NCBI RefSeq assembly: GCF_000513895.2
Contig: NZ_CP165784.1
Span: 248,001-312,000 of the forward strand
Reading direction: 5' to 3'
Origin: Ensifer sp. WSM1721
GTDB lineage: Bacteria > Pseudomonadota > Alphaproteobacteria > Rhizobiales > Rhizobiaceae
DNA length: 64,000 nucleotides
Notes under the pieces: model-generated
Told to the model about the DNA's origin: nothing
Seen by the model: the letters and a program-made list of their open reading frames with translations, nothing else
The model's database searches: none
Shown: one piece after another, positions 1 to 64,000 of the stretch
Position numbering within the stretch: position 1 is the first letter of the stretch
How the letters are laid out: each line of letters begins with the position of its first letter
Program-made: the position numbers and the translations under genes

Positions 1-2
1 CG

Positions 3-338
3 GCTCAATCAAAGACGGCGGGAGCTAAACGCAGGGGCTATACCGAGCAAGAGAAGAGCGAAAGGCTTAGGCTGATCGAGACGCATGTCAGCGAAGGCGG
101 CACCCTCAAGGACGCCATCAAGAGCGCCGGCATCTCGGAGCAAACCTACTATCATTGGAAAGATGCTGCGAAGCCTGTCGCGCAAAAGGGCACCAAAAAC
201 ACCAAGCCCCTACCGGCCGGCGATGACTTGGCAGATCTCGTCCAGCTCGAAGAGGAAAACCAGAGGCTCCGCAAACTGTTGGCGGAGAAGCTGCGAGCGG
301 AAAATGCCGAACTGCGCAAGCGGCTCGGTCTGGACTAA
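3..338 (+). CDS. SyrB-like regulator, 3' part (cut by window edge)
   Basis: The frame is open from base 3 and ends at TAA 336-338, giving 111 residues; the true start lies left of the window. A basic Ala/Lys-rich head leads into a conserved block containing YTEQEKSERLRLIETHVSE and a small helix-turn-helix-like part around ISEQTYYHWK. The C-terminal coiled coil has the pattern EEENQRLRKLLAEKLRAEN and ends RLGLD. This arrangement matches the SyrB family of rhizobia, where SyrB represses syrM in Sinorhizobium; many unstudied SyrB-like paralogues exist, often next to insertion sequences. It may therefore be a DNA-binding regulator or a relic of a transposase OrfA-like protein. Family call is firm, function is not. 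Confidence 0.75.
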   Translation, partial: AQSKTAGAKRRGYTEQEKSERLRLIETHVSEGGTLKDAIKSAGISEQTYYHWKDAAKPVAQKGTKNTKPLPAGDDLADLVQLEEENQRLRKLLAEKLRAENAELRKRLGLD

Positions 339-738
339 CCAGGACCGGGAATGCGCGGGGCGACGTTTCTTCGGCGTGCTCCGCGTTACACCAGAAGCTT
401 ATATTTGCTCCCCATTGGCATTGTCGCGGCAAACGAACTCCTGCTGTTTCCCGCTCTTGCCGGGTGAAGGCGCGCCAGCTGCGCGTTTGGCGAGGAGTTG
501 AAGCGTGCTAAGAGGGGCTGTATTAGTGCGCCAGCAGGAATGCAGCGGCGCCAATCGACGTTGCATCTTTCATGGTTGCCTGGGATCGAAAGGAGATGAA
601 GACTCCACAACGGAGATTCGTTGTTGAATTCAACTCGGGCCACGACAGCCAAAAGCCCAGACGAACTCAATCTGGGGGGACACAGATCTCAAGGCTTTGG
701 CCCGCGAAGCGGAAGATTCGGCGTCGCATCTGTTCAAT
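339..738. other. Stretch without a recognised gene
   Basis: About 400 bases between the SyrB-like stop and the end of the broken DUF7007 gene. Short open frames exist but none has a convincing ribosome site or family resemblance. I see no repeat or transposon end here. Confidence 0.5.
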
Positions 739-1668
739 TCAGATGGAGCACCTGGACCGCCTGAATCGGGTGAGACTAGCCCGGCTAATCCGATCAATGC
801 AGCCGACAAAACTCGAAGGGCCGTCATAGGCGGCGTGATGGTCCGGATCGATGACGAAGCCGACGCGATGGCGCCGGGCGTAATCGTCGCGGGGCACAAG
901 GAAGCGCGCTTCGCCTGATTTTTCGTCACGCTTGCCGCCGCGCGTGGCGATCACTTCCGTCATGTCGGGGTGATGTTCGGAATGGATCGCCGAAATCACC
1001 ACCCAGTCATCGACATGCAGCCGTTCAAATTCGAGCCGATCTTTCGTCCTGGATTGACCGGGCAACAGCGCACGCCCGTAAATCGTCTCCCAAACCTCCG
1101 GCCAGCTGTTCCGGACGGTTTCATCGGCGCATCTGCGCTCGTAGGAGGTAAAGAGGTTTGGGAAGGTGAGCGCGACAATGGCCCATTAGGCATCCTCTTC
1201 GTACCATCCCCCGGGTGTTCTGAGTGCCGGAACGACGCTCGCGTTTCGATCGGGCGAAAGACAAAAACCGCCATGCCCCGCCGTCGTGTGGGAAACAACG
1301 CCCTCCGCATAGAGCGTGGCGCCTTGCGATGGGCCCCACGGCGTGTTGCAGGTGATGCGGACGGTCTGGCGCCCAAGTCCCCGGAGCTCACGGCGATGTT
1401 CGGCCTGCTCGATCATGCGCTCGCGGAAGGCCGCTTCATCCCCAATCGAACCATGGTACGAATAGAAATCGTCGCGCCTGAGCTCGGCAAGCGGCCGCGA
1501 AACCCGCCAGGCGCTGGCCAGCAGATGCCGGCCAGCGCGGGATGGCAGCATGGCGAAGACAAGATCGCCGACGCGCGCAACGGCCATGCCGTCGGCACCT
1601 GGCCCGAATTCCACGCCCGAATCGTCGAGGGTGCAGACCTCCCGGGATGGCGAGGGGATCGTGTTCAT
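739..1668 (-). pseudogene. DUF7007-family protein gene interrupted by one in-frame stop
   Basis: The start chosen is ATG 1668, preceded by AGGGAGG at good spacing. The N-terminal half (to TAA at 1188-1186) and the C-terminal half (to 739) lie in the same frame, and together they read as one typical DUF7007 protein of about 310 residues. The N-terminal half has the hallmark TPWGPSQGATLYAEGVVSH and ends GGWYEEDA; the C-terminal half resumes with WAIVALTFPNLFTSYERR and ends near VIDPDHHAAYDGPSSF. In the family the residue at the stop is usually Glu or Ala, so one base change (for example GAA to TAA) explains the break. DUF7007 proteins are common on rhizobial plasmids and integrative elements, function unknown. 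The last ~20 residues diverge from family expectation. Confidence 0.8.
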
Positions 1669-1862
1669 GGCGCAGTGTCCTCCCTTCATGAGCATCGGCG
1701 GCTGCCTCGCCATTCTGCTCGACGCAAAATCAAACGAGACACCATCAGACTGCGCGGCTTGAACCAACAAAAAAGCGGCCTAAATCAACCCGCAAACCGC
1801 GCCGAAACTCAGCTCTTCCAAAACCCAAAACGTCTCACATCATTCGACGACCGACACCAAGC

Positions 1863-2324
1863 TCAAGCTCGTGAAGCGCCGGAAACCACCAGCGGGTTAG
1901 GGAGAGCTGTATTCGCCTGATCGAGGATTTCGAACGTGTATATCCCGTCCGGATCGATACCGACTGAATAGCTCAACCTGTCGCGAATGTGATTGTTCTC
2001 GTCGAACGTGAGCACCTTCGGCTTCAGCGAGGTGATCTGGCTTTCGTCAGTATAGACGGAATTGCAGATAATGATTTGGTCACCGGGCTGGCAGGTGCGC
2101 GCCGCGGCTCCGTTGAGAATGCAGCACCTCGATCCGCGTTCACCAAGGATGACGTAAGTGGAGATCCGAGCGCCGGAATTCTTGTTCCAGATCTCAACAA
2201 ACTCCATGGGCAGAATGGCGGCTTGCTCACAGTGCTCCGGGTCCAGCGTGATTGAGCCATGATAGTTGAGGTTTGCCTCGGTCACGTAGATGCCATGCAG
2301 TTTGCCTGCGACCAACTTGCGCAT
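1863..2324 (-). CDS. panD: Aspartate 1-decarboxylase
   Basis: A 153-residue protein that converts L-aspartate to beta-alanine for pantothenate and CoA synthesis in the cytoplasm. The start ATG 2324 follows a clear GGAGGG; longer upstream frames lack this support. The self-cleavage site is visible as YHGS with Ser24, which becomes the pyruvoyl cofactor of the alpha chain; Lys8 and the downstream block [14 protein letters not shown] and [13 protein letters not shown] are canonical. There is a family-typical C-terminal tail of about 30 residues. It stands alone, without panB or panC next to it; pantothenate genes on plasmids are known in Rhizobium. No inactivating change is visible. Confidence 0.95.
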
Positions 2325-2742
2325 ATTCCCTCCGGATGGGTTTCGTGGCGCTCTATTAGCGAATAACTTGTCAGACTGGAAGGCGTCCAATAAGCATTCA
2401 GGTTGGCTCGTACACCAAGAGCGAACCATGCCCGCTAGGTGGCCGGACATTACGGAACCATCCTCAAGGCTGCCAGGCGAGTGGCAAACCCGGGCCAAAG
2501 GTTGATCTTTAGGTGTCGGCACGAGTCTGTGCGGTTGTGGGGTATGTGGGTCCGTGGCCATTGCCATGGCGTTGTTCCTAAAGGGCACGCTCTCTTCATA
2601 TTTTTTTCACGACTGCTACCGCAGAGTGTTGACAAAGCGTTAATGCAACGCTTTCTCTTTGGAGCGCGCCTGAGCTCCGCCCGGACGGCCACGGAGCCGT
2701 CCGTTACCAGCTTTGCTTCACAAAATGGTCGTTTGAAGTGTC
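2325..2742. promoter_or_regulatory. Divergent promoter region between panD and the GGDEF-EAL gene
   Basis: This is the 418-base space between two divergently transcribed genes. It should hold both promoters, but I could not identify clear -35/-10 pairs or operators by eye. The open frames in it look like chance. Confidence 0.4.
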
Positions 2743-5211
2743 ATGAAAAATATGCCACCCCGGGTATCGGAGCAGCGTTCACGCTTCGACTGCGAGCTCG
2801 AAGCCATCCTCGATGCTATCCCCCAGCCGATTATCATCAAGGACGCGCTTTCGCGCTTCCGCCTCCTGAACAGCGCCGCATGCGCCTTGGTCGGGAAAGA
2901 GCGCAGCGAACTGATCGGACGCACAGACTACGACATTCTACCGGCAGCCGAAGCCGATCGCATTCGCGAAATGGATGTAGAAGTTCTTGAGACGGGCAAT
3001 GGTGCTTCCTTTGAGGAAGATATCACCTTGGCCGACGGCACGGTCAAAAACCTTGTGACGCAGAAACGGCGCGCCGAACTTGCAAGCGGAAACACAAGGG
3101 AGAGATTCGTCGTCGCGACGATCCTGGACGTGACTGCCTGTCGCAAGGCAGAGACGGAGCTCCGCCTCAGTGAAGAGCATTATCGGTCGTTGATCGAGCT
3201 GCATCCGCAGGTCCCGTGGACGGCAAAACCGTCCGGAGAGATTATTGACGTGGGCCCGCGCTGGAAGGACATCACCGGCTTCGAAGCCGCCGACGCGCTG
3301 AGGAGAGCGGAGTCGATACATCCGGATGACCGCGATGCGATGCAGCGGCTGTGGTCGAAATCGCGTCTAACTGGGGATCCACTGGACATCGAGTTTCGCT
3401 TGATAACCGCGGAGGGGTGCTATCGTTGGTTTCGCAACCGGGCTGCGGCCCGCAAGACGGGGGACGGCAAGATCGTTCGGTGGTACGGCATCTTGGAAGA
3501 TATCGATGATCGCCGACGAGCGATGGAGTCCGTCAAGGAAAGCGAGGCCCGTTTCAAGGCAATCGCAGACGACGCGCCTGTGATGATTTGGGTGACCGAC
3601 GAAAGTGGTGCGGCTACCTACCATAGTCGACTTTGGCTCGAAACGACTGGCCAGACCGCCGAGCAGGCTCGAGGGCTTGGCTGGGTCGATGCAGTTCATC
3701 CGGACAATCGTCGAGAGGTTGAAGCTGGATTTGACGCGGCCATGCGTCTCAGAAAACCGGTGCGAGTGGAGTACCGACTTCGGCGCGCAGACGGCACATT
3801 GGCCTCGGCCATTGATATCGGGCAGCCACGCTTTTCCTCCGACGGCGGTTTTCTTGGCTATGTTGGCATTGCCCTCGACATCACCGAGCTTCGCAACGCG
3901 GAACAGCAGCGATTGCTGGCGCAGAAGCAAATGCACCACATGGTGCGCCACGACGCGCTGACCGGATTGCCAAATCGTCAGTTCCTGCGCGAAGAGTTCC
4001 AACGCATTTCGGACAAAGTCGTGCCGGGCACGAGAGTTGCTATGCTCTGTCTTGTGCTCGACAGTCTTAAAGCGGTGAACGACGCCTATGGTCGAACCAC
4101 CGGCGACCTGCTGCTGCGTCGTGCGGCTGAGCGGTTGCGAAATTGTCTGAAGCAATCCGACATTCTCTGTCGTCTGGGTGGCGACGAATTCGTCATCTGG
4201 CGCACTGGTATCAAGAGCGATGACGAAGCGCGCACCCTCGCTGAGCAGCTTATCGGTGTCGTTGAAACCCCGTATGAGCTCGCAGGAACGCAGGTGGATA
4301 TCGGAGCAATAGTTGGAATTGCCGCCGCCCCGATGTGTGGCCAATCGGTCGACGAGCTTATCCAGGCTGCCGACGTCGCGCTTGATCAAGCCAAAGCCGG
4401 CGGACGTGGCACCTACGTGGAATATGTACCGGGTATGGACGCGCATCTGCAGGCAAAACAGCAGATGAGGGTTTCCCTTCGGCGCGCGCTCATAAATGGC
4501 GAGCTGGGAATCCACTACCAGCCGCTGGTCAACCTCCATACCGGCCGGATCACGACGTGTGAGGCGCTTGTGCGATGGACGCATCCAGAGACGGGGCCCG
4601 TGTCTCCTTCTGAGTTCATTCCCGTCGCCGAGGAGACTGGACTAATCGCACCGCTCGGTGACTGGATCCTCCGCCAGGCCTGTATGGAGGCAGCCAAGTG
4701 GCCACCGCATGTCAGCGTGGCGGTGAACCTGTCGCCTCTGCAATTCAGGAACCGGCAACTTGCTTGCGACGTCAGCAAGGTTCTCCACGCAACCGGTCTG
4801 GACCCCTCACGACTACAGCTCGAAGTGACCGAGTCAGTTCTGCTCGACGGGAACGACAACAACCTGCATGTCCTTCAGGCGATCCGCCAGCTGGGCGTCA
4901 AGTTGGCCATGGATGATTTCGGGACCGGCTATTCGTCGCTCAGCTACCTGAGGAGCTTTCGTTTCGACAAAATCAAGGTCGACCGCAGCTTCATTTCCGA
5001 CCTTCCGGCAGGGAGGGAATCTCTGGCGATCATCCGAGCAGTCGCCGGGATTGGTCGCACGTTGGAAATAACAACGACCGTCGAAGGGGTGGAGACCGAG
5101 GCCCAGCTCGACGCCATCAAGGCAGAGGGGTTCGATGAGGCCCAAGGTTGTCTGTTCGCGCGCCCCCTGCCTGCTCAACAGATAAGGCAACTGATGGGGG
5201 CATGGCCGTGA
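2743..5211 (+). CDS. PAS-PAS-PAS-GGDEF-EAL cyclic-di-GMP enzyme
   Basis: An 822-residue cytosolic signalling protein with no membrane segment. Three PAS-type sensory domains occupy roughly residues 10-135, 140-265 and 270-390. A GGDEF domain (about 395-555) carries an intact GGDEF motif at 479-483, and an EAL domain (about 570-815) carries EALVRW from residue 607 plus DDFGTGYSS and KVDRSFI. Both the synthesis and hydrolysis signatures are therefore present, so it could make or degrade cyclic di-GMP depending on the PAS input. No haem or flavin ligand can be identified with confidence. It is a single gene, transcribed away from panD, with about 420 bases between the two starts available for divergent promoters. 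Start ATG 2743 is preceded only by a weak ribosome site. Confidence 0.92.
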   Translation: MKNMPPRVSEQRSRFDCELEAILDAIPQPIIIKDALSRFRLLNSAACALVGKERSELIGRTDYDILPAAEADRIREMDVEVLETGNGASFEEDITLADGTVKNLVTQKRRAELASGNTRERFVVATILDVTACRKAETELRLSEEHYRSLIELHPQVPWTAKPSGEIIDVGPRWKDITGFEAADALRRAESIHPDDRDAMQRLWSKSRLTGDPLDIEFRLITAEGCYRWFRNRAAARKTGDGKIVRWYGILEDIDDRRRAMESVKESEARFKAIADDAPVMIWVTDESGAATYHSRLWLETTGQTAEQARGLGWVDAVHPDNRREVEAGFDAAMRLRKPVRVEYRLRRADGTLASAIDIGQPRFSSDGGFLGYVGIALDITELRNAEQQRLLAQKQMHHMVRHDALTGLPNRQFLREEFQRISDKVVPGTRVAMLCLVLDSLKAVNDAYGRTTGDLLLRRAAERLRNCLKQSDILCRLGGDEFVIWRTGIKSDDEARTLAEQLIGVVETPYELAGTQVDIGAIVGIAAAPMCGQSVDELIQAADVALDQAKAGGRGTYVEYVPGMDAHLQAKQQMRVSLRRALINGELGIHYQPLVNLHTGRITTCEALVRWTHPETGPVSPSEFIPVAEETGLIAPLGDWILRQACMEAAKWPPHVSVAVNLSPLQFRNRQLACDVSKVLHATGLDPSRLQLEVTESVLLDGNDNNLHVLQAIRQLGVKLAMDDFGTGYSSLSYLRSFRFDKIKVDRSFISDLPAGRESLAIIRAVAGIGRTLEITTTVEGVETEAQLDAIKAEGFDEAQGCLFARPLPAQQIRQLMGAWP

Positions 5212-5540
5212 CAGGAGATTACTGGCCCCTTTGCTTCAGCCGTGGATGCTGGATGTCCGCGACGGTGTGCAACGCACGGCAGGTTGACGGTCCGGAATAG
5301 ACGTCAGCACCCAGAACGGCATCCGAGAAAACGATCGCCTGTTTTTTCCGACTAATTACGGCGTAAAGTTAAGACAACCATAGGAGACAGCGGCTTGAAT
5401 GAGGATTCGTGGCCATCGGAGCCGTTGGGCATTCCGCGCCCCGGGCGCTCCAAACGGCCTTCGGCGCGTCCCTCGGGATCTACATAAACCGAGGCCCTGC
5501 CACTGAGTTCGTCAGTGCTTTCATTTGCGTCGTGAGGTAC
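5212..5540. other. Intergenic stretch between convergent genes
   Basis: About 330 bases lie between the GGDEF-EAL stop and the stop of the oppositely oriented disordered-protein gene. I saw no strong hairpin with a T-run and no convincing gene. Confidence 0.4.
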
Positions 5541-6140
5541 TCACGAGACATCGAAGCGCTTGAGCATCTTCCTGATCTGAGTGTTCTGTAGATGAAGCTT
5601 TCGCGCCAGCAGGCTCTTCAGCTCTTTGATTTCCGCGTGGAGGGCCGTCACTTCGCCGTAAAAAGCATCCCCAGAGGGCTGCAAGCGTCGATCGTGATTT
5701 TTGCTGACAGCACTTTGCGCAATCACCTGGGTATTGCCGTTCTCCGCACGCCTTGGTCGAATGATCCGCGATTTGCTCTGACGCTTCGCGCTTATCTCGT
5801 CTCTCGGGGACAACACATCCGCTTTGCTCGCCGAAGGGTGAATTTTATCGGAAGACGGTGCTGAGGTCTTGTCGACATCAAGTGGCAAGGCTGATGCCGG
5901 CGCGACGTCGGAATTCCCTGTCGCCTTATCCGATGTCATTGGCAACTGCTCAGCTGGGACACGCTCACTGCGATCCTGTCTGCTGGACGTTTCCATTAAA
6001 TTGGACGGAAGCGCCAACAAGCGCTCTATTTCGCTTTCAAGTGCCGCGGGATCAGTGTCGTGCTCAATTGCACTCTTTTGCACGTCCGCCGGTCGACGGC
6101 GCGACGTCAATTGAACAAGATATTTCCACAGTGATTTCAT
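5541..6140 (-). CDS. Unknown protein, mostly disordered, with C-terminal coiled coil
   Basis: A 199-residue protein of unrecognised family. The middle is rich in Ser, Asp, Lys and Pro and looks unstructured. The last ~35 residues (ALHAEIKELKSLLARKLHL onward, ending MLKRFDVS) form a heptad-like helix that resembles the tail of SyrB-like rhizobial proteins. Its ATG at 6140 overlaps the stop of the upstream degenerate EAL gene as ATGA (6137-6140), so the two are translationally coupled and probably work together. The coiled coil might mediate oligomerisation or binding to the EAL partner. Function is unknown. Confidence 0.65.
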   Translation of the reverse strand: MKSLWKYLVQLTSRRRPADVQKSAIEHDTDPAALESEIERLLALPSNLMETSSRQDRSERVPAEQLPMTSDKATGNSDVAPASALPLDVDKTSAPSSDKIHPSASKADVLSPRDEISAKRQSKSRIIRPRRAENGNTQVIAQSAVSKNHDRRLQPSGDAFYGEVTALHAEIKELKSLLARKLHLQNTQIRKMLKRFDVS

Positions 6141-7039
6141 TGCGTTCCCACCTTGAGCAATCCGACTCCTCTGGGACTCTTTTCGGTCGAGGATGGGATG
6201 GTGCCAACGAAGCCGTCTCGGAATATCCCCTCAACAAGTTGCGGCTCCGCATTAGGAGTTAAATGACGGGGGAGCGTGCCAATCTCCCGAAATATTGGCG
6301 ACAGGGTCGGCTCGGAAAGGAGATAACCCTGGACGTGGCTCGCACCGGCCACCCTTGCCAGCGCAAGCTGTTCGTAAGTCTCGATCCCCTCAACGACGAT
6401 CGTCGGTGTCACGCAGGATGCCAACTCGACCATATCGTGCAGCAATCGGTCAGCATCCGGGCGCCTATTCAACTGCACGAAAAACGCATCGATCTTGACG
6501 ATATCGACAGCCATTGAAAAGAGAGCTTCGGCGGTCGAGAAAACGGTGCCGAAGACGTCGCCGAAGACGTCAATTGCAACTCTATAACCTAACCTCCGAA
6601 TATCTTGAATCAACTCCGTGGCACAGGACTGTTGTGCCATGGGCGCGCTCTCAGCAATCTCCAAGACCAATCGGGGAGCGAGCGACCGGCGTCGAAAGAG
6701 CTGGTCGTAGAGCATCGCACGATGTTCGGCATCAGAAAAATTCGAGGTCGATATATTGCATCCGAGCGATCCGGACGCATTGTTGGACAACCAGTCGAAT
6801 GCCAAATTCAACATACGCCGGTCCAATTTGGGTGCATTGCCTGATGCTTCTAGGGCAGGCATGAATTCATCGGGGGTAACCACGGTGCCGTCGAGCTTCA
6901 CAAGTCTCGGCAGACATTCGGAATAAAGAACCTCATGGTGTGCATTGACTGAATTCACTTGCTGTACCGAAAAACCGATCCGCCGCTGCTGCATTGTCAA
7001 GAGGACAGTGCGAACCAAATTGTCGGAACCTAATTCCAT
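6137..7039 (-). CDS. Degenerate EAL-domain protein
   Basis: A 300-residue stand-alone EAL-fold protein. The EAL motif reads ECL at residues 41-43, and the usual DDFGTGYSS loop is replaced by a sequence beginning DVFGDVFGT near residue 158. Later fold markers are kept: VDIVKIDAFFV, VVEGIETYEQL and the final VQGYLLSEPT. Loss of the acidic loop pair argues against phosphodiesterase activity; such proteins often bind cyclic di-GMP or act through protein contacts. The start ATG 7039 follows GAGGA at good spacing. It is the first gene of a two-gene operon with the disordered protein. The nearby full GGDEF-EAL enzyme may supply the signal, which is inference. Confidence 0.8.
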   Translation of the reverse strand: MELGSDNLVRTVLLTMQQRRIGFSVQQVNSVNAHHEVLYSECLPRLVKLDGTVVTPDEFMPALEASGNAPKLDRRMLNLAFDWLSNNASGSLGCNISTSNFSDAEHRAMLYDQLFRRRSLAPRLVLEIAESAPMAQQSCATELIQDIRRLGYRVAIDVFGDVFGTVFSTAEALFSMAVDIVKIDAFFVQLNRRPDADRLLHDMVELASCVTPTIVVEGIETYEQLALARVAGASHVQGYLLSEPTLSPIFREIGTLPRHLTPNAEPQLVEGIFRDGFVGTIPSSTEKSPRGVGLLKVGTQ

Positions 7040-7872
7040 CTGCGATTCCTCTTCGCTGGACTTTTGGGATGCTTACTTGAGAAGCAGTTGGCTAGCGCAG
7101 GAATTTCAAACCTGGCCCTGCCTTGCCGGAGCTAACCTGACGCAGCGATCGGCCAAATCCTCGCTGCGATGACACAACGGTCGACGGTTGTCGCATCGTC
7201 CCCTTCCCTCGCTCGCGCTGCGGCAAAACAATCCATCCAATATGACCGGCAGCGCGGGCAGAGGTATCATTGAATATTCTCAGGTAGTAATAAGAATCGA
7301 CGGGGAGCTTGAGCCGTAGGGTCAGGGAATAATTACCAGTGTTCAAAATGTAACGTAAATCCGGTCGCTATTTGTATATTTGGCAATAAGCCAATCCGCG
7401 CCCCGCAATAATACTACTAATAGTGGGATGCGAGCCGTATGAATTTAACATCTACTTTAATGCACTCGACATATAAGGAATGCGTGATAAAGGGGCCTGC
7501 CCGAGGTGAAGACGGGTTTCCCGAGTGGCGTCGCCAGACCTCCAGCCTGGCGACGCATTTCGGCTTCAAAGCTACGCGCGTTTTACGAACCTCTCTATAC
7601 CGGTAGCGACAGGATTTGATGGACGCTTTAGTTCCGATTGAGAGAGGACCGGCAGTTATTCGGCGACGCCTTCGCTCAGAGCCGGCGCGGCCCGAGCGGT
7701 TGACCTCGCGGGCAGCCGCTGCTCCATGGACAGGATCTTCGAGCAACGTTCCCTTTGAGCGCGGCTGAACTGCGTGGCGAACTTGCCGTACGCCGCCCTT
7801 GGTCCTGGTCAGTCACCGAGGCCATTGTTGATACCCGGCGTGCCCCACCTCCCAGCTTTGCCCGGCGCCCGC
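7040..7872. other. Long stretch without a recognised gene
   Basis: About 830 bases between the EAL gene start and the AraC gene stop. Open frames on the minus strand (around 7417-7746 and 7676-7876) lack ribosome sites and resemble nothing I know. The promoter for the EAL operon should lie at the left end. The right half may be an old mobile-element remnant, but no ends are visible. Confidence 0.4.
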
Positions 7873-9168
7873 TCACGTCTTTTCGGTGTGGCCGTCGTTG
7901 TGGGCGAACCGAAGGGCGGAGGAGGGGCTGAGACCGTAGGCCGCCTTGTAAAGGGCGGAGAACCGGCCGGGATTGGAAAACTGAAGACTCAAAGCCAGGT
8001 CCGTGATGCCCGCCGTCCAGCCCGCGTTAATCGCGCCGTGGGCGGCGGCGAGCCTGTAGTTGCAGAGCACGCTCATTGGCGAACCTCCGCGAAAGGTGCG
8101 AAACAGCCTCTGAAGCGCCCGCGGCGAACATCCTGCAGCGCCGGCGAGGTCCTCGATGGTGATCGGGTTGGTCAAATTCTCGCGCATGAACGTCTCGGCT
8201 CTTTGGAGATGCCTAGGGGCCTCGAAACTGGCTGGCTGGCAGAAAGCGTCAGCCAGATTGTGCGGCATCGTGAAAAACAGTTTCACCAGCGCCAATTGCT
8301 GATGCGCCTTTGCCAACATCGGTGTTGCTGCCAATGAGGTTGAGTTGAGATCTCGGTCCGCCTGCCGCAGCGTCTGGTACAGACCCTGGTCGTTGTCGTC
8401 ACAATACCGGGTTGGCGGTAACACGAACTCCTGCACATACGGTCTGCCGGTCAGGTCCTCGAAGTTTCGCCGCAGTGCTGGCTTCGGAATATGGAAGGCC
8501 AACCATGAACTGCCAGGCTCGATCGCCATTCGGTTGCCCGCGCTTTGTCGGACGCTAGCGACATGGTTCGGAGCAATGCAGAGGGTTTTGCGCGTTCGTC
8601 GGTCGGTGACTTCTACTTGCCCCGTCAGGACGAAGAAGAAGCTGATGAGGTCTGTGTCGCGCCGGGCCGTGGCGTACAGACGGACTGAGTGCTTCACGCT
8701 CGTCAACCAGGCGGACTGAAGTTGTTGCCTGCGGTACATGAGCGAGAAATCTTCCGTACCGTCGGCGGTAACCGTCCACCTCCAGTTCGGTTCGACGGTC
8801 TCAAGATTGGCCAGGATTGCGTCACGCGAATGGGCCTCGAAACTGTTTGCCCGTGGCGGATCATCTGTACTGGGAAGGGTCGCGCAAAAAAGGGCGACCT
8901 TCCAGGCGATGATCCGGAGGTCCGGATCGTCGAGGATAGCGAACAGACCGCTCAGTTGAACCGGTGATGCGTCGGCCGGCGCTATGTTCCAGTCGTCGAG
9001 CACCGATAGCAGCGCCGTTGCGTTGAGCGGTGAGCCGTGGAGCAGGACGGCGACGGAAGCAACTACCACTCCCAGGATGAGGAGGGAGGGGACCAGCATG
9101 TGCGAACGCAACGGCCCCGCTCCGGAGCTCGCGACTACAGAAGAGCGGTGATGCGCTTCAGTTTGCAT
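7873..9168 (-). CDS. AraC-family regulator with N-terminal membrane helix
   Basis: A 431-residue protein. The C-terminal ~95 residues (from about 330) hold the two helix-turn-helix units of AraC regulators, with [19 protein letters not shown] and the second unit near [20 protein letters not shown]. The centre (about 145-300) looks like the AraC-binding/cupin-like sensor type found in rhizobial relatives. Unusually, residues 24-44 form one strongly hydrophobic helix, followed by about 100 residues of unknown type. The start ATG 9168 has a strong GGAGGTGA site, so the membrane segment looks genuinely translated, which would anchor the regulator in the inner membrane. An internal start near the sensor domain would give a soluble form. 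No target or neighbour clearly indicates its role. Confidence 0.8.
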
Positions 9169-9242
9169 CCTGCCTCACCTCCATTGGAAGGATTGCCATC
9201 GCCTTCATCGAAAACCACACCCCTCTTATTCCCGTCCGCGTC

Positions 9243-9624
9243 TCAAGAGCGGGGATTGCCATAGGGATTGATCAGTCGCAGCTGTGCTGCCCGTGCTGTC
9301 GCGGCCGCGCATCCCGGTTTGAATCGTGCCGACTCGACGTAGGAGCGGACCGTATGCTCCGAGAGCACGAGAAGGGCGGCGACGTCCTTGGCTTACCAAG
9401 GGCCGGCCAGTGGAAGCAGCCGATCTCGCGACCTCCGAGGAGCGGCACAGGATCATGGTCGCCGTAGAGTCGAGCATGGCCTCGTGGACGAGAAATGCGA
9501 GCTCGACCCACTCGCTGCGCCGGTCGGTAACGAAGTCGGTGGCATAGTTGGTCTGAAGAAGCTCGATTGCCTCGATACCGGCAAATGTGATCCTGAGCGG
9601 TGCCGAGCTCTGATGTGCCTGCAT
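9243..9624 (-). pseudogene. LuxR-type helix-turn-helix remnant, frameshifted
   Basis: The start ATG 9624 has a good GGAGAA site. Reading passes through three frames: an N-terminal part with ITFAGIEAIELLQTNYATDF and WVELAFLVHEAML, then [13 protein letters not shown], then [21 protein letters not shown] and a tail ending LRLINPYGN before TGA at 9245-9243. The last two pieces match the LuxR/FixJ-type DNA-binding domain (EREIGCLRW...G-K...LxLSEHTV...). At least two indels separate the pieces, so no full protein can be made. The N-terminal part is not a clear autoinducer domain. Situated just downstream of a UPF0262 gene, it could be an old member of that operon. Confidence 0.65.
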
Positions 9625-9637
9625 GCGAAGTTCTCCT

Positions 9638-10261
9638 TTACACAGCCGTCCACGTGGACGTGCGCCGAGGAGCCGTGATACCCTGACCCTCATTCTCAGG
9701 GATGCCGCATTCGTCTTCCGGAACTTGATTCGACGATTTGTCGGGCAACGGTTTTCCTTCGGCGCATACCAGCCGATCGCCGAAAGAGGCGTCTCGCATG
9801 AGCAGGACGTAAATCAGTGTGAACAGCCGACGGGCGGTGTTTTTATCGACGGCGGCCTTAGGTGCAAGCTGCCGTCTCAGCAGGTCTGCGGCGCCGTCGT
9901 GAAGCGCCCGGCGTCTCATGTCGATTGCTGCGAGCCTTTCGGGACTTGAGCATATTTTGGCGTCGTAATAGCCCTCGCAGATCAGGACGTAATTCTTGAA
10001 TAGCCTGCGAAACGGGGCAAGCGACAAGTAATGGCTTATGACATGCGTTCCCTTCTCGGTGGAAATGCGCAGCGCCAAGCGTGCGTCTGCCAATGCGAGG
10101 TCGAGACGATAGGGGCCGCCTTCATGACCGATCGGAACGAAGGTGTTATCCTCAAGCAGATCGCAGAGGGCGACAGCGTGCTCCCGCTCGATGCGAGCGA
10201 CGCTGCTGCCGAGCGAGCGATCAAGCGACACATCTGAAAGCCGGAACACGGCGGCGGTCAT
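9638..10261 (-). CDS. UPF0262 family protein, copy A
   Basis: A 207-residue protein of the uncharacterised alphaproteobacterial UPF0262 family. Visible markers are EHAVALCDLLEDNTFVPIGH, GGPYRLDLALADARLAL, LAPFRRLFKNYVLICEGYY, IDMRRRALHDGA and TARRLFTLIYVLLMRD. ATG 10261 is chosen because a GGAG site precedes it and because homology begins there; the frame stays open further upstream without support. After the usual end it carries about 50 extra residues rich in Gly, Pro, Glu and Arg that the copy at 12.1-12.6 kb lacks, possibly from a 3' frameshift or fusion. It lies 124 bases downstream of an MFS exporter in the same orientation. Biochemical function of the family is unknown. Confidence 0.85.
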   Translation of the reverse strand: MTAAVFRLSDVSLDRSLGSSVARIEREHAVALCDLLEDNTFVPIGHEGGPYRLDLALADARLALRISTEKGTHVISHYLSLAPFRRLFKNYVLICEGYYDAKICSSPERLAAIDMRRRALHDGAADLLRRQLAPKAAVDKNTARRLFTLIYVLLMRDASFGDRLVCAEGKPLPDKSSNQVPEDECGIPENEGQGITAPRRTSTWTAV

Positions 10262-10385
10262 CGACGCCGCTCCAGTCTGCTCACAAGACTTCCGCGCGCC
10301 TTGCGGCGCCCATGTCGACTCTCCTGAAGAACGGGGTCTACGTTGAGGCAGGCGTTGAGCAGGTAACAAGCCATCAGTCAGATGC

Positions 10386-12020
10386 TCACTTGTGGAAAAA
10401 ATGCGGTTCGGGCGGTCCGACCCTGCGCTCAGGCCCGGCGGGACGCTCAATCAGGATGGATGTCCGGGGCGGATGGGTCGCTGCACTCAAGTTCAGGAGT
10501 TCTTCGTCCAACTGCTTGTCGGCGGTCGTCAGCCGGTGGTGAAGGCGCTGGTAGTCCGTCCAGGTTGGAGTGCGGTATGTCTCTAGCCAGCGCGAGGGTT
10601 CGCGCACGTCGCGCGTAAGGGTCCATTGCCGGGCGCCGACACGGCTTTGCACATGCCGGCGTCTGCGCATGACGTTGAGAAAGAGATCGGCGTTGTCGTC
10701 CGAGATGGAATATTCGGTCGTGATCAGCATCGGGCCGCTTCTCGGCTTCAGATCGAGGGCAATTGCCGGAGCATCGAACGCACTGGACGGCTCGAGTTCC
10801 GATTCAGAACGATTGCTGATTGGCAGCTTTAACCCCAAGGCGGCAACGAACAGGGAAGCCCCGGCAGAAGCACCAAACGCCCAGGAGAGCGAGTGGTTCT
10901 CGGCGATCACACCCCAGATCCAGCTGCCGGCGGCGATGCCGACATATGTGAACGCGCTGTAGATCGAGATGGTACGTCCTACCACCCAGCGCGGGCTTGC
11001 CAGTTGAACATTCACGCCAAGTCCTGACCATGCAGTCACCCATCCGGCGCCGCCAAGGGCCAAGGAGGCCGTGGCAATGGCGAGGGATGAAGTAAGCGCA
11101 AGCGAGAACGCACATGCCGCGCAGGCAAGGACGAACATGCGTTCCTGGGTCAACGTTCGCATGAGGCGAGGGTTCGTGAGCCCGGCGACAAGCGCGCCGG
11201 CGCCGAAGCCGGCCATCAAGATGCCATAGGCGACCGGCCCAGCCTTCAACTGGTCGCGGGCAATCAGGAGCAGGAGTGCCAGGATCGACGTACTCCCTAG
11301 TCCGAACATGGTTCCGCGCGCGATCGTCGTCATGATTTCCGAGGATATCGCTGTGCAGCGCAGGCCATCGTAGATCGCGGTCATCAACGTTTCGCGGGGA
11401 AGGGTCGAACACGGGACCTTCCATTTGTTGCGCCACACGGAGCTTAGCGGCGCGACACAGCCGAGGGTCGTCAGCGCGAAAGTAACCAACGATCCGAAGG
11501 CGGCGACGATAAAACCGCCAAGCGCCGGACCGACACTGCGCACCGTGTTGAAGCCGACGTTCAGGAGAGTGACGGCCGATGGCAGATGGCGGCGCTCCAG
11601 CATATCGCCCAGCGAAGCGCGCCAGGCGGGATCCGCCAGCGCGATACCGCAGCCATCGAGAAAGCTGAAGGCAAGGATGATCCACGGATTGGTGACGCCG
11701 AGGGCCATCAGGACCACCAGCATGGCGGACGCGGCCATCATCAGGGTTCGACCGACGATCATGACCATGCGGCGGTTGTAGCTGTCGGCGATCGCGCCGA
11801 CAAAGATCGCCAGGAAGAAGGTCGGTAAGGTCGAGGCGGCCTGAACCAGCGCCACCATCACGTCCGACGTGGCGAGCGTCGCCATCAGCCAACTGAGCGC
11901 CACCGTCTGCATCAACCAGCCGAGGCTCGAAAGTTGGGAGGCGAGGAAGGCTGGCCGGAAGATCGGGTTCTTCAGGGATGCCAGTAATCCTGTCTTGTCT
12001 TCTTCGGCCGCCGCGGTCAT
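10386..12020 (-). CDS. MFS_3-family exporter, copy A
   Basis: A 544-residue inner-membrane protein. The first ~410 residues hold about 11-12 hydrophobic segments of the MFS_3 (EntS-like, formerly DUF894) branch, with the loop motif GAIADSYNRRMVMIVGR between helices 2 and 3. The last ~130 residues are a soluble domain with PRSGPMLITTEYSI and repeated Arg clusters (RRRRHVQSR), as in long rhizobial members. Substrate is unknown; relatives export siderophores or small hydrophobic compounds. The ribosome site at ATG 12020 is weak. It forms a module with UPF0262 genes on both sides, and is very similar to the partial copy at the right edge of the window, less so to the copy at 13.5-15.1 kb. Confidence 0.9.
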   Translation of the reverse strand: MTAAAEEDKTGLLASLKNPIFRPAFLASQLSSLGWLMQTVALSWLMATLATSDVMVALVQAASTLPTFFLAIFVGAIADSYNRRMVMIVGRTLMMAASAMLVVLMALGVTNPWIILAFSFLDGCGIALADPAWRASLGDMLERRHLPSAVTLLNVGFNTVRSVGPALGGFIVAAFGSLVTFALTTLGCVAPLSSVWRNKWKVPCSTLPRETLMTAIYDGLRCTAISSEIMTTIARGTMFGLGSTSILALLLLIARDQLKAGPVAYGILMAGFGAGALVAGLTNPRLMRTLTQERMFVLACAACAFSLALTSSLAIATASLALGGAGWVTAWSGLGVNVQLASPRWVVGRTISIYSAFTYVGIAAGSWIWGVIAENHSLSWAFGASAGASLFVAALGLKLPISNRSESELEPSSAFDAPAIALDLKPRSGPMLITTEYSISDDNADLFLNVMRRRRHVQSRVGARQWTLTRDVREPSRWLETYRTPTWTDYQRLHHRLTTADKQLDEELLNLSAATHPPRTSILIERPAGPERRVGPPEPHFFHK

Positions 12021-12107
12021 TGCATTAGTCGCTCTGTTTCGTACTTGTACAACCTATGAGACCGCCACCACATGGCAGGGGCCGCGGGTGGAGGTTCTTG
12101 CCAATCG

Positions 12108-12638
12108 TCATGCCAGCCTCCGGATTTGTCCGCCGTGCTCCCGACTCCGCATGAGCAGCACATGGATCAAGGTGAACAGCCGCCGCGCGGTATCGATGTC
12201 GATGGTGACCTTCGAGGAGAGACGGGCCTGCAACAGTTCGGCTGCTTCGTTGTGAATGGCGCGGCGACCCATATCGATGGCCTCGATTTTCTCGGGAGTT
12301 ACGCTGCCGACCGCGTCGTGGAAGATATCGCATACGAGCGTGTAGTCCTTGAGCAACCGGCGAAACGGCGTCAGCGAAAGATGATGGCTGACGAGGTGTT
12401 TGCCTCCATCCAGGGAAATGGTCATCACCAGGCGGCGGTCGACCAAAGTCAGCTCAAGGCGATAGGGGCCACCGTCATGGCCGACGGGGGCGAAGGTATT
12501 CTCGTTCAAGAGGTCGAAGATCGCGATGGCCTGTTCCCGCTTAAAATTGGGATCGTCCTGAACATTCAAGGAGCCATCGAGCGAGACGGCGCAAAGCCGT
12601 GCGCCGGGTGAGGCTATAGAACCGGTTGCCGTCTTCAC
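12108..12638 (-). CDS. UPF0262 family protein, copy B
   Basis: A 176-residue member of UPF0262, close to the family's normal length. GTG 12638 is chosen because GGAGG sits six bases upstream. Conserved blocks are REQAIAIFDLLNENTFAPVGH, PYRLELTLVDRRLVMTI, LTPFRRLLKDYTLVCDIF, IDMGRRAIHNEA and DTARRLFTLIHVLLMR. It lies between two MFS_3 genes in the same direction, with 87 bases to the next one, so an operon with copy A of the exporter is likely. A palindromic repeat lies just upstream of its start. Function unknown. Confidence 0.88.
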   Translation of the reverse strand: MKTATGSIASPGARLCAVSLDGSLNVQDDPNFKREQAIAIFDLLNENTFAPVGHDGGPYRLELTLVDRRLVMTISLDGGKHLVSHHLSLTPFRRLLKDYTLVCDIFHDAVGSVTPEKIEAIDMGRRAIHNEAAELLQARLSSKVTIDIDTARRLFTLIHVLLMRSREHGGQIRRLA

Positions 12639-12690
12639 GTCGCGCCTCCATAATTCGGCGGCATGCGTGTGGAACGCGGTCGCGAAAGAG

Positions 12691-12744
12691 ATGGCTGCCG
12701 CCGGGACATGCCCGACGACAGCCAAGCCGCCCTGGGAGGTTGGA
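12691..12744. repeat. REP-like palindromic element, copy 1
   Basis: Begins ATGGCTGCCGCCGG and continues through the inverse arm CCGACGACAGCCA to a conserved tail CCCTGGGAGGTTGG. It shares arm, loop length and tail with four other copies in this window. Confidence 0.75.
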
Positions 12745-12791
12745 CGGCGGACACGCCGTTGCGAAGCGCTGCACGGTGGAAACGCGGAAAA

Positions 12792-12846
12792 ATGGCTGCC
12801 GTCGAATTGCGTTCAACGGCAGCCAAATGACCCTGAGGTGGCAGGG
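12792..12846. repeat. REP-like palindromic element, copy 2
   Basis: The arms GGCTGCCGTCG and CAACGGCAGCC flank a short loop and are followed by TGACCCTGAGGTGGCAGGG. Same family as copies at 12.69, 13.05, 13.28 and 28.08 kb. Confidence 0.75.
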
Positions 12847-13046
12847 AAAACAGTGCCACACTCAGGGTTGAACCATATCCAGGCGCGATGGGATGGCTGG
12901 CGATCATCGTGGTGCCGGCATCAACCAGCCGCGTTCGCATCCCGACAAAGGCGAAGTCGGCCTCCTGGTCCGTCCCAGCGGAGAGCGAGATCATGGGGTC
13001 CGTGCCCATGCTCGCGCGCCTCAGCCTGTCCGCTGAATCACAAGAC

Positions 13047-13100
13047 ATGGCTGCCGCCGGAACAAATCCGACGACAGCCAGACGGCCTTGGGAGGCTGGG
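13047..13100. repeat. REP-like palindromic element, copy 3
   Basis: Begins ATGGCTGCCGCCGG, has the inverse arm CCGACGACAGCC and the tail GGCCTTGGGAGGCTGGG. The tail is almost the same as that of the copy inside etfA. Confidence 0.78.
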
Positions 13101-13274
13101 GGAAAGAGAAATCGGCTCGAAATTCGTCTTCCCCGGATTCTACGAGGAAACCGACAATGGTCCTTGGTGCCGCGCATATGCTCCCGAACGTCAGCGCCGT
13201 CGCGGGCGGTGTCTTGGCGAAGTGCCACAAGCGTGGCCTGCCAGCCCCTGCCACCCGCACAATTGCAAGAAAAG

Positions 13275-13328
13275 GCGGCTGCCGTCGGGACCTGTTCGAC
13301 GGCAGCCAAGTGACCCTGCGAGGCTGGA
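13275..13328. repeat. REP-like palindromic element, copy 4
   Basis: The perfect arms GGCTGCCGTCG and CGACGGCAGCC are followed by TGACCCTGCGAGGCTGG. It is the most regular palindrome of the set. Confidence 0.8.
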
Positions 13329-13471
13329 GTAAATGCGATGCGCAGGGCGCGAGGTTCTTCCGATCGACGCTGATGCAGGTCGATCATGGACGGTGCAGCA
13401 AAAGTGCTGACGTTGCACACATGGCGCAACCATTGCTGATGTTCGATCCTCTGTCTCATCTCCAGCGCACC

Positions 13472-15106
13472 TCAGGGACGCGAGACGCGCGTTATCGGCT
13501 GGCTGCGTGAGCGTGCCTGGGTTGTCGTGCGCTCGATGGCCAGCACGATCTGAGGAGCGTCAGCCCCATCGTGAAGGGCGGCAAGCCGCTCGCCGAGCTC
13601 CTGATCGGCCCCCGAGAGCCGATGGTTCAGACGAAGATAATCCGTCCACGTTGGCGTCCGGAACGTCTCCGTCCAAAGGGTGGAGGTCAGGAGGTTGCGC
13701 TGGAGCGTCCAGTTCCGTGCACCCGCCTGGCTCTGGATGCGCCGGCGCTTACGCATGCACGCGAGAAAGGCCTGGTGATTCTGATCGGCGATGACGTAGT
13801 CGATCTTTACGACGATAGGTCCGCTTCTCGGCTGCAAATCGAGTACGAGCGCCGGCGGTTCGAAGTCCGAGGCCTCTTGCTCGGCTTCGTCCCACAATTC
13901 GATCGGCAGCACGAAGGCAGCGGCGGCCACGATGACAAGGACCACCGCGGCCCCCTGGAAGGCCACGGTCAGGGAGTAGGTCTGGGCGATGGCACCCCAT
14001 ATCCAGCTGCCAGCCGCCATGCCGCCATAGGAGAGGGCGTAGTAGATCGACAGTGTCCGCCCGACGACCCAGCGCGGACTCGACAGCTGGATCGCAACGT
14101 CAACGCCGGTCCAGGTCAGCAGCCAGCCCGCGCCGCCGATGGCCAGCGAAAGGCCCGCAACCGGGATCGATGTCGTCAGGGGAAGCAGAAAACAACAGGC
14201 GGCACAGGCGACCGACGCAAGCGCGATCAGCCGGTCCTGAGGCACGATCCGGCGGAGGTGGCTGCTGCTGAGACCCGCGGTAAAGGCGCCAATGCCGAAT
14301 GTCGCCAGCAGCGACCCGTAAACGATCGGCCCGCCCGTCAGATGATCGCGGACGATCAGCGGCAGCAGCGCGAGGATGGAAATGCTCGCCACGCCGAACA
14401 GGGTTCCGCGCACGATGGCCGCCCTGATTTCCGAGGACATCGCGGTAAAGCGCAACCCGTCGTGAATGGCGGTCGTGACGCGCTCGCGCGGCAGCGACGA
14501 CGAGCGCACGTGCCATTTCGAGCGGGAGATGGCAGCAAGCGGCACCAGATCGCTCAGCGCCGCCAGGACGAAAGCGGCAAGGGGGCCGAAGAAGGCCAGA
14601 ACTGCGCCGCCGATGGCAGGGCCGGTGCTTCGAACGACGTTGTAGACGACCGACATCAGTGTGACCGCCGCCGGAATGTCGCGCTTTTCCAGGATATCGC
14701 CGTGCCAGGCCGGATCGTTGAGGGCAAAGCCGCATCCGGCCAGGAACCCCAATCCGAGGATCAGCCATGGACTGACAAGGCCGAGTGCGACGGTGACCGC
14801 CAGCGTCAGGGACGCCAGGGCGATCAGGACGTGACCGGCGAGCATCACGCCCCGCCGGCTAAAACTGTCGGCAACGGCGCCGGCGAGGATCGACAGAAAG
14901 AAGGCGGGCAGTGTCGACGAGGCCTTCACCAGCGCAACCATCAGGTCGGAGGCCGAGATCGTCGCCATCAGCCAACTGATCGCCGTTGTTTGGATGAGCC
15001 ATCCGAGGCTGGAGATCTGCGTCGCCGACCAGATCGCACGGAACGCCCGGTTCTGGAGAGGAGCCAGGGTGGTCGAAACGGCCGAATGCGGATCGTCACG
15101 CTGCAT
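13472..15106 (-). CDS. MFS_3-family exporter, copy B
   Basis: A 544-residue exporter of the same MFS_3 type as copy A, with about 11-12 membrane helices, the loop GAVADSFSRRGVMLAGH, and a C-terminal soluble domain of ~130 residues including PRSGPIVVKIDYVIADQNH. ATG 15106 is chosen, with GAGAGAG upstream; an alternative TTG at 15124 would add six residues. The sequence is clearly diverged from copies A and C, so it comes from an older duplication. It is the first gene in a string of same-strand genes (exporter B, UPF0262 B, exporter A, UPF0262 A). Substrate unknown. Confidence 0.88.
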   Translation of the reverse strand: MQRDDPHSAVSTTLAPLQNRAFRAIWSATQISSLGWLIQTTAISWLMATISASDLMVALVKASSTLPAFFLSILAGAVADSFSRRGVMLAGHVLIALASLTLAVTVALGLVSPWLILGLGFLAGCGFALNDPAWHGDILEKRDIPAAVTLMSVVYNVVRSTGPAIGGAVLAFFGPLAAFVLAALSDLVPLAAISRSKWHVRSSSLPRERVTTAIHDGLRFTAMSSEIRAAIVRGTLFGVASISILALLPLIVRDHLTGGPIVYGSLLATFGIGAFTAGLSSSHLRRIVPQDRLIALASVACAACCFLLPLTTSIPVAGLSLAIGGAGWLLTWTGVDVAIQLSSPRWVVGRTLSIYYALSYGGMAAGSWIWGAIAQTYSLTVAFQGAAVVLVIVAAAAFVLPIELWDEAEQEASDFEPPALVLDLQPRSGPIVVKIDYVIADQNHQAFLACMRKRRRIQSQAGARNWTLQRNLLTSTLWTETFRTPTWTDYLRLNHRLSGADQELGERLAALHDGADAPQIVLAIERTTTQARSRSQPITRVSRP

Positions 15107-15124
15107 TTCTTTTGTCTCTCTCAA

Positions 15125-15408
15125 ACTCCCAACGCGTCGCTGCGTCGCAGCAGGACATCGTCACTAGAATCTGCTCGCGCTTGACTACCACGTCCTGTCG
15201 GGCCTCGAGCGCTCGCGATGTAGCTGCTGGCTGGCGTTCCCAACGAGGCAGTTCGACACAGATCAGGCTCCCCACCATCCGGTGAGATTTCCCGGGTACC
15301 TCACGCCGTTCATTGGCCTCGTGGTTGCAAGCGTTGGAATAAGCGTGGCAGCTGTCGCGCGTTAAAAACTGAGAACCATGCCCAAGCCTTTGTTTTAACC
15401 CTCAACTT
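15125..15408. other. Intergenic stretch upstream of MFS copy B
   Basis: Likely contains the promoter of exporter copy B. No gene or repeat recognised. Confidence 0.35.
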
Positions 15409-15431
15409 GATATCTCTTGGCGCGAGATATC
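15409..15431. repeat. Perfect 8-bp inverted repeat
   Basis: GATATCTC and GAGATATC are separated by seven bases. There is no T-run, so it may be a protein-binding dyad rather than a terminator. It lies just beyond the terminator of the small-protein gene. Confidence 0.5.
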
Positions 15432-15439
15432 TGCAGGTT

Positions 15440-15465
15440 GGCCCCTGCGGTGTGTCACAGGGGCC
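15440..15465 (-). terminator. Hairpin downstream of the 55-aa small-protein gene
   Basis: The 8-bp perfect stem GGCCCCTG / CAGGGGCC encloses a 10-base loop, 20 bases past the stop codon of the small gene. T-rich bases flank the + side (TTCCTTTATT) more than the - side, so it may work in both directions or as an mRNA-stabilising end. Confidence 0.6.
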
Positions 15466-15485
15466 GGCGTTCCTTTATTCACTTA

Positions 15486-15653
15486 TTAGGCATACCGGAT
15501 GAGCTTCCAGGTAACAGCCTCGCCCTTGTAGGGAGGCATGCGGTTGCTCTTCGCGATAGGAGCGGTGGTTGTCGGCGAGCCAACGACTTCCCAGTCACCA
15601 CTCTCGGGGCAAGTTTCACCTGTCCGGGCCGTCGTTCCAATGGGCTTCTTCAT
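15486..15653 (-). CDS. Small conserved protein of unknown function (55 aa)
   Basis: ATG 15653 is preceded by GGAG nine bases upstream, and the frame runs 55 codons to TAA 15488-15486. The peptide begins MKKPIGTTARTGETCPESG, has a middle TTTAPIAKSNRMPPYKG and ends VTWKLIRYA. I recall near-identical small proteins in other proteobacteria, so it is probably a real gene although too short for most ORF filters. The ordered Gly-Cys-Pro and Pro-Pro-Tyr-Lys-Gly turns suggest a compact SH3-like fold, which is inference. A stable hairpin follows the stop. No operon partner is apparent. Confidence 0.75.
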   Translation of the reverse strand: MKKPIGTTARTGETCPESGDWEVVGSPTTTAPIAKSNRMPPYKGEAVTWKLIRYA

Positions 15654-15705
15654 TTACATTCACTCCAGCGACTGTTGATCAAATTGCCTTTAGGAGTAAA
15701 ATCCA

Positions 15706-15819
15706 ATGCTCTCTGGACCCGGTAAGCTCCGCGAGGCGATTAGTCTGACGGTGTCGCGAGCCAACCAGACCAACCGAGAGGCAAGGCCGTTCACGCGGTC
15801 TCGCCTTTTTTCTTTTTGA
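15706..15819 (+). CDS. Candidate 37-aa small ORF ending in a terminator-like hairpin
   Basis: ATG 15706 follows TAGGAG at nine bases and reads 37 codons to TGA 15817-15819. The peptide is basic and has no known relative. Its last third overlaps a stem followed by TTTTTTCTTTTT, so the same stretch could instead be a small RNA or leader with a terminator. It diverges from the 55-aa small gene. Weak support. Confidence 0.25.
   Translation: MLSGPGKLREAISLTVSRANQTNREARPFTRSRLFSF
15780..15811 (+). terminator. Rho-independent terminator-like hairpin
   Basis: GGCAAGGCCG and CGGTCTCGCC pair over about eight of ten positions around a six-base loop, followed directly by TTTTTTCTTTTT on the + strand. 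No known + strand gene precedes it other than the 37-codon candidate. Confidence 0.5.
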
Positions 15820-16013
15820 GACAAAGTCCCGCTGTCAGCAGGCTGCAGTGTTCTCAGGCTTGATCGATTGGGCCCGTACAAAACGCGCGCCCTTTGTCGT
15901 CGATCGGTTAATACTTCCCTCCTTAATTCAAGCCGAGGAGAACGTTGCACCTACCCACGCATCCCCTCAGGAAACCGGCCTTAACCGATTAAAATGTCAG
16001 CATCCACACGTAA

Positions 16014-16028
16014 CGATATAACATATCG
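16014..16028. promoter_or_regulatory. Orphan operator-like palindrome (CGATAT-AAC-ATATCG)
   Basis: A perfect 6-3-6 palindrome with the same spacing as the IclR-type operators of the island (CAATAT-N3-ATATTG) and the same CGATAT half-site as the one at 20724-20738. No intact gene begins next to it. It is followed by another dyad, CATAAG-ATAG-CTTATG. It may be the relic of a lost promoter beside the decayed putA fragment. Confidence 0.4.
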
Positions 16029-16177
16029 CATAAGATAGCTTATGGAACTAGCATGCGGTTTCGCAAGTGTTGCTTTTTTGCTCCTAATGAATTTTTAGGC
16101 ACTCGCCCAAAGATCCTCGTGAATGGTCATCTGGCTATTGCGTTCTCGCCTTACATCGTCTGTCGCCTCAATATCGG

Positions 16178-16415
16178 CCATTGGTCTTCGCGGCGGAAAC
16201 GCATGACATGCAGCACCGGGCCAAAAACCTCGCGCTTGAGGTCGGAAAGCGTCGATCTCGATGATCGTAGGCGCGACGAAGGTGCCGCGTACGGCCACGC
16301 CGACCGTATTAACGCGGGTATCTTGCGACTTAGTGGCAAGTTCAACTTGTCTAAAACACTGCGCAATCTCATTTCTATCCCCATGCGCTTTGAACCTAAG
16401 TGCGCTTTCCGGCAT
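16178..16415 (-). pseudogene. PutA aldehyde-dehydrogenase domain remnant
   Basis: Minus-strand translation gives RGTFVAPTIIEIDA in one frame and then LSDLKREVFGPVLHVMRFRRED in another. These two blocks are adjacent in the L-glutamate-gamma-semialdehyde dehydrogenase half of bifunctional PutA. A small indel separates them, and both ends stop matching quickly, so only about 80 codons survive. Its position next to ocd and proC suggests the island once carried proline oxidation too. Confidence 0.7.
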
Positions 16416-16456
16416 CCCCTCGCGCTATCTACGCTCTTGGACGATCCCCGCGTCGA

Positions 16457-17425
16457 TTAGCGCGGCATTCTTGTACCAATGTTTGCCCGGATAGCTCTGT
16501 TGTAGAGTTCGCTCGCGACAGCAAGATCCGCCAACGCAAAGCCAGGATAAATGAAGAGTACACGGTCTGACGCGTTGTCGCGGCCCGCGAAATCTCCACT
16601 AGCGAGTTCCGCCAAGTCTGCGTTAAATGGTCCGGAATACGCGAGCTTCGATCGGGTATCAGGATCCTCGGCCTGCGCTCTATCGTCGACGACGAAAGAG
16701 CTAAAACCGCTGAAACTTTCGGGTAGCCACGATCGCCCCATATCAATGGCAATCGCCAGGCTGCCGGGGTTCAGCTTCCGCGCATCGAGAAATGGCTGCA
16801 TCCCTACGACGGTTGGCACGGTCGAAACAATCACGTCGCACTGAAGGACATCATCCGCATTGTCGGTCGATTGACCGGAGGCACCCTGAGCCGTGGCCCG
16901 CTCTGCGAGCGCGATTGCAGACTCAGCGCGGCGGTCGAAGCAAACGATCTTAGTCAGGCCAGGAAGCGCATCTCGTAGCGCCGCTAGATGCCCGTATGCC
17001 TGTGCTCCACATCCGATGAAACCCAGCGATGTGCTTCTTGGAGACGCGAGGTACTCTGACGCCAGCGCAGACATGGCTGCCGTTCTGATCACCGTCAGTC
17101 GGCTGGCATCCACGACGGCCAAGGGAAGACCCGTGTCAAAATCCCCGAGAACGATTAAGCCGTTGACGTTTGGCAGACCTCGCTGAGAGTTCGCTCCAAC
17201 GACGCTAACCCACTTCACTGCAGCAAATGGTGGCTCCGCGCAAGCTGCGGACATCGTCTGAAAATAGCGATCAGGTGCGGCTCTCACGGTCTGCTTGGGC
17301 GGAATCCTAAGATCGCTTGAGGCGTAGGCCTTAAATGCTCTCCGAAGCACCGATCGGAGATCGGCAGGTGACATGTCCAAGTCATCTATGTCAGACGCAT
17401 TCAGGTATAAAATGTCGTCAATCAT
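16457..17425 (-). CDS. Ornithine cyclodeaminase / mu-crystallin family protein
   Basis: A 322-residue NAD(P)-dependent enzyme. Hallmarks are KWVSVVGANSQRGLPNVNG near residue 70-90, the nucleotide loop GFIGCGAQA near 135, and VIRTAAMSALASEYLA. Family members deaminate ornithine to proline or reduce cyclic imines such as pyrroline-2-carboxylate; sequence alone does not decide which. ATG 17425 has a strong GGAGG. It is the last gene of the run caiD-like, caiC-like, proC, ocd, only 24 bases after proC, so a role in handling a cyclic imine or proline-type intermediate fits. Regulation is probably through the operator at 20724. Confidence 0.88.
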   Translation of the reverse strand: MIDDILYLNASDIDDLDMSPADLRSVLRRAFKAYASSDLRIPPKQTVRAAPDRYFQTMSAACAEPPFAAVKWVSVVGANSQRGLPNVNGLIVLGDFDTGLPLAVVDASRLTVIRTAAMSALASEYLASPRSTSLGFIGCGAQAYGHLAALRDALPGLTKIVCFDRRAESAIALAERATAQGASGQSTDNADDVLQCDVIVSTVPTVVGMQPFLDARKLNPGSLAIAIDMGRSWLPESFSGFSSFVVDDRAQAEDPDTRSKLAYSGPFNADLAELASGDFAGRDNASDRVLFIYPGFALADLAVASELYNRAIRANIGTRMPR

Positions 17426-17449
17426 TCAATCCTCCCCAATTTTCCGGCT

Positions 17450-18289
17450 TCATCGACCCTGCATTGGCACGCCGAGTTCCAAAGATCTGTCAAAGGCTGC
17501 CTTCGTGGTTCGCAGTATCAAAGAGGAAAGTGCGTTTTCAGCTGCGAGCACGGACAGGCCCGCTGCAGTAGTTCCGTTGGGGCTTGTCACCTGTCGTCGA
17601 AGTTCGGCGGGGTCCTCGGGGGAATCGAAAGCAAGCGCCGCAGCCCCATGAACGGTTTCCTTGGCCAATTTTCCTGCTATCTCCGCCGAAAGGCCGAGTT
17701 CGCGAGCGGCATCAGTCAGGCATTCGATGAGATAAAATATGTAAGCCGGCCCCGAGCCACTTATTGCCGTAGCCGCGTCGATCAGGCTTTCGTGTGCGAC
17801 CTGGTGAACCGCTCCACCGGCCTCGAAGAGACATTTAACGTTCTCAAGGTCAGTTTGTCCTACGGCGCTGCCGGAAAATACGATTGTTGAGCCTTTCCCA
17901 ATAGCAGTCGGCGTATTCGGCATCGCACGCACGATTCGAGCAGAATCGAGAAGCGATTTTAATGTCCCGACTGATACGCCCGCGGCAATGCTGACGAAGA
18001 CAGTACCGCGTGAAAAGCGTCTGTAGGAAGGAAGCTCACTCTGCAGGGCTTGCGGCTTCAACGCGATGACAATGAGGTCGGCTTTAGCGGGTAGAGTTTC
18101 ACAGCTCTCATGGGTGTTCACGCCTAACAATGCCGCTCGTTCGCGCAAAGCTGCGACCGGTTCGATGACGTGGACATTGCGAGAGTGAACAGTTGAGGAG
18201 TTCACCCAGCCTCGCAACAGTGCATATCCCATGTTGCCGCATCCAACGAGGACCAACGTATGAGATAATGTAGTTGATGCAGGGTTCAT
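17450..18289 (-). CDS. proC: Pyrroline-5-carboxylate reductase
   Basis: A 279-residue cytosolic reductase that converts 1-pyrroline-5-carboxylate to proline, or runs on related imines. The Rossmann loop LVGCGNMGYALLRGW begins near residue 14, VRAMPNTPTAIGKGS is in the middle, and the C-terminal signature DAATAISGSGPAYIFYLIE and TSPNGTTAAGL are intact. ATG 18289 has AGGAGACG upstream and is preferred over an upstream start that adds 23 residues without support. It is probably an accessory copy, since its neighbours are catabolic genes. In the same operon as the cyclodeaminase-family gene. Confidence 0.93.
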   Translation of the reverse strand: MNPASTTLSHTLVLVGCGNMGYALLRGWVNSSTVHSRNVHVIEPVAALRERAALLGVNTHESCETLPAKADLIVIALKPQALQSELPSYRRFSRGTVFVSIAAGVSVGTLKSLLDSARIVRAMPNTPTAIGKGSTIVFSGSAVGQTDLENVKCLFEAGGAVHQVAHESLIDAATAISGSGPAYIFYLIECLTDAARELGLSAEIAGKLAKETVHGAAALAFDSPEDPAELRRQVTSPNGTTAAGLSVLAAENALSSLILRTTKAAFDRSLELGVPMQGR

Positions 18290-18370
18290 TTCGTCTCCTA
18301 ATTCATCGGCGCGTTGTCCGTCGGACTTCGATTTCAGTTTGAAGGCAGAGATGCACACGCGAGTCTGAGA

Positions 18371-19918
18371 TTATGCTCGAGCTGTTTCCTGCGTCGCCAT
18401 ACGATCCCAGCAGTCGTGCAGCTCTTTTGAAAGCAAATGCTTCATGATCCTTTGACTGGGGGTCCGCTCGAAGTCGTTCACGACGGCGATGTAACGGGGG
18501 TTTTGAAAGGAGGCGAGACGCTCAGCCAGCCACCGAGAGAGATGCTCAGGATCAATGGCTTTGCCGCTCTTGGCTTTCACAAACAGCTTGATGTCCTGCT
18601 CGCCGACGTCGGCAGCGACGCCGATCATCGCGCAGTCCTCCACGGCCGGATGACCTGCAGCGACGTGCTCCACCTCCCACGCGGATACATTCTCTCCTTT
18701 ACATCGGACGCTGTCCGTCATCCGTCCGTGGAACCATAGGTTCCCGTGAGCGTCCAAAGTGCCTGCGTCACCTGTGCGAAGCGCACCGTTTACAAGTGCC
18801 TTTTCAGTGGCTTGCTGATTATCCAGATATCCTCTGAACAGCGCGCCATCGAGAGATGACCTCACAACGATCTCTCCTCGGTCGCCGTTAGCTACCGGAT
18901 TGCCCGCATTGTCTTCGATGGTTACGGTATACCAGGGCATCGGCTTGCCCACCGAACCGACCACACCTTCAGTGTTGCAGGTGGTGATGCTCGACGCTTC
19001 CGTCATCCCATAGCATTCCCGGATCTCTACGCCGAAGCGGTCGCGGAATTTGGGCCAGACGTCCGTGGGGCAGCCACCTCCCCATGCTATCCGGACGGAA
19101 TGTTGGCGGTCGAGCGGCGTCTCCGGCTGCTTCAGCAAGATCTGCAGAATGCCCCCAAGATAATGGATATGCGTTGCGCCCGAGCTCCTGACCTGGTCCC
19201 AGAAGCGGCTCGCGCTGAACCGGTCGACCATGGCTAATGTGACGTCTTCGATGATTGGCAAAACCAGGAGTTGGGCGCCGCCGATGTGGAAGAATGGCTC
19301 CCAAACGAAAAAGATATCTGCCGGCCCCATGGCGGTGAGTGTTCGCACCGCCTCACCTGCAAGCCGGAGCATTCCATGTGTAACGAGAACACCCTTTGGT
19401 CGCCCGGTCGTTCCGGAGGTATACATGACCGCGAAGAGGTCATGTGCTTCCGGAGCCGCATCAACGAAATCGGTTTCGTTCTGCAGGATTGCCTCGAACG
19501 ATCGATGATCCTGATCGCCGTCGATTGTGACAATCGCTTCGGAGGGTATTGCCGAGCCGCAATCAGCAATCGTCGAAAGAAACTCCCGGTCGGATACGAT
19601 GAGCTTGGGTTCGCTGTGTTCAAGGATGTAGCGAAGACCGTCGCCCTTCTGTTGCGCATTGATTGGCACCCAGACGGCCCCAGCCTTCGCAATCCCGAGA
19701 AGAACAGGCAGCGTCAGGCGCGAATTTCGCATCATCACCGCGACACGATCCCCCCGCTGGACGCCCTGATATCGTAGTTCAGAAGCAAGCGCGCCGGACT
19801 CGGCCTTTAGCGTGGCGAAGGTGATCGGCTCACCGTTGAAAAGAGCAAAGACCTGATCAGGGCTTTTGTCGGCTTTGGTGTTGAAGTCGGCTATGAAGCC
19901 CTTGAGATTGTCGATCAT
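18371..19918 (-). CDS. Acyl-CoA ligase (CaiC-like)
   Basis: A 515-residue AMP-forming ligase. The P-loop YTSGTTGRPKG is at residues 166-176, the adenylate motif YGMTEASS is present, and the hinge TGDAGTLDAHGNLWFHGR with the later Lys region (NPRYIAVVNDFERTPSQRIMK) is complete. Overall it looks most like crotonobetaine/carnitine-CoA ligases, which activate carboxylated quaternary amines with CoA. It starts six bases after the stop of the enoyl-CoA hydratase-like gene and is clearly co-transcribed with it. It would activate an acid that the hydratase then processes. Exact substrate is unknown. Confidence 0.88.
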   Translation of the reverse strand: MIDNLKGFIADFNTKADKSPDQVFALFNGEPITFATLKAESGALASELRYQGVQRGDRVAVMMRNSRLTLPVLLGIAKAGAVWVPINAQQKGDGLRYILEHSEPKLIVSDREFLSTIADCGSAIPSEAIVTIDGDQDHRSFEAILQNETDFVDAAPEAHDLFAVMYTSGTTGRPKGVLVTHGMLRLAGEAVRTLTAMGPADIFFVWEPFFHIGGAQLLVLPIIEDVTLAMVDRFSASRFWDQVRSSGATHIHYLGGILQILLKQPETPLDRQHSVRIAWGGGCPTDVWPKFRDRFGVEIRECYGMTEASSITTCNTEGVVGSVGKPMPWYTVTIEDNAGNPVANGDRGEIVVRSSLDGALFRGYLDNQQATEKALVNGALRTGDAGTLDAHGNLWFHGRMTDSVRCKGENVSAWEVEHVAAGHPAVEDCAMIGVAADVGEQDIKLFVKAKSGKAIDPEHLSRWLAERLASFQNPRYIAVVNDFERTPSQRIMKHLLSKELHDCWDRMATQETARA

Positions 19919-19924
19919 AGAACG

Positions 19925-20695
19925 TTACGCCTTCCTAGATGCCCGTTCGGCCAGGAATTTCTCCATCATCTGAGTGGTTTCGCCAGATGCGTAAGCCTCC
20001 CGGTGGATCCTGACCGCGGCATCCAGGCACTCGCGGAAACCGACCTCGGTCATTTCGCGCAGCCATTGCTTGTCGAGGCGCATGGCGACCGGCGGTTTGG
20101 CGCCCAGCTCACGCGCAAGCGAAAGCGAGGCCGTCAAGACCTCTTCCTGAGGAACAATCTTGTTGATGATTCCGATGGAATGGCACTCCGCGGCATCCAT
20201 GAACCGGCCGCTAAGCGTCAGATCAGTGGTCCGGGCCAATCCAAGGATCTCGCGCATGATCCATGGTCCGGTCACGCTGGCGATTCCGGAGTTGATCTCG
20301 GGCTGACCCATATGGACTCCCGCATGGCCGATCCGGAAGTCGCAGAGAAGTGCAACCTGAAAGGCAGAACCGGCGGCGACACCGTTCAAGGCTGCGATGA
20401 GCGGCTTAGAAAGCGAACGAATGGCACCGTAGAGGCTCTCCCACTCGGCAATCCATGCCGAGCTCGTGTCGCCATCGAGCGACTTCGCTTCGTTCAGGTC
20501 CTGGCCGGCACAAAATGCCCGGTCCCCTGCCCCAGTTAGCACGATTGCACGAACGGAATGATCGTTCTCGAGCTTGACAAGGGCGTCAACTAACTGGCTG
20601 CGCATAGGCTTGTGCCAAGCATTCAGGATCTCGGGCCTGTTTAATGTAACGACAGCGACGTCACCATTTCTGTCGATGAGAATGTAGCGATCCAT
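19925..20695 (-). CDS. Enoyl-CoA hydratase/isomerase (CaiD-like)
   Basis: A 256-residue crotonase-fold enzyme. The oxyanion loop AGQDLNEA near residue 65 and the second block ALNGVAAGSAFQVALLCDFRI near 105 are typical, and the acidic position lies in MGQPEINSGI. ATG 20695 is chosen because GGAG lies nine bases upstream; a start at 20710 would add five residues. It is the first gene of the four-gene operon with the CoA ligase, proC and ocd, and its leader holds the shared operator palindrome. Likely hydrates or isomerises the CoA ester made by the next gene. Confidence 0.9.
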   Translation of the reverse strand: MDRYILIDRNGDVAVVTLNRPEILNAWHKPMRSQLVDALVKLENDHSVRAIVLTGAGDRAFCAGQDLNEAKSLDGDTSSAWIAEWESLYGAIRSLSKPLIAALNGVAAGSAFQVALLCDFRIGHAGVHMGQPEINSGIASVTGPWIMREILGLARTTDLTLSGRFMDAAECHSIGIINKIVPQEEVLTASLSLARELGAKPPVAMRLDKQWLREMTEVGFRECLDAAVRIHREAYASGETTQMMEKFLAERASRKA

Positions 20696-20723
20696 GATCG
20701 GCTTCTCCATCCGTATTGTATTG

Positions 20724-20738
20724 CAATATTGGATATCG
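20724..20738 (-). promoter_or_regulatory. IclR-type operator A, promoter of caiD-like operon
   Basis: CAATAT-TGG-ATATCG, one mismatch from the perfect 6-3-6 palindrome. A -10 of TATTGC (minus strand) falls within it, and a weak -35 (TTTAAT) lies 17 bases upstream. A better -35 (TTGACT) lies further up with a possible -10 TAACTA, placing the palindrome near the transcription start. Confidence 0.7.
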
Positions 20739-20742
20739 CATA

Positions 20743-21205
20743 GTTATTAAATTGGTGAAGCAAGTCAAGCCCTTTTCGCGAGAAGCGCGCGAATCCAATC
20801 ACCTCGGAACGCGGCGACCCGGGGGCGAACCAGGCCGGCGCTTGGTTGCTGCCAGTAGCGCTACGTGCAGTCGGTACCTGATATTGCTGCAGCACCACCC
20901 CGCTCAGCTGGCCAATCACTCCTGACGGAACGAGAGCTGCGCGAATGTGGGCGACTGCGGATTACAACCGAGGGGCTCACGGGCGACAAGGAGCACCGTG
21001 GTGACAAGAGGTCATTCAGAAGGTCCCCGAGGTGTAGTCCGGAACCCCTTTAGTCGCGACACCCCGATCAGGGTGTCGTTGGCTCCGCGGATCAAACGCT
21101 GCGCATCGTACACACAACAGATGCATGGGATGCCCTCTGCTTTGACAAGATCAATCGATAGCGCGGCCGCACGGGGACTATGGAGAAATCCGCGAGTGAG
21201 AGATG
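20743..21205. other. Intergenic stretch without recognised gene
   Basis: About 460 bases between the caiD operon promoter and the end of the FAD demethylase gene. Short plus-strand frames have no family signal. No repeat or transposon end seen. Confidence 0.4.
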
Positions 21206-23644
21206 CTACATCTTCAGGCGATCGCCCGTAGGGTCGTAGAATGCCCTCAGGCTAGCATTCGCGGGTACCATCATGTCTGCGACTTGAATCTCGAACTTCG
21301 CACCCTCGATAAGGCTTTGATCTACACCATCCCCGTAATTTACATAGCCCATGCCGATCGCGCAGTTCAGCGAGAAGCTGTATCCAGCGGACGTTATGTG
21401 ACCGACATTTGCGCCATTCATGAAGATTGGCTCGTTATGATAGATCAGCGGTTCGGGATCTTGCAGTGCAAACTGTACCAAACGCTTGTTAAGTCTCTTA
21501 CCTTTCTCGGATGCCACGGCATCGCGACCGATGAAAGGAATTGCCTTGTCCATGGCACAAAGAAAACTTAAGCCTGCCTCTGCGGGGGTCTCATCTGGGC
21601 CGATGTCGTGTCCCCAGTGACGGTAGGCCTTTTCAAGTCGCAGGTAATTAAGCGCATTCATACCGGCGGGCCTGAGGCCGAATTCTTTACCCACCTCCAG
21701 CAAGAGCTCCAACGCGCCTGGCGCAAATTCATTGGGCAAGTAGATTTCCCAGCCCAATTCGCCCACGTAGGAAATGCGCACTGCGAGCGCGGTTGCCCAG
21801 CCAAAGTCTATTTCTTTGGCTGCTCCAAACGGAAACTGGTCGTTCGACAAATCGGCGTTGGTGAGCTTCGAGAGGACTTTTCGACTGTTGGGGCCCATTA
21901 GGCCGATAACAGCGTATCTATTGCTGACGTCCTCAAGTGCGACATCCGCGCCCCGAGCAACATGGTTCTTGAAGTAATGGGCATCGCGCACCGAAGTGGC
22001 GAGTGCGGTGACGACCAGGAAACGATCATCAGCCATTTTGGTGACAGTGAGGTCGGCCTCGATTCGTCCCTTCGGATTGAGCCATTGTGTGTAAGTTGCC
22101 CTGCCAGAGCGGCCAACATCGGCACAAGAGAGACGTTGCAGCTCACGCTCGGCATCTTTGCCAGTCACCATGAATTTCGCGAGAACGCTCTGGTCAAAGA
22201 AACCTACATTGTTTCGGACACTTTGGCACTCCTCCCTGCAGTACTCGAACCAGTTCTGGCGGCCATACGAGTACTCATCGACGGGCTTTACGCCCTTGGG
22301 CGCGTACCAGCTGGGTCGCTCGTATCCCGCCACTTCCCCGAAGCATGCCCCGAGCTCTTGCTCCTTATTATAGAAGGGCGATCGCTTGATGCCGCGCGAC
22401 GTCTCGAACTGACGGTTGGGCCAGTGCATCTGAAAGATCAGGCCAAGAGTTTCTTCAACTCTGGGGACCAAGAACGACTTTTTGTTCTGAAACGGGAAAA
22501 GCCGCCGAATATCCACATCCCACAAGTCGAAAGGAGGCTCGCCGTCGACGATCCACTGAGCCAGCGCCCAGCCCGCTCCACCGCCCCACTGTATTCCGCT
22601 TGAATTGAAGCCGGCCGCCACATAGAAATTTTTCAGGTGGGGTGCTTCTCCCATTACGGGTTTGTGGTCGGCAGTGAAGCTCTCAGGACCGTTAAAAAAC
22701 TTGCGGATCCCCACTGTTTGTAGACTCGGAACACGATGGAGCGCGCCTTCCAGGTAGGGCGCAAAATGATCGAAGTCTTCCGGCAGTTCGTCGAAGCAGA
22801 AATCTTCCGGGATACCATCTACCGCCCAAGGCTTCGCCCTGTGCTCAAACGCGCCGAACAGCAGCTTTCCGGTATCTTCCTTGAAATAGATTCCTCTCTC
22901 AGGATCCCGCATCATAGGTAGATCCGAGGTGACGCCTTCCATGGGCTCGGTAACGATGTAGAAATGCTCGCACGCTTGGAGCGGAATATCCACTCCGACC
23001 TGTTCACCAATCGAACGGGCCCACATACCGCCGCAATTGACCACGTATTCGCATGTGATGGTTCCCTGATCGGTTTCAACTCCCTTGACGTGGCCGTTCT
23101 CCGTTAGGATCCGGGTAACCTTCGTGTCTTCGAAAATCCGGGCTCCGCCGGCCCGAGCACCGCGCACAAGCGCCATGCTGACATCGGTGGGGTTGCATTT
23201 GCCATCATTCGGGTACCAAACCGCACCGATCACGTCGTCAACATTCAGAAGAGGCCACTTCTGCATGGCCTCGGCTGGGGTAATTACGTCGGCAACCACA
23301 TCCAATGTCCGCTGGAGCGCTACGCGGCGAAGCATTTCCTCCCAACGTTCACTGGTGGTCGCAACCGATACACTGCCTGGCTGGACAAAACCTGTCGCCT
23401 GTCCGGTCTCGGCCTCCAAACTGCTATAGAGTTTGACCGAATGCTTCGCCAGCCGGGTCAGATTCGCGTTCGCGAGTGAGTCAACCACAATGCCGGCAGC
23501 GTGCCAGGTCGTGCCACTCGTCAGCTTCTTACGCTCGAGCAGGACGACGTCTCTCCACCCAAATTTTGTGAGGTGATATGCAACAGAGCAGCCGACGATG
23601 CCGCCGCCAACAATTACGACCCGTGCCTGTGATGGAAGTGCCAT
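21206..23644 (-). CDS. Dimethylglycine/sarcosine dehydrogenase-type FAD-THF enzyme
   Basis: An 812-residue two-part flavoenzyme. The N-terminal FAD domain has VVIVGGGIVGCSVAYHL and SGTTWHAAG, where His48 is the expected site of covalent FAD in DMGDH. After the FAO_M-type linker (about 370-430) come the GcvT folate domain (about 435-700) and its C-terminal barrel. Such enzymes oxidise N-methyl amino acids and pass the carbon to tetrahydrofolate as 5,10-methylene-THF, with electrons going to ETF. The neighbouring operon encodes ETF, ETF-QO, FolD and PurU, which is exactly the downstream machinery. Expressed alone from a promoter with the shared operator, with a leader of about 170 bases. The methylated substrate cannot be told from sequence. 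Confidence 0.92.
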   Translation of the reverse strand: MALPSQARVVIVGGGIVGCSVAYHLTKFGWRDVVLLERKKLTSGTTWHAAGIVVDSLANANLTRLAKHSVKLYSSLEAETGQATGFVQPGSVSVATTSERWEEMLRRVALQRTLDVVADVITPAEAMQKWPLLNVDDVIGAVWYPNDGKCNPTDVSMALVRGARAGGARIFEDTKVTRILTENGHVKGVETDQGTITCEYVVNCGGMWARSIGEQVGVDIPLQACEHFYIVTEPMEGVTSDLPMMRDPERGIYFKEDTGKLLFGAFEHRAKPWAVDGIPEDFCFDELPEDFDHFAPYLEGALHRVPSLQTVGIRKFFNGPESFTADHKPVMGEAPHLKNFYVAAGFNSSGIQWGGGAGWALAQWIVDGEPPFDLWDVDIRRLFPFQNKKSFLVPRVEETLGLIFQMHWPNRQFETSRGIKRSPFYNKEQELGACFGEVAGYERPSWYAPKGVKPVDEYSYGRQNWFEYCREECQSVRNNVGFFDQSVLAKFMVTGKDAERELQRLSCADVGRSGRATYTQWLNPKGRIEADLTVTKMADDRFLVVTALATSVRDAHYFKNHVARGADVALEDVSNRYAVIGLMGPNSRKVLSKLTNADLSNDQFPFGAAKEIDFGWATALAVRISYVGELGWEIYLPNEFAPGALELLLEVGKEFGLRPAGMNALNYLRLEKAYRHWGHDIGPDETPAEAGLSFLCAMDKAIPFIGRDAVASEKGKRLNKRLVQFALQDPEPLIYHNEPIFMNGANVGHITSAGYSFSLNCAIGMGYVNYGDGVDQSLIEGAKFEIQVADMMVPANASLRAFYDPTGDRLKM

Positions 23645-24135
23645 GTCTTACCTCAGAATCTTTCTTATTCACACGCAGGTCCGCGCATACGCCGACCACT
23701 GGTTCCGCCTATAGGAGCTACCAAGCGCGCCCCTCCCCATGCACCGCGCAGCCCTGAAGGCGCCAGGCCAGAGCTGCGATTCCCTCGCAAAGCACTATAC
23801 CTTCGCGACGTATTGGATACAAATATTACGTATTGATATTTGCGCGAAGTGTCAAGCCCTAGTTCGGTATGTGCAACAGACTGAGCCGAAACAAAAGCTC
23901 GCCTCTAAGCACAATTTTCGTCTCGTTTGATGAACGAAAACCGTAGCTTACGGCATAGTTCAGTTTCACCCGTCCCACGCGACGGAAGCCAAAACTCACG
24001 AGTTTGGTCGTCGCAGAGCCGTTAACTCGTGGGAGACGTTTGGACGAACGCCAAGGAAATTGGTTTCCTTTTGCGCAGACAAAATTGTGCAGGTCGGCTG
24101 CTTGTCTGCCCGAGGTTGGTCTGAGGCTTCGAAGT
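23645..24135. promoter_or_regulatory. Leader and promoter region of the FAD demethylase gene
   Basis: About 490 bases. It holds operator B and the promoter of the demethylase gene; the left part down to the stop of the ETF-QO gene shows no gene and no clear terminator. Confidence 0.5.
23821..23835 (-). promoter_or_regulatory. IclR-type operator B, promoter of FAD demethylase
   Basis: Read on the minus strand it is CAATAC-GTA-ATATTT. The -35 TTGACA (23855-23850) stands exactly 17 bases from a -10 TACGTA (23832-23827) that lies inside the palindrome, as in the other operators of the island. Confidence 0.72.
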
Positions 24136-25791
24136 TTACATATTCGGATAGACCGGCCCCTCGCCGCCCTGGGGCGGCACCCAGTTGATGTTCTGGTTGG
24201 GGTCCTTGATGTCGCAGGTCTTGCAGTGGACGCAGTTCTGCGCGTTGATCACGAAGACCTGGTTGCCGTCCTTCTCCACCCATTCATAGACGCCCGCCGG
24301 ACAGTAGCGGGTCGAGGGTCCCGCATAGACGCCGAGTTCGGAGGATTTCTGCAGCGCCATGTCCTCGACCTTGAGGTGAACCGGCTGGTTTTCCTCGTGA
24401 TTGGTGTTGGACAGGAACACCGAGGAAAGCCGGTCGAAGGTCAGCACGCCATCGGCCTTGGGATAATCGATCTTCTTGTGCTTGGAGGCGGGCTCCAGCG
24501 ACTGCGCATCGATCATGCCGTGCTTCATTGTGCCGAAGAAGGAGAAGCCGAACAGCTGGTTGGTCCACATGTCCAACCCGCCAAGCGCGATGCCGAGGCC
24601 GGTGCCCAGCTTCGACCACAGCGGCTTGACGTTACGAACGCGCCTTAGGTCCTTGCCGATATCGGTCGCGCGCCAGGCGTTCTCGATCTCAACCGGTTCG
24701 TCATTGGCACGGCCGGCAGCGATGGCCGCAGCGATATTGTCGGCGGCCAGCATGCCCGACAGCACGGCGTTGTGGCTGCCCTTGATGCGCGGCACGTTGA
24801 CGAAGCCGGCAGAACAGCCGATCAGCGCGCCGCCCGGGAACGACAGTTTTGGCACTGACTGATAGCCGCCTTCGGTGATGGCTCGGGCGCCGTAGGAGAT
24901 ACGCTTGCCACCCTCGAACGTGCCGCGGATCGCCGGATGGGTCTTGAAGCGCTGGAACTCCTCGAAAGGATAGAGCCACGGGTTCTTGTAGTTGAGATGC
25001 ATCACGAAGCCGACGGCGACCTGATTGTCCTCGAGGTGATAGAGGAAGGATCCGCCGCCGGTCCTGCCATCGAGCGGCCAGCCGAAGGAATGCTGCACCA
25101 GCCCCGGCTTGTGGTTCTCGGGCCTAACCTGCCAGAGTTCCTTGATCCCGATGCCGAATTTCGGCACGTCGCGGCCGTCGTCGAGCTTGAACTGGCGGAT
25201 CAACTGCTTGGCCAGCGAGCCGCGCACGCCTTCGCCGATCAGTGTATATTTCCCCAAGAGCTCCATGCCGCGGGCATAGCTGCCGCCCGGTTCGCCGTCC
25301 CGGCCGATGCCCATGTCGCCGGTGGCGACGCCACGCACCGCGACGTTCTCGTCATAGAGCACCTCCGTCGCAGCAAAGCCAGGATAGATCTCGACGCCGA
25401 GCTCTTCCGCCTTGGTGGCCAGCCAGCGACAGACATTGCCGAGCGAGACGATGTAGTTGCCGTGATTGTTCATCAAGGGCGGCATCATGATGTTCGGCAG
25501 ACGAACCGAACCGGCAGGACCGAGCAGCAGGAAGTGGTCGTCCGTCACTTCGGTCTTGAACGGATGACCTTCCTCCTCGCGCCAGCCGGGCAGCAGCTTG
25601 TCGATGCCGACGGGATCAACGACCGCGCCCGACAGGATATGCGCGCCGACTTCCGCACCCTTTTCCAGCACCACCACGGTGAGATCCGGGTTGACCTGCT
25701 TGAGCCGGATCGCGGCCGACAGACCCGCCGGCCCCGCGCCTACGATCACGACGTCAAATTCCATGATCTCGCGTTCTGGCTTTCCGGCCAT
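24136..25791 (-). CDS. Electron transfer flavoprotein:ubiquinone oxidoreductase
   Basis: A 551-residue membrane-associated FAD and 4Fe-4S protein that moves electrons from ETF to ubiquinone. The FAD loop VVIVGAGPAGLSAAIRL is near the start, and the C-terminus has the iron-sulphur ligands in CPAGVYEW and CVHCKTCDIKDPNQNINW, ending GGEGPVYPNM as in the family. ATG 25791 is chosen with AGGAAAG eight bases upstream; GTG 25797 is an alternative. Last gene of the etfB-etfA-purU-folD operon, so it completes the electron route from the demethylase to the respiratory chain. Length is family-typical and nothing is damaged. Confidence 0.95.
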   Translation of the reverse strand: MAGKPEREIMEFDVVIVGAGPAGLSAAIRLKQVNPDLTVVVLEKGAEVGAHILSGAVVDPVGIDKLLPGWREEEGHPFKTEVTDDHFLLLGPAGSVRLPNIMMPPLMNNHGNYIVSLGNVCRWLATKAEELGVEIYPGFAATEVLYDENVAVRGVATGDMGIGRDGEPGGSYARGMELLGKYTLIGEGVRGSLAKQLIRQFKLDDGRDVPKFGIGIKELWQVRPENHKPGLVQHSFGWPLDGRTGGGSFLYHLEDNQVAVGFVMHLNYKNPWLYPFEEFQRFKTHPAIRGTFEGGKRISYGARAITEGGYQSVPKLSFPGGALIGCSAGFVNVPRIKGSHNAVLSGMLAADNIAAAIAAGRANDEPVEIENAWRATDIGKDLRRVRNVKPLWSKLGTGLGIALGGLDMWTNQLFGFSFFGTMKHGMIDAQSLEPASKHKKIDYPKADGVLTFDRLSSVFLSNTNHEENQPVHLKVEDMALQKSSELGVYAGPSTRYCPAGVYEWVEKDGNQVFVINAQNCVHCKTCDIKDPNQNINWVPPQGGEGPVYPNM

Positions 25792-25815
25792 GCCCACAGC
25801 TTTCCTAGCCGAATA

Positions 25816-26715
25816 TTAGAGTTGCAGCGTGTCTTGCCCGAGTGAACGCTGGGCGGCAATGACCGTATTCGCCATCAGCATGGCGATGGTCATCGGACCG
25901 ACACCGCCCGGTACCGGCGTGATCACGCTTGCGACCTCGGCGCATTCGGCGAACGCGACATCACCGACGAGCTTGTTCTTGCCCTCGCCACGCTCGGGCG
26001 CCGGAACTCGGTTGATTCCGACATCGATGACTGTCGCACCGGGCTTGACCCAATCCGCCTTCACCATTTCCGGGCGACCGACGGCGGCCACCAGAATGTC
26101 GGCATTTCGGCAGACGGCCGGGAGATCCTTGGTGCGCGAATGAGCGGTCGTGACCGTTGCATTGGCGGCGAGGAGCAGCGCCGACATCGGCTTGCCGAAG
26201 AGATTGGAGCGGCCGATGACGACCGCATTGAGGCCCGACAAATCCTCGCCATGCGTACCACGCACGAACACCATGGCCCCGGCAGGGGTGCAGGAGACGA
26301 GACCACCTTTGAGATCGCCCGCCGCTACCCTGCCCACATTGACTACGTGCAAGCCATCAACATCCTTCTCCGGCCTGATCGACTGGATGACCGCCTCAGA
26401 ACTTAGATGTTTTGGCAGCGGAAGCTGTACGAGGATGCCGTGGATGATCTCGTCGACATTCAAGGTCTCGACGAGCTGGGCGAGTTCTTCTTGGGTAGTC
26501 GCCTCGGGCAGCGTGTGCTGGATGGAGTGGAAGCCGCATTCCTTGGCCATGCGGCTCTTGGCCGAGACGTAGGCGTGGCTTGCTGGATCGTCGCCGACAA
26601 TCACAACTGCAAGACCCGGCTTCAAGCCGGCGTTCTCTTCCAACACCGCAGTCGCGGACTTGACAACGCCAATCACGGAAGCGGCAGCCTGCTTCCCATC
26701 AATAATCGTAACCAC
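25816..26715 (-). CDS. folD: Methylene-THF dehydrogenase / methenyl-THF cyclohydrolase
   Basis: A 299-residue bifunctional cytosolic enzyme converting 5,10-methylene-THF to 10-formyl-THF. Catalytic Lys lies in [13 protein letters not shown], with the NADP loop around [11 protein letters not shown] and the end signature [15 protein letters not shown] 26715 is used as start, three bases after the purU stop, with GGATGG upstream. In this operon it takes one-carbon units from the FAD demethylase and hands them to PurU. It is probably an accessory copy, separate from a chromosomal housekeeping folD (inference). Confidence 0.95.
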
Positions 26716-26718
26716 GGT

Positions 26719-27603
26719 TCAACCCATCCTTTCGGACTTGTACGAGCCCGGGCTTGGTGGGAAGACAACGACACGGTTGCCATTGATGAAGCAACGGTTG
26801 TGTATATGGGCGTGCACCGCGCGGGCGAGCACCTGGCTTTCGACGTCGCGGCCGATCGACACATAGTCCTCGGCGCTCTGGGCATGGGTGATGCGGGCGA
26901 TGTCCTGCTCGATGATCGGGCCTTCATCGAGATCGGCGGTGACGTAATGCGCCGTCGCGCCGATCAGCTTGACACCGCGCTCATAGGCCTGCTTGTACGG
27001 ATTGGCGCCCTTGAAGCTCGGCAGGAAGGAGTGGTGGATGTTGATGATCTTCCCCGACATCTTCTTGCAGAGCGCATCCGAAAGCACCTGCATGTAGCGG
27101 GCGAGCACGACGAGCTCGGCCTCGCTCTGCTCGACGATCTCCATCAGCCGCGCCTCGGCCTGCGGTTTGTTCTCCTTCGTCACCTTGATGCAGTGGAAGG
27201 GGATGTCGTGGTTGACGACCACCTTCTGGTAGTCGAAGTGGTTGGAGACGACGCCGACGATGTCGATCGGCAGCGCGCCGATCTTCCAGCGGTAGAGCAG
27301 GTCGTTGAGGCAGTGGCCGAAACGCGACACCATCAGCAGCACCTTCATCCGAGAGTCACTGTGATGCACCCGCCAAGACATGCCGAAGGTTTCGGCGACG
27401 GGCTCGAAAACTCTTACAATTTCGGTTTGCTGCGCCCCCAACTCGCTGACGAAATGGAGACGCATGAAGAATAATCCAGTCTGAAGATCGTCGAACTGCG
27501 AAGCGTCAATGATGTTGCAGCCAGCTTCGGCAAGGCATCCGGTGACGGCGGCGACTATGCCGCGGGTGGATTTGCAACTGATGGTCAAGACATAGGAGGT
27601 CAT
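26719..27603 (-). CDS. purU: Formyltetrahydrofolate deformylase
   Basis: A 294-residue enzyme that hydrolyses 10-formyl-THF to formate and free THF. An ACT regulatory domain fills the first ~80 residues (VLTISCKSTRGIVAAVTGCL), followed by the formyltransferase-like fold with catalytic His in IINIHHSFLPSFKGANPY and the later Asp in ADLDEGPIIEQD. ATG 27603 is chosen with AGGA upstream; a start at 27630 adds nine residues. PurU next to FolD and a THF-linked demethylase is the usual way to recycle THF when much methyl carbon is oxidised. Fully intact. Confidence 0.95.
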   Translation of the reverse strand: MTSYVLTISCKSTRGIVAAVTGCLAEAGCNIIDASQFDDLQTGLFFMRLHFVSELGAQQTEIVRVFEPVAETFGMSWRVHHSDSRMKVLLMVSRFGHCLNDLLYRWKIGALPIDIVGVVSNHFDYQKVVVNHDIPFHCIKVTKENKPQAEARLMEIVEQSEAELVVLARYMQVLSDALCKKMSGKIINIHHSFLPSFKGANPYKQAYERGVKLIGATAHYVTADLDEGPIIEQDIARITHAQSAEDYVSIGRDVESQVLARAVHAHIHNRCFINGNRVVVFPPSPGSYKSERMG

Positions 27604-27656
27604 AGTGATCCTGCTCTGGCGGACGTCCACTTGTGTTCAATGAGCTCGATTCGAGG

Positions 27657-28589
27657 TCAAAGTACATTTTCGATTTGGGGAAGGACGTCGAAGAGATCGG
27701 CGACGAGACCGTAGTCGGCAACCTGGAAGATAGGCGCGTCTGCGTCGTTGTTGATGCCGACGATGACTTTCGAGTCCTTCATGCCGGCCAAATGCTGGAT
27801 GGCGCCGGAGATGCCGCAGGCGATGTAGAGATCCGGGGCGACCACCTTGCCGGTCTGGCCGACCTGCCAGTCGTTCGGCGCATAGCCGGCATCGACGGCG
27901 GCGCGGGATGCACCCACGGCGGCACCGAGCTTGTCGGCGACGGGCAGGATCACCTCCCTGAACTTCTCCGAGGAGCCGAGCGCGCGGCCGCCGGAGATGA
28001 TGATCTTGGCGGAAGTCAGTTGCGGGCGGTCCGTGGATGAAAGTGAGTGCGACACGAAGTTTGAAATCGGCGAAGAAAAGGCTGCCGTCGAGATTTCCTC
28101 GACGGCAGCAGATGGGCCTTGGGAGGCCTGGGAAAAGGACGCCGTGCGCACGGTGATTACCCTTTTGGCGTCGGTCGACTTCACCGTCTGGACGGCGTTA
28201 CCGGCATAGATCGGACGCTTGAAGGTGTCCGACGAGACGACTTCGGTGATTTCCGAGACTTGTGCGACATCAAGGAGGGCGGCGACACGCGGCAGCACAT
28301 TCTTGCCAGTCGAGGTCGCCGCGGCGATGATCGTATCATAACTGCCTGCCAGCGACACGATGAGGTCGGCCAGCGGCTCGGCCAGATTGTTGGCGAGCTC
28401 GTCGCTCTCGGCGAGCAAAACCTTGGAAACGCCGGTAAACTTGGCAGCCGCGTCGGCAGCCGCCTTGGCGCCCCTGCCTGCGACCAGCACATGCACATCG
28501 CCGCCAATCTTGGAAGCGGCGGTCAATGCCTTGCCGGTCTGGTCGGAAAGGGTTGCGTTGTCGTGGTCAGCCAGAAGAAGAATGGCCAT
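27657..28589 (-). CDS. etfA: Electron transfer flavoprotein alpha subunit
   Basis: A 310-residue FAD-carrying subunit that accepts electrons from the demethylase and similar dehydrogenases together with EtfB. The C-terminal FAD domain is canonical: [54 protein letters not shown] and the final [12 protein letters not shown] 28589 has AAGGA upstream. Residues about 153-170, in the variable loop between the two domains, are encoded by a copy of the REP-like palindrome found at 12.7-13.3 kb (28080-28132); the loop length is close to what I remember for relatives, so the protein is probably functional. Second gene of its operon, 23 bases after etfB. Confidence 0.95.
28080..28132. repeat. REP-like palindromic element inside etfA, copy 5
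   Basis: GGCTGCCGTCG and CGACGGCAGC arms, a short loop and the tail GGCCTTGGGAGGCCTGGG match copies 3 and 4 of the intergenic array. It lies wholly in the etfA reading frame. Confidence 0.75.
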
Positions 28590-28612
28590 GGTCGTAAATC
28601 CTTTCTCGAACC

Positions 28613-29362
28613 TTAGAGGACGCCAGCTTCGGTCTTGAGCTTTTCGACAAGCTCGGCGACCGACTTGACCTTGACGCCAGCCTTGCGGCCGGACGGCTCT
28701 TCGGTCTTCAGCACTTTCAGGCGCGGCTCGGTGGAGACGCCGAAGTCGGCCGGGCTCTTCTTGTCGAGCGGCTTCTTCTTTGCCTTCATGATGTTCGGCA
28801 GCGAGGCATAGCGCGGCTCGTTGAGGCGCAGGTCTGTGGTGATGACCGCCGGCAGCTTCAGTTCGACCGTCTGCAGGCCGCCGTCGACCTCGCGGGTGAC
28901 GTTGACCTTGCCGTCGCCGATCTCGACCTTGGAGGCGAAGGTGCCTTGGGCCCAGCCGAGCAATGCCGCCAGCATCTGGCCGGTCTGGTTCGAATCGTCG
29001 TCGATCGCCTGCTTGCCGACGATGACCAGCCCCGGCTGCTCAGCTTCGGCCACACCCTTGACGATCTTGGCGACGGCGAGCGGCTCGACCTGATCCTCGG
29101 TTTCGACCAGGATCGCCCTGTCAGCACCCATGGCAAGCGCGGTGCGAAGCGTTTCCTCAGCCTTGGCCGGACCGATCGATACGACCACCACTTCCTCGGC
29201 CATGCCGGCTTCCTTCAGGCGCAGTGCCTCTTCGACGGAGATTTCGTCGAACGGATTCATCGACATCTTGACGTTGGCGAGGTCCACACCAGAGCCGTCC
29301 GGCTTGACGCGAACCTTCACGTTGGCGTCTACGACTCTCTTGATGGGTACGAGAATTTTCAT
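28613..29362 (-). CDS. etfB: Electron transfer flavoprotein beta subunit
   Basis: A 249-residue AMP-binding partner of EtfA. It begins [19 protein letters not shown] and contains the AMP-loop region [21 protein letters not shown] and the recognition-loop part [28 protein letters not shown] 29362 has GGAG at good distance; a longer upstream frame is unlikely because it would run through the promoter. First gene of etfB-etfA-purU-folD-ETF-QO. It is the housekeeping-type ETF rather than the FixAB type. The operator palindrome lies 34-50 bases upstream. Confidence 0.95.
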
Positions 29363-29396
29363 GGCTGCGCTCCGTCCCGTGCGTTGTGGCACTATG

Positions 29397-29411
29397 CAAT
29401 ATTGGATATTG
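29397..29411 (-). promoter_or_regulatory. IclR-type operator C, promoter of etf operon
   Basis: CAATAT-TGG-ATATTG, a perfect 6-3-6 palindrome. On the minus strand a perfect -35 TTGACA (29424-29419) is 17 bases from TATTGC (29401-29396), so the palindrome fills the spacer and reaches the -10. Confidence 0.8.
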
Positions 29412-29424
29412 TATTTCGTGTCAA

Positions 29425-29786
29425 CAGCTGGTGCGCCGCCGAAATCGACAGTGTGGCCGTGCATGCCTCTATGGCGTGCATCCCCGCGGACGGGTTGGTG
29501 CCGCCGCGAGACGTCACGAGTGTGAAAAGGAGAACCAGGCCGAGCGCCCAGTGATGCAGGAGACCAAGCGGTAGCAGATGGGGAGGTTCGGTTTGCGAGA
29601 TGCGGCCCCGAACCTACTACGGAATCGCCAGGCTTACGCGATTGGAGACCATGCGCGCCTTTGCCTTACGCTGATGCTGGATGAACGATCGTCCATCAAC
29701 ACTGCGGATAACTCGCAACTTTGTGTATGTCGGGCTGGCGACGCTCTGCTAACCGGTCATGGGCGGCGACTGTAGAAGCTCTTGGG
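29425..29786. other. Intergenic stretch between etf promoter and iclR
   Basis: About 360 bases with no recognised gene or hairpin; it is downstream of iclR, which reads towards it. Confidence 0.4.
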
Positions 29787-30629
29787 CTACAATCGCCGGT
29801 ACTGGGAGGCGACTTTCGACATCTGACGTGCGATTTCTACGGTTATTGGACTAAGTTCAGCTTCAACTTTGTCCACGTTCCAATTAGCGGTCGAGACCGC
29901 GATGTTGACTGCGGCCACTACTTTGTTGTCATAACCGAAAACGGGCGCGGCAGTAGAGATGTCTCCCAACATTGCCTCTTGGTTGGCAATGGCAAAACCT
30001 CTTTCGCGTACTTGCTCCAATCCTTCTTCAAGCTCTTTACGGTCTGAGACAGTGTAAGGTGTGATCGCGGCGAAGCTGGATCTTTCCAGGATCTCGTTCA
30101 GATCGCTCGACGGGAGATTTGCCAGAATGGCGCGGCCCGGCGCGGTTGCGTATGCAGGAAGGCGCGTTCCGATCGTCACGTAAGAACTCATCACGCTCCG
30201 GCTCGGGACGCGTGAAATGAACACGATGTCGGTGCCATCGAGTTCGGTAAGGTTCACAGTCTCTTGCGATTGCTTATTTGCCTCGAGCAAATACGGATAC
30301 GTCGCCTCAACGATTGGGTTGCTGCGTAAATAGGCATTGCCGATATCCATCGCTCTCACGGATAACGAATACTGCCGCGTCGTTTCGCTGTGAGTTAGGT
30401 ATCTCAAAGCTCGGAGAGTATATAGAACTCGTTGGGTTGCACTCTTGTTGAGACCGGAGGCCTCGGAAACCTCGGCGAGCGTCATCGGCCGAGGATTTGC
30501 GCAAAAAGTATCAAGGACGAGTAGTCCCTTTTCGATGGTTCCAAGATACAGCCGTTCGTCGATGTCCGGCTTTGCGAATGAAGCAGGAGAATTGACTCCC
30601 GACTTGCCCTTGCCGCTTTTCTCCAGCAT
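29787..30629 (-). CDS. IclR-family transcriptional regulator (proposed master regulator of the island)
   Basis: A 280-residue regulator. The winged helix-turn-helix is at about residues 35-95 (MTLAEVSEASGLNKSATQRVL) and the effector domain fills 110-275 (GTRLPAYATAPGRAILANL; GFAIANQEAMLGDISTAAPV). The Thr/Ala-Pro-Gly-Arg-Ala-Ile-Leu stretch lines the small-molecule pocket in the family. ATG 30629 follows GAGGAACG. It lies in the middle of the island, divergent from hyuB. Its own promoter and those of all neighbouring operons carry the palindrome CAATAT-N3-ATATTG over the -10 box, so I propose it represses them, itself included, until an island substrate binds. This assignment is inference from position and shared sites. 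Confidence 0.9.
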   Translation of the reverse strand: MLEKSGKGKSGVNSPASFAKPDIDERLYLGTIEKGLLVLDTFCANPRPMTLAEVSEASGLNKSATQRVLYTLRALRYLTHSETTRQYSLSVRAMDIGNAYLRSNPIVEATYPYLLEANKQSQETVNLTELDGTDIVFISRVPSRSVMSSYVTIGTRLPAYATAPGRAILANLPSSDLNEILERSSFAAITPYTVSDRKELEEGLEQVRERGFAIANQEAMLGDISTAAPVFGYDNKVVAAVNIAVSTANWNVDKVEAELSPITVEIARQMSKVASQYRRL

Positions 30630-30655
30630 CGTTCCTCACATATTTTTACAGAATG

Positions 30656-30670
30656 CGGTTCTGAATATTG
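30656..30670 (-). promoter_or_regulatory. IclR-type operator D (one half conserved), iclR promoter
   Basis: On the minus strand CAATAT-TCA-GAACCG: the promoter-proximal half-site is conserved, the other is not. The -35 TTTACA (30690-30685) is 17 bases from the -10 TATTCA (30667-30662) within the site, the same layout as at the other operators. A weaker site would suit autoregulation. Confidence 0.55.
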
Positions 30671-30784
30671 CTATTCAATGTGCCTGTAAAGCTCCATTTT
30701 TGCCAGCTGGTCCGATCAGCGCTTTGGAAAAGTTGCGCATCGCGATCAGGCGGCAACTTTCATGTTGACCAATGACGCGGAGAT

Positions 30785-30799
30785 CAATATATAATATTG
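30785..30799 (+). promoter_or_regulatory. IclR-type operator E, promoter of hyuBA
   Basis: CAATAT-ATA-ATATTG, perfect. The -35 TTGACC (30765-30770) stands 17 bases from the -10 TATATA (30788-30793), which is inside the palindrome. Confidence 0.8.
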
Positions 30800-31066
30800 C
30801 ATAACAATAAGACGAGCGTTAGAAGTGGCTAGCAGGGAGGTCCAGATCTCGGCCTGAGATGTCTTTGCGGGAACATAGAGCTTGCGCGGGGACCCCGCAC
30901 AAGCCCGAAAATTCAAGCGATGTTGCAACGGCGATCGGTCCGGGATCCGAATGTCGGCCGCAAGTCTCGGATGTCTCCAATGAGCCAGTCGCGGCAGCAT
31001 GTCAGCTCCGCCAACACCACTAGCTCCTTCTAACAAGCGCATTCTTGAAACCGCGAAGGTAACGAC
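30800..31066 (+). promoter_or_regulatory. Long leader of hyuBA with hairpin
   Basis: If transcription starts just after operator E, the mRNA leader is about 260 bases. It holds a hairpin at about 30882-30903 (CTTG-GCGGGG / CCCCGC-CAAG with a tiny loop) and no convincing leader peptide. Its purpose is unknown. Confidence 0.45.
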
Positions 31067-32707
31067 ATGAAGACATCGGTTGATCCTATTACGCGGTCAG
31101 TGATTCAGCATCGCTTGACCGCCATCGTCAACGAAATGGGCGAGGCCATGCTTCGCACCACCTACTCCCAGATATTGAATTCAAGCCGAGACTTCTCCTT
31201 GGCCATTGTCGACACACAGAACCGGCTGATTGCTCAAGCCGACCACATCCCCGTCCACGTTGGAGCGCTTCCTTGGGCGACACTCGCAGTTCAAGAGAGC
31301 TTTGGGCACGTCAATCCAGGCGATGTGTTCCTATTAAACGACCCTTATCACGGGGGCAGCCATCTCCCCGACCTCACAGCTTTCGTTCCCGTCTTTGATG
31401 GTCAAAAGCATCTCTTCTGGACCGTGGTGCGTGCGCATCAGTCGGACATTGGCGGCGCCACGCACGGCGGGTACAACCCGCATGCGCGCGAGATCTACCA
31501 GGAGGGCCTGCGAATCCCTCCCGTCAAGCTCTACGAGAACGGCGTGTGCAGGGATGACCTCCTGAACATGATTGCTCTCAACATTCGCAATTCACGCGAC
31601 TTCCGGGGTGATCTTTCTGCCATGCTCGGCGCGGTGAGATTGGGCGAAATCCGGATGCAGAAATTATTCTCAGAGTTCGGCTCACCCATCGTCCTGCAGG
31701 CGATTGAGCAAATCCTCGACGCGTCAGAAGTTCAGGCCCGTAAAGCCGTATCCGGTTGGAAGGATGGCGTTTATTTTGGCGAAGCCTTCCTTGATGATGA
31801 TGGTTTCGGACGTGAGAACATTCGGATCGCAGCCAAAGTTACAAAATCCGGCGACAGCGTCGAAATCGATCTTACGGATTCCGATGAGCAGGTCGTAAGC
31901 TTCCTCAATTCACCGTTCGCCGCCATGCAGGCGGCAGCATCGGTAGCGTTCTTTTTCCTCATCGATTCCGAGACGCCTAAAAACTCAGGAGCGCTTCGCC
32001 CCTTGTCGATCAAGGCACGCCAGGGAACGATCGTCTGGGCTGATGAAGGCCGTGCGGTATCAATGTGCACGAGTCATCCCTCTACGGAAATCATGCAAGC
32101 CGTGATGGTGGCAATGGCTGAAGCTTGCCCCGATCGTGTGGTTGCAGGCTGGGGAAAGCGCTTTCGTATTGCCATCCAGGGGCATAATCCAAAGTCTGGC
32201 CGTAACTTTATCTGGCACCTGTTCCACGCGCGTCCGGGCGGCGGCGCTTCGAGCGCTGGCGACGGATGGCATTCCGGTGGGGAATGGACGACAGTGGGTG
32301 GGTTGAGGTTTGCGAGCATCGAACTCACGGAAGCGCGTTATCCGCTGCATTTTCGTCAACATGAATTCGAACCAGGAACAGGCGGGGATGGAAGACATCG
32401 CGGCGGGCTCGGCACGCACCTCGAGCTTGAATTGCTGATTGACCGGTCGGCCGTCGCAAACACCGCAGGTGATGGAACGCGCCACGCTCCGCCGGGAATA
32501 TTGGGCGGCGAGAGTGGCCATCCGCATCGTTACTTGTTGAAGCGCTCCGACGGAAGCGAGATTGCTCTCAAGACAAAAGACGTCGGAATCGATCTGGCTC
32601 CTGGCGACATCCTTGAAATTCACTCTTCCGGTGGTGGCGGCTGGGGTCGTCCATCGGAGCGTCCCGCTGAGTTTATTGCTCGCGATCGTAAGCTTGGTCT
32701 GCAGTGA
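31067..32707 (+). CDS. hyuB: Hydantoinase/oxoprolinase family subunit B
   Basis: A 546-residue protein of the HyuB family, the beta half of ATP-dependent hydantoinases, 5-oxoprolinases and N-methylhydantoinases; relatives include acetone and acetophenone carboxylase subunits. Markers are MLRTTYSQILNSSRDFSLA, HVGALPWA, GDVFLLNDPYHGGSHLPDL, VRAHQSDIGG and the C-terminal GGGGWGRPSERP. It starts 14 bases before hyuA after it ends and is clearly paired with it. Would open a cyclic amide (lactam or hydantoin ring) at the cost of ATP. The ribosome site is AAGGT, moderate. Substrate specificity cannot be set from sequence. Confidence 0.92.
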   Translation: MKTSVDPITRSVIQHRLTAIVNEMGEAMLRTTYSQILNSSRDFSLAIVDTQNRLIAQADHIPVHVGALPWATLAVQESFGHVNPGDVFLLNDPYHGGSHLPDLTAFVPVFDGQKHLFWTVVRAHQSDIGGATHGGYNPHAREIYQEGLRIPPVKLYENGVCRDDLLNMIALNIRNSRDFRGDLSAMLGAVRLGEIRMQKLFSEFGSPIVLQAIEQILDASEVQARKAVSGWKDGVYFGEAFLDDDGFGRENIRIAAKVTKSGDSVEIDLTDSDEQVVSFLNSPFAAMQAAASVAFFFLIDSETPKNSGALRPLSIKARQGTIVWADEGRAVSMCTSHPSTEIMQAVMVAMAEACPDRVVAGWGKRFRIAIQGHNPKSGRNFIWHLFHARPGGGASSAGDGWHSGGEWTTVGGLRFASIELTEARYPLHFRQHEFEPGTGGDGRHRGGLGTHLELELLIDRSAVANTAGDGTRHAPPGILGGESGHPHRYLLKRSDGSEIALKTKDVGIDLAPGDILEIHSSGGGGWGRPSERPAEFIARDRKLGLQ

Positions 32708-32720
32708 AGGGTACCCAATT

Positions 32721-34787
32721 ATGAAGAAGTTTAAGCTTGGCGTCGATGTGGGCGGCACTTTCACCGATCTGGTGGCAATCGACGACACCGGCCACACGGT
32801 CATTGCAAAGTCCCCTTCCACGCCCGAAGATCAGTCGATCGGCGTTATCAAAGGGCTGACGGTGCTCGCAGAACGAGCTGGCACGGACCTCAAGGGTCTG
32901 CTTTCCAACACTGAGCGATTTGTACACGGCACCACGGTCGCAACGAATGCGCTTTTGGAGAAAAAGGGCGCGAAGGTGGCGCTCATCACCACACACGGTC
33001 ATCGCGACGTGCTGGAAATGCGAGAAGGCCTCAAGGAGGACCGGTATAATCTCCGCCTCCCACGGTTCGAACCGCTGGTCCCTCGCAATTTGCGTTACGG
33101 CCTGAAGGAAAGGATGAACTTCAAAGGGAACATTCTTCAAGCTCTCGACAGAGACCATCTGTCCGAAACCGTCGCGGATCTCAAACGCAAAGAAATCGGG
33201 GCTGTGGCGATATGCCTGCTGCACTCATATAAAAATGCCGAGCATGAGAGGGAAGTTGAAGCATTCTTGCGGTCAGAGATGCCGGATGTATATGTTTCGC
33301 GCTCGAGCGACGTCCTTCCGCAAATCAAAGAGTATGAACGCGTTTCGACGACTGTGGTGAACGCCTATGTGGGGCCCGCGGTAAAGCGCTACCTGACCAA
33401 TCTCGAGAGCCGACTTCAAGAAGCGGGTTTCTTAGGCAGACTCTTTATCATCCTGTCCCATGGTGGGATGGCTCCAGTTGAGGAAGCATGGCGGATTGCC
33501 GCCGCAACAGTTCTGTCCGGTCCCGCTGGCGGTATCGCAGGTTCGCGCAAGTGCTCCCAGTTGCTGTCCATGCCGGACCTCATTCCTTTTGACATGGGGG
33601 GGACGTCAACCGATATCTCGCTGATCCTCGGTGGGCGCGCCATCCTTTCTGCGGACGGCGACCTTGCCGGCCAGCGTATTGCTCTGAAAAGCCTCGATAT
33701 TGCCTCTATAGCGACCGGCGGCGGTTCAATCGGGAAGATCACCAGTTCCGGGCAGTTCGATGTTGGACCGGAGAGCGCAGGTTCTGTCCCCGGTCCCGTC
33801 TGCTATGACAATGGCGGACAAGAGATTACCGTCACAGACGCAAACCTTATTCTGGGTTATCTTGATCCGGACAACTTCTTGGGCGGAAAGAAAAAGCTGA
33901 ACTATCCAGAAACGCTGAAGCGAATGGAAGAATTGGCCGAACGCCTCGGGGTAAGCGTTGATGCCGCCGCTGCGGGCATCTACCGCTTGGTCAATATGAA
34001 GATGGCGGATGGCATCCGAATCATGACATTGCGGCGTGGCGTTGACCCACGGCGCTTTACGCTCCTTAGCTTCGGCGGGGCCGCCGGACTACATGCTGTG
34101 TCTGTCGCGCGCGAGTTGGAAATTCCAAAAGTTGCCATCCCGACCGTCGCGTCCGTCCTTTCGGCATGGGGTATGCTGAACTCGGACTTGCGTTATGAGG
34201 TCAGCAGAACTCTGGTCGGAGAAGTTCGTGCTTGCGCGAAAGATATCGCGGGACTGTTCGCAGAGCTTGAACGAGAGGCGCATAAAAAGCTTTCCCAATG
34301 GTACGGCGACGAGATCAAATCGGTTTTCAGCGCAGAAATGCGTTACGGAGAGCAAATTTTTGAGATCGACGTTCCGCTGGACGGGATAGATGTTGGTTCG
34401 CCAGACTTCGCTGAAGCGCTGATTGAACGGTTCCATCATCAGCATGAAAAGCTGTACACTTACGCTCTTCGCGACCAAGAGGTCACATTCGTAAATGCCC
34501 GTGTTGCAGCCGTAGGCCCGGTCGAGTCGTCGACTTCTACCGAACCGGACACTTTGGCACCGCTCAATGGGTTGGAGCCGAAGACCGTCCGCCCCGCTTT
34601 TTTTGGAACGCGCGTTGATACTCCCGTATATCATATAGCCGAAATGGCTCCCGGCGCGACTGTCGTCGGGCCAGCAATCCTGGTTGCCGAAACCACGACA
34701 GTCATTATTCAGCCGAAGGACGTCGCCAAGGTGAACGGACTGGGATGGATTGAAGTGGATCTGGCAGGTTTGCACGACCGGTCCTGA
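32721..34787 (+). CDS. hyuA: Hydantoinase/oxoprolinase family subunit A
   Basis: A 688-residue protein with the ASKHA-type ATPase fold. The first phosphate loop is LGVDVGGTFTDLV at the N-terminus, FVHGTTVATNALLEKKGAKVALI follows, and the second loop FDMGGTSTDISLI and the adenosine part ATGGGSIG are intact. ATG 32721 follows GAAGGG; the frame is open much further upstream inside hyuB, but homology begins here. It phosphorylates the amide oxygen so that HyuB can open the ring. Part of a two-gene operon under operator E. A GC-rich hairpin follows the stop. Confidence 0.93.
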   Translation: MKKFKLGVDVGGTFTDLVAIDDTGHTVIAKSPSTPEDQSIGVIKGLTVLAERAGTDLKGLLSNTERFVHGTTVATNALLEKKGAKVALITTHGHRDVLEMREGLKEDRYNLRLPRFEPLVPRNLRYGLKERMNFKGNILQALDRDHLSETVADLKRKEIGAVAICLLHSYKNAEHEREVEAFLRSEMPDVYVSRSSDVLPQIKEYERVSTTVVNAYVGPAVKRYLTNLESRLQEAGFLGRLFIILSHGGMAPVEEAWRIAAATVLSGPAGGIAGSRKCSQLLSMPDLIPFDMGGTSTDISLILGGRAILSADGDLAGQRIALKSLDIASIATGGGSIGKITSSGQFDVGPESAGSVPGPVCYDNGGQEITVTDANLILGYLDPDNFLGGKKKLNYPETLKRMEELAERLGVSVDAAAAGIYRLVNMKMADGIRIMTLRRGVDPRRFTLLSFGGAAGLHAVSVARELEIPKVAIPTVASVLSAWGMLNSDLRYEVSRTLVGEVRACAKDIAGLFAELEREAHKKLSQWYGDEIKSVFSAEMRYGEQIFEIDVPLDGIDVGSPDFAEALIERFHHQHEKLYTYALRDQEVTFVNARVAAVGPVESSTSTEPDTLAPLNGLEPKTVRPAFFGTRVDTPVYHIAEMAPGATVVGPAILVAETTTVIIQPKDVAKVNGLGWIEVDLAGLHDRS

Positions 34788-34810
34788 AGTTTTCGCCCGG
34801 TGATCCTGTC

Positions 34811-34839
34811 GAGCGGCGGAACGACCGATCCCGCCGCTC
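34811..34839 (+). terminator. Hairpin after hyuA
   Basis: The 9-bp perfect stem GAGCGGCGG / CCGCCGCTC encloses an 11-base loop, 24 bases past the hyuA stop. There is no T-run, so it may protect the mRNA end or act with Rho. Confidence 0.55.
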
Positions 34840-35121
34840 GGATCCTATCCAATAGTGGGTGGTGGCGCCGGTGACCTGCGTGTTGCCGCTCCGAGTCCAA
34901 GCCATGCTCTTGGTGCTCCCGAGTACCTTCAGGGCAAGACGCGGTTATGCAGGCGATCCAAGGGAGCGCCTCCGCCAGAGCGGGATGCGCTTCCTCTCAT
35001 CCCCGCCTCACGCCGCGGGTTGCACCGGACGAGATCGAGAGCCCGCAAGAACCAGAAGGTCGACCCTGTTTATGCACCGGCTTAGGCACGGACATTTTTC
35101 TCTTGACGCGGCTTCAAATTC
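34840..35121. other. Intergenic stretch upstream of the transporter operon
   Basis: No gene recognised; the right end contains the -35 box (TTGACG, 35103-35108) of the transporter promoter. Open frames that run into the binding-protein gene are extensions without ribosome sites. Confidence 0.45.
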
Positions 35122-35136
35122 CAATATACGATATTG
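35122..35136 (+). promoter_or_regulatory. IclR-type operator F, promoter of the polyamine-type transporter operon
   Basis: CAATAT-ACG-ATATTG, perfect and extended by one pair to 7-3-7. The -35 TTGACG (35103-35108) is 16 bases from the -10 TATACG (35125-35130), which lies in the palindrome. Confidence 0.82.
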
Positions 35137-35206
35137 GATAATAATAGAGCTTCTCTTGGCGCATCGCTGGGAGAAAGAGCCATCTTCAAAAGAAAGGGGA
35201 ATGAAC

Positions 35207-36310
35207 ATGAATTCCACGGTTAGAAATCTCGCCTTCGGCGCAGCACTTTTGCTGTCCGCCGTGCCGTTCGCCGCTCAGGCAGAGGACGTAGCCGAGAACC
35301 TCAAGGGGACCGGCGAGGTCGTCATCACATCTGGCGGCGGAACCTGGGAGGCCGCTCAAAAGAAAGCCTTCTTCGATTCGTTCACGCGCGACACAGGCAT
35401 CAAGGTCGTACTGGTTCCCGAAGATCATGCGAAGCTGTTGGCGTCGATCAAGCTCGGCCAGCCCGAGGCCGACATCACCGGAATTCCTGGCGGAGCGCTC
35501 AAGGGCTGGATCAACAAAGAGGCGGTCGAGGAGATCGACTACAGCTTCTTTGCCGACAACACCTTGGCAGGCATGCCCGAGCAGATGAAGAACAAGTATG
35601 GTGTTGGCGCCCTTGTCTCATCCGCAGTCGTCGCCTTCAACACCAGCAAGTTCCCGGATGCCAGCAAGCAGCCGAAGAACTGGGTGGACTTCTATAACGT
35701 GAAGGATTTCCCCGGAAAGCGCGCTCTGCCGAAATGCGAAAAGATGTTGGATGGTGCGCTGCTCGAAGGCGCGCTGATGGGAGATGGCGTTTCGCCTGAC
35801 AAGCTCTATCCCCTCGATCTGGACCGCGGGTTCAAGAAACTTGCCGAGATGAAGCCCAATGTGGGTCGCTGGTGGGTCGCCGGCGCCGACGCTCCCCAGA
35901 GCCTGATCAGTGGTGAGGTTGACATCGCGGCAGCCTATAACGGCCGCATTTTCAAAGCGAAACAGGAGGGCGCGCCGGTGGAGCTCTCCTGGGATCAATC
36001 CCTTTTGCAGCTCGACTTCTGGGTGATCACAAAGAATTCGCCCAACAAGGAGAACGCCGCCAAGTTCCTGGCCTACATCTCCCAGGCCAGGCCCCAGGCG
36101 GACTTCGCAGAGGCGATCTCTTACGGTCCGGTCAACAACGACGCCTACAAGCTGCTCCCGAAGGACATGGTCAGCATCCTGCCCGGCTCGCCGGAACTCA
36201 TCGAAAGGCAGGTCTTCCAGAACTATGAATGGTGGAACGAGACGGCTGCCGACGGACGCACCAACTGGGACGTCGCACTGGAACGCTGCGTCGCGATGCT
36301 ATCGCAGTGA
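35207..36310 (+). CDS. Periplasmic solute-binding protein, PotD type, copy 1
   Basis: A 367-residue exported protein with a cleavable signal: a basic head, LAFGAALLLSAVPFAAQA and the likely cut before EDVAENL. The mature part is of the family 1/PotD type that binds polyamines or similar cations (VVITSGGGTWEAAQKKAFF, IPGGALKGWINKEAVEEIDY). The second ATG (35207) is chosen because AAAGGGGA is too close to the first at 35201. It opens an eight-gene operon. A near-identical paralogue lies 2.3 kb downstream; differences are almost all in the signal peptide. A strong hairpin follows the stop, as is common where binding protein must outnumber permease. Confidence 0.92.
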   Translation: MNSTVRNLAFGAALLLSAVPFAAQAEDVAENLKGTGEVVITSGGGTWEAAQKKAFFDSFTRDTGIKVVLVPEDHAKLLASIKLGQPEADITGIPGGALKGWINKEAVEEIDYSFFADNTLAGMPEQMKNKYGVGALVSSAVVAFNTSKFPDASKQPKNWVDFYNVKDFPGKRALPKCEKMLDGALLEGALMGDGVSPDKLYPLDLDRGFKKLAEMKPNVGRWWVAGADAPQSLISGEVDIAAAYNGRIFKAKQEGAPVELSWDQSLLQLDFWVITKNSPNKENAAKFLAYISQARPQADFAEAISYGPVNNDAYKLLPKDMVSILPGSPELIERQVFQNYEWWNETAADGRTNWDVALERCVAMLSQ

Positions 36311-36317
36311 CCATCAT

Positions 36318-36342
36318 GCCGCTGCGGGTCGCCCGCAGCGGC
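36318..36342 (+). other. Intercistronic hairpin after binding-protein copy 1
   Basis: The 11-bp perfect stem GCCGCTGCGGG / CCCGCAGCGGC has a three-base loop and no T-run. It probably stabilises the upstream message. The left arm is also present after copy 2 but the right arm is not. Confidence 0.65.
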
Positions 36343-36388
36343 CATCTCATGGCATCGCGAAAAGCTGCTGATCCGCCCGGAGAAGACA

Positions 36389-37381
36389 ATGGAAATCACT
36401 GCTCTTGATAACAGCTGTGCTTACGGGAAGCCCGGGGTTTTCCGCGGTTCACTGCGCTTTGAAAGTCCGACTCTGGCCGAATACCGTTGGCCCCTCTGCG
36501 AAATCCGAGGAGAGAAGGTCGGCCCAAGACTGTGCATCTCTGCCGGGGTACACGTAAACGAAGTTTCTGCGATCGAAGCCGCTGTCAGACTTCAGCGCCT
36601 GTTCGACCCGGAAACCATTCGCGGGTCCGTTTCCATAATCCCGCTGATCAACCAGCCAGCCCTTTTTAAATACAGCGAGTACGTGTGCCCGATCGACGAC
36701 AAGAACATCAATCACACATTTCCGGGTCAAAAGAACGGAACATTCTCGGAGGCTTTGTGTGATGCCATCGTAAATGAGTGGTCAGTTGGGTCGGATTGCT
36801 ACGTCGATATGCACGGCGGTGACTTGCGAGAGCAAGTTTCCAGATTCGTACTTTACCAGAAGACAAACGAGCAGGATGTCGAAAAGAAGGCTCGCAAGCT
36901 GGCAATGTGCTTCGATGCCGAAATCGTTCTCGGCCTTCCGCGGTCCTACATGGATAAGCCGGGCCGACCCCCGACTGCTTTTGCGTGCCACAGCCGCATT
37001 GCTTTGATGTCGGAAGCGGGCTCGAACGGCCTGCTAGATGAGGAAGCGATTTCCTTTCACGTCGAAGGCGTGCTCAACATCGCGCGCACCCTTGAGATCC
37101 TCGATACGCCGGCCTCTTTATTCCGGAACGCTCGAGTTCCGTGCGACGACTACCTCTGGGTTCATTGTCCAACGGATGGCGAGTTCCATTCTGAGATCGA
37201 GCCTGGGAACCGGGTGGAGAAGGGTCAACGCCTCGGAACGCTTCGCAGCTTCTTCGGTGAAACTCTCGCTGAAATCAAAGCACCTGCCGCCGGACTCGTC
37301 CTCTGGCGGATTACCCATCCTTCTATTCCGAAAGGAGAACCGGTGCTGGCGATCGCGGTTGAGGAGCAGGCTCGGATTTGA
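36389..37381 (+). CDS. Zn-dependent deacylase, AstE/AspA type (M14-like)
   Basis: A 330-residue protein of the succinylglutamate desuccinylase/aspartoacylase family. Zinc ligands fit His55 and Glu58 in GVHVNE and His142 in DMHGGD; the usual GNHGDE reads GVHVNE here. The C-terminal part (APAAGLVLWRITHPSIPKG) is the beta domain of the family. ATG 36389 has GGAG at good spacing. It is caught between the two copies of the binding-protein gene, so the duplication probably enclosed it. Likely removes an acyl or amino-acid group from an imported conjugate, either in the cytoplasm or after uptake. Substrate unknown. Confidence 0.85.
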   Translation: MEITALDNSCAYGKPGVFRGSLRFESPTLAEYRWPLCEIRGEKVGPRLCISAGVHVNEVSAIEAAVRLQRLFDPETIRGSVSIIPLINQPALFKYSEYVCPIDDKNINHTFPGQKNGTFSEALCDAIVNEWSVGSDCYVDMHGGDLREQVSRFVLYQKTNEQDVEKKARKLAMCFDAEIVLGLPRSYMDKPGRPPTAFACHSRIALMSEAGSNGLLDEEAISFHVEGVLNIARTLEILDTPASLFRNARVPCDDYLWVHCPTDGEFHSEIEPGNRVEKGQRLGTLRSFFGETLAEIKAPAAGLVLWRITHPSIPKGEPVLAIAVEEQARI

Positions 37382-37494
37382 TGGATCCGGGCCGATAAAG
37401 AACTGAGATTTCTATTCGTGCGCCGGAGATCATGGCTCGGATCGTTGTCGGCGCCGGGAGCAAGAGCCATCTTCAAAAAGAAAGGGGAATGAAC

Positions 37495-38598
37495 ATGAAC
37501 ATCAGAATTAGGAATATCGCATTCGGTGCTGCACTGTTGCTGTCGGCCGTGTCGATCGCCGCTCAGGCAGAGGAAGTCGCCGAGAACCTTAAGGGGACCG
37601 GCGAGGTCGTCATCACATCTGGCGGCGGAACCTGGGAGGCCGCTCAAAAGAAAGCCTTCTTCGATCCGTTCACGCGCGACACGGGCATCAAGGTCGTACT
37701 GGTTCCCGAAGATCATGCGAAGCTGTTGGCGTCGATCAAGCTCGGCCAGCCCGAAGCCGACATCACCGGAATTCCTGGCGGAGCGCTCAAGGGCTGGATC
37801 AACAAAGAGGCAGTCGAGGAGATCGACTACAGCTTCTTTGCCGACAACACCTTGGCAGGCATGCCCGAGCGGATGAAGAACAAGCATGGTGTTGGCGCCC
37901 TTGTCTCATCCGCAGTCGTCGCCTTCAACACCAGCAAGTTCCCGGATGCCAGCAAGCAGCCAAAGAACTGGGTGGACTTCTATAACGTGAAGGATTTCCC
38001 GGGTAAGCGCGCTCTGCCGAAATGCGAAAAGATGTTGGATGGTGCGCTGCTCGAAGGCGCCCTGATGGGAGATGGCGTTTCGCCTGACAAGCTCTATCCT
38101 CTCGATCTGGACCGCGGGTTCAAGAAACTTGCCGAGATGAAGCCCAATGTGGGTCGCTGGTGGGTCGCCGGCGCCGACGCTCCCCAGAGCCTGATCAGTG
38201 GTGAGGTTGACATCGCGGCAGCCTATAACGGCCGCATTTTCAAAGCGAAACAGGAGGGCGCGCCGGTGGAGCTCTCCTGGGATCAATCCCTTTTGCAGCT
38301 CGACTTCTGGGTGATCACAAAGAATTCGCCCAACAAGGAGAACGCCGCCAAGTTCCTGGCCTACATCTCCCAGGCCAGGCCCCAGGCGGACTTCGCAGAG
38401 GCGATCTCTTACGGTCCGGTCAACAACGACGCCTACAAGCTGCTCCCGAAGGACATGGTCAGCATCCTGCCCGGCTCGCCGGAACTCATCGAAAGGCAGG
38501 TCTTCCAGAACTATGAATGGTGGAACGAGACGGCTGCCGACGGACGCACCAACTGGGACGTCGCACTGGAACGCTGCGTCGCGATGCTATCGCAGTGA
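37495..38598 (+). CDS. Periplasmic solute-binding protein, PotD type, copy 2
   Basis: A 367-residue paralogue of the protein at 35207-36310. The mature proteins differ at only a few positions, for example Ser to Pro in FFDPFTRDTG, Gln to Arg and Tyr to His in MPERMKNKHG, while the signal peptides differ at about seven. The last ~230 residues are the same by eye. ATG 37495 is chosen for the same ribosome-site reason as copy 1. The repeated DNA runs from AAGAGCCATCTTC (37462) to GCCGCTGCGGG (38616). Two similar receptors could feed one permease, or this may be a recent copy kept similar by gene conversion. Confidence 0.92.
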   Translation: MNIRIRNIAFGAALLLSAVSIAAQAEEVAENLKGTGEVVITSGGGTWEAAQKKAFFDPFTRDTGIKVVLVPEDHAKLLASIKLGQPEADITGIPGGALKGWINKEAVEEIDYSFFADNTLAGMPERMKNKHGVGALVSSAVVAFNTSKFPDASKQPKNWVDFYNVKDFPGKRALPKCEKMLDGALLEGALMGDGVSPDKLYPLDLDRGFKKLAEMKPNVGRWWVAGADAPQSLISGEVDIAAAYNGRIFKAKQEGAPVELSWDQSLLQLDFWVITKNSPNKENAAKFLAYISQARPQADFAEAISYGPVNNDAYKLLPKDMVSILPGSPELIERQVFQNYEWWNETAADGRTNWDVALERCVAMLSQ

Positions 38599-38613
38599 CC
38601 ATCATGCCGCTGC

Positions 38614-38632
38614 GGGCCAGATTCGCTGGCCC
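38614..38632 (+). other. Intercistronic hairpin after binding-protein copy 2
   Basis: GGGCCAG / CTGGCCC with a five-base loop. It replaces the 11-bp hairpin seen after copy 1, starting exactly where the duplicated DNA ends. Confidence 0.6.
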
Positions 38633-38690
38633 CACGATCAAAGTGAGATTGTTGTTCGTCACCAGGCGAACGGCAACGGAGTTAGATGCT

Positions 38691-40526
38691 ATGAATATGG
38701 CACAAGCAAGAGCCGCGGGCTCGGTTGACGAACGGCCGGTGAAGAGGCTGGATGTTATGAACGCACTGTTGGGAAATCGCTGGATCAGAGGGACAATCGT
38801 TGCAAGTCCTCTAACCATCCTCCTGATCGGATTTCTGGTCATTCCGCTGTCGTATATCGTTTGGGGCAGCTTCGAAGGATCGAAGCTAAACTTCAGTCAC
38901 TATGCTCGCGTTTTTGGGAGCGAGACGAATTTGAACATCTTGCTGCGTACCCTGCAGACCGGGTTCATCGTGACCGTCGTGTCGATCACGGCAGGTTATC
39001 CTGTCGCCTACCTGCTTACGAAGCTCAAATCCCGAGCGCTGTCCACGATCAGCGTTTTCATTCTCATTCCTCTTTTCACGGCGTTTCTGATCCGCACCTA
39101 TGCTTGGATGGTGATTTTGGGTCGAGAAGGCGTCATCAACAATGCACTGATCTGGCTCGGACTCGTCAGTGCCCCTCTCCAGCTTTTGAACACGACTTTT
39201 GCGGTGGTCGTTGGGATGGCCCATGTATTCATCCCTATGGCGATATTCACCATGTATTCGTCAATGGTGCGCATCGACCATGATTTTGCCCACGCTGCGC
39301 AAATTTTGGGCGCGAAACCCGTGCAAGCATTCTTGCGCGTCTACTTTCCGATGACGCTCCCGGCTGTGTTCTCCGCAGGAATCCTTATATTCATTACGGC
39401 CATCGGATTTTACATCACCCCTGCGCTGCTTGGCGGACCGAGCGACACAATGATCTCACAGCTTATCGTCACCCAAATGACGGTCTTGCTCAACTTTGAA
39501 TTGGGGTACGCCTCATCGATTGTCCTGTTGCTGGTGACTATCGGAATATTGTTCGTCGCAAGCCTTTTTATTCCTCTTGAAATGATCTGGTCGTCTACGT
39601 CTACAGCCACATTGGTCGAAGAACCTCGCGTGGCGGCGCGCTTGTTTACAAGACTGAAGCGGGCGATGGACCCACTTCTAAGAGCCACCGAAAGCACAAT
39701 TCATATGGTGACCTCACCCCTCATGACGCGCAAGGCACGTTGGCTTTGGGGCTACACGGTCTTGGTTCTCCTGTTTTTGACGGCCCCGCTGATCGTTGTC
39801 GTGATACTGTCCTTCAGTTCGTCTCCCTTCGTCGTCTTCCCTCCTCCCGGCCTCTCCATGCAATGGTGGGAAAAGCTAGCAAAGGCGACCGATTGGCATC
39901 AGTCCTTCTTCTTCTCGATTCAGCTCGGGGCGGCAGCAGCGTTGGTCGCCACCATAGTTGGAACTATGGGTGCATTTTGGCTGGTACGAACTCAGTTTCT
40001 GTTCAAGAGGACGTTGTTCCTTTTCTCGCTTTCACCTTTGATGGTGCCGGTCGTGATCATCGCAACTGCGCTCTATGTCTTCGAAGCGCGTCTGCAGATT
40101 CTCGGAACCTTCGGCGGTTTGGTGATGGGGCACGTGCTTCTGTCTGTACCCTACGTGATCGTCGTGATGGCCGCAGCCCTGCGGAACTTCGACCCGGCCC
40201 TTGAACCAGCGGCGTCAGTGCACGGTGCCCGCCCCCTGCAAACGCTCCGGCTGGTGACTTTGCCGATCCTCAAGCCAGCTCTTCTCACCGCTGGCCTACT
40301 CGCCTTCTTGACGTCATTCGACGAACTGCTCGTCAGCATCTTCCTGCTCGGGCGACAAACCCCAACCCTGCCCATCAAGTTCTGGGGAGACATCAAATAC
40401 CAGATCGATCCGCTCCTTAGCGCGGCCTCGACCCTCATCGTGCTGCTCGTCACCGCATCAATCATTACGGTGCAATTGATCCGAGACCGGCACAATAGAC
40501 GCACTTCTAGCAGCATCGCCGAATGA
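38691..40526 (+). CDS. ABC transporter permease, fused PotB-PotC type
   Basis: A 611-residue membrane protein made of two permease domains in one chain. The N-terminal half (about 20-300) has six hydrophobic segments and an EAA-like loop HAAQILGAKPVQAFLRVYFP; the C-terminal half (about 350-605) has six more and EPAASVHGARPLQTLRLVTL. In most polyamine-type systems these are two proteins. The start ATG 38691 has GGAG at nine bases; a longer frame that begins inside the binding-protein gene is rejected. Its partner ATPase begins 13 bases downstream. The linker near residues 300-345 is charged and probably cytoplasmic. Confidence 0.9.
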   Translation: MNMAQARAAGSVDERPVKRLDVMNALLGNRWIRGTIVASPLTILLIGFLVIPLSYIVWGSFEGSKLNFSHYARVFGSETNLNILLRTLQTGFIVTVVSITAGYPVAYLLTKLKSRALSTISVFILIPLFTAFLIRTYAWMVILGREGVINNALIWLGLVSAPLQLLNTTFAVVVGMAHVFIPMAIFTMYSSMVRIDHDFAHAAQILGAKPVQAFLRVYFPMTLPAVFSAGILIFITAIGFYITPALLGGPSDTMISQLIVTQMTVLLNFELGYASSIVLLLVTIGILFVASLFIPLEMIWSSTSTATLVEEPRVAARLFTRLKRAMDPLLRATESTIHMVTSPLMTRKARWLWGYTVLVLLFLTAPLIVVVILSFSSSPFVVFPPPGLSMQWWEKLAKATDWHQSFFFSIQLGAAAALVATIVGTMGAFWLVRTQFLFKRTLFLFSLSPLMVPVVIIATALYVFEARLQILGTFGGLVMGHVLLSVPYVIVVMAAALRNFDPALEPAASVHGARPLQTLRLVTLPILKPALLTAGLLAFLTSFDELLVSIFLLGRQTPTLPIKFWGDIKYQIDPLLSAASTLIVLLVTASIITVQLIRDRHNRRTSSSIAE

Positions 40527-40539
40527 TCGGAGGCACGAG

Positions 40540-41610
40540 ATGTCCACAAGCCTTGAGATGAAAAACATCCAGAAGTTCTATGGCCCGCTTCATGTGGTGA
40601 AAGACTTCGACCTTCACATTCAACCGGGCGAATTCGTAACCTTCCTCGGGCCATCCGGCTCCGGCAAGACCACGGCGCTGAAGATGATTGCGGGTTTCGA
40701 AACGCCGACGTCCGGAGACATCTTTCTTGGAAGTCGATCTATCGTCGACCTGCCCGCCTATGAACGCGGCATCGGTATGGTCTTCCAGAACTACGCGCTT
40801 TTCCCACACATGACCGTCGCCGAGAACGTCGCGTTCCCGCTCACTGTCCGTAAGGCGCCTCGCCAGGAGACCGCGGAAAAAGTCGGCCGAGCGTTGCAAC
40901 TAGTCAAAATGGACCAATATCGTGGTCGCTACCCCAACCAGTTGTCGGGCGGCCAACAACAACGCATCGCTTTGGCACGCGCCATCGTCTTTAATCCGAG
41001 CATACTACTTATGGACGAGCCGCTTGGAGCACTTGACCGGAATCTTCGTGAACACATGAAGATCGAAATCATGCGCATCCAAAAGGAACTGAACATGACG
41101 GTCGTCTTCGTGACCCATGACCAGGACGAGGCGCTGACCATGTCCGATCGGATTGCGGTCATCAACGAGGGCAGGCTCGTGCAGGTGGATGACAGCAAGA
41201 GCCTCTACGGCAAGCCGAAGAACCGGTTCGTGGCCTCATTCGTCGGAGAATCCAACATGATCCCTTGTCGTGTTGACCATGCCGAGAACGGGGTGGGCAA
41301 AGTGACTGTTGCTGGGATCGCACCCGGGGCTGCACAGTTGTCCGGACAGACCGGCGGTGCCAAAGCGTGGCTGTTCGTCCGGCCGGAACATGTTGAGATC
41401 GGTCTGCGTTCGCCAGCTGCCGATGCGCCAAACGCCCTTGATGGCGTGGTGGAGAACGCACTCTTCCTGGGAGAAATGACCAGGTATTTGGTACGCTGTG
41501 GCGATGAGACCATCACGGTAAAGCGCCAGAACCGGGGTCAGGCGCATTTTGCAGGCGGAACGCAGGTTACTGTGTCTTGGAAGGCAGAAGACTGCACCGT
41601 CCTCAACTGA
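40540..41610 (+). CDS. ABC transporter ATPase, PotA type
   Basis: A 356-residue ATPase. Walker A is FLGPSGSGKTT near residue 35, the signature LSGGQQQRIALARA near 135, Walker B LLMDEPLGALD near 155 and the switch His in VFVTHDQDEAL. The last ~110 residues form the TOBE domain (PEHVEIGLR, LGEMTRYLVRCG). ATG 40540 follows GGAGGCACGAG. Works with the fused permease and two binding proteins to import a cationic or amino-acid-like compound that presumably is the island's substrate. Confidence 0.95.
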   Translation: MSTSLEMKNIQKFYGPLHVVKDFDLHIQPGEFVTFLGPSGSGKTTALKMIAGFETPTSGDIFLGSRSIVDLPAYERGIGMVFQNYALFPHMTVAENVAFPLTVRKAPRQETAEKVGRALQLVKMDQYRGRYPNQLSGGQQQRIALARAIVFNPSILLMDEPLGALDRNLREHMKIEIMRIQKELNMTVVFVTHDQDEALTMSDRIAVINEGRLVQVDDSKSLYGKPKNRFVASFVGESNMIPCRVDHAENGVGKVTVAGIAPGAAQLSGQTGGAKAWLFVRPEHVEIGLRSPAADAPNALDGVVENALFLGEMTRYLVRCGDETITVKRQNRGQAHFAGGTQVTVSWKAEDCTVLN

Positions 41611-41683
41611 CGGCCGCGGCGGGGGCGCACGTTAGAAGCGCCTCCCTTCAGCCGCGGGGCCTCTTTGAGATACGCGAGGAACG

Positions 41684-43144
41684 ATGAAGCTGAAAGATCT
41701 GCTCGGCACAGATTTGCCGGAAGCCACTCACCTTATGGCGGGACCTGCTGGCGACATGTCCGTCAACGGTGTTTCCTCTGACAGCCGTAAGATCAAGCCG
41801 GGAATGCTGTTCGTCGCCCTATCGGGAGCGAAGGCTGATGGTGGCTATTTTATTGACGAGGCCGTTGGGCGTGGAGCTGCGGCCATAATCTCGGCTCAAC
41901 ACGCCGAGTGTCCCGTGCCGGTGTTGATAACTTCCAATCCAAGAAGGTTTCTGGCGCTTGCATCGGCCCGCTTCTTCCAAAGACAGCCAGAAAAAGTTGT
42001 TGCAGTGACAGGCAGCGCAGGCAAGACGTCGGTGGTTTCCTTCGCGAGGCAAATCTGGGCTCATGGTGGCAATACCGCCGCTCAGATTGGAACAACAGGT
42101 GTTGTGTCGCCCAAACAAAGCGAACACGGGTCAAGGACAACACCTGATCCAGTCGAATTGCATCGTATCTTGGCGGGCCTCGAAGCTGAGGGTGTGACGC
42201 ATGTTGCGATGGAGGCATCGAGCCACGGCTTAGACCAGCACCGCCTTGATGGCGTTCGTCTGTCAGCAGGGGCGTTTACCAACCTTGGGCGCGACCATAT
42301 GGATTACCACCGGTCGGTTGACGAGTATATGGCCGCCAAAATGCGGCTGTTCGGCACGTTGCTCCCCAAAGGAGCCCCAGCCGTCACCTTTGCCGACGGG
42401 CCGGCGTCAGAACGCGCCGCTGGAGTTGCTGCTGCGGCCGGTCTGGATGTGAGGACTGTCGGAAAAAAAGGACGCTACCTTGTACTGGAAGATTTGCAGC
42501 CGCGGAGTCATCAGCAGATCATGAAGGTCTGTTTCGGGGACCGCAGCTTCGAAGCGACAGTTCCTCTCGCAGGTGAGTTCCAGATTGCCAATGCTCTTGT
42601 GGCCGCTGCGCTTGCCATCTCCACGGGACTGCCTCCAGACGTCGCGATCGCTGCAACAGAGCATTTGATTGGCGCCCCCGGCCGTATGGAGCGAATTGGA
42701 ACGACATTCCAAGGAGCGCCAGTGTATGTCGACTACGCCCACAAACCTGAGGCTTTAACAGCGGTATTGTCGGCTACTCGCCGGCTAACTGCCGGTCGCG
42801 TGATCCTGGTTTTTGGTTGCGGCGGCGACCGGGACAAGGGCAAGCGGCGCCTTATGGGCGAGATTGCGGCAAAGCTTTCGGATGTCGTCATCGTGACGGA
42901 CGACAATCCTCGTTCAGAGGACGCCGCTTCTATTCGATCTGAGATTTTGGGCGCCGCTTTTGGTGCGATCGAGATTGCTGACAGAGCTGAAGCTATTCGG
43001 GCAGCGGTCCTTATGCTGCAAGAAGGCGACACGCTCGTGGTTGCCGGTAAGGGCCATGAGGAAGGACAGACGGTTGGCGAAACCGTGATTCCGTTTTCCG
43101 ACCGCAACGAGTTGCGGAAGGCACTGTTAGAAACATGGCGATAA
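41684..43144 (+). CDS. MurE-like Mur ligase in a catabolic operon
   Basis: A 486-residue ATP-dependent amide ligase of the MurE type. The ATP loop is TGSAGKTS at 109-116 (usual TGTNGKTS), followed by [26 protein letters not shown] and [11 protein letters not shown], where Lys is the carbamylated residue. The specificity motif DNPR (407-410), which marks ligases adding meso-diaminopimelate, is present. By sequence it could make UDP-MurNAc-tripeptide, yet it lies between a transporter and a FAD oxidase under a catabolic promoter and away from any mur/fts cluster. It is probably a plasmid paralogue that joins or protects an amino-acid-like intermediate; a spare MurE is the alternative. ATG 41684 has GAGGAACG. 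Confidence 0.85.
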
Positions 43145-43221
43145 ATGACGTGCCCGGATTCCAAGGTGTTCCCCCGTCCGCTCAATCGCTATGGTGTTGT
43201 GCGCTTGGGATAGGATCCTAG

Positions 43222-44511
43222 ATGAACGGTGATGTCGGTCGGCATGCTGTTGTTATCGGCTGCGGCATCGTTGGCGCATGCATTGCTCATGCGCTCCTTA
43301 ACGAGGGCTGGCAGGTCAGGCTGATTGAACCTGGTCCCCCGGGCGGCGAACAGGCTGCGAGCTTCGGCAACGGTGCCTTTATTAGCCCGGCGTCTGTTGT
43401 GCCAATATCGACACCGGGTCTCTGGAAAAAGATCCCCACCTATCTCCTGTCTTCGACAAGTCCTCTCACAATCAGGTGGCGCTACCTGCCCCGCCTCTTC
43501 CCTTGGCTTTGCAGGTTCATGCTTGCGGGATGGACCGTCCCGAAGGTCGAGCAGACTGCAAGAGCTTTGGGTTCGCTCCTACAGGACTGCGCGGATCGGC
43601 ATCGCATTCTTTCGAAACAGTGCGGCTGCGACCATTTTATCCGACAGGATGGTTTGCTCTATGTTTACCCGTCGAGAGCAGAGTTCGAGTTGGATGCGCT
43701 CGCTTGGCGGCTGCGGCGGGAGAACGGAGTCGTTTGGCGCGAACTCGAGGACGATGATCTGCATCGCTTCGAACCAGCGCTCAACCGTCGCTATCAATTT
43801 GCTGCACTTGTAGAGAAGGGTGGAAATTGCACTGATCCCGGCCGCTATGTTTCCGCTTTGGTTTGCTCGGCGCTCACGCGAGGCGCAACCTTGATCGATG
43901 CCCGAGCGACGGGGTTCGTGTTTTCAGAGGGTATGCGAGTTTCAGTTCAAACGGACAGAGGCGGTGTCCAGTGCGACAAGGCCGTCATCGCCGCCGGAAT
44001 ATTCTCAAAACCCCTCGCAGCCCAGGCGGGAGACATCATTCCCCTCGAAAGCGAGCGGGGTTATCATGTTGAGATTGCCGCCCCTGCATCAACCCCGCAT
44101 ATCCCTGTCCTGCCGAGCGACGGAAAAGTGGCAAACACACCAATCGCAGGAAGGCTACGCGCTTCTGGGCAGGTGGAACTGGCCAGCCTGCACGCCCCGC
44201 CCAATTGGAAGCGCGCAGACATTCTACTGAAGCAACTGCTCGTTACCTTTCCGGAGCTGAGCAAAAATCAGCGCGATCTCGCGATAACACGCTGGCAAGG
44301 TCATCGTCCATCGACGCCCGACAGCCTACCGGTGATCGATGTTAGTTCGAGTTGCCGCTCCATTGTATATGCTTTTGGTCATGGGCACGTCGGTCTTGCC
44401 TCGGCGCCGCGTACAGCCGAGCTGGTCGCGGCTCTTGTCGCCGACCGTGAGCCGTCCATCGATAGAAATCCGTTCAGAGCGACACGCTTCCGATGGCGGA
44501 AGGCATCATAA
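43222..44511 (+). CDS. FAD-dependent amino-acid oxidase/dehydrogenase (DAO family), copy 1
   Basis: A 429-residue flavoprotein with the FAD loop [21 protein letters not shown] at the start, the block [17 protein letters not shown] as in DadA-type enzymes, and the C-terminal signature [15 protein letters not shown] and [19 protein letters not shown]. Such enzymes oxidise D-amino acids or N-substituted amino acids to imines with electrons to quinone. The start ATG 43222 has only a weak ribosome site. Part of the transporter operon, upstream of an SDR. A second DAO-type gene lies at 45.4 kb on the other strand; the two are distant in sequence, so they probably act on different compounds. Confidence 0.88.
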
Positions 44512-44555
44512 GCGCAAGCGCTCAGTTGACCGCTGATCTTTCAAAAGGTGCTCAC

Positions 44556-45314
44556 ATGGACTTCAAACCAACCATTCTCATTACCGGGGCAGCCAGCGGG
44601 ATCGGATCGGCGGTCGCGCGTCGCGTTGCGGCTCCAGATGTCCAACTGCTTCTTCATACTGGTAGGAACCTGGACGCTCTCAAGGCGGTGGCTGACGAAG
44701 CGCGCGCCTGCGGCGCTAACGTTGTCGTTGAACTTTGTGATCTCGCCGACCCTTCTGTGCCGGCCAGGCTGGTTCAGGCCGCCGGGAAGGCGTTTGGGAG
44801 AGTTGATCAGATCGTGTCGAATGCAGGCAAGGCACAGCGCGCCACTTTTGAAGAAGTGTCGGATGATGATCTGGAGCAAGCCTTCGCAACGATGCCAATC
44901 GCCTTCTTCCGTCTTGTGAAGGAAGCGCTTCCGGATCTCCGCATATCACCTCAGGGGCGGGTCGTAGCAGTGAGCTCGTTCGTTGCTCACGCGTTCGGGA
45001 CAAATGATATGCATTTTTCCGCAACGGGGGCGGCAAAAGCTGCATTGGAGGCTTTGGCGAAATCGCTTGCCGCCCAAACTGCGGCCGATGGGGTGACTGT
45101 CAATTGTGTGGTCCCGGGCTTTGTAAGGAAAGATGCCGGCGGCCACGCCGCCACCTCCGCCGATGCAATGGAACGCGCGCGGGAAATTACACCGAACGCT
45201 CGACTAGGAGAGCCATCCGATGTAGCGGAACTCGTGGCATTTTTGCTTTCACCAGCGGCGAACCACATTACCGGTCAGACGATGCACGTGGACGGGGGCC
45301 TCCTTCTAAGGTGA
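44556..45314 (+). CDS. Short-chain dehydrogenase-fold protein with altered active site
   Basis: A 252-residue SDR. The nucleotide loop [18 protein letters not shown] and the NAG motif are canonical, and the C-terminal [11 protein letters not shown] is typical. The catalytic YxxxK reads FSATG (Phe154, Gly158), followed by AAKAALEAL, so both Tyr and Lys are absent from their usual places. A subset of SDRs shows a similar pattern, and activity is doubtful or uses other residues. ATG 44556 is chosen because AAGGTG lies seven bases upstream; an earlier ATG at 44493 overlaps the end of the FAD gene. Last gene of the operon. Confidence 0.85.
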
Positions 45315-45442
45315 GATATCCAATACCGCGGGTGTAGGTGCGCCGCCGAGGAAAACGACTCCGCACGCTTCTCACGCAATTCGCGGCAAGGATGCAGCCT
45401 TCGATGCTTCTGCTGTAGGGCCGACCGGCGGTGTGAGTTGGA

Positions 45443-46705
45443 TCAGAGCGCGTAATCCATCGGATTGACGCTGTTATTCAACACACGCCCATGGGTGATG
45501 AGGTCCGCAGTGATTTTTGCCGAACCGCAGGACATGGTCCAGCCAAGCGGGCCGTGACCGGTATTCAGGAAAAGATTGCTATAAGGGGTAAGCCCAACGA
45601 GAGGGGCGCCGCCGGGCGTCATCGGGCGAAGACCCGACCAGTTCAGGGCTGACTCGACGTCAACATGTGCGGCCATCGCCGGCAAAATTTTGAGAACGTC
45701 ATTCAAGACCCGCCGCCCCTCTTTTGGGTCAATATGCGTATTATATCTGGCGAACTCAGCTTTACCGCCCATGCGTAGACGGTCGCCCATTGGCACCATC
45801 ATCGCATGGTAGCCGTCATCCATGACCGGACGTGTCGGTCCCCCCTTCCAACCGTTCAGAGGTAAGGTCACAGAGTAACCTTTAACGGGAATGATCGGAA
45901 GCCGTAGCCCCAGGGGACGAGCCAGGAGGGGGCTGTAACTGCCAAGCGAGAGCACGTAGGCATCGGCTTGAATGTCGCCCTTAGATGTCTTCACATGCGA
46001 AATCTTCGTCGAGAAATCCTTGGCTATCTCCAGCACAGTGGTATTCGTCAAAAACTGAGCGCCCAATTCCGTGGCGAGGCGAGCCATTTCGTTCGTAAAC
46101 TTGTAGGCATCGCCACTTTCATCGTCTGGAAAAAAGACAGCGCCAATATAGCGATCGATCACATCCTTTAAGCATGGCTCTTTTTCCAGAATTTGCTCCT
46201 GGTTGAGAACGTCGAACTTAACGCCCCACTCCTGCATCTCCCGACACATCTGCACGAACTCTGACATGCGGCCGTCTCGCGGAAAAACTCGCATGGTGCC
46301 CCGTACCGTCTGATCGTAATTGAGGGTCGAGGTTTGGCGAATACTGCGCAATGTCTCTAAACTCAGGCTCGCGATCCTGATATTGGCGATCATGTTAGAT
46401 TTATGACGCGCATAAGTTGAATTCGATAGGAATTTCAGGCCCCAACCAACGATCGAAGGCACTGCGCTTGGGTTGATTTTCAGCGTGGAGTGGCTGTCGA
46501 ACAGCATCTTGCCAAGTCGTCTAACGGTACCTGGTGAATTCCAGGGGCTGGAGTCGCTGGGAGTCATCAGGCCGCCGTTTGCGAAACTCGTTTCCATACC
46601 CGGGCGAGAACGGCGGTCGATCACGGTTACCTCGTGCCCATCGTTCGCAAGCATATACGCCGTTGCGCTACCGACGACACCGGCACCGAGCACAGCTACC
46701 TTCAT
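45443..46705 (-). CDS. D-amino-acid dehydrogenase (DadA type)
   Basis: A 420-residue flavoprotein. It starts KVAVLGAGVVGSATAYMLANDGHEVTVID, has the DadA hallmark ETSFANGGLMTPSDSSPWNSPG, and ends with the signature LNWSGLRPMTPGGAPLVG and LNTGHGPLGWTMSCGSA. It oxidatively deaminates D-amino acids at the inner membrane. It converges with the SDR gene and lies downstream of the Asp/Glu-racemase-type gene in the same direction (228-base gap), so the two may share the promoter with operator G. Pairing of racemase and D-amino-acid dehydrogenase is a usual way to burn an L-amino acid or to use a D-isomer. Intact. Confidence 0.93.
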   Translation of the reverse strand: MKVAVLGAGVVGSATAYMLANDGHEVTVIDRRSRPGMETSFANGGLMTPSDSSPWNSPGTVRRLGKMLFDSHSTLKINPSAVPSIVGWGLKFLSNSTYARHKSNMIANIRIASLSLETLRSIRQTSTLNYDQTVRGTMRVFPRDGRMSEFVQMCREMQEWGVKFDVLNQEQILEKEPCLKDVIDRYIGAVFFPDDESGDAYKFTNEMARLATELGAQFLTNTTVLEIAKDFSTKISHVKTSKGDIQADAYVLSLGSYSPLLARPLGLRLPIIPVKGYSVTLPLNGWKGGPTRPVMDDGYHAMMVPMGDRLRMGGKAEFARYNTHIDPKEGRRVLNDVLKILPAMAAHVDVESALNWSGLRPMTPGGAPLVGLTPYSNLFLNTGHGPLGWTMSCGSAKITADLITHGRVLNNSVNPMDYAL

Positions 46706-46933
46706 TTCTCCCGATCCTTTCGACCTTTAGTTGCGCCGCTCGCAGCCAGAAGACCGGCCAAGGCATTCGAACCCATGATTTTGGGCCAAGTCAAAAATGA
46801 CGCGCCCAACGCCGACTTCGTTACAATCAGCTCCGACCGATCACCGTTACACAAACTGAATGGGTAATCTTCGGAAGCGACCGTGCTTCATAAAGCGACA
46901 ACTGCTGCAGCGGCTAACTGGCGTGCAATTCAC

Positions 46934-47659
46934 TTAAGTCGCAGGCGCGACTTTGCACAGGCGTGCGAGGTCGGCAGGAAGCCGCTCGCCCGCTCCGACC
47001 GTGTGGAGCAACCGCCAAAGCGTCGCGAGGTTACTGGTTACAACCGGTCGACCAACACGCTCTTCCAGGGAGGCGATACCGCGCAACCAGGTAAAATTGG
47101 TGCACGAGATAAAAACGCCATCGACATCTGAAGGAACCTGCGGCGCCACCCACTCGTTGATCGGCTCCCAGCAGTCCTCGACGTCTGTAGCATACATGTC
47201 GAAACCCCAACTGAGGTGAGACACTACGAAGCCATGGCCCTCCAAGAAGGTGACAAGCCGCCGGGAGACCCATTCCTCATACGGAGTGAATACTGCCAGC
47301 CGCTTCAATTCCAACGCACGCAGTGCGGCTATCACACTTCCGGCGGTGGTCACAGCCGGAAGGCCGGACGCCTCCTCAATGACATTTGCGACGCTTTCAT
47401 CATAGCCAACGCCTTCGAGGAGGCTGCCTGCTGTGCAGGCCAGGGCAATCGCTCTTGTGCGGCGCGCGTGGCTGAGCAGTTTCGCTGCTTCTCCGGACTT
47501 TACTTTCATGTCAGCGAACTGTTCGTAGTCGTCCCCCTCATTCTCAACTCGGTGAAAATGAAATCTAACTCCTTTAATGCCGAGGCGAGGTAGATCGCCT
47601 TCCAGAACATTATTCTCGGACGGGGTAATGAGTCCGAGTCCGATCGGTTGCAGGGACAT
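46934..47659 (-). CDS. Maleate isomerase / Asp-Glu racemase-superfamily protein
   Basis: A 241-residue protein of the cis-trans maleate isomerase, arylmalonate decarboxylase and Asp/Glu racemase superfamily. Two catalytic Cys are in place: Cys75 in IALACTAGSLL and Cys186 in VFISCTNF. The C-terminal RPVVTSNLATLWRLL is typical of the maleate isomerase-like branch. It may racemise, isomerise or decarboxylate a small acid. ATG 47659 lies about 50 bases from a perfect operator. First gene of a probable operon with the D-amino-acid dehydrogenase. Confidence 0.88.
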   Translation of the reverse strand: MSLQPIGLGLITPSENNVLEGDLPRLGIKGVRFHFHRVENEGDDYEQFADMKVKSGEAAKLLSHARRTRAIALACTAGSLLEGVGYDESVANVIEEASGLPAVTTAGSVIAALRALELKRLAVFTPYEEWVSRRLVTFLEGHGFVVSHLSWGFDMYATDVEDCWEPINEWVAPQVPSDVDGVFISCTNFTWLRGIASLEERVGRPVVTSNLATLWRLLHTVGAGERLPADLARLCKVAPAT

Positions 47660-47710
47660 GGACAGCTCCTATCTTTGATGGTGACAACGTGGCGAGCTGG
47701 AATTACAATG

Positions 47711-47725
47711 CAATATTTAATATTG
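47711..47725 (-). promoter_or_regulatory. IclR-type operator G, promoter of racemase-type gene
   Basis: CAATAT-TTA-ATATTG, perfect. Minus-strand -35 TTGACG (47745-47740), 17 bases, then -10 TATTAA (47722-47717) inside the palindrome. Flanks GAAATA and GCAT are shared with operator C. Confidence 0.82.
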
Positions 47726-47745
47726 TATTTCATGAGGTCCGTCAA

Positions 47746-48230
47746 GAGGATGTGTCGCCCATATCGCCGCGCCCACTGGATTGCGAAGTCACAATCCGAA
47801 TGACCACTCCATCGCCTGGAACGGCGCAAATCAGGCTGTGCGCTCGCTATCGTTGCAAAGCCGCCGATTGTCTTGGTCGCGAGCGCGCGAGATGGCCGCC
47901 TGCCTGTGGGCTATCGGGGAGGAGATCGCACCGTCATAGACGAGTTTCGACCCGGCCCTGCGCAGCTTCAGCCAATACGACTGCTTCGCACGCTCGACTG
48001 ATGCCGCACGCCTTCAGTTTTGACAGGGAGCATGTGAAATCAAGCCCAATCAATAGGCATATTTCCGAACTGGGGCGGTCCGTTGATCACTTCGTCACTT
48101 CGGCGCCCGATCGACTTCCCCTTTCCGTAAAAGACGTGTGAACGAAATTTGGCGGGAAGAAGGATCAATGGACGCCGAAGTTCGCGTTCACCATTGCAGC
48201 CAGATAGGCGTCAACCCAGTGCACCTTTCG
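47746..48230. other. Intergenic stretch without recognised gene
   Basis: About 485 bases between the racemase promoter and the end of the amidase gene. Open frames on the plus strand lack ribosome sites and family resemblance. Possibly a remnant of something lost. Confidence 0.4.
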
Positions 48231-49655
48231 CTAGCCGGCGTATCCTGCGAAAACGGGGGGTCGACGCGTCGACCAAGGGACCGCTCGCTCCAAGTCACGT
48301 GCAATACGAACGAGGGTCGCCTCGTCGCCGAAGCGCCCTACGATCTGTATTCCGATGGGCAGTTCGTTCACACTCTGGAATAATGGTAAAGAAACCGAGG
48401 GCTGGCCAGTAATATTGAAGATTGCCAGATGCTGTTCAATCTCCAATTCGGCATCCATGAGTTCGTCGCCGGTGAGCTTTCTGTATCTGTCGTGGGGAAG
48501 CGCCTTAGCCAGCATCGTGGGCGTCAGAAGAATGTCGAAGTCCTTTGTGGCCTCACCTACCTCCGAACGGATCTTACGAGCGCCTTCGAAAATTTCCTGC
48601 GCATATGCAAGCGGGAGTTGCTTTCCCACGTGGTAGAGCTCGAGATTGTGAGGCTCCAGGGTCTCTTCGTTGATGTCACGGCCGAGCGCACGCGCTGTCC
48701 TATCAAGCGAGGAAAATCTCATGTGAGCCATTCCCGCCAAGACCTTGCCGTATTCAGCGAAATCAACAAGTGGGGGGATCTCCTCTATGAGGTGCCCCAT
48801 AGACTCCAGTAGCTTCGCAGTTTTCTCGACAGCACCACGGATATCCGGATCGCCCATTGCCGTTCCTGGCGGTGAAGTGGGCATACCGACCCTGAGCCGG
48901 TTGCTTGGTTGTTCAAGTTCCTCCACATAGGGCCGCTCCGGCGACGCTATGACGAACGGATCGCCAGGCTGGGGCCCATGCAAAACATCGAGGGCAGCCG
49001 CCATGTCACGAACGCTCCGGCAGACCACAAAATCGCGGACATTTCCGTAGCCGGCATCCTGCTTGTTCGGGCCGCCGGAAATGCGGCCGCGCGATGGGTT
49101 CAAGCCGACAAGGCCGCAAAGTGATGCGGGGATACGAATGGAACCGGCGCCGTCGCTAGCATGCGCGATCGGCACAACGCCGGCGGCGACGACGGCCGCG
49201 GACCCCGAAGACGAGCCGCCCGCTGTCAGGTCAAGGTTCCATGGGTTGCGCGTGATCCCGCAAGCCAGGGATTCGCTTGACCCCCTCGTGCCGAACTCAG
49301 GCATGGTGGTGCGACCTAGAATGCGCAGCCCACCAGATCGTGCGCGCTCCATAAAATAACTCTCTACCGCCGGGCGGTGGCCCTGGAGAAGTCTACTTCC
49401 TTGCTCTTGCAGCCGCCCGGCTTCGCTCGGACCGGTGTCCTTGCGCAGGAAGGGCACCCCGCAAAAAGGTCCCGTGTCTGAACCCGTTACGGTCTCGGCA
49501 TCGTCGTAGAACTCGATGACGCCATTAATGGCAGGGTTAATTTGGTCGTGCGCCTCCCGTGCCAGTCGCACAAGCTCCACGGCGGTGATGTCGCGCTTGC
49601 GGACTAATCCCGCAAGCCCTGTGGCGTCGTATCGGGCATATTCATGTAGTTTCAT
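48231..49655 (-). CDS. Amidase (amidase-signature family)
   Basis: A 474-residue amidase. The Ser-cisSer-Lys triad is visible: Lys72 in FLRKDTG, the Ser-rich loop TAGGSSSGSAA near 148-152 and the nucleophile Ser172 in DGAGSIRIPA. Residues after 420 (GQPSVSLPLF, LPIGIQIVGRFGDE) are family-typical. ATG 49655 follows AGGAGGAG. It is the last gene of the peptide-type ABC transporter operon, starting 12 bases after the second ATPase, so it probably cleaves an amide in the compound that this transporter brings in. The family covers many amides and carbamoyl compounds. Confidence 0.93.
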   Translation of the reverse strand: MKLHEYARYDATGLAGLVRKRDITAVELVRLAREAHDQINPAINGVIEFYDDAETVTGSDTGPFCGVPFLRKDTGPSEAGRLQEQGSRLLQGHRPAVESYFMERARSGGLRILGRTTMPEFGTRGSSESLACGITRNPWNLDLTAGGSSSGSAAVVAAGVVPIAHASDGAGSIRIPASLCGLVGLNPSRGRISGGPNKQDAGYGNVRDFVVCRSVRDMAAALDVLHGPQPGDPFVIASPERPYVEELEQPSNRLRVGMPTSPPGTAMGDPDIRGAVEKTAKLLESMGHLIEEIPPLVDFAEYGKVLAGMAHMRFSSLDRTARALGRDINEETLEPHNLELYHVGKQLPLAYAQEIFEGARKIRSEVGEATKDFDILLTPTMLAKALPHDRYRKLTGDELMDAELEIEQHLAIFNITGQPSVSLPLFQSVNELPIGIQIVGRFGDEATLVRIARDLERAVPWSTRRPPVFAGYAG

Positions 49656-49667
49656 GCGAACTCCTCC

Positions 49668-50645
49668 TTATGTTTTTTTATGTGACAATGGATGGAGACA
49701 GGCATAAGCGCGTCCTCCAGCTTCTGGCTCGCACAGTTTGGGCTCGACGGCATCGCACTCGGACGTCGCCCAACGGCAGCGCGGCGCGAAACCACATCCG
49801 GAAGGCCGGTTGAGTGGACTCGGGACCTCGCCGTCGACCGGTACCGGCAATCGGCGCCGCCCAGGGTCGATCACCGGTACGGCATCCAGCAGAGCTCGCG
49901 TGTAGGGGTGCCGCGGATCGGCGAACACGTCAGCCACTGGTCCGCTCTCGACGATGCGACCGAGGTACATGACCGCGACGCGATGGGCTATATAGTCCAC
50001 GACACCAAGGTCGTGGGTGATGAATAGATAGCCGACGTTCGAGTTGGCCTGCAGAGTCTTCAGGAGTGTCAAAATCTGCGCTTGCACGGATACATCAAGC
50101 GCAGCAGTTGGCTCGTCAAGCACAAGTAGCCGCGGCTCAAGCGCCAACGCACGCGCTATCGCGACGCGCTGCATCTGCCCGCCGGAAAGCTGGTGCGGAT
50201 AACGGTTGAGGTACTCTGCGCTAAGTCCAACCTGGCTCAGCAGTTCCCCCGTGCGCCGAGTAGCAGCATCGCCGCGCATGCCAAGAATAGCGTCCAGCGG
50301 CTCGGCGATAATGGAGCGTACCTTCATTCTCGGATCGAGTGAGGAATGCGGGTTCTGGAACACCACGCCGATGTCGCGGCGTGGGGGCATCGTCGCCCCA
50401 TGGACGGGCGCAGTGACAGCGTTGCCGCCGATCTCAATCGTGCCCGCATCGAATCTTGCAAGACCTAGGAGCGTGGACGCTAGCGTGCTCTTACCGCACC
50501 CGGACTCACCCACAATCGCCAGTGTCTCGCCCGGCGCGATTTGGAAGTTGATACCGTCCAGGGCCTTTATCATCCCATGGCGCGTGGGGTAGACCTTGCT
50601 GAGACCCTCAACGAAAACAAGGCGAGATGATGGTAAGGGGTTCAT
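49668..50645 (-). CDS. Peptide-type ABC transporter ATPase 2 (DppF/OppF type)
   Basis: A 325-residue ATPase. Walker A GESGCGKSTLA, signature LSGGQMQRVAIARALAL, Walker B LLVLDEPTAALDVSV and the switch FITHDLGVV are intact. The C-terminal oligopeptide-transporter extension has the Cys pattern GCGFAPRC...C...C that binds an iron-sulphur cluster in relatives. ATG overlaps the stop of ATPase 1 as ATGA (50642-50645). One of two ATPases for the nickel/peptide/opine class transporter in this operon. Confidence 0.94.
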   Translation of the reverse strand: MNPLPSSRLVFVEGLSKVYPTRHGMIKALDGINFQIAPGETLAIVGESGCGKSTLASTLLGLARFDAGTIEIGGNAVTAPVHGATMPPRRDIGVVFQNPHSSLDPRMKVRSIIAEPLDAILGMRGDAATRRTGELLSQVGLSAEYLNRYPHQLSGGQMQRVAIARALALEPRLLVLDEPTAALDVSVQAQILTLLKTLQANSNVGYLFITHDLGVVDYIAHRVAVMYLGRIVESGPVADVFADPRHPYTRALLDAVPVIDPGRRRLPVPVDGEVPSPLNRPSGCGFAPRCRWATSECDAVEPKLCEPEAGGRAYACLHPLSHKKT

Positions 50646-51631
50646 GATGCCTCCGTAAACTGCTGATTCTCAGCGGCATGATGGCACAATGCCATGTGGC
50701 CCCCGCCGAACCTGCGGTAAGGCGGAAGTTTTGTGGCGCAGATATCCGTCGCTTGGTCACATCGGTCGTGGAACGCGCAGCCTGCGGGCATGGCAGCAGG
50801 ATCCGGCACATGGCCGGGTATCGACACAAGATCGGATCCTGCACATCCTATGGCTGGAACTGTGCCGAGCAGCTTCGTCGTGTATGGATGACGCGGATCA
50901 TCGATCACAGCTTCGACTGTTCCGGTCTCTACGATCCGGCCCGCGTACATTACTGCCACACGATCGCAGAGTTGCGAAACGATCCCGAGATCGTGCGTAA
51001 TAAACAGCACAGCAAGGCCCTTATCGTCCGCCAGCCGCCGCAGCAGCGCGACAATCTGGGCCTGCACGGTCACGTCAAGCGCGGTTGTTGGCTCGTCGGC
51101 TATGAGGAGCCGAGGTTGGCAGGCGAGAGCGAGCGCGATGACGGCTCGTTGAATCTGGCCGCCGGAAAGCTGGTGCGGGTACTTCTCAAGCGCCAACTCT
51201 GGGTCAGGGATGCGCACGGCCTTGAGCTCGGTCAAAACCGCAAAACGTGCTTCGTTCCTGCTCATTGACCGGTGGCAACACACGACGTCGATCATTTGTC
51301 GTCCGAGGGTGAAGAACGGGTTCATGGAACGCATCGGATTCTGAAAGACCATCGCAATCCGGCCGCCGCGCATTGCACGTAATTGTCCCTCCGGTCGCCC
51401 GATAACCTCCTGGCCGTCTACAATGATACTGCCGGTAGCGCGTCCAGGCGTCGACACCATGCCAAGACAGGCGCTCGCCGTCATGGACTTGCCGCAACCC
51501 GATTCCCCCACCAGTCCAAGCACTTCGCCGCCTCCCACCTTGAGATTGATGCCACGCAGGATCGAGCGGGAGCGCAAGAGGCCGGGGAACGTTACGTTAA
51601 GATCGCTTATCTGAAGAACCGCACCGTTCAT
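50642..51631 (-). CDS. Peptide-type ABC transporter ATPase 1 (DppD/OppD type)
   Basis: A 329-residue ATPase with Walker A GESGCGKSMTAS, signature LSGGQIQRAVIALAL, Walker B LLIADEPTTALDVTV and FITHDLGIV. The C-terminal Cys cluster (GCAFHDRC...C) is present. ATG 51631 follows GGAG and overlaps the permease stop as ATGA (51628-51631); a longer open frame from 51739 is not used. Translational coupling on both sides shows a tight operon. Confidence 0.94.
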   Translation of the reverse strand: MNGAVLQISDLNVTFPGLLRSRSILRGINLKVGGGEVLGLVGESGCGKSMTASACLGMVSTPGRATGSIIVDGQEVIGRPEGQLRAMRGGRIAMVFQNPMRSMNPFFTLGRQMIDVVCCHRSMSRNEARFAVLTELKAVRIPDPELALEKYPHQLSGGQIQRAVIALALACQPRLLIADEPTTALDVTVQAQIVALLRRLADDKGLAVLFITHDLGIVSQLCDRVAVMYAGRIVETGTVEAVIDDPRHPYTTKLLGTVPAIGCAGSDLVSIPGHVPDPAAMPAGCAFHDRCDQATDICATKLPPYRRFGGGHMALCHHAAENQQFTEAS

Positions 51632-52509
51632 TCTCGTCGCTCCTTCTTTGGATCCAGGATGTCGCGCAATCCGTCGCCAATGAGATTGACGGCGAGTACA
51701 GTCACAAAAATGGCCAAGCCTGGAAACAGCGCCGTCCACCAGTAGTTCAAGAAATCGGTTCGAGAGTCAGCCGCCATGAGGCCCCACTCGACAGCCGGAG
51801 CCCGTACGCCCAAACCAACAAAGCTTAACGATGCCCCGGCCAGAATTGCATGGCCGAAATCCGCCGATGCTCCAACGATGACCGGCGTCAGCGAATTCGG
51901 CAGAACGTGACGGATCATAATGCGTATATGCCCTACGCCGATCGTGCGCGCAGCATCGTTGTAGAGTTCACCGCGCACCCGCAGGACAGCTGCCCGCATG
52001 ACGCGCGCAGTCCCGGGAAACCAGGAGACGCCGAGCGCAATTATGGCGCTCCAAAGACTCGGACCCAGCGTAGCGGTAATTGCGATTGGCAGCAGCATCG
52101 GCGGAAAGGCCATGAAAACGTCCGAGACGCGCATCAAGAGTAGGTCAGTCTTGCCGCCGAAATATCCGGCAACAAGTCCGAGCGGAGCACCTATAGCCAA
52201 AGAGAGAAGAACAACGCTTAGGCCAACGAGCAGCGATAGCCTTCCACCATAAAGGACTCTGGCGAAGATATCCCTGCCAAAACGATCCGTCCCCATCAGG
52301 TGTTCTGCGCTGGGCGGGGCAAGTCGCTCCGACATGACGATCTCGCTCGGCGAATGAGGCGTAACCCAGGAGGCCAATCCAACACTACAAATCACGATCA
52401 CCAGAATCGCGGCACCAAGTACGAACAGCTGGTGTTTTGCGATGTAGGCTCGGGCCCGGATCATCCGGCCGGGCCGTACAATGACATCAGTTGCCATCAT
52501 CATCTCCAT
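51628..52509 (-). CDS. Peptide-type ABC transporter permease 2 (DppC/OppC type)
   Basis: A 293-residue inner-membrane protein with an N-terminal helix and five further segments. LMGTDRFGRDIFARVLYGGR and the EAA-type loop NDAARTIGVGHIRIMIRHVLPNS are typical. Its ATG overlaps the stop of permease 1 by one base (TAATG); an ATG four codons later (52497) with GGAG upstream is also possible. Confidence 0.93.
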   Translation of the reverse strand: MEMMMATDVIVRPGRMIRARAYIAKHQLFVLGAAILVIVICSVGLASWVTPHSPSEIVMSERLAPPSAEHLMGTDRFGRDIFARVLYGGRLSLLVGLSVVLLSLAIGAPLGLVAGYFGGKTDLLLMRVSDVFMAFPPMLLPIAITATLGPSLWSAIIALGVSWFPGTARVMRAAVLRVRGELYNDAARTIGVGHIRIMIRHVLPNSLTPVIVGASADFGHAILAGASLSFVGLGVRAPAVEWGLMAADSRTDFLNYWWTALFPGLAIFVTVLAVNLIGDGLRDILDPKKERRE

Positions 52510-53528
52510 TACGCTGTTCTCAGCCGCGGATCTACGACAGCATACAAAAGGTCGACAATTAGATTGACCAAGAGATACATGCCAGCAAGTAGAAGTGTGG
52601 CCCCGAGGGAGGCGGGATAGTCGTTCTGCACGATCGATGAAACCACAAAGGCACCCAGACCTGGCCAGTCAAAGACAGACTCGACCACAACCGCCCCCCC
52701 CAGAAGCAGCCCGTACGTCATGCCGACGACCGTCAGGATCGGTATGAGGGTTGCTTTCAGTGCATATCGATAATAGATGACGGAATTCGGTAGCCCATAG
52801 GCAAATGCCGTTCGGATATATTCCTCCTTTAAGACTTCAACCATCATGTTGCGTGTGATCCGCGTCACAGTGGCCAGAAGTAGGATGGTAAGGGTGAGCA
52901 AAGGCAGCGCGATGTGCCTGAGAGCGCTCGAAAAGCCTGCCCAATTCCCGGTGATCAGAGAATCGACGAGGTACAGGCCGGTGATGGGCTGGATCGGGTC
53001 GTCCAGAAGAATCAACGGATCCACCCGCCCTTGGAGGGGCAGCCATCCGAGTGTTCCGTAGAAGAGGAGTTGGAGCGACATCGCCAGAATGAAGGAGGGC
53101 ATTGCCACTCCAGCAACCGAAACCGTCCGCACGATGTTATCGATCATTGAGTTCTGGCGTACCGCAGACAGAACTCCGATCGGTATACCGATCAGCATGA
53201 CGAGCATTGTTGCCAGAGTGGTTAGTTCGAAGGTTGCACCGAACCGCTCACGAACCTCCAGTAGCACAGGCCGTCTGGTAAGCAGGCTGTCGCCGAAGTC
53301 AGCGCGCAGTATATCCCCGATGAAGTGCACATACTGAAAGACGAGTGGCTTATCGAGGCCGAGCTCGGCGTTTACCTTTGCGACCATCTCCGGCGTAGGC
53401 CGGCCGCCAAGCATCAATTCTGCTGGAGAGACAGCGAGCACACGGCTCAGCAGGAACATAATGGAGATAACACCCACTACGATCCCTATGAGCATGAATA
53501 GTCGCTGAGCCAATGACTTCAGGCGCAT
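52509..53528 (-). CDS. Peptide-type ABC transporter permease 1 (DppB/OppB type)
   Basis: A 339-residue inner-membrane protein with six membrane segments. The ELGLDKPLVFQYVHFIGDIL and GDSLLTRRPVLLEVRERF stretches and the loop EEYIRTAFAYGLPNSVIYYRYALK fit the family. The second ATG of a tandem pair (53528) is chosen because GGGAGG stands five bases before it; the first at 53531 is too close. Located 35 bases after the binding-protein gene. Confidence 0.93.
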   Translation of the reverse strand: MRLKSLAQRLFMLIGIVVGVISIMFLLSRVLAVSPAELMLGGRPTPEMVAKVNAELGLDKPLVFQYVHFIGDILRADFGDSLLTRRPVLLEVRERFGATFELTTLATMLVMLIGIPIGVLSAVRQNSMIDNIVRTVSVAGVAMPSFILAMSLQLLFYGTLGWLPLQGRVDPLILLDDPIQPITGLYLVDSLITGNWAGFSSALRHIALPLLTLTILLLATVTRITRNMMVEVLKEEYIRTAFAYGLPNSVIYYRYALKATLIPILTVVGMTYGLLLGGAVVVESVFDWPGLGAFVVSSIVQNDYPASLGATLLLAGMYLLVNLIVDLLYAVVDPRLRTA

Positions 53529-53563
53529 CATTTCCTCCCGATTTTTGCGAAGACAATCAGCGA

Positions 53564-55126
53564 CTATCTGCGAAGGCTGTAGATGGAGAGCCATTCGTAG
53601 GCGGGGTTGTTGGCGTCCTCCATCCCCTTGATATCGGAGGAATAGGCGTTGACCCGGTTTACGTCGGCATAGAAAATCGCGACGGCGTTCTTCATTAGAC
53701 GGTCCTGAGCCGCGATATATGCGTTTGCAGCAGCGTCTTTGTCGACAGCTTCCAGTTTAAGAGCTTGGTCGACCAATCGATCGAAATCCTCATCATAGTA
53801 ATAGGAAAGATTCCAGGTGGGCTTCTTCTCGGTACGGAATGCCAGCGCCAAAAAGTCCGATGGAGTCGGATAGGCAGGCCACCAAGTCATCGAGTTCAGG
53901 TGACCGGCGGTTTCCGGAGACCTAGCTTTGCTCATGTAGGTGCTGCCCTCGTTGTGAAGCTCAAGTTCGACCTCCAGTCCGACCGCCGAGGCGTTGGCCC
54001 GGAAGAGTTCTATCGCATCGACGGCCTCCTGACTAAAGGCTGAGAACATCGCCTTGATTTTCCAGTCTTTCCTGGGAATACCTGACTCCTCCAGGAGCAT
54101 CAGCGCCTTTTCCGGGTCGAACGTGCCTAGGTCGTATGTACCATGCCCCCAGAGCGTCGAAGGTAAGGGTCCCACCGGCTTTCCTGCAGCACCATGGAAG
54201 ATATCCTTTATCACGGAGTCGTGATCCCAAAGATGCAGCAGTGCCTGCCGGAATTTCAGGTTGTCTGTTGGATATTTCTGAGTGTTGATCATAAAGAGCT
54301 GATTGAGCCAGCTTGGAGTGTTTGTAACTGAAACATCGAGCTGAGCGGCGCTGCCCTCCATCTGCGAAGCAGGAATACGAGAAATATCCGCATCGCCGGA
54401 GCGGATCATTTGGACGCGGGTCGACACCTCAGCCACGTAGGGGTGAAGAACCCGGTCCACCTGACCGCTTTCCCAGCCACCCCAATAATCATCGAACTTC
54501 TGGAGTACGGCCATCTTCCCCTGCTGAAACTGGGCAAGCTTGTAGGGGCCGGTGCCAATGGCGTTTCCTTGGGTCAACCACTCGTCGCCATGATCAATGG
54601 CTGCCAGCCCCATCACGAATGCGCCAGATTGACCGGCGGCCACGAGGTCGAAGGCGACGGGATCCTTGAAGTGGAAAATGACGGCGTGTTCGTCCGGCGT
54701 CTCGACACTTTCCAGACCAGCTAGTGCATAGCCCGCGGTTTTCCCGAGGTCACGCGTATATTCAAACGATCGCTTGACGGCGGCTGAATTCAGCGGCGAA
54801 CCGTCGTGAAACTTCACGCCTTTTCGCAAACTTACAGTCCAGGTCTTGCCGCCGTCCGTGCCCTCCCAAGAGGTTGCGAGTTTCGGCAGCACCTTACCGT
54901 CCTTATAAAAGAGGAGGGTCTCGTAGACATTGCCAAGCACCTGAATTTCGACACCACCGGTCGATGCAGGATTCATGTCCCGGTACGAAGACGTGCTGAC
55001 CCAAGTCAGTGTGACCTGCGACCGCGCCGACTGCGCAGTCGCCGGCAGACTGAGCCAGCTCATTCCGGCAATCGCGATGGAAGAACCTACGGCACCCTTG
55101 AGCATTTCTCGACGATTCATTGGCAT
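53564..55126 (-). CDS. Peptide-type ABC transporter binding protein with Tat signal
   Basis: A 520-residue family 5 solute-binding protein. The N-terminus MNRREMLKG with a following hydrophobic stretch and ATAQ is a twin-arginine export signal, so the protein is probably folded before export. The body (WVSTSSYRDMNP, WTVSLRKGVKFHDGSPL, GTGPYKLAQFQQGK) is canonical for dipeptide, opine or nickel binding proteins. ATG 55126 has AAAGGGG upstream; a GTG at 55237 would extend it over the promoter. First gene of SBP-permease-permease-ATPase-ATPase-amidase, with operator H upstream. Confidence 0.93.
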   Translation of the reverse strand: MPMNRREMLKGAVGSSIAIAGMSWLSLPATAQSARSQVTLTWVSTSSYRDMNPASTGGVEIQVLGNVYETLLFYKDGKVLPKLATSWEGTDGGKTWTVSLRKGVKFHDGSPLNSAAVKRSFEYTRDLGKTAGYALAGLESVETPDEHAVIFHFKDPVAFDLVAAGQSGAFVMGLAAIDHGDEWLTQGNAIGTGPYKLAQFQQGKMAVLQKFDDYWGGWESGQVDRVLHPYVAEVSTRVQMIRSGDADISRIPASQMEGSAAQLDVSVTNTPSWLNQLFMINTQKYPTDNLKFRQALLHLWDHDSVIKDIFHGAAGKPVGPLPSTLWGHGTYDLGTFDPEKALMLLEESGIPRKDWKIKAMFSAFSQEAVDAIELFRANASAVGLEVELELHNEGSTYMSKARSPETAGHLNSMTWWPAYPTPSDFLALAFRTEKKPTWNLSYYYDEDFDRLVDQALKLEAVDKDAAANAYIAAQDRLMKNAVAIFYADVNRVNAYSSDIKGMEDANNPAYEWLSIYSLRR

Positions 55127-55249
55127 TTCAAGTTCCCCTTTCTTGCTTGACGGCTCTTCGAAAGACCACAGCTGCTCATGGAACAGCTGCTTTCGAATGT
55201 TCGCGGGTGGCGTCGCCGTGAGCGCTACCCAATTCACAAAATTGCAATC

Positions 55250-55264
55250 TAATATTCAGTATTG
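55250..55264 (-). promoter_or_regulatory. IclR-type operator H, promoter of peptide-type transporter operon
   Basis: Minus strand CAATAC-TGA-ATATTA, two mismatches. The -35 TTGACG (55284-55279) is 17 bases from the -10 TACTGA (55261-55256), which is inside the site. Confidence 0.75.
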
Positions 55265-55755
55265 TAAGGCGCGAGTAACGTCAAGAGGGAAGCTGCCTTC
55301 GCGCGTGACTCAAGAGTTTTCAGCCATACGCGCTCTAGAGATTTTTGATGCTGCTCTGCCACTCGCAGCCGGCCTGCATTAAGGCCTGTTGAGATTCAGG
55401 ATTCCCGCCGGGGCTTGTTTATGGTTCAAGCTTCGAATGGAACGATTCGTATTGACTGACGCCCAATGGGCGAAGATGGAGCCGCACTGCCTGGGCAAAC
55501 CGACGGATCCCGGGCGAAGCGGCAGCGATAACCGACGGTCCATCGAAGCGGTGCTGTGGGTGGTGCGCACCGGCAGTCCGTGGCGTGACCTTCCCGCCTT
55601 CTTCGGCAACTGGAACACCGTCTTTAAGCGATACCGTGATTGGGTCAAAGCCGATGTTTTCGTGCGGCTTTTCGAAGCCTGCTCAGACGAGCCCGACATG
55701 GAATACGCCATAGTCGACGCCACCAGCGTCAACCGCCACGGCCAGGGCGCAAAAG

Positions 55756-56802
55756 ATCCCATGATGAGTAGTGGACAGCGGCCTGATGGAGATCAGAGTC
55801 GGTTTGCTACCAACCACTCTGAAGGGACTTGCCATGACAGCAGAACCAGCTTCGCCACCTGCCGCTATCCGGGTTGATCTTGGCGCAATTTTCGTTTCGT
55901 TGGAACTGTCGAAGTCGATCTGGCTAGTGACGTCGCTATCGCCTGGCAGCGAGAAGATGTCGCGTCATTCGGTACCCGGCGGCGACTTGCCTGCGTTGCT
56001 GGCATGCTTGAACCTCTTGCGCGAGAAGACAGAGGCACGGGAGGGCCGGCTCTATCCCGTGGTTGTCATTCAGGAAGCGGGGCTCGATGGTTTCTGGATC
56101 CACCGGTCGTGAGCTCGATCGGTTCGAATTGGTGAACGAGCAGATCAAAGCCGTCGAGGCCGAGCGCGATGCCCAGTGTGCCGAGGTGGATGGTACCGCG
56201 CCGCAGGCAATACTCAAGACCATCAAGGGCATTGGCGCGGAGGTTGCGAACGTCCTGACTTGCGAGGGGCGCGGTTCCGCCAGTTCGGAGGCTGCGTACG
56301 ATGATGATCCAACTGGCATGGCTCTGGCTGCGCTATCAGCCAGCCTCAGCCTTGGCGCGCTGGTTCCATGAACGAGTCAGCCACAGCGGCGGGCGTGGCA
56401 AGAAGGTTGCGATCGTCGCGCTGGCGCGCAAACTGCTCGTAGCCTTGTGGAAGTATGCGACCAGCGGCGTCGTGATCGAGGGAGCCGTTATGACCAAGGC
56501 CTGAGCACATCCCTTAACATCAACCCAATCCTCGGGGCCTGAGCAGCCCTAACGGATCCAGGCGAACGGACCGAAGCCCCCCTGGCTTCAATTGCCGCTC
56601 AAAAGAATGGTTCCGTTCTCCTGAGCCCACCCCGAATGCGGGATTATGGTGCAGCCGTCTCCGAGCGGCGACCGGATATGAGGTGGTACAGGTGAGGCAT
56701 GACCTGCCAGTACTGGGAATGGGCGCAACTGGATACCGTCGACGATAGAAAGGCCTGCAAAAGTGGTGACGCCACCCTCTTGACCTTCAACTGATCATAT
56801 GA
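55756..56802 (+). mobile_element. Decayed IS110-type element inside the IS5-type element
   Basis: About 1.05 kb inserted in the IS5-type transposase. It holds the start, middle and end of an IS110-type transposase gene, but is shorter than such elements (usually about 1.4-1.5 kb), so it has lost internal DNA. The segment 56505-56800 is its 3' non-coding end. Confidence 0.75.
55834..56504 (+). pseudogene. IS110-type transposase, deleted and frameshifted
   Basis: Three pieces can be seen: an N-terminal part with AIFVSLELSKSIWLVTSLSPG and EAGLDGFWIHR; a middle part with LDRFELVNEQIKAVEAERDAQ and KTIKGIGAEVANVL; and a C-terminal part with IQLAWLWLRYQPASALARWF and KVAIVALARKLLVALWKY. They lie in different frames and the DEDD nuclease centre between the first and second is missing. 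Direction + throughout. Confidence 0.8.
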
Positions 56803-57248
56803 GGGGGACTCAGAGCCAGGCCATAGGCCGTTCCAAGGGCGGCATGACCACCAAAATCCTCGCGCTGACCGACGCGCTCGGCAACCTTGTCCGCTTCGTC
56901 CTGATGCCCGGCCATCGCTACGATACCGTCGGCGTGTCGCCGCTCATCGACGGCGTCGCTTTCGGCGCGCTGATCGCCGACAAGGCCTTCGACAGCAACA
57001 CCATCATCGCCGACCTCAACGATCGTGGCGCCAGGATTGTCGTCTCCCAGCATCCGCGCCGCGCCAAACCACTGCCGTGCGAAGCGGAGATGTACAAATG
57101 GCGTCATCTCATCGAGAACTTCTTCTGCAAGCTCAAGGAGTTCAAGCGCATCGCCATGCGCGCAGACAAAACCGACCAAAGCTTCAACGCCATCATCCAT
57201 CTCGCAGCAGCCGTCATAAACTCCAGGTAAATCTCAACAGGCCTTAGA

Positions 57249-58901
57249 CTAGTGCCCGTCCATAAACGCCTGTTTTTTCAGGGTTTTAGCTTTGCTCGCT
57301 GAAGCGGTCTTTTTTCGGGAGGCGTGATGGCACAGGGCTTGCAGGTTGTGGTCGAAGGGCGATTTGCCGGCGATAGGGTCGTGGGGCATCGGCCGGTGCT
57401 CGCGGCCTGCTCTCTGAACGCGGCGCGGTGACCGACGTCAGGTCGGCCTGAGGCGGGCGAAGAGGGCGAGATTGTAGGCGACCACCGAGGACCAGACGTA
57501 GGTCTCAAGTGGTCGAGCCCAGGTGCAGCGGGCCAGGTCCGCTTCAGGCAGGAGATGCCGGCCTCGATGCCGGCCCGGAAGTTTCTGAGCTTTCGATACA
57601 CCCAGCGGCTCCTGACCATGTCTTCGATCCTGAGGCCGCTCTTCTTATGGAAGGCCATGTCGCGTACACCCCAGGCCTTGGCCTGGCGCAGGTTTTCACG
57701 GCTTGCATAGCCGCCGTCGGCGGCCGCCTGCCGCGGCGCCTCGCCATAGAAGGCGATGTGGCGCTCCAGTAAGGGCAAGAGCCGCTCGCTGTCGGCTGGA
57801 TTGCCGGCTTCGATGACGAGATCGAGGATCAGTCCGCTCCTGCCGGTGGTCAGATTGAGCTTGTGTCCGTAATCGACGTCGCGGCTGCCCTTGACGATGA
57901 TGTCGGCATGCGGTTCGAACAGGCTGACAAGCTTCTCGCCGGCCGGCACCGCTTCGCCGGCCAGCACCCGCCGCTCGGTCTGGGCGATGATCTGCGTGAT
58001 CAGTGGCTGATAGTGGCGAAGCTGGGCCTGCCAGAGTTTGCCCGCCGGACCCGCCGTCAGCGGCAACTGTGCCGCCGCCTGCTGCAGATAATCCAGGGTG
58101 TTCCGGGCGATCCTGAGCAGAGCGCGGTAGTGCTGAAGCCGTTTCGGGCGGCCGCGGGTATACTCGATCACCCGAGCCCGCTTCTTCGCCGCGCGGCAGT
58201 GATCGTGCCAGGGGATGGTGCTGCCCAGCGAATCCGCCTGCTGCAGAAGACGAACCATCACCCGCACGCAGTCCCACAAAAGACTGCTGTCGCTTGGTTC
58301 GTGGATCAGCGCCGCCGTGACGGTGCTGTCCACACGCACGACCTTGCCGCTTTCCAACCTTTCTTGCCGGGCGCTGGCCAGCAGCATTTTGTTGACCGCT
58401 TCCCAGGTGTCCGCCCGGATCGCGCTGATCGTCTTGTGCAAGAGCGACTTTTTCGGGCTCCATCCCCATGGCAGCCGGGCAAAGGCCCGGAACGAGGCGG
58501 AATCTTCCAGATGAAACGCCAACTCCTCGTAGCTCAACTGGCGGTACTGTTTGAGAAGAGCACAGCGCAGCACCGCCTCCGACGGCAAACCCTGCCGGCC
58601 GGTCTCCGTGACCCCCTGTCGGCGCAGATCGGACGTCACCAAATTCAAAAGATCGCGATGGGCGTCCAGCCACTGCGACATCGCCTCCAACTCGCGACCG
58701 ATCTCGTGCTCGGCGAAAAGATCGAATATGCTGCCCTGGACGGTGCGTTCTTGGCGCATTGTCGGCTCCGGCGGCTGCGGGTTTGTCTTTAGAATCAGAG
58801 GCTTGATGCTAAAGTGTACCCAAAGCCGCCGGGCCTTGCCCGCACAAAACGCGCGCTTTTCCGCAGATTCCAAATACTTGCTGTTTATGGATGGGCACTA
58901 G
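57249..58901 (-). mobile_element. Insertion sequence with ISNCY-type transposase
   Basis: Inverted ends CTAGTGCCCGTCCATAAAC (left, 57249) and the same with one change on the right (to 58901) enclose 1.65 kb. It sits four bases from the end of the IS5-type element. A clear target duplication cannot be fixed because CTAG may belong to the ends. Confidence 0.8.
57438..58759 (-). pseudogene. ISNCY-type transposase with 3' frameshift
   Basis: ATG 58759 starts MRQERTVQGSIFDLFAEHEIG; the body has GLPSEAVLRCALLKQYRQLSYEELAFHL, the DST motif in RVDSTVTAALIHEP, RDVDYGHKLNL and AADGGYASRENL. After AGISCLKRTW the frame changes; the expected end (YVWSSVVAYNLALFARLRPT) reads in another frame and stops at TGA 57440-57438. 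A small deletion near 57530 explains it. The unshifted frame runs on to 57278 with a nonsense tail. Confidence 0.8.
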
Positions 58902-59011
58902 CTATACTCGGTCTCTTCAGTCAGTTCCTGTCGCAGCTTTGTGCTCTGTGACAGAGCGGAGATGAACTGGTCATAACGCTCAGCCCCTTTCGCGCGAGCC
59001 GCCGCCTGTGC

Positions 59012-59311
59012 TTATTCCGGCGGGGGAACGATTGAGTTCAGCCAGCAGCGGATAAACAGTGCGAGAGTTTCGTTGGTGATTTCCAGATCTCGTTCCATCC
59101 GCTGAAGACACCGGTCCAGCCGGTCGAGGCGTTTGACGAGGGCCGCTTCCTTCCGCTCATCCGCATCTGGCGAAAGGAAGGACCCGATGGCAGCCTCGGC
59201 AATCAGCGAAGCCGATTGCTCGCGTCGCTGAGCAAAGTCAGCGAGGCGCCGCTTCAGATCAGGCTCCAGGTATACCGAAAGTCGCTGTTTTTTCTCCGAG
59301 CTGACCACCAT
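59012..59311 (-). CDS. Ribbon-helix-helix (CopG-type) protein of a conjugation region
   Basis: A 99-residue protein. The first 45 residues fit a ribbon-helix-helix DNA-binding fold (QRLSVYLEPDLKRRLADFAQRREQSASLIAEAA) and the rest is a helical region (KRLDRLDRCLQRMERDLEITNETLALFIRCWL) ending in a hydrophobic stretch. Such proteins lie between traG and the trb genes in rhizobial conjugation clusters. ATG 59311 lies one base after the traG stop. Here no trb gene follows; the insertion sequence begins 110 bases downstream. The only intact gene of this conjugation remnant. Confidence 0.8.
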   Translation of the reverse strand: MVVSSEKKQRLSVYLEPDLKRRLADFAQRREQSASLIAEAAIGSFLSPDADERKEAALVKRLDRLDRCLQRMERDLEITNETLALFIRCWLNSIVPPPE

Positions 59312-59312
59312 C

Positions 59313-60429
59313 TCAAAGCTCCACGCCGTTATTGGGACCCATGGAGGCCTGACGCGCGACCTGTCTCATGCGCCGCTTCAGAGCCCGCGCCGAGAGAACA
59401 TTCCGCTCGGGTTCGTCCGCATTCGGATCGAATTCGTTGAAGGACGCCATTACCGGGGCGGGCGCGATATCCTTGTGTGCTTCGATCCCGGGCTCGCGCC
59501 GCAGACCAGCGTTCGCCTCGTCGTCAGTTCCCTCGACGTTGCTCGTATCAACGCCTGCGACACCGAGCGCGCGTTCTTTCGTGCGATCGTTCACTGCCAA
59601 TGGGACCGCATTCGACCAATCATCCGCCGACGGCGGACGCTCGCCGAGGCACATGCAGGATCGCGCCGACCAGAAGCGAGTGGGAGGTCTTCTCCCAGTG
59701 GTTCCGCTTTTCCAGAGATCCTTCGGGATCGACCAGGACGTCAGCGACATTCTGGACGTCCCGCACTTCCCATTCGCCCTTCCGCACCTCCAGCAGCGGA
59801 TTGTAGGCGGCCGAGTTCGGATTGGTCGGATCGAAGAGCAGCACCCGGCCGTGTCGCGCCCGGAAGCCGGCGGTCAGCTCCCAGTTTTCGCCCTTGATGT
59901 CATGGACGATGGCCGAGCCCGGGCAGGTGAGCAGAGTCGGCACGACGAGACCGACGCCCTTGCCCGAGCGCGTCGGGGCGAAACAGAGGACGTGTTCCGC
60001 GCCGTCATGGCGGAGATAGACCTCGTCATAGCGGCCGAGCACGACGCCATCATCGCCGAGCAGCCCTGCCTTTTCGACCTCCTCGCGCTCGGCCCAGCGG
60101 GCAGAGCCGTAGGTATGGACGTCCTTGGGCTCGCGCGCCCGCCAGATCGACATGGCGATCGCGGCGGCGATCGCGATCAGCCCGCCGGAGGCGGCAATGG
60201 CGCCACCTTCCAAGAACAGGTGCGGCGCATAGGCGTCATAGAAATACCACCACCAGAAAAGTGCCGGCGGCGGATAGATCGGCAGGCCGGCGAGCTCGAA
60301 CCAGGGCGATCCGAGCTGCGGCTGGAAACCGAGACGCCATGCTGTCCATTGCGTCGCGGCCCAGACCATGGTGAACACGATCAGGAGGACGACGAGGATC
60401 TGACTCCAGAGGACGCGCGTGGCCGGCAA
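59313..60429 (-). pseudogene. traG: traG/virD4-type coupling protein, internally deleted and frameshifted
   Basis: The 5' part begins at TTG 60429 (AAGGGA upstream), with membrane segments near residues 4-24 and 65-95, then Walker A FAPTRSGKGVGLVVPT and the following VHDIKGENWELTAGFRARHG. It ends at HWEKTSHSLLVGAILHV. The sequence then jumps to the C-terminal tail of TraG (ADDWSNAV, DANDE-like EANAGLRREPGIEAHKDI, LKRRMRQVARQASMGP) in another frame. About 250 residues, including Walker B, are missing at a junction near 59650. DNA transfer cannot depend on this copy. Confidence 0.85.
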
Positions 60430-60556
60430 GTAAACGGTTTCCCTTTTGACGACGAGGCTGGCAGTGGAAACCCAAGACAGAGGGTGTTGCAACGCGCGCG
60501 CAAAACGGCTTTCGCAGGCGAGCGAAGCCAATCGCAAAAATACTTGCACGCCGCGG

Positions 60557-62299
60557 TCAGAGACCGAGGCCGCGCTTGCGGCCAAAACTCCAGTCTACGC
60601 CGCCATCGGCGCGAGCCACGCCAGAGACATGTTGGCCCAGATGCTTTTCCATGGACGGCGTCCAGGGCACGAGCTTGAAGCCCAGGCCGTCGTCGACTAT
60701 GGTGAAACTACCGGAGGCAAGTGCGAAGCGCTGGCGATCGGTTCCGGCCACATAGTCGCCCTGCCCCGCCTTCTGGAACGGCAGGTTCATTTCCCGGGAA
60801 GCTTGTCACCGAGCGCATCGACCTCCCGGTCTCGCAGTGTGGCGAGTAGATTGCGGGCGAAGATGACCTTACCCGCTTCGCGTCGAGCCACACCTTCCTC
60901 GATCAGATGCTCCGTCCGGTCCTCCATCGCCTGTCGCACCTCGAGCCCGAAGCCGGCGCCGAGGTCGCGCATGTCTCCCCCGATCAGCCGCCGGTCCAGC
61001 CAGGTCGCCCCATCAGCCTTGATCTGCGCGTCGAGCGTGAGATCAGAGCGGACGGCGAGGGCTGCCCTGCCCTCGCCGCTCGCGTCTTCGAACACACGCA
61101 GCTCGACGATCGATCCAGGCGCACTGTCGCCCGTCGCGTCGAGATCGGGAAAGCGGATGTGATGGACGCGGCCATCGATGCCGTCGACCACGGCAAAAGC
61201 GGTCCCCTTGAGTTCGTCATCATGGCCCCGTTCAACCAGCTGGCCAACGACTTGCGTTTTCGTGACGCCCCGTGGCGGTCACATAATCGGCCGCGGCGCG
61301 TTCGATCCCCTGCCCGGTCAGCGCCTCGTGCATCCGCTTGATGATGTCACCGCGCAGCCCAAGGGCCCTCAACCTTCTTTCCGCCTCATCGCTGAGGATC
61401 CACTGGCCACCGCCTACCGACTGGGCAAGGCCGAGACGTTCGAGATATCGCAGGCGTCCGACCTTCTGGATGAGATAGGCATCCGGTTGCCGGTCGAGCG
61501 ATGGCGCGACGTCGATGACGCCGTTTCGACCGGCATCGGCAGAAAGCTGGCGATCGAGCGCGGTCCAGCGGTCCGCCTCGATCTGGCGTTCAAGCGAGCG
61601 GACGATGTCGCGCTCGGTCCGTGGTCCCAGCTCCTGCGTGACGAGGTCCTGAGCGCGGTCGCGCAGTCCCGAAAGGATATAGTCGCGGTCGATAACGAGG
61701 TCCTGCCCATCGTCGGTGCGGCCGCGCAGAATGACATGGACATGTGGGTTGTCGGTGTTCCAGTGATCGACGCCGACCCAATCGAGCTTTGTTCCGAGGT
61801 CCTTCTCGGCCTGGCGCATCAGCTCGCGGGTGAAGCGTTTGAGATCCTCCAGGTCGACGGCGTCTTCCGGCGAGACGATGAAACGGAAGTGGTGCCGGTC
61901 GTCCTCTGAGCGTTCCGCGAATTCCTTGGCGTCGACACTGACACTGTCGGGGCCGAAGAGGCGCGCCTTCTCACCGTCCCGGGTGACGCCGTCGCGGCGG
62001 AGATAGTCGAGATGGCGGGAAAGAGGCGCCGGCTTCCCCTTGTTACACACGACCCAGCGCCTTGACGGTACAAAGCCGCGTACGGCTGGTGATCAGGCGA
62101 TTGGCGCGGATGCTGGCGACCCGTCCGCGCGCGAAGCTGGGGCTCGGCCTTTGGCCCTGCCGATCCTGCCGGAGCACGAAACACGTCCGCCGGCCTTCTC
62201 CATCGCCGCGAGCGCCTGGGCGATGAAGGGTTTTGCCCGCTGACTTCTGGATAATCGAATACGGCCGGGCCGGACACGAAAGTCGTCATCCCCATTCAT
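60557..62299 (-). pseudogene. Relaxase (DUF3363 type), multiply frameshifted
   Basis: Starts MNGDDDFRVRPGRIR at 62299 and reads in one frame to GRVSCSGRIG. It then needs another frame for ANRLITSRTR, and returns to the first for the conserved core KPAPLSRHLDYLRRDGVTRD, HHFRFIVSPEDAVDLEDLK and DNPHVHVILRG with the relaxase His pair. A third frame is needed for FAVVDGIDGRVHHIRFPDL, and finally NLPFQKAGQGDYVAG with the end WSFGRKRGLGL. At least four indels were counted. Located directly upstream of traG as in rhizobial mobilisation loci. Confidence 0.85.
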
Positions 62300-62500
62300 C
62301 CGGATTTTCCCTGCGAGGTGCGGATTTCCTCGAACGACAACGTGAATTCGAATGCCCGCACATCGCGCTTTCGGAAGACGATGTGCGCAGATGGCCAGAA
62401 AACCCAATCAAAACAACCGACGGACCGAGCCGCGATGTGCGACCTCTTATCTTGCCTTCCCCGGTTGCCTCTGCGGCTCCCCCGCCATTTTCCACAACAG

Positions 62501-64000
62501 CTACGATCTCATCCGCTGCCGCACGCGAATGGTCGTTCTCGGCGGATGGCCCTGCGGTGTTAGTTCGAGTAGTTCTTCATCCAGCTGCTTGTCGGCCGCG
62601 GTCAGGCGGTGATGAAGCCGGTGATAGTCCATCCAGGTCGGGGTCCTATACGTCTCGAGCCACCGCGAGGGCTCGCGAACGTCGCGCGTCAGCGTCCATT
62701 GCCGGGCGCCGACACGGCTTTGCACATGCCGGCGTCGGCGCATGACGTCGAGAAACAGATCGGCGTTGTCGTCCGAGATGGAATATTCGGTGGTGATCAG
62801 CATCGGCCCGCTTCGTGGCTTGAGATCAAGGGCAACCGCCGGCGCATCGAATGAACCGGAAGGTTCGAGTTCCGATTCAAAACGATTGCTGATCGGCAGT
62901 TTGAACCCCAAGGCGGCCACCAGGATTGTCGCGCCGGCAGAGCATCCCAGCGCCCAGGAGAGAGAATGATTCTCGGCGACGCTGCCCCAGAGCCAGCTGC
63001 CGGCGGCAATGCCGCCATAGGTGAAGGCGCTGTAGATCGAGATGGTGCGTCCCACCACCCAGCGTGGGCTTGCCAGTTGCACGTTCACACCCAATCCCGA
63101 CCATGCGGTCACCCAGCCGGCGCCGCCAAACGCCAGGGAGGCCGTTGCGGTGGCGAGCGAGGCGGTCAGCGCCAGCGCCAACGCACATGCCGCGCAGGCG
63201 ATGCAGGCGAATACGAACATGCGTTCCTGGGTCAACGTACGCCTGAGGCGAGGGTTCGTGAGCCCGGCAACAAGCGCGCCGGCGCCGAAGCCGGCCATCA
63301 GGATGCCGTAGGCAACCGGGCCCGCCTTCAACTGGCCACGGGCGACCAGCGGCAGCAGCGCCAGGATCGACGTGCTTGCTAGTCCGAATAGGGTGCCGCG
63401 GGCGGTGGTCGTCTTGATTTCCGCGGATATGGCGGTGAAGCGCAGGCCGTCATAGATCGCGGTCATCAGCTCTTCGCGGGGAAGGGATGAGCATGGCACC
63501 TTCCATTTGTTGCGCCACAGGGCAGTCAACGGAGCGACAAAGCTGAGCGTCGTCAGCGCGAACGTGACGAGCGGTCCGAAGGCGGCGACGATTAAACCGC
63601 CAAGGGCCGGACCGACACTGCGCACCGTGTTGAAGCCGACGTTGAGGAGTGTCACGGCAGACGGCAGATGGCGGCGCTCGAGCATATCGCCAAGGGAGGC
63701 GCGCCAGGCCGGATCCGCCAGCGCGATACCGCAGCCATCGAGAAAGCTGAAGGCAAGAATGATCCAGGGATTGGTAATGCCGAGCGCCATGAGCACCACC
63801 AGCATGGCAGACGCCGCCATCATGAGGCTTCGGCCGATGATCATGACGATGCGGCGGTTGTAGTTGTCTGCCATCGCGCCGACGACAATTGCCAGGAAGA
63901 AGGTCGGCAAGGTCGAGGCGGCTTGAACAAGCGCCACCATCACGTCCGACGTGGCGATCGTCACCATCAGCCAGCTGAGCGCCACTGTCTGCATCAGCCA
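62501..64000 (-). CDS. MFS_3-family exporter, copy C (5' end outside window)
   Basis: The reading frame continues past the right edge; 499 codons are visible. It is nearly the same as copy A over its whole length (MVALVQAASTLPTFFLAI, ADPAWRASLGDMLERRHL, GFGAGALVAGLTNPRL), with differences at the very C-terminus. About ten membrane segments and the C-terminal soluble domain are present. It follows a dead relaxase, so its association with the exporter modules at 10-15 kb on the left side indicates duplication or recombination between the two ends of this region. Confidence 0.88.
   Translation of the reverse strand, partial: WLMQTVALSWLMVTIATSDVMVALVQAASTLPTFFLAIVVGAMADNYNRRIVMIIGRSLMMAASAMLVVLMALGITNPWIILAFSFLDGCGIALADPAWRASLGDMLERRHLPSAVTLLNVGFNTVRSVGPALGGLIVAAFGPLVTFALTTLSFVAPLTALWRNKWKVPCSSLPREELMTAIYDGLRFTAISAEIKTTTARGTLFGLASTSILALLPLVARGQLKAGPVAYGILMAGFGAGALVAGLTNPRLRRTLTQERMFVFACIACAACALALALTASLATATASLAFGGAGWVTAWSGLGVNVQLASPRWVVGRTISIYSAFTYGGIAAGSWLWGSVAENHSLSWALGCSAGATILVAALGFKLPISNRFESELEPSGSFDAPAVALDLKPRSGPMLITTEYSISDDNADLFLDVMRRRRHVQSRVGARQWTLTRDVREPSRWLETYRTPTWMDYHRLHHRLTAADKQLDEELLELTPQGHPPRTTIRVRQRMRS

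Follow-up and report, generated by a model that had tools for sequence, protein, structure and literature searches.

A three-box sequence repeated at the promoters of a catabolic island in Ensifer sp. WSM1721, a probable operator of the island's IclR regulator

Gene content of the island

The window, i.e., the whole analysed stretch of 64,000 nucleotides of Ensifer sp. WSM1721 (NZ_CP165784.1, positions 248,001 to 312,000), contains an island of predicted uptake and breakdown operons (Table 1). The predicted units number eight, with 29 genes including iclR, which agrees with the regulon of about 30 genes proposed in the first-pass annotation. The FAD + GcvT-type protein of opB is probably an N-demethylase. 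The opF genes appear to form a single operon starting at the first ATG, and the true start codon of opH probably lies downstream of 55237. An ectoine-like substrate was considered, and the EutA-, EutC- and EutE-like matches in the island are far under their cut-offs (82 of 318, 66 of 472, and 75 of 403 bits, respectively).

The regulator is an IclR-family protein by both of its domains (PF09339, 47.5 bits; PF01614, 139.8 bits; both above cut-off), and its score for TIGR02431 (213.4 bits against a cut-off of 284.75) falls outside membership of the PcaR/PcaU/PobR group. At E ≤ 1e-90, iclR was found in one of 394 family genomes, its own. A paralog, IclR2 (C3:318178-319014), lies about 15 kb past the island, is 71% identical to IclR and has nearly the same recognition-helix stretch, so that it too might recognise the sites.

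Table 1. Predicted genes and operator-type sites of the island (window coordinates; scores in bits where so marked)
Feature	Position	Strand	Remarks
Operator-like CGATATAACATATCG	16014..16028	.	two mismatches; past the end of opA; missed by the relatives-only model
opA	16457..20710	-	enoyl-CoA hydratase-like, AMP-dependent acyl-CoA ligase-like, ProC-like, ornithine-cyclodeaminase-like
Operator A	20714..20743	-	three boxes; one mismatch at 20724; 25.2 bits with outside model; just 3' of -10
opB	21206..23644	-	FAD + GcvT-type protein
Operator B	23811..23835	-	three boxes; core with two mismatches (23821); core plus box 3, 23.5; missed by the relatives-only model
opC	24136..29362	-	EtfB, EtfA, PurU, FolD, FixC-like oxidoreductase; start codon probably near 29362
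Operator C	29390..29411	-	perfect palindrome at 29397 and overlapping one-mismatch copy at 29390, 7 bases off; lacks box 3
iclR	29787..30629	-	IclR-family regulator; best NCBIfam TIGR02431 (PcaR/PcaU/PobR)
Weak operator-like site	30656..30670	-	iclR promoter, -35 TTTACA; four mismatches
Operator D	30785..30809	+	perfect palindrome and box 3; matched by the relatives-only model
opD	31067..34787	+	hydantoinase/oxoprolinase (caprolactamase-like) B and A subunits; below equivalog cut-offs
Operator F	35117..35146	+	perfect palindrome (35122); box 3 TAATA; 25.0 bits
opF	35207..45314	+	PotD-like SBP, AstE/AspA-like deacylase, second SBP, fused PotBC, PotA, MurE-like ligase, DadA-like, SDR
opG	45443..47659	-	arylmalonate decarboxylase/EutA-like protein, DadA-like dehydrogenase
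Operator G	47702..47730	-	perfect palindrome (47711); box 3 TAAT; 22.9 bits
opH	48231..55237	-	Dpp/Opp-type transporter, amidase
Operator H	55230..55264	-	palindrome at 55250 (two mismatches) and box 3; 11.2 bits; core plus box 3, 22.7

Composition, layout and rarity of the repeated sequence

The sites fitting CAATAT-N3-ATATTG in the first-pass annotation were all located again, with perfect copies at 29397, 30785, 35122, and 47711. That annotation took them for a single palindromic operator. The palindrome is real, and the element has three boxes rather than two, CAATAT-N3-ATATTG-N5-CAATA, i.e., a palindrome with an external direct half-site and alternating box direction, as in three-box IclR operators. 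The third-box motif CAAT is found at +20 in 19 of 29 sites from outside the genome and in four of nine window sites. Flank shuffling used 25 of the 29 outside sites (dropped: L027 6432, L016 13348, L024 3375, and L016 26646), and there CAAT at +20 occurs in 19/25 against a maximum of four in 2000 shuffles. For sites lacking TTGAC the orientation was taken from the next gene, and for 16014 it was chosen arbitrarily. L022 and L023, being near copies of L016, were excluded from the motif set; L033 and L036 were assigned to the genome of L027 (G028 and G422 give identical coordinates).

None of the eight -35 hexamers departs from TTGACA at more than one base. The proposed -35/-10 spacing of 17 bases (16 at operator F) was recovered, with candidate -10 boxes TACGTA (B), TATTGC (C), TATTCA (iclR), TATATA (D), TATTAA (G), and TACTGA (H) at 17 and TATACG (F) at 16. 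The palindrome overlies the -10 at most operons, as had been claimed, except that in opA the -10 candidate AACTAT is followed by one base and then by the operator, at the start region, and that the site at the iclR promoter is weak. The opA promoters of relatives share this layout, with a gap of 24-26 bases between -35 and operator. Over all sites the gap ranges from 7 to 26 bases, overlapping secondary matches excluded (one with a gap of 5), and no phasing is evident by eye.

The weak site at 30656 has a core score of 0.87, ranks 72 in the window and is not recovered at ≤3 mismatches; Sinorhizobium sp. 8-89 carries a site resembling it. Between iclR and opD there is also the perfect site D, which could control iclR. 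Operator H includes a second, weaker palindrome with three mismatches at 55230, 20 bases from that at 55250. Two-mismatch sites are also present at 16169 and 48410, the latter within the amidase gene, and neither has a discernible promoter.

Chance recurrence had been called unlikely, and the counts bear this out. At ≤3 mismatches the window has 23 matches, a number reached in none of 100 shuffles (mean 8.6, largest 20). All four perfect copies in the 6.33-Mb genome are inside the island, as are six of the eight at ≤1 mismatch. At ≤2 mismatches the palindrome is loose and without specificity (59 places in the genome, the reversed control pattern giving 14; two of the island ones at no promoter). 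Perfect palindromes occur in three of 33 genomes of the genus (four in the own genome, one each in G028 and G003). G003 has no close iclR.

A model was also built from the sites of relatives alone (28 of the 29 outside sites, one row shifted by the aligner). With 150 of 366 first-look candidates scored, it gave 10 matches in the own genome at E ≤ 10, all 10 within the island, at six promoters, so the unrelated promoters that a genome-wide scan might have hit are absent among its matches. It misses operator B and the sites 30656 and 16014. When core plus box 3 are scored together, with the same 25 outside sites as basis, B and H stand clear of the background (173,694 positions, maximum 2.0). 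In the draw of 394 family genomes, the relatives-only model had matches at E ≤ 0.01 in four: six in the own genome and one in each of three others, the latter about the number given by chance. The family-draw scans scored 18 candidates in one and 6 per genome (or fewer, where fewer) in the other.

Related islands and the factor acting on the sites

Conservation in related islands, expected from the first annotation, was found in front of homologous operons, some operons of the relatives being without a site. A site at ≤1 mismatch is present in 6/8 plasmid loci and 5/8 genome-contig loci. These 11 loci are all those in which IclR is 80-86% identical; identities in the rest are 73, 73, 55, 23, and 23%. 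Many outside sites are homologous and therefore not independent. In Ponticoccus (IclR 55%) a weaker match (E 0.016) with CAATA at +20 lies between the ECH and OCD genes, and no site at ≤2 mismatches was found upstream of the SBP/Pot operon of S. meliloti KH35c. Among orthologs at least 80% identical, the recognition-helix stretch differs by 0 or 1 residue. In the loci of 14 relative sets, compared at ≥50% identity over ≥40% of the query, at least one opA gene has a homolog in 12 sets, and opB and opC have none in any. The opH homologs in S. americanum CCGM7 are 65-78% identical.

The repeated sequence is very probably the three-box operator of the island's own IclR, which would repress the operons until an inducer is present. 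The sites, their near-confinement to the island within the genome, their conservation beside iclR orthologs and the third box are computed results; the identity of the binder, repression, the inducer and the operon boundaries are inferred. In the predicted operons, the operators cover the -10 or the start region. Without inducer, IclR bound to the boxes would probably block RNA polymerase. A compound imported by the island transporters, or its product, would probably free IclR from the boxes, and some 28 uptake and breakdown genes would then be switched on together.

Control by IclR2, alone or jointly with IclR, is unlikely, despite its identity to IclR, almost identical helix stretch and nearby position. 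The site is present in all six plasmid records with IclR at ≥80%, of which four show a single IclR place (E ≤ 1e-5, within that record), and the loci of IclR2 type (L020/L040, L029, and L037) have no match to the relatives-only model. It is a little less probable still that IclR is an activator of the PcaU/PobR kind and the sites are activation sites. The IclR family has both activators and repressors, and several three-box relatives activate, PcaU and PobR among them. Activation is at odds with sites across the -10 or start region, with -35 hexamers so close to TTGACA at all eight promoters and with the unphased distance to the -35; this variable gap favours steric repression. That the palindromes are merely AT-rich -10 regions whose likeness is due to chance or common descent is extremely improbable. 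Most sites do fall on a -10, and homologous promoters have a common origin, but the -35 distance varies and sites precede opB and opC, which have no homologs in the loci of relatives. Chance or plain -10 likeness was ruled out by the shuffles and the genome-wide exclusiveness of the sites.

Known operators, rhizopines and the kamA cluster

The operators of PcaU, PobR and HmgR have the same palindrome, external third half-site and alternating box direction as the island operator. Three-box sites are predicted for 32 orthologous groups of the IclR family (PMC8222616). The island box CAATAT differs from the GTNCG and TGRAACA types and is not in Table 1 of that source, whose supplementary tables (4809 sites) may list the motif. 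By inspection, it fits neither Suvorova-Gelfand consensus (group 1, GKTYCRYW3-4RYGRAMC; group 2, TGRAACAN1-2TGTTYCA). Escherichia coli IclR overlaps the aceBAK promoter, by the title of a paper cited in PMC13273656, and PheR of Sphingobium protects +23 to -21 (PMC13273656); the position at the promoter is as in the island, and the island sequence differs. Members of the family generally act on their own gene and on one or two operons next to it, against eight predicted units here, although regulogs reaching 55 COGs are also reported (PMC8222616). The literature search gave no paper visibly on this regulon, and none on rhizolotine. The analysis provides a testable operator and a defined candidate regulon for the IclR of such islands in Rhizobium, Sinorhizobium, Mesorhizobium, and Bradyrhizobium.

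The kamA cluster, with aminomutase/ATP-grasp genes, lies about 19 kb from the island, and nifH, island and kamA are all on the 585-kb contig C3. KamA scores 469, 435, and 433 bits with the lysine, arginine and glutamate profiles, respectively, all under the equivalog cut-offs. A candidate NifA UAS with a -24/-12 pair is found upstream of the cluster in 10/11 strains (UAS perfect in five, with one mismatch in five) when the -12 is relaxed to TTGN, a post hoc change, one scan using a still looser pattern; a strict sigma54 scan (GG and GC required) gave no pair upstream of kamA in the loci scanned. The relaxed -12 was backed afterwards by PMC3538637.

NifA-like promoters near a catabolic island hint at a nutrient made by nodule bacteria for their own kin. 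In the rhizopine mos/moc system, NifA-controlled synthesis genes and linked catabolic genes are on the Sym plasmid (PMC10107442). The arrangement here may resemble that for this rhizopine (3-O-methyl-scyllo-inosamine), with a putative NifA-type promoter before candidate synthesis genes and with candidate catabolic genes on the same nifH replicon. The mos/moc genes are of inositol type and are under MocR, whereas the present ones are of aminomutase/ATP-grasp type with predicted IclR-type control. A known rhizopine operon was considered as well, and the genes annotated showed nothing resembling an inositol-type enzyme. The island may tentatively be regarded, at somewhat below even chances, as the breakdown side of a rhizopine-type system that has gone unrecognised and is based on amino-acid chemistry: NifA/sigma54-driven lysine-2,3-aminomutase-like/ATP-grasp synthesis would take place in bacteroids, the product would pass out of the nodule, and kin would feed on it through the IclR regulon, which the three-box operators would hold silent until the nodule compound appears. 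If the island is indeed linked to the NifA-type aminomutase cluster, this would be a second class of kin nutrient produced in nodules, chemically different from the inositol rhizopines. Absent from all 10 comparators, kamA accompanies iclR in 6/7 plasmids and 5/6 genomes.

Specificity of the probable palindromic operator

The genome of Ensifer sp. WSM1721 comprises 6.33 Mb in four contigs, and contig C3 (584,844 bases) is taken as the symbiotic replicon because it carries nifH (PF00142, 439.7 bits). The window spans C3:248001-312000. The catabolic island has 29 genes in eight predicted units, opA (4 genes), opB (1), opC (5), iclR, opD (2), opF (8), opG (2), and opH (6). A MurE-like ligase within opF keeps the DNPR motif (620 bits vs. 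a cut-off of 476), MFS_3 family genes flank the island, and an ISNCY-family transposase lies immediately to its right.

With up to three mismatches, the palindrome CAATAT-N3-ATATTG has 23 matches in the window, whereas shuffled sequence gives 8.6 on average and never more than 20. All four perfect copies in the genome, and six of the eight with at most one mismatch, are inside the island. With up to two mismatches it is not specific by itself, since 59 matches occur genome-wide (vs. 14 for the reversed control pattern); two island matches at this level, 16169 and 48410, have no visible promoter, and no such match occurs in 60 kb of sequence to the left and right of the window, 1 kb of which overlaps it. 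Among 33 genus genomes, perfect copies are found in this genome (four), Sinorhizobium sp. 8-89 (G028; one), and G003 (one), and Sinorhizobium sp. 8-89 is the only one besides WSM1721 in which iclR is matched at E ≤ 1e-60. The G003 copy lies between ORFs by ORF listing.

The genome-wide matrix scan proposed in the first-pass annotation was performed with R1, a sequence-only model built from 28 sites of relatives, and all ten matches at E ≤ 10 fall in the island. They correspond to operators A (25.2 bits), F (25.0), G (22.9), D (22.6), C (19.9), and H (11.2), and to A, C, F, and G read on the other strand; E is 2.4 for H alone, and B and the sites at 30656 and 16014 are missed at this threshold. 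In a draw of 394 family genomes, R1 has matches at E ≤ 0.01 in four, six in WSM1721 and one in each of three others, the latter near chance expectation, and iclR is found at E ≤ 1e-90 in one of the 394.

Third box and position relative to the promoter

When 29 sites of relatives are oriented by the -35 or else by the next gene, an extra CAATA appears at +20 from the first base, with CAAT present in 19 of them and in four of nine window sites (A, B, D, and H). Operators F and G have TAAT there, and the box is absent at C, 30656, and 16014. In a flank-shuffle test on 25 sites, 19 had CAAT, and 2000 shuffles never gave more than four at any offset. The core score of operator B is equalled by 7 of 173,934 background positions; with the third box it reaches 23.5, while no background position exceeds 2.0. 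Ahead of opH, 20 bases from operator H (55250), there is also a weaker palindrome at 55230. Three-box sites are reported in 32 orthologous groups, PcaU, PobR, and HmgR being named as known cases, and tandem sites are described 18–22 bases apart (PMC8222616).

The operator was originally placed over the -10 box of nearly every operon. It always lies across the -10 or start region; in opA it follows the -10. The gap from the -35 hexamer varies from 7 to 26 bases (24–26 in the eight opA promoters of relatives listed). Because the site spans the -10 or start despite this variation, we infer from the promoter layout that a blocking repressor, putatively the island IclR, would fit better than an activator. 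PheR, an IclR-family repressor, is reported to protect +23 to -21 of its own promoter (PMC13273656).

Conservation beside iclR orthologs

Among 40 plasmid records listed by IclR tblastn, seven are at least 73% identical (six at 80–86%, one at 73.5%) and one is at 55%. Conservation in related islands, a check suggested earlier, was seen in most loci: six of eight plasmid loci compared have sites with at most one mismatch, mostly ahead of operons homologous to those of the island, as do five of eight genome-contig loci, these five having an 82–84% IclR ortholog. The other three genome-contig loci, one with a 73% IclR and two with unrelated ones (23%), lack a site. The association with operon starts is not complete, the SBP/Pot operon of S. 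meliloti KH35c having no site at up to two mismatches. Sinorhizobium sp. 8-89 (L027) has iclR, opA, parts of opF, and sites. For opB and opC, which include the one-carbon and demethylase-like genes, the loci examined from 14 relative sets contain no homolog at 50% or more, so the window's island seems to be an extended version in which further operons recruited the same operator.

The neighboring kamA cluster and its promoters

A second iclR, 71% identical, is located about 15 kb past the island among genes for two ATP-grasp ligases, a methyltransferase, and a KamA-like aminomutase. Among the 60 matches listed, near full-length kamA at 77% or more occurs in six plasmid records, all within the seven with iclR at 73% or more, and the next full-length match is at 53%; one further record, at 60–80% identity and below these rows, matches a shorter part of the query. 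Mesorhizobium AR10 is the remaining iclR record, and there the kamA comparison covers that one replicon. At E ≤ 1e-100, kamA is found in five of six distinct iclR-carrying genomes (WSM1721, G419, G420, G421, and G423) and in none of ten hand-picked comparators, eight of them with nifH over cut-off. The sixth carrier, Sinorhizobium sp. 8-89, has no kamA at this threshold and is possibly a consumer without synthesis.

Of the 11 strains compared, 10 have a NifA-like element (UAS, TGT-N10-ACA) and a sigma54-like -24/-12 element upstream of the cluster. The stretch examined in R. ruizarguesonis UPM1133, where kamA may follow another gene, has no pair; the window also has none. The -12 is canonical TTGC in KH35c only and TTGA in the remaining kamA promoters, a form that a strict scan excluded and that was accepted once the -12 was relaxed; an A at -12 is reported for the nifH promoter in M. 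loti, R. etli, and R. leguminosarum (PMC3538637). Over 1.20 Mb of strand-bases, a total in which some loci overlap or are homologous, 17 distinct pairs occur, several ahead of other genes, vs. 3, 0, 0, 2, and 0 in block shuffles.

Features of the island, the kamA cluster, and related loci (UAS distances in bases before the -24)
Feature	Location	Remarks
Operators A, B, C, D, F, G, H	window 20724, 23821, 29397, 30785, 35122, 47711, 55250	
iclR	window 29787-30629	minus strand
MurE-like ligase	window 41684-43144	
MFS_3 family genes	window 10386-12020, 13472-15124	left
MFS_3 family gene	window 62501-63994	right
ISNCY-family transposase	window 57278-58873	
kamA	C3:321961-323121	about 19 kb from last operator
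kamA/methyltransferase/two ATP-grasp/second iclR cluster, WSM1721	L037:4082-12121	right of window; NifA/sigma54-like promoters before kamA and one ligase
nifH	C3:391357-392172	
G003 perfect palindrome	G003:C3:165684 (L035)	no iclR at E ≤ 1e-60
UAS, S. meliloti KH35c	104	perfect; second pair about 1 kb further upstream
UAS, WSM1721	100	perfect
UAS, three Rhizobium strains	102-103	perfect; before GDH-ATP-grasp-kamA operon
UAS, S. americanum	105	one mismatch
UAS, Bradyrhizobium LCT2	97	one mismatch
UAS, B. manausense	103	one mismatch
UAS, B. iriomotense	110 and 80	one mismatch
UAS, M. caraganae	100	one mismatch
Promoter and long open frames, Bradyrhizobium sp. LCT2 plasmid	L040:15745-26083	
Ectoine synthase, S. 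americanum CCGM7 plasmid	L058:4391-5098	near kamA

Rhizopine synthesis genes are described as NifA-controlled, and producers as typically also holding the catabolic genes, in close linkage on the Sym plasmid (PMC10107442). By analogy, the island and kamA cluster would form an arrangement alike in logic to this system of NifA-controlled synthesis and linked catabolism. One of the records compared, UPM791 pRlvC, is reported as that strain's symbiotic plasmid (PMC5852556).

Two further promoters of this type were seen. In LCT2, a canonical TGGCAC/TTGC promoter with a perfect TGT-N10-ACA 99 bases upstream precedes long open frames, the last with NRPS domains and a thioesterase. In CCGM7, a NifA/sigma54-like promoter whose UAS has one mismatch lies upstream of the gene for ectoine synthase, which scores 158 bits and exceeds its cut-off.
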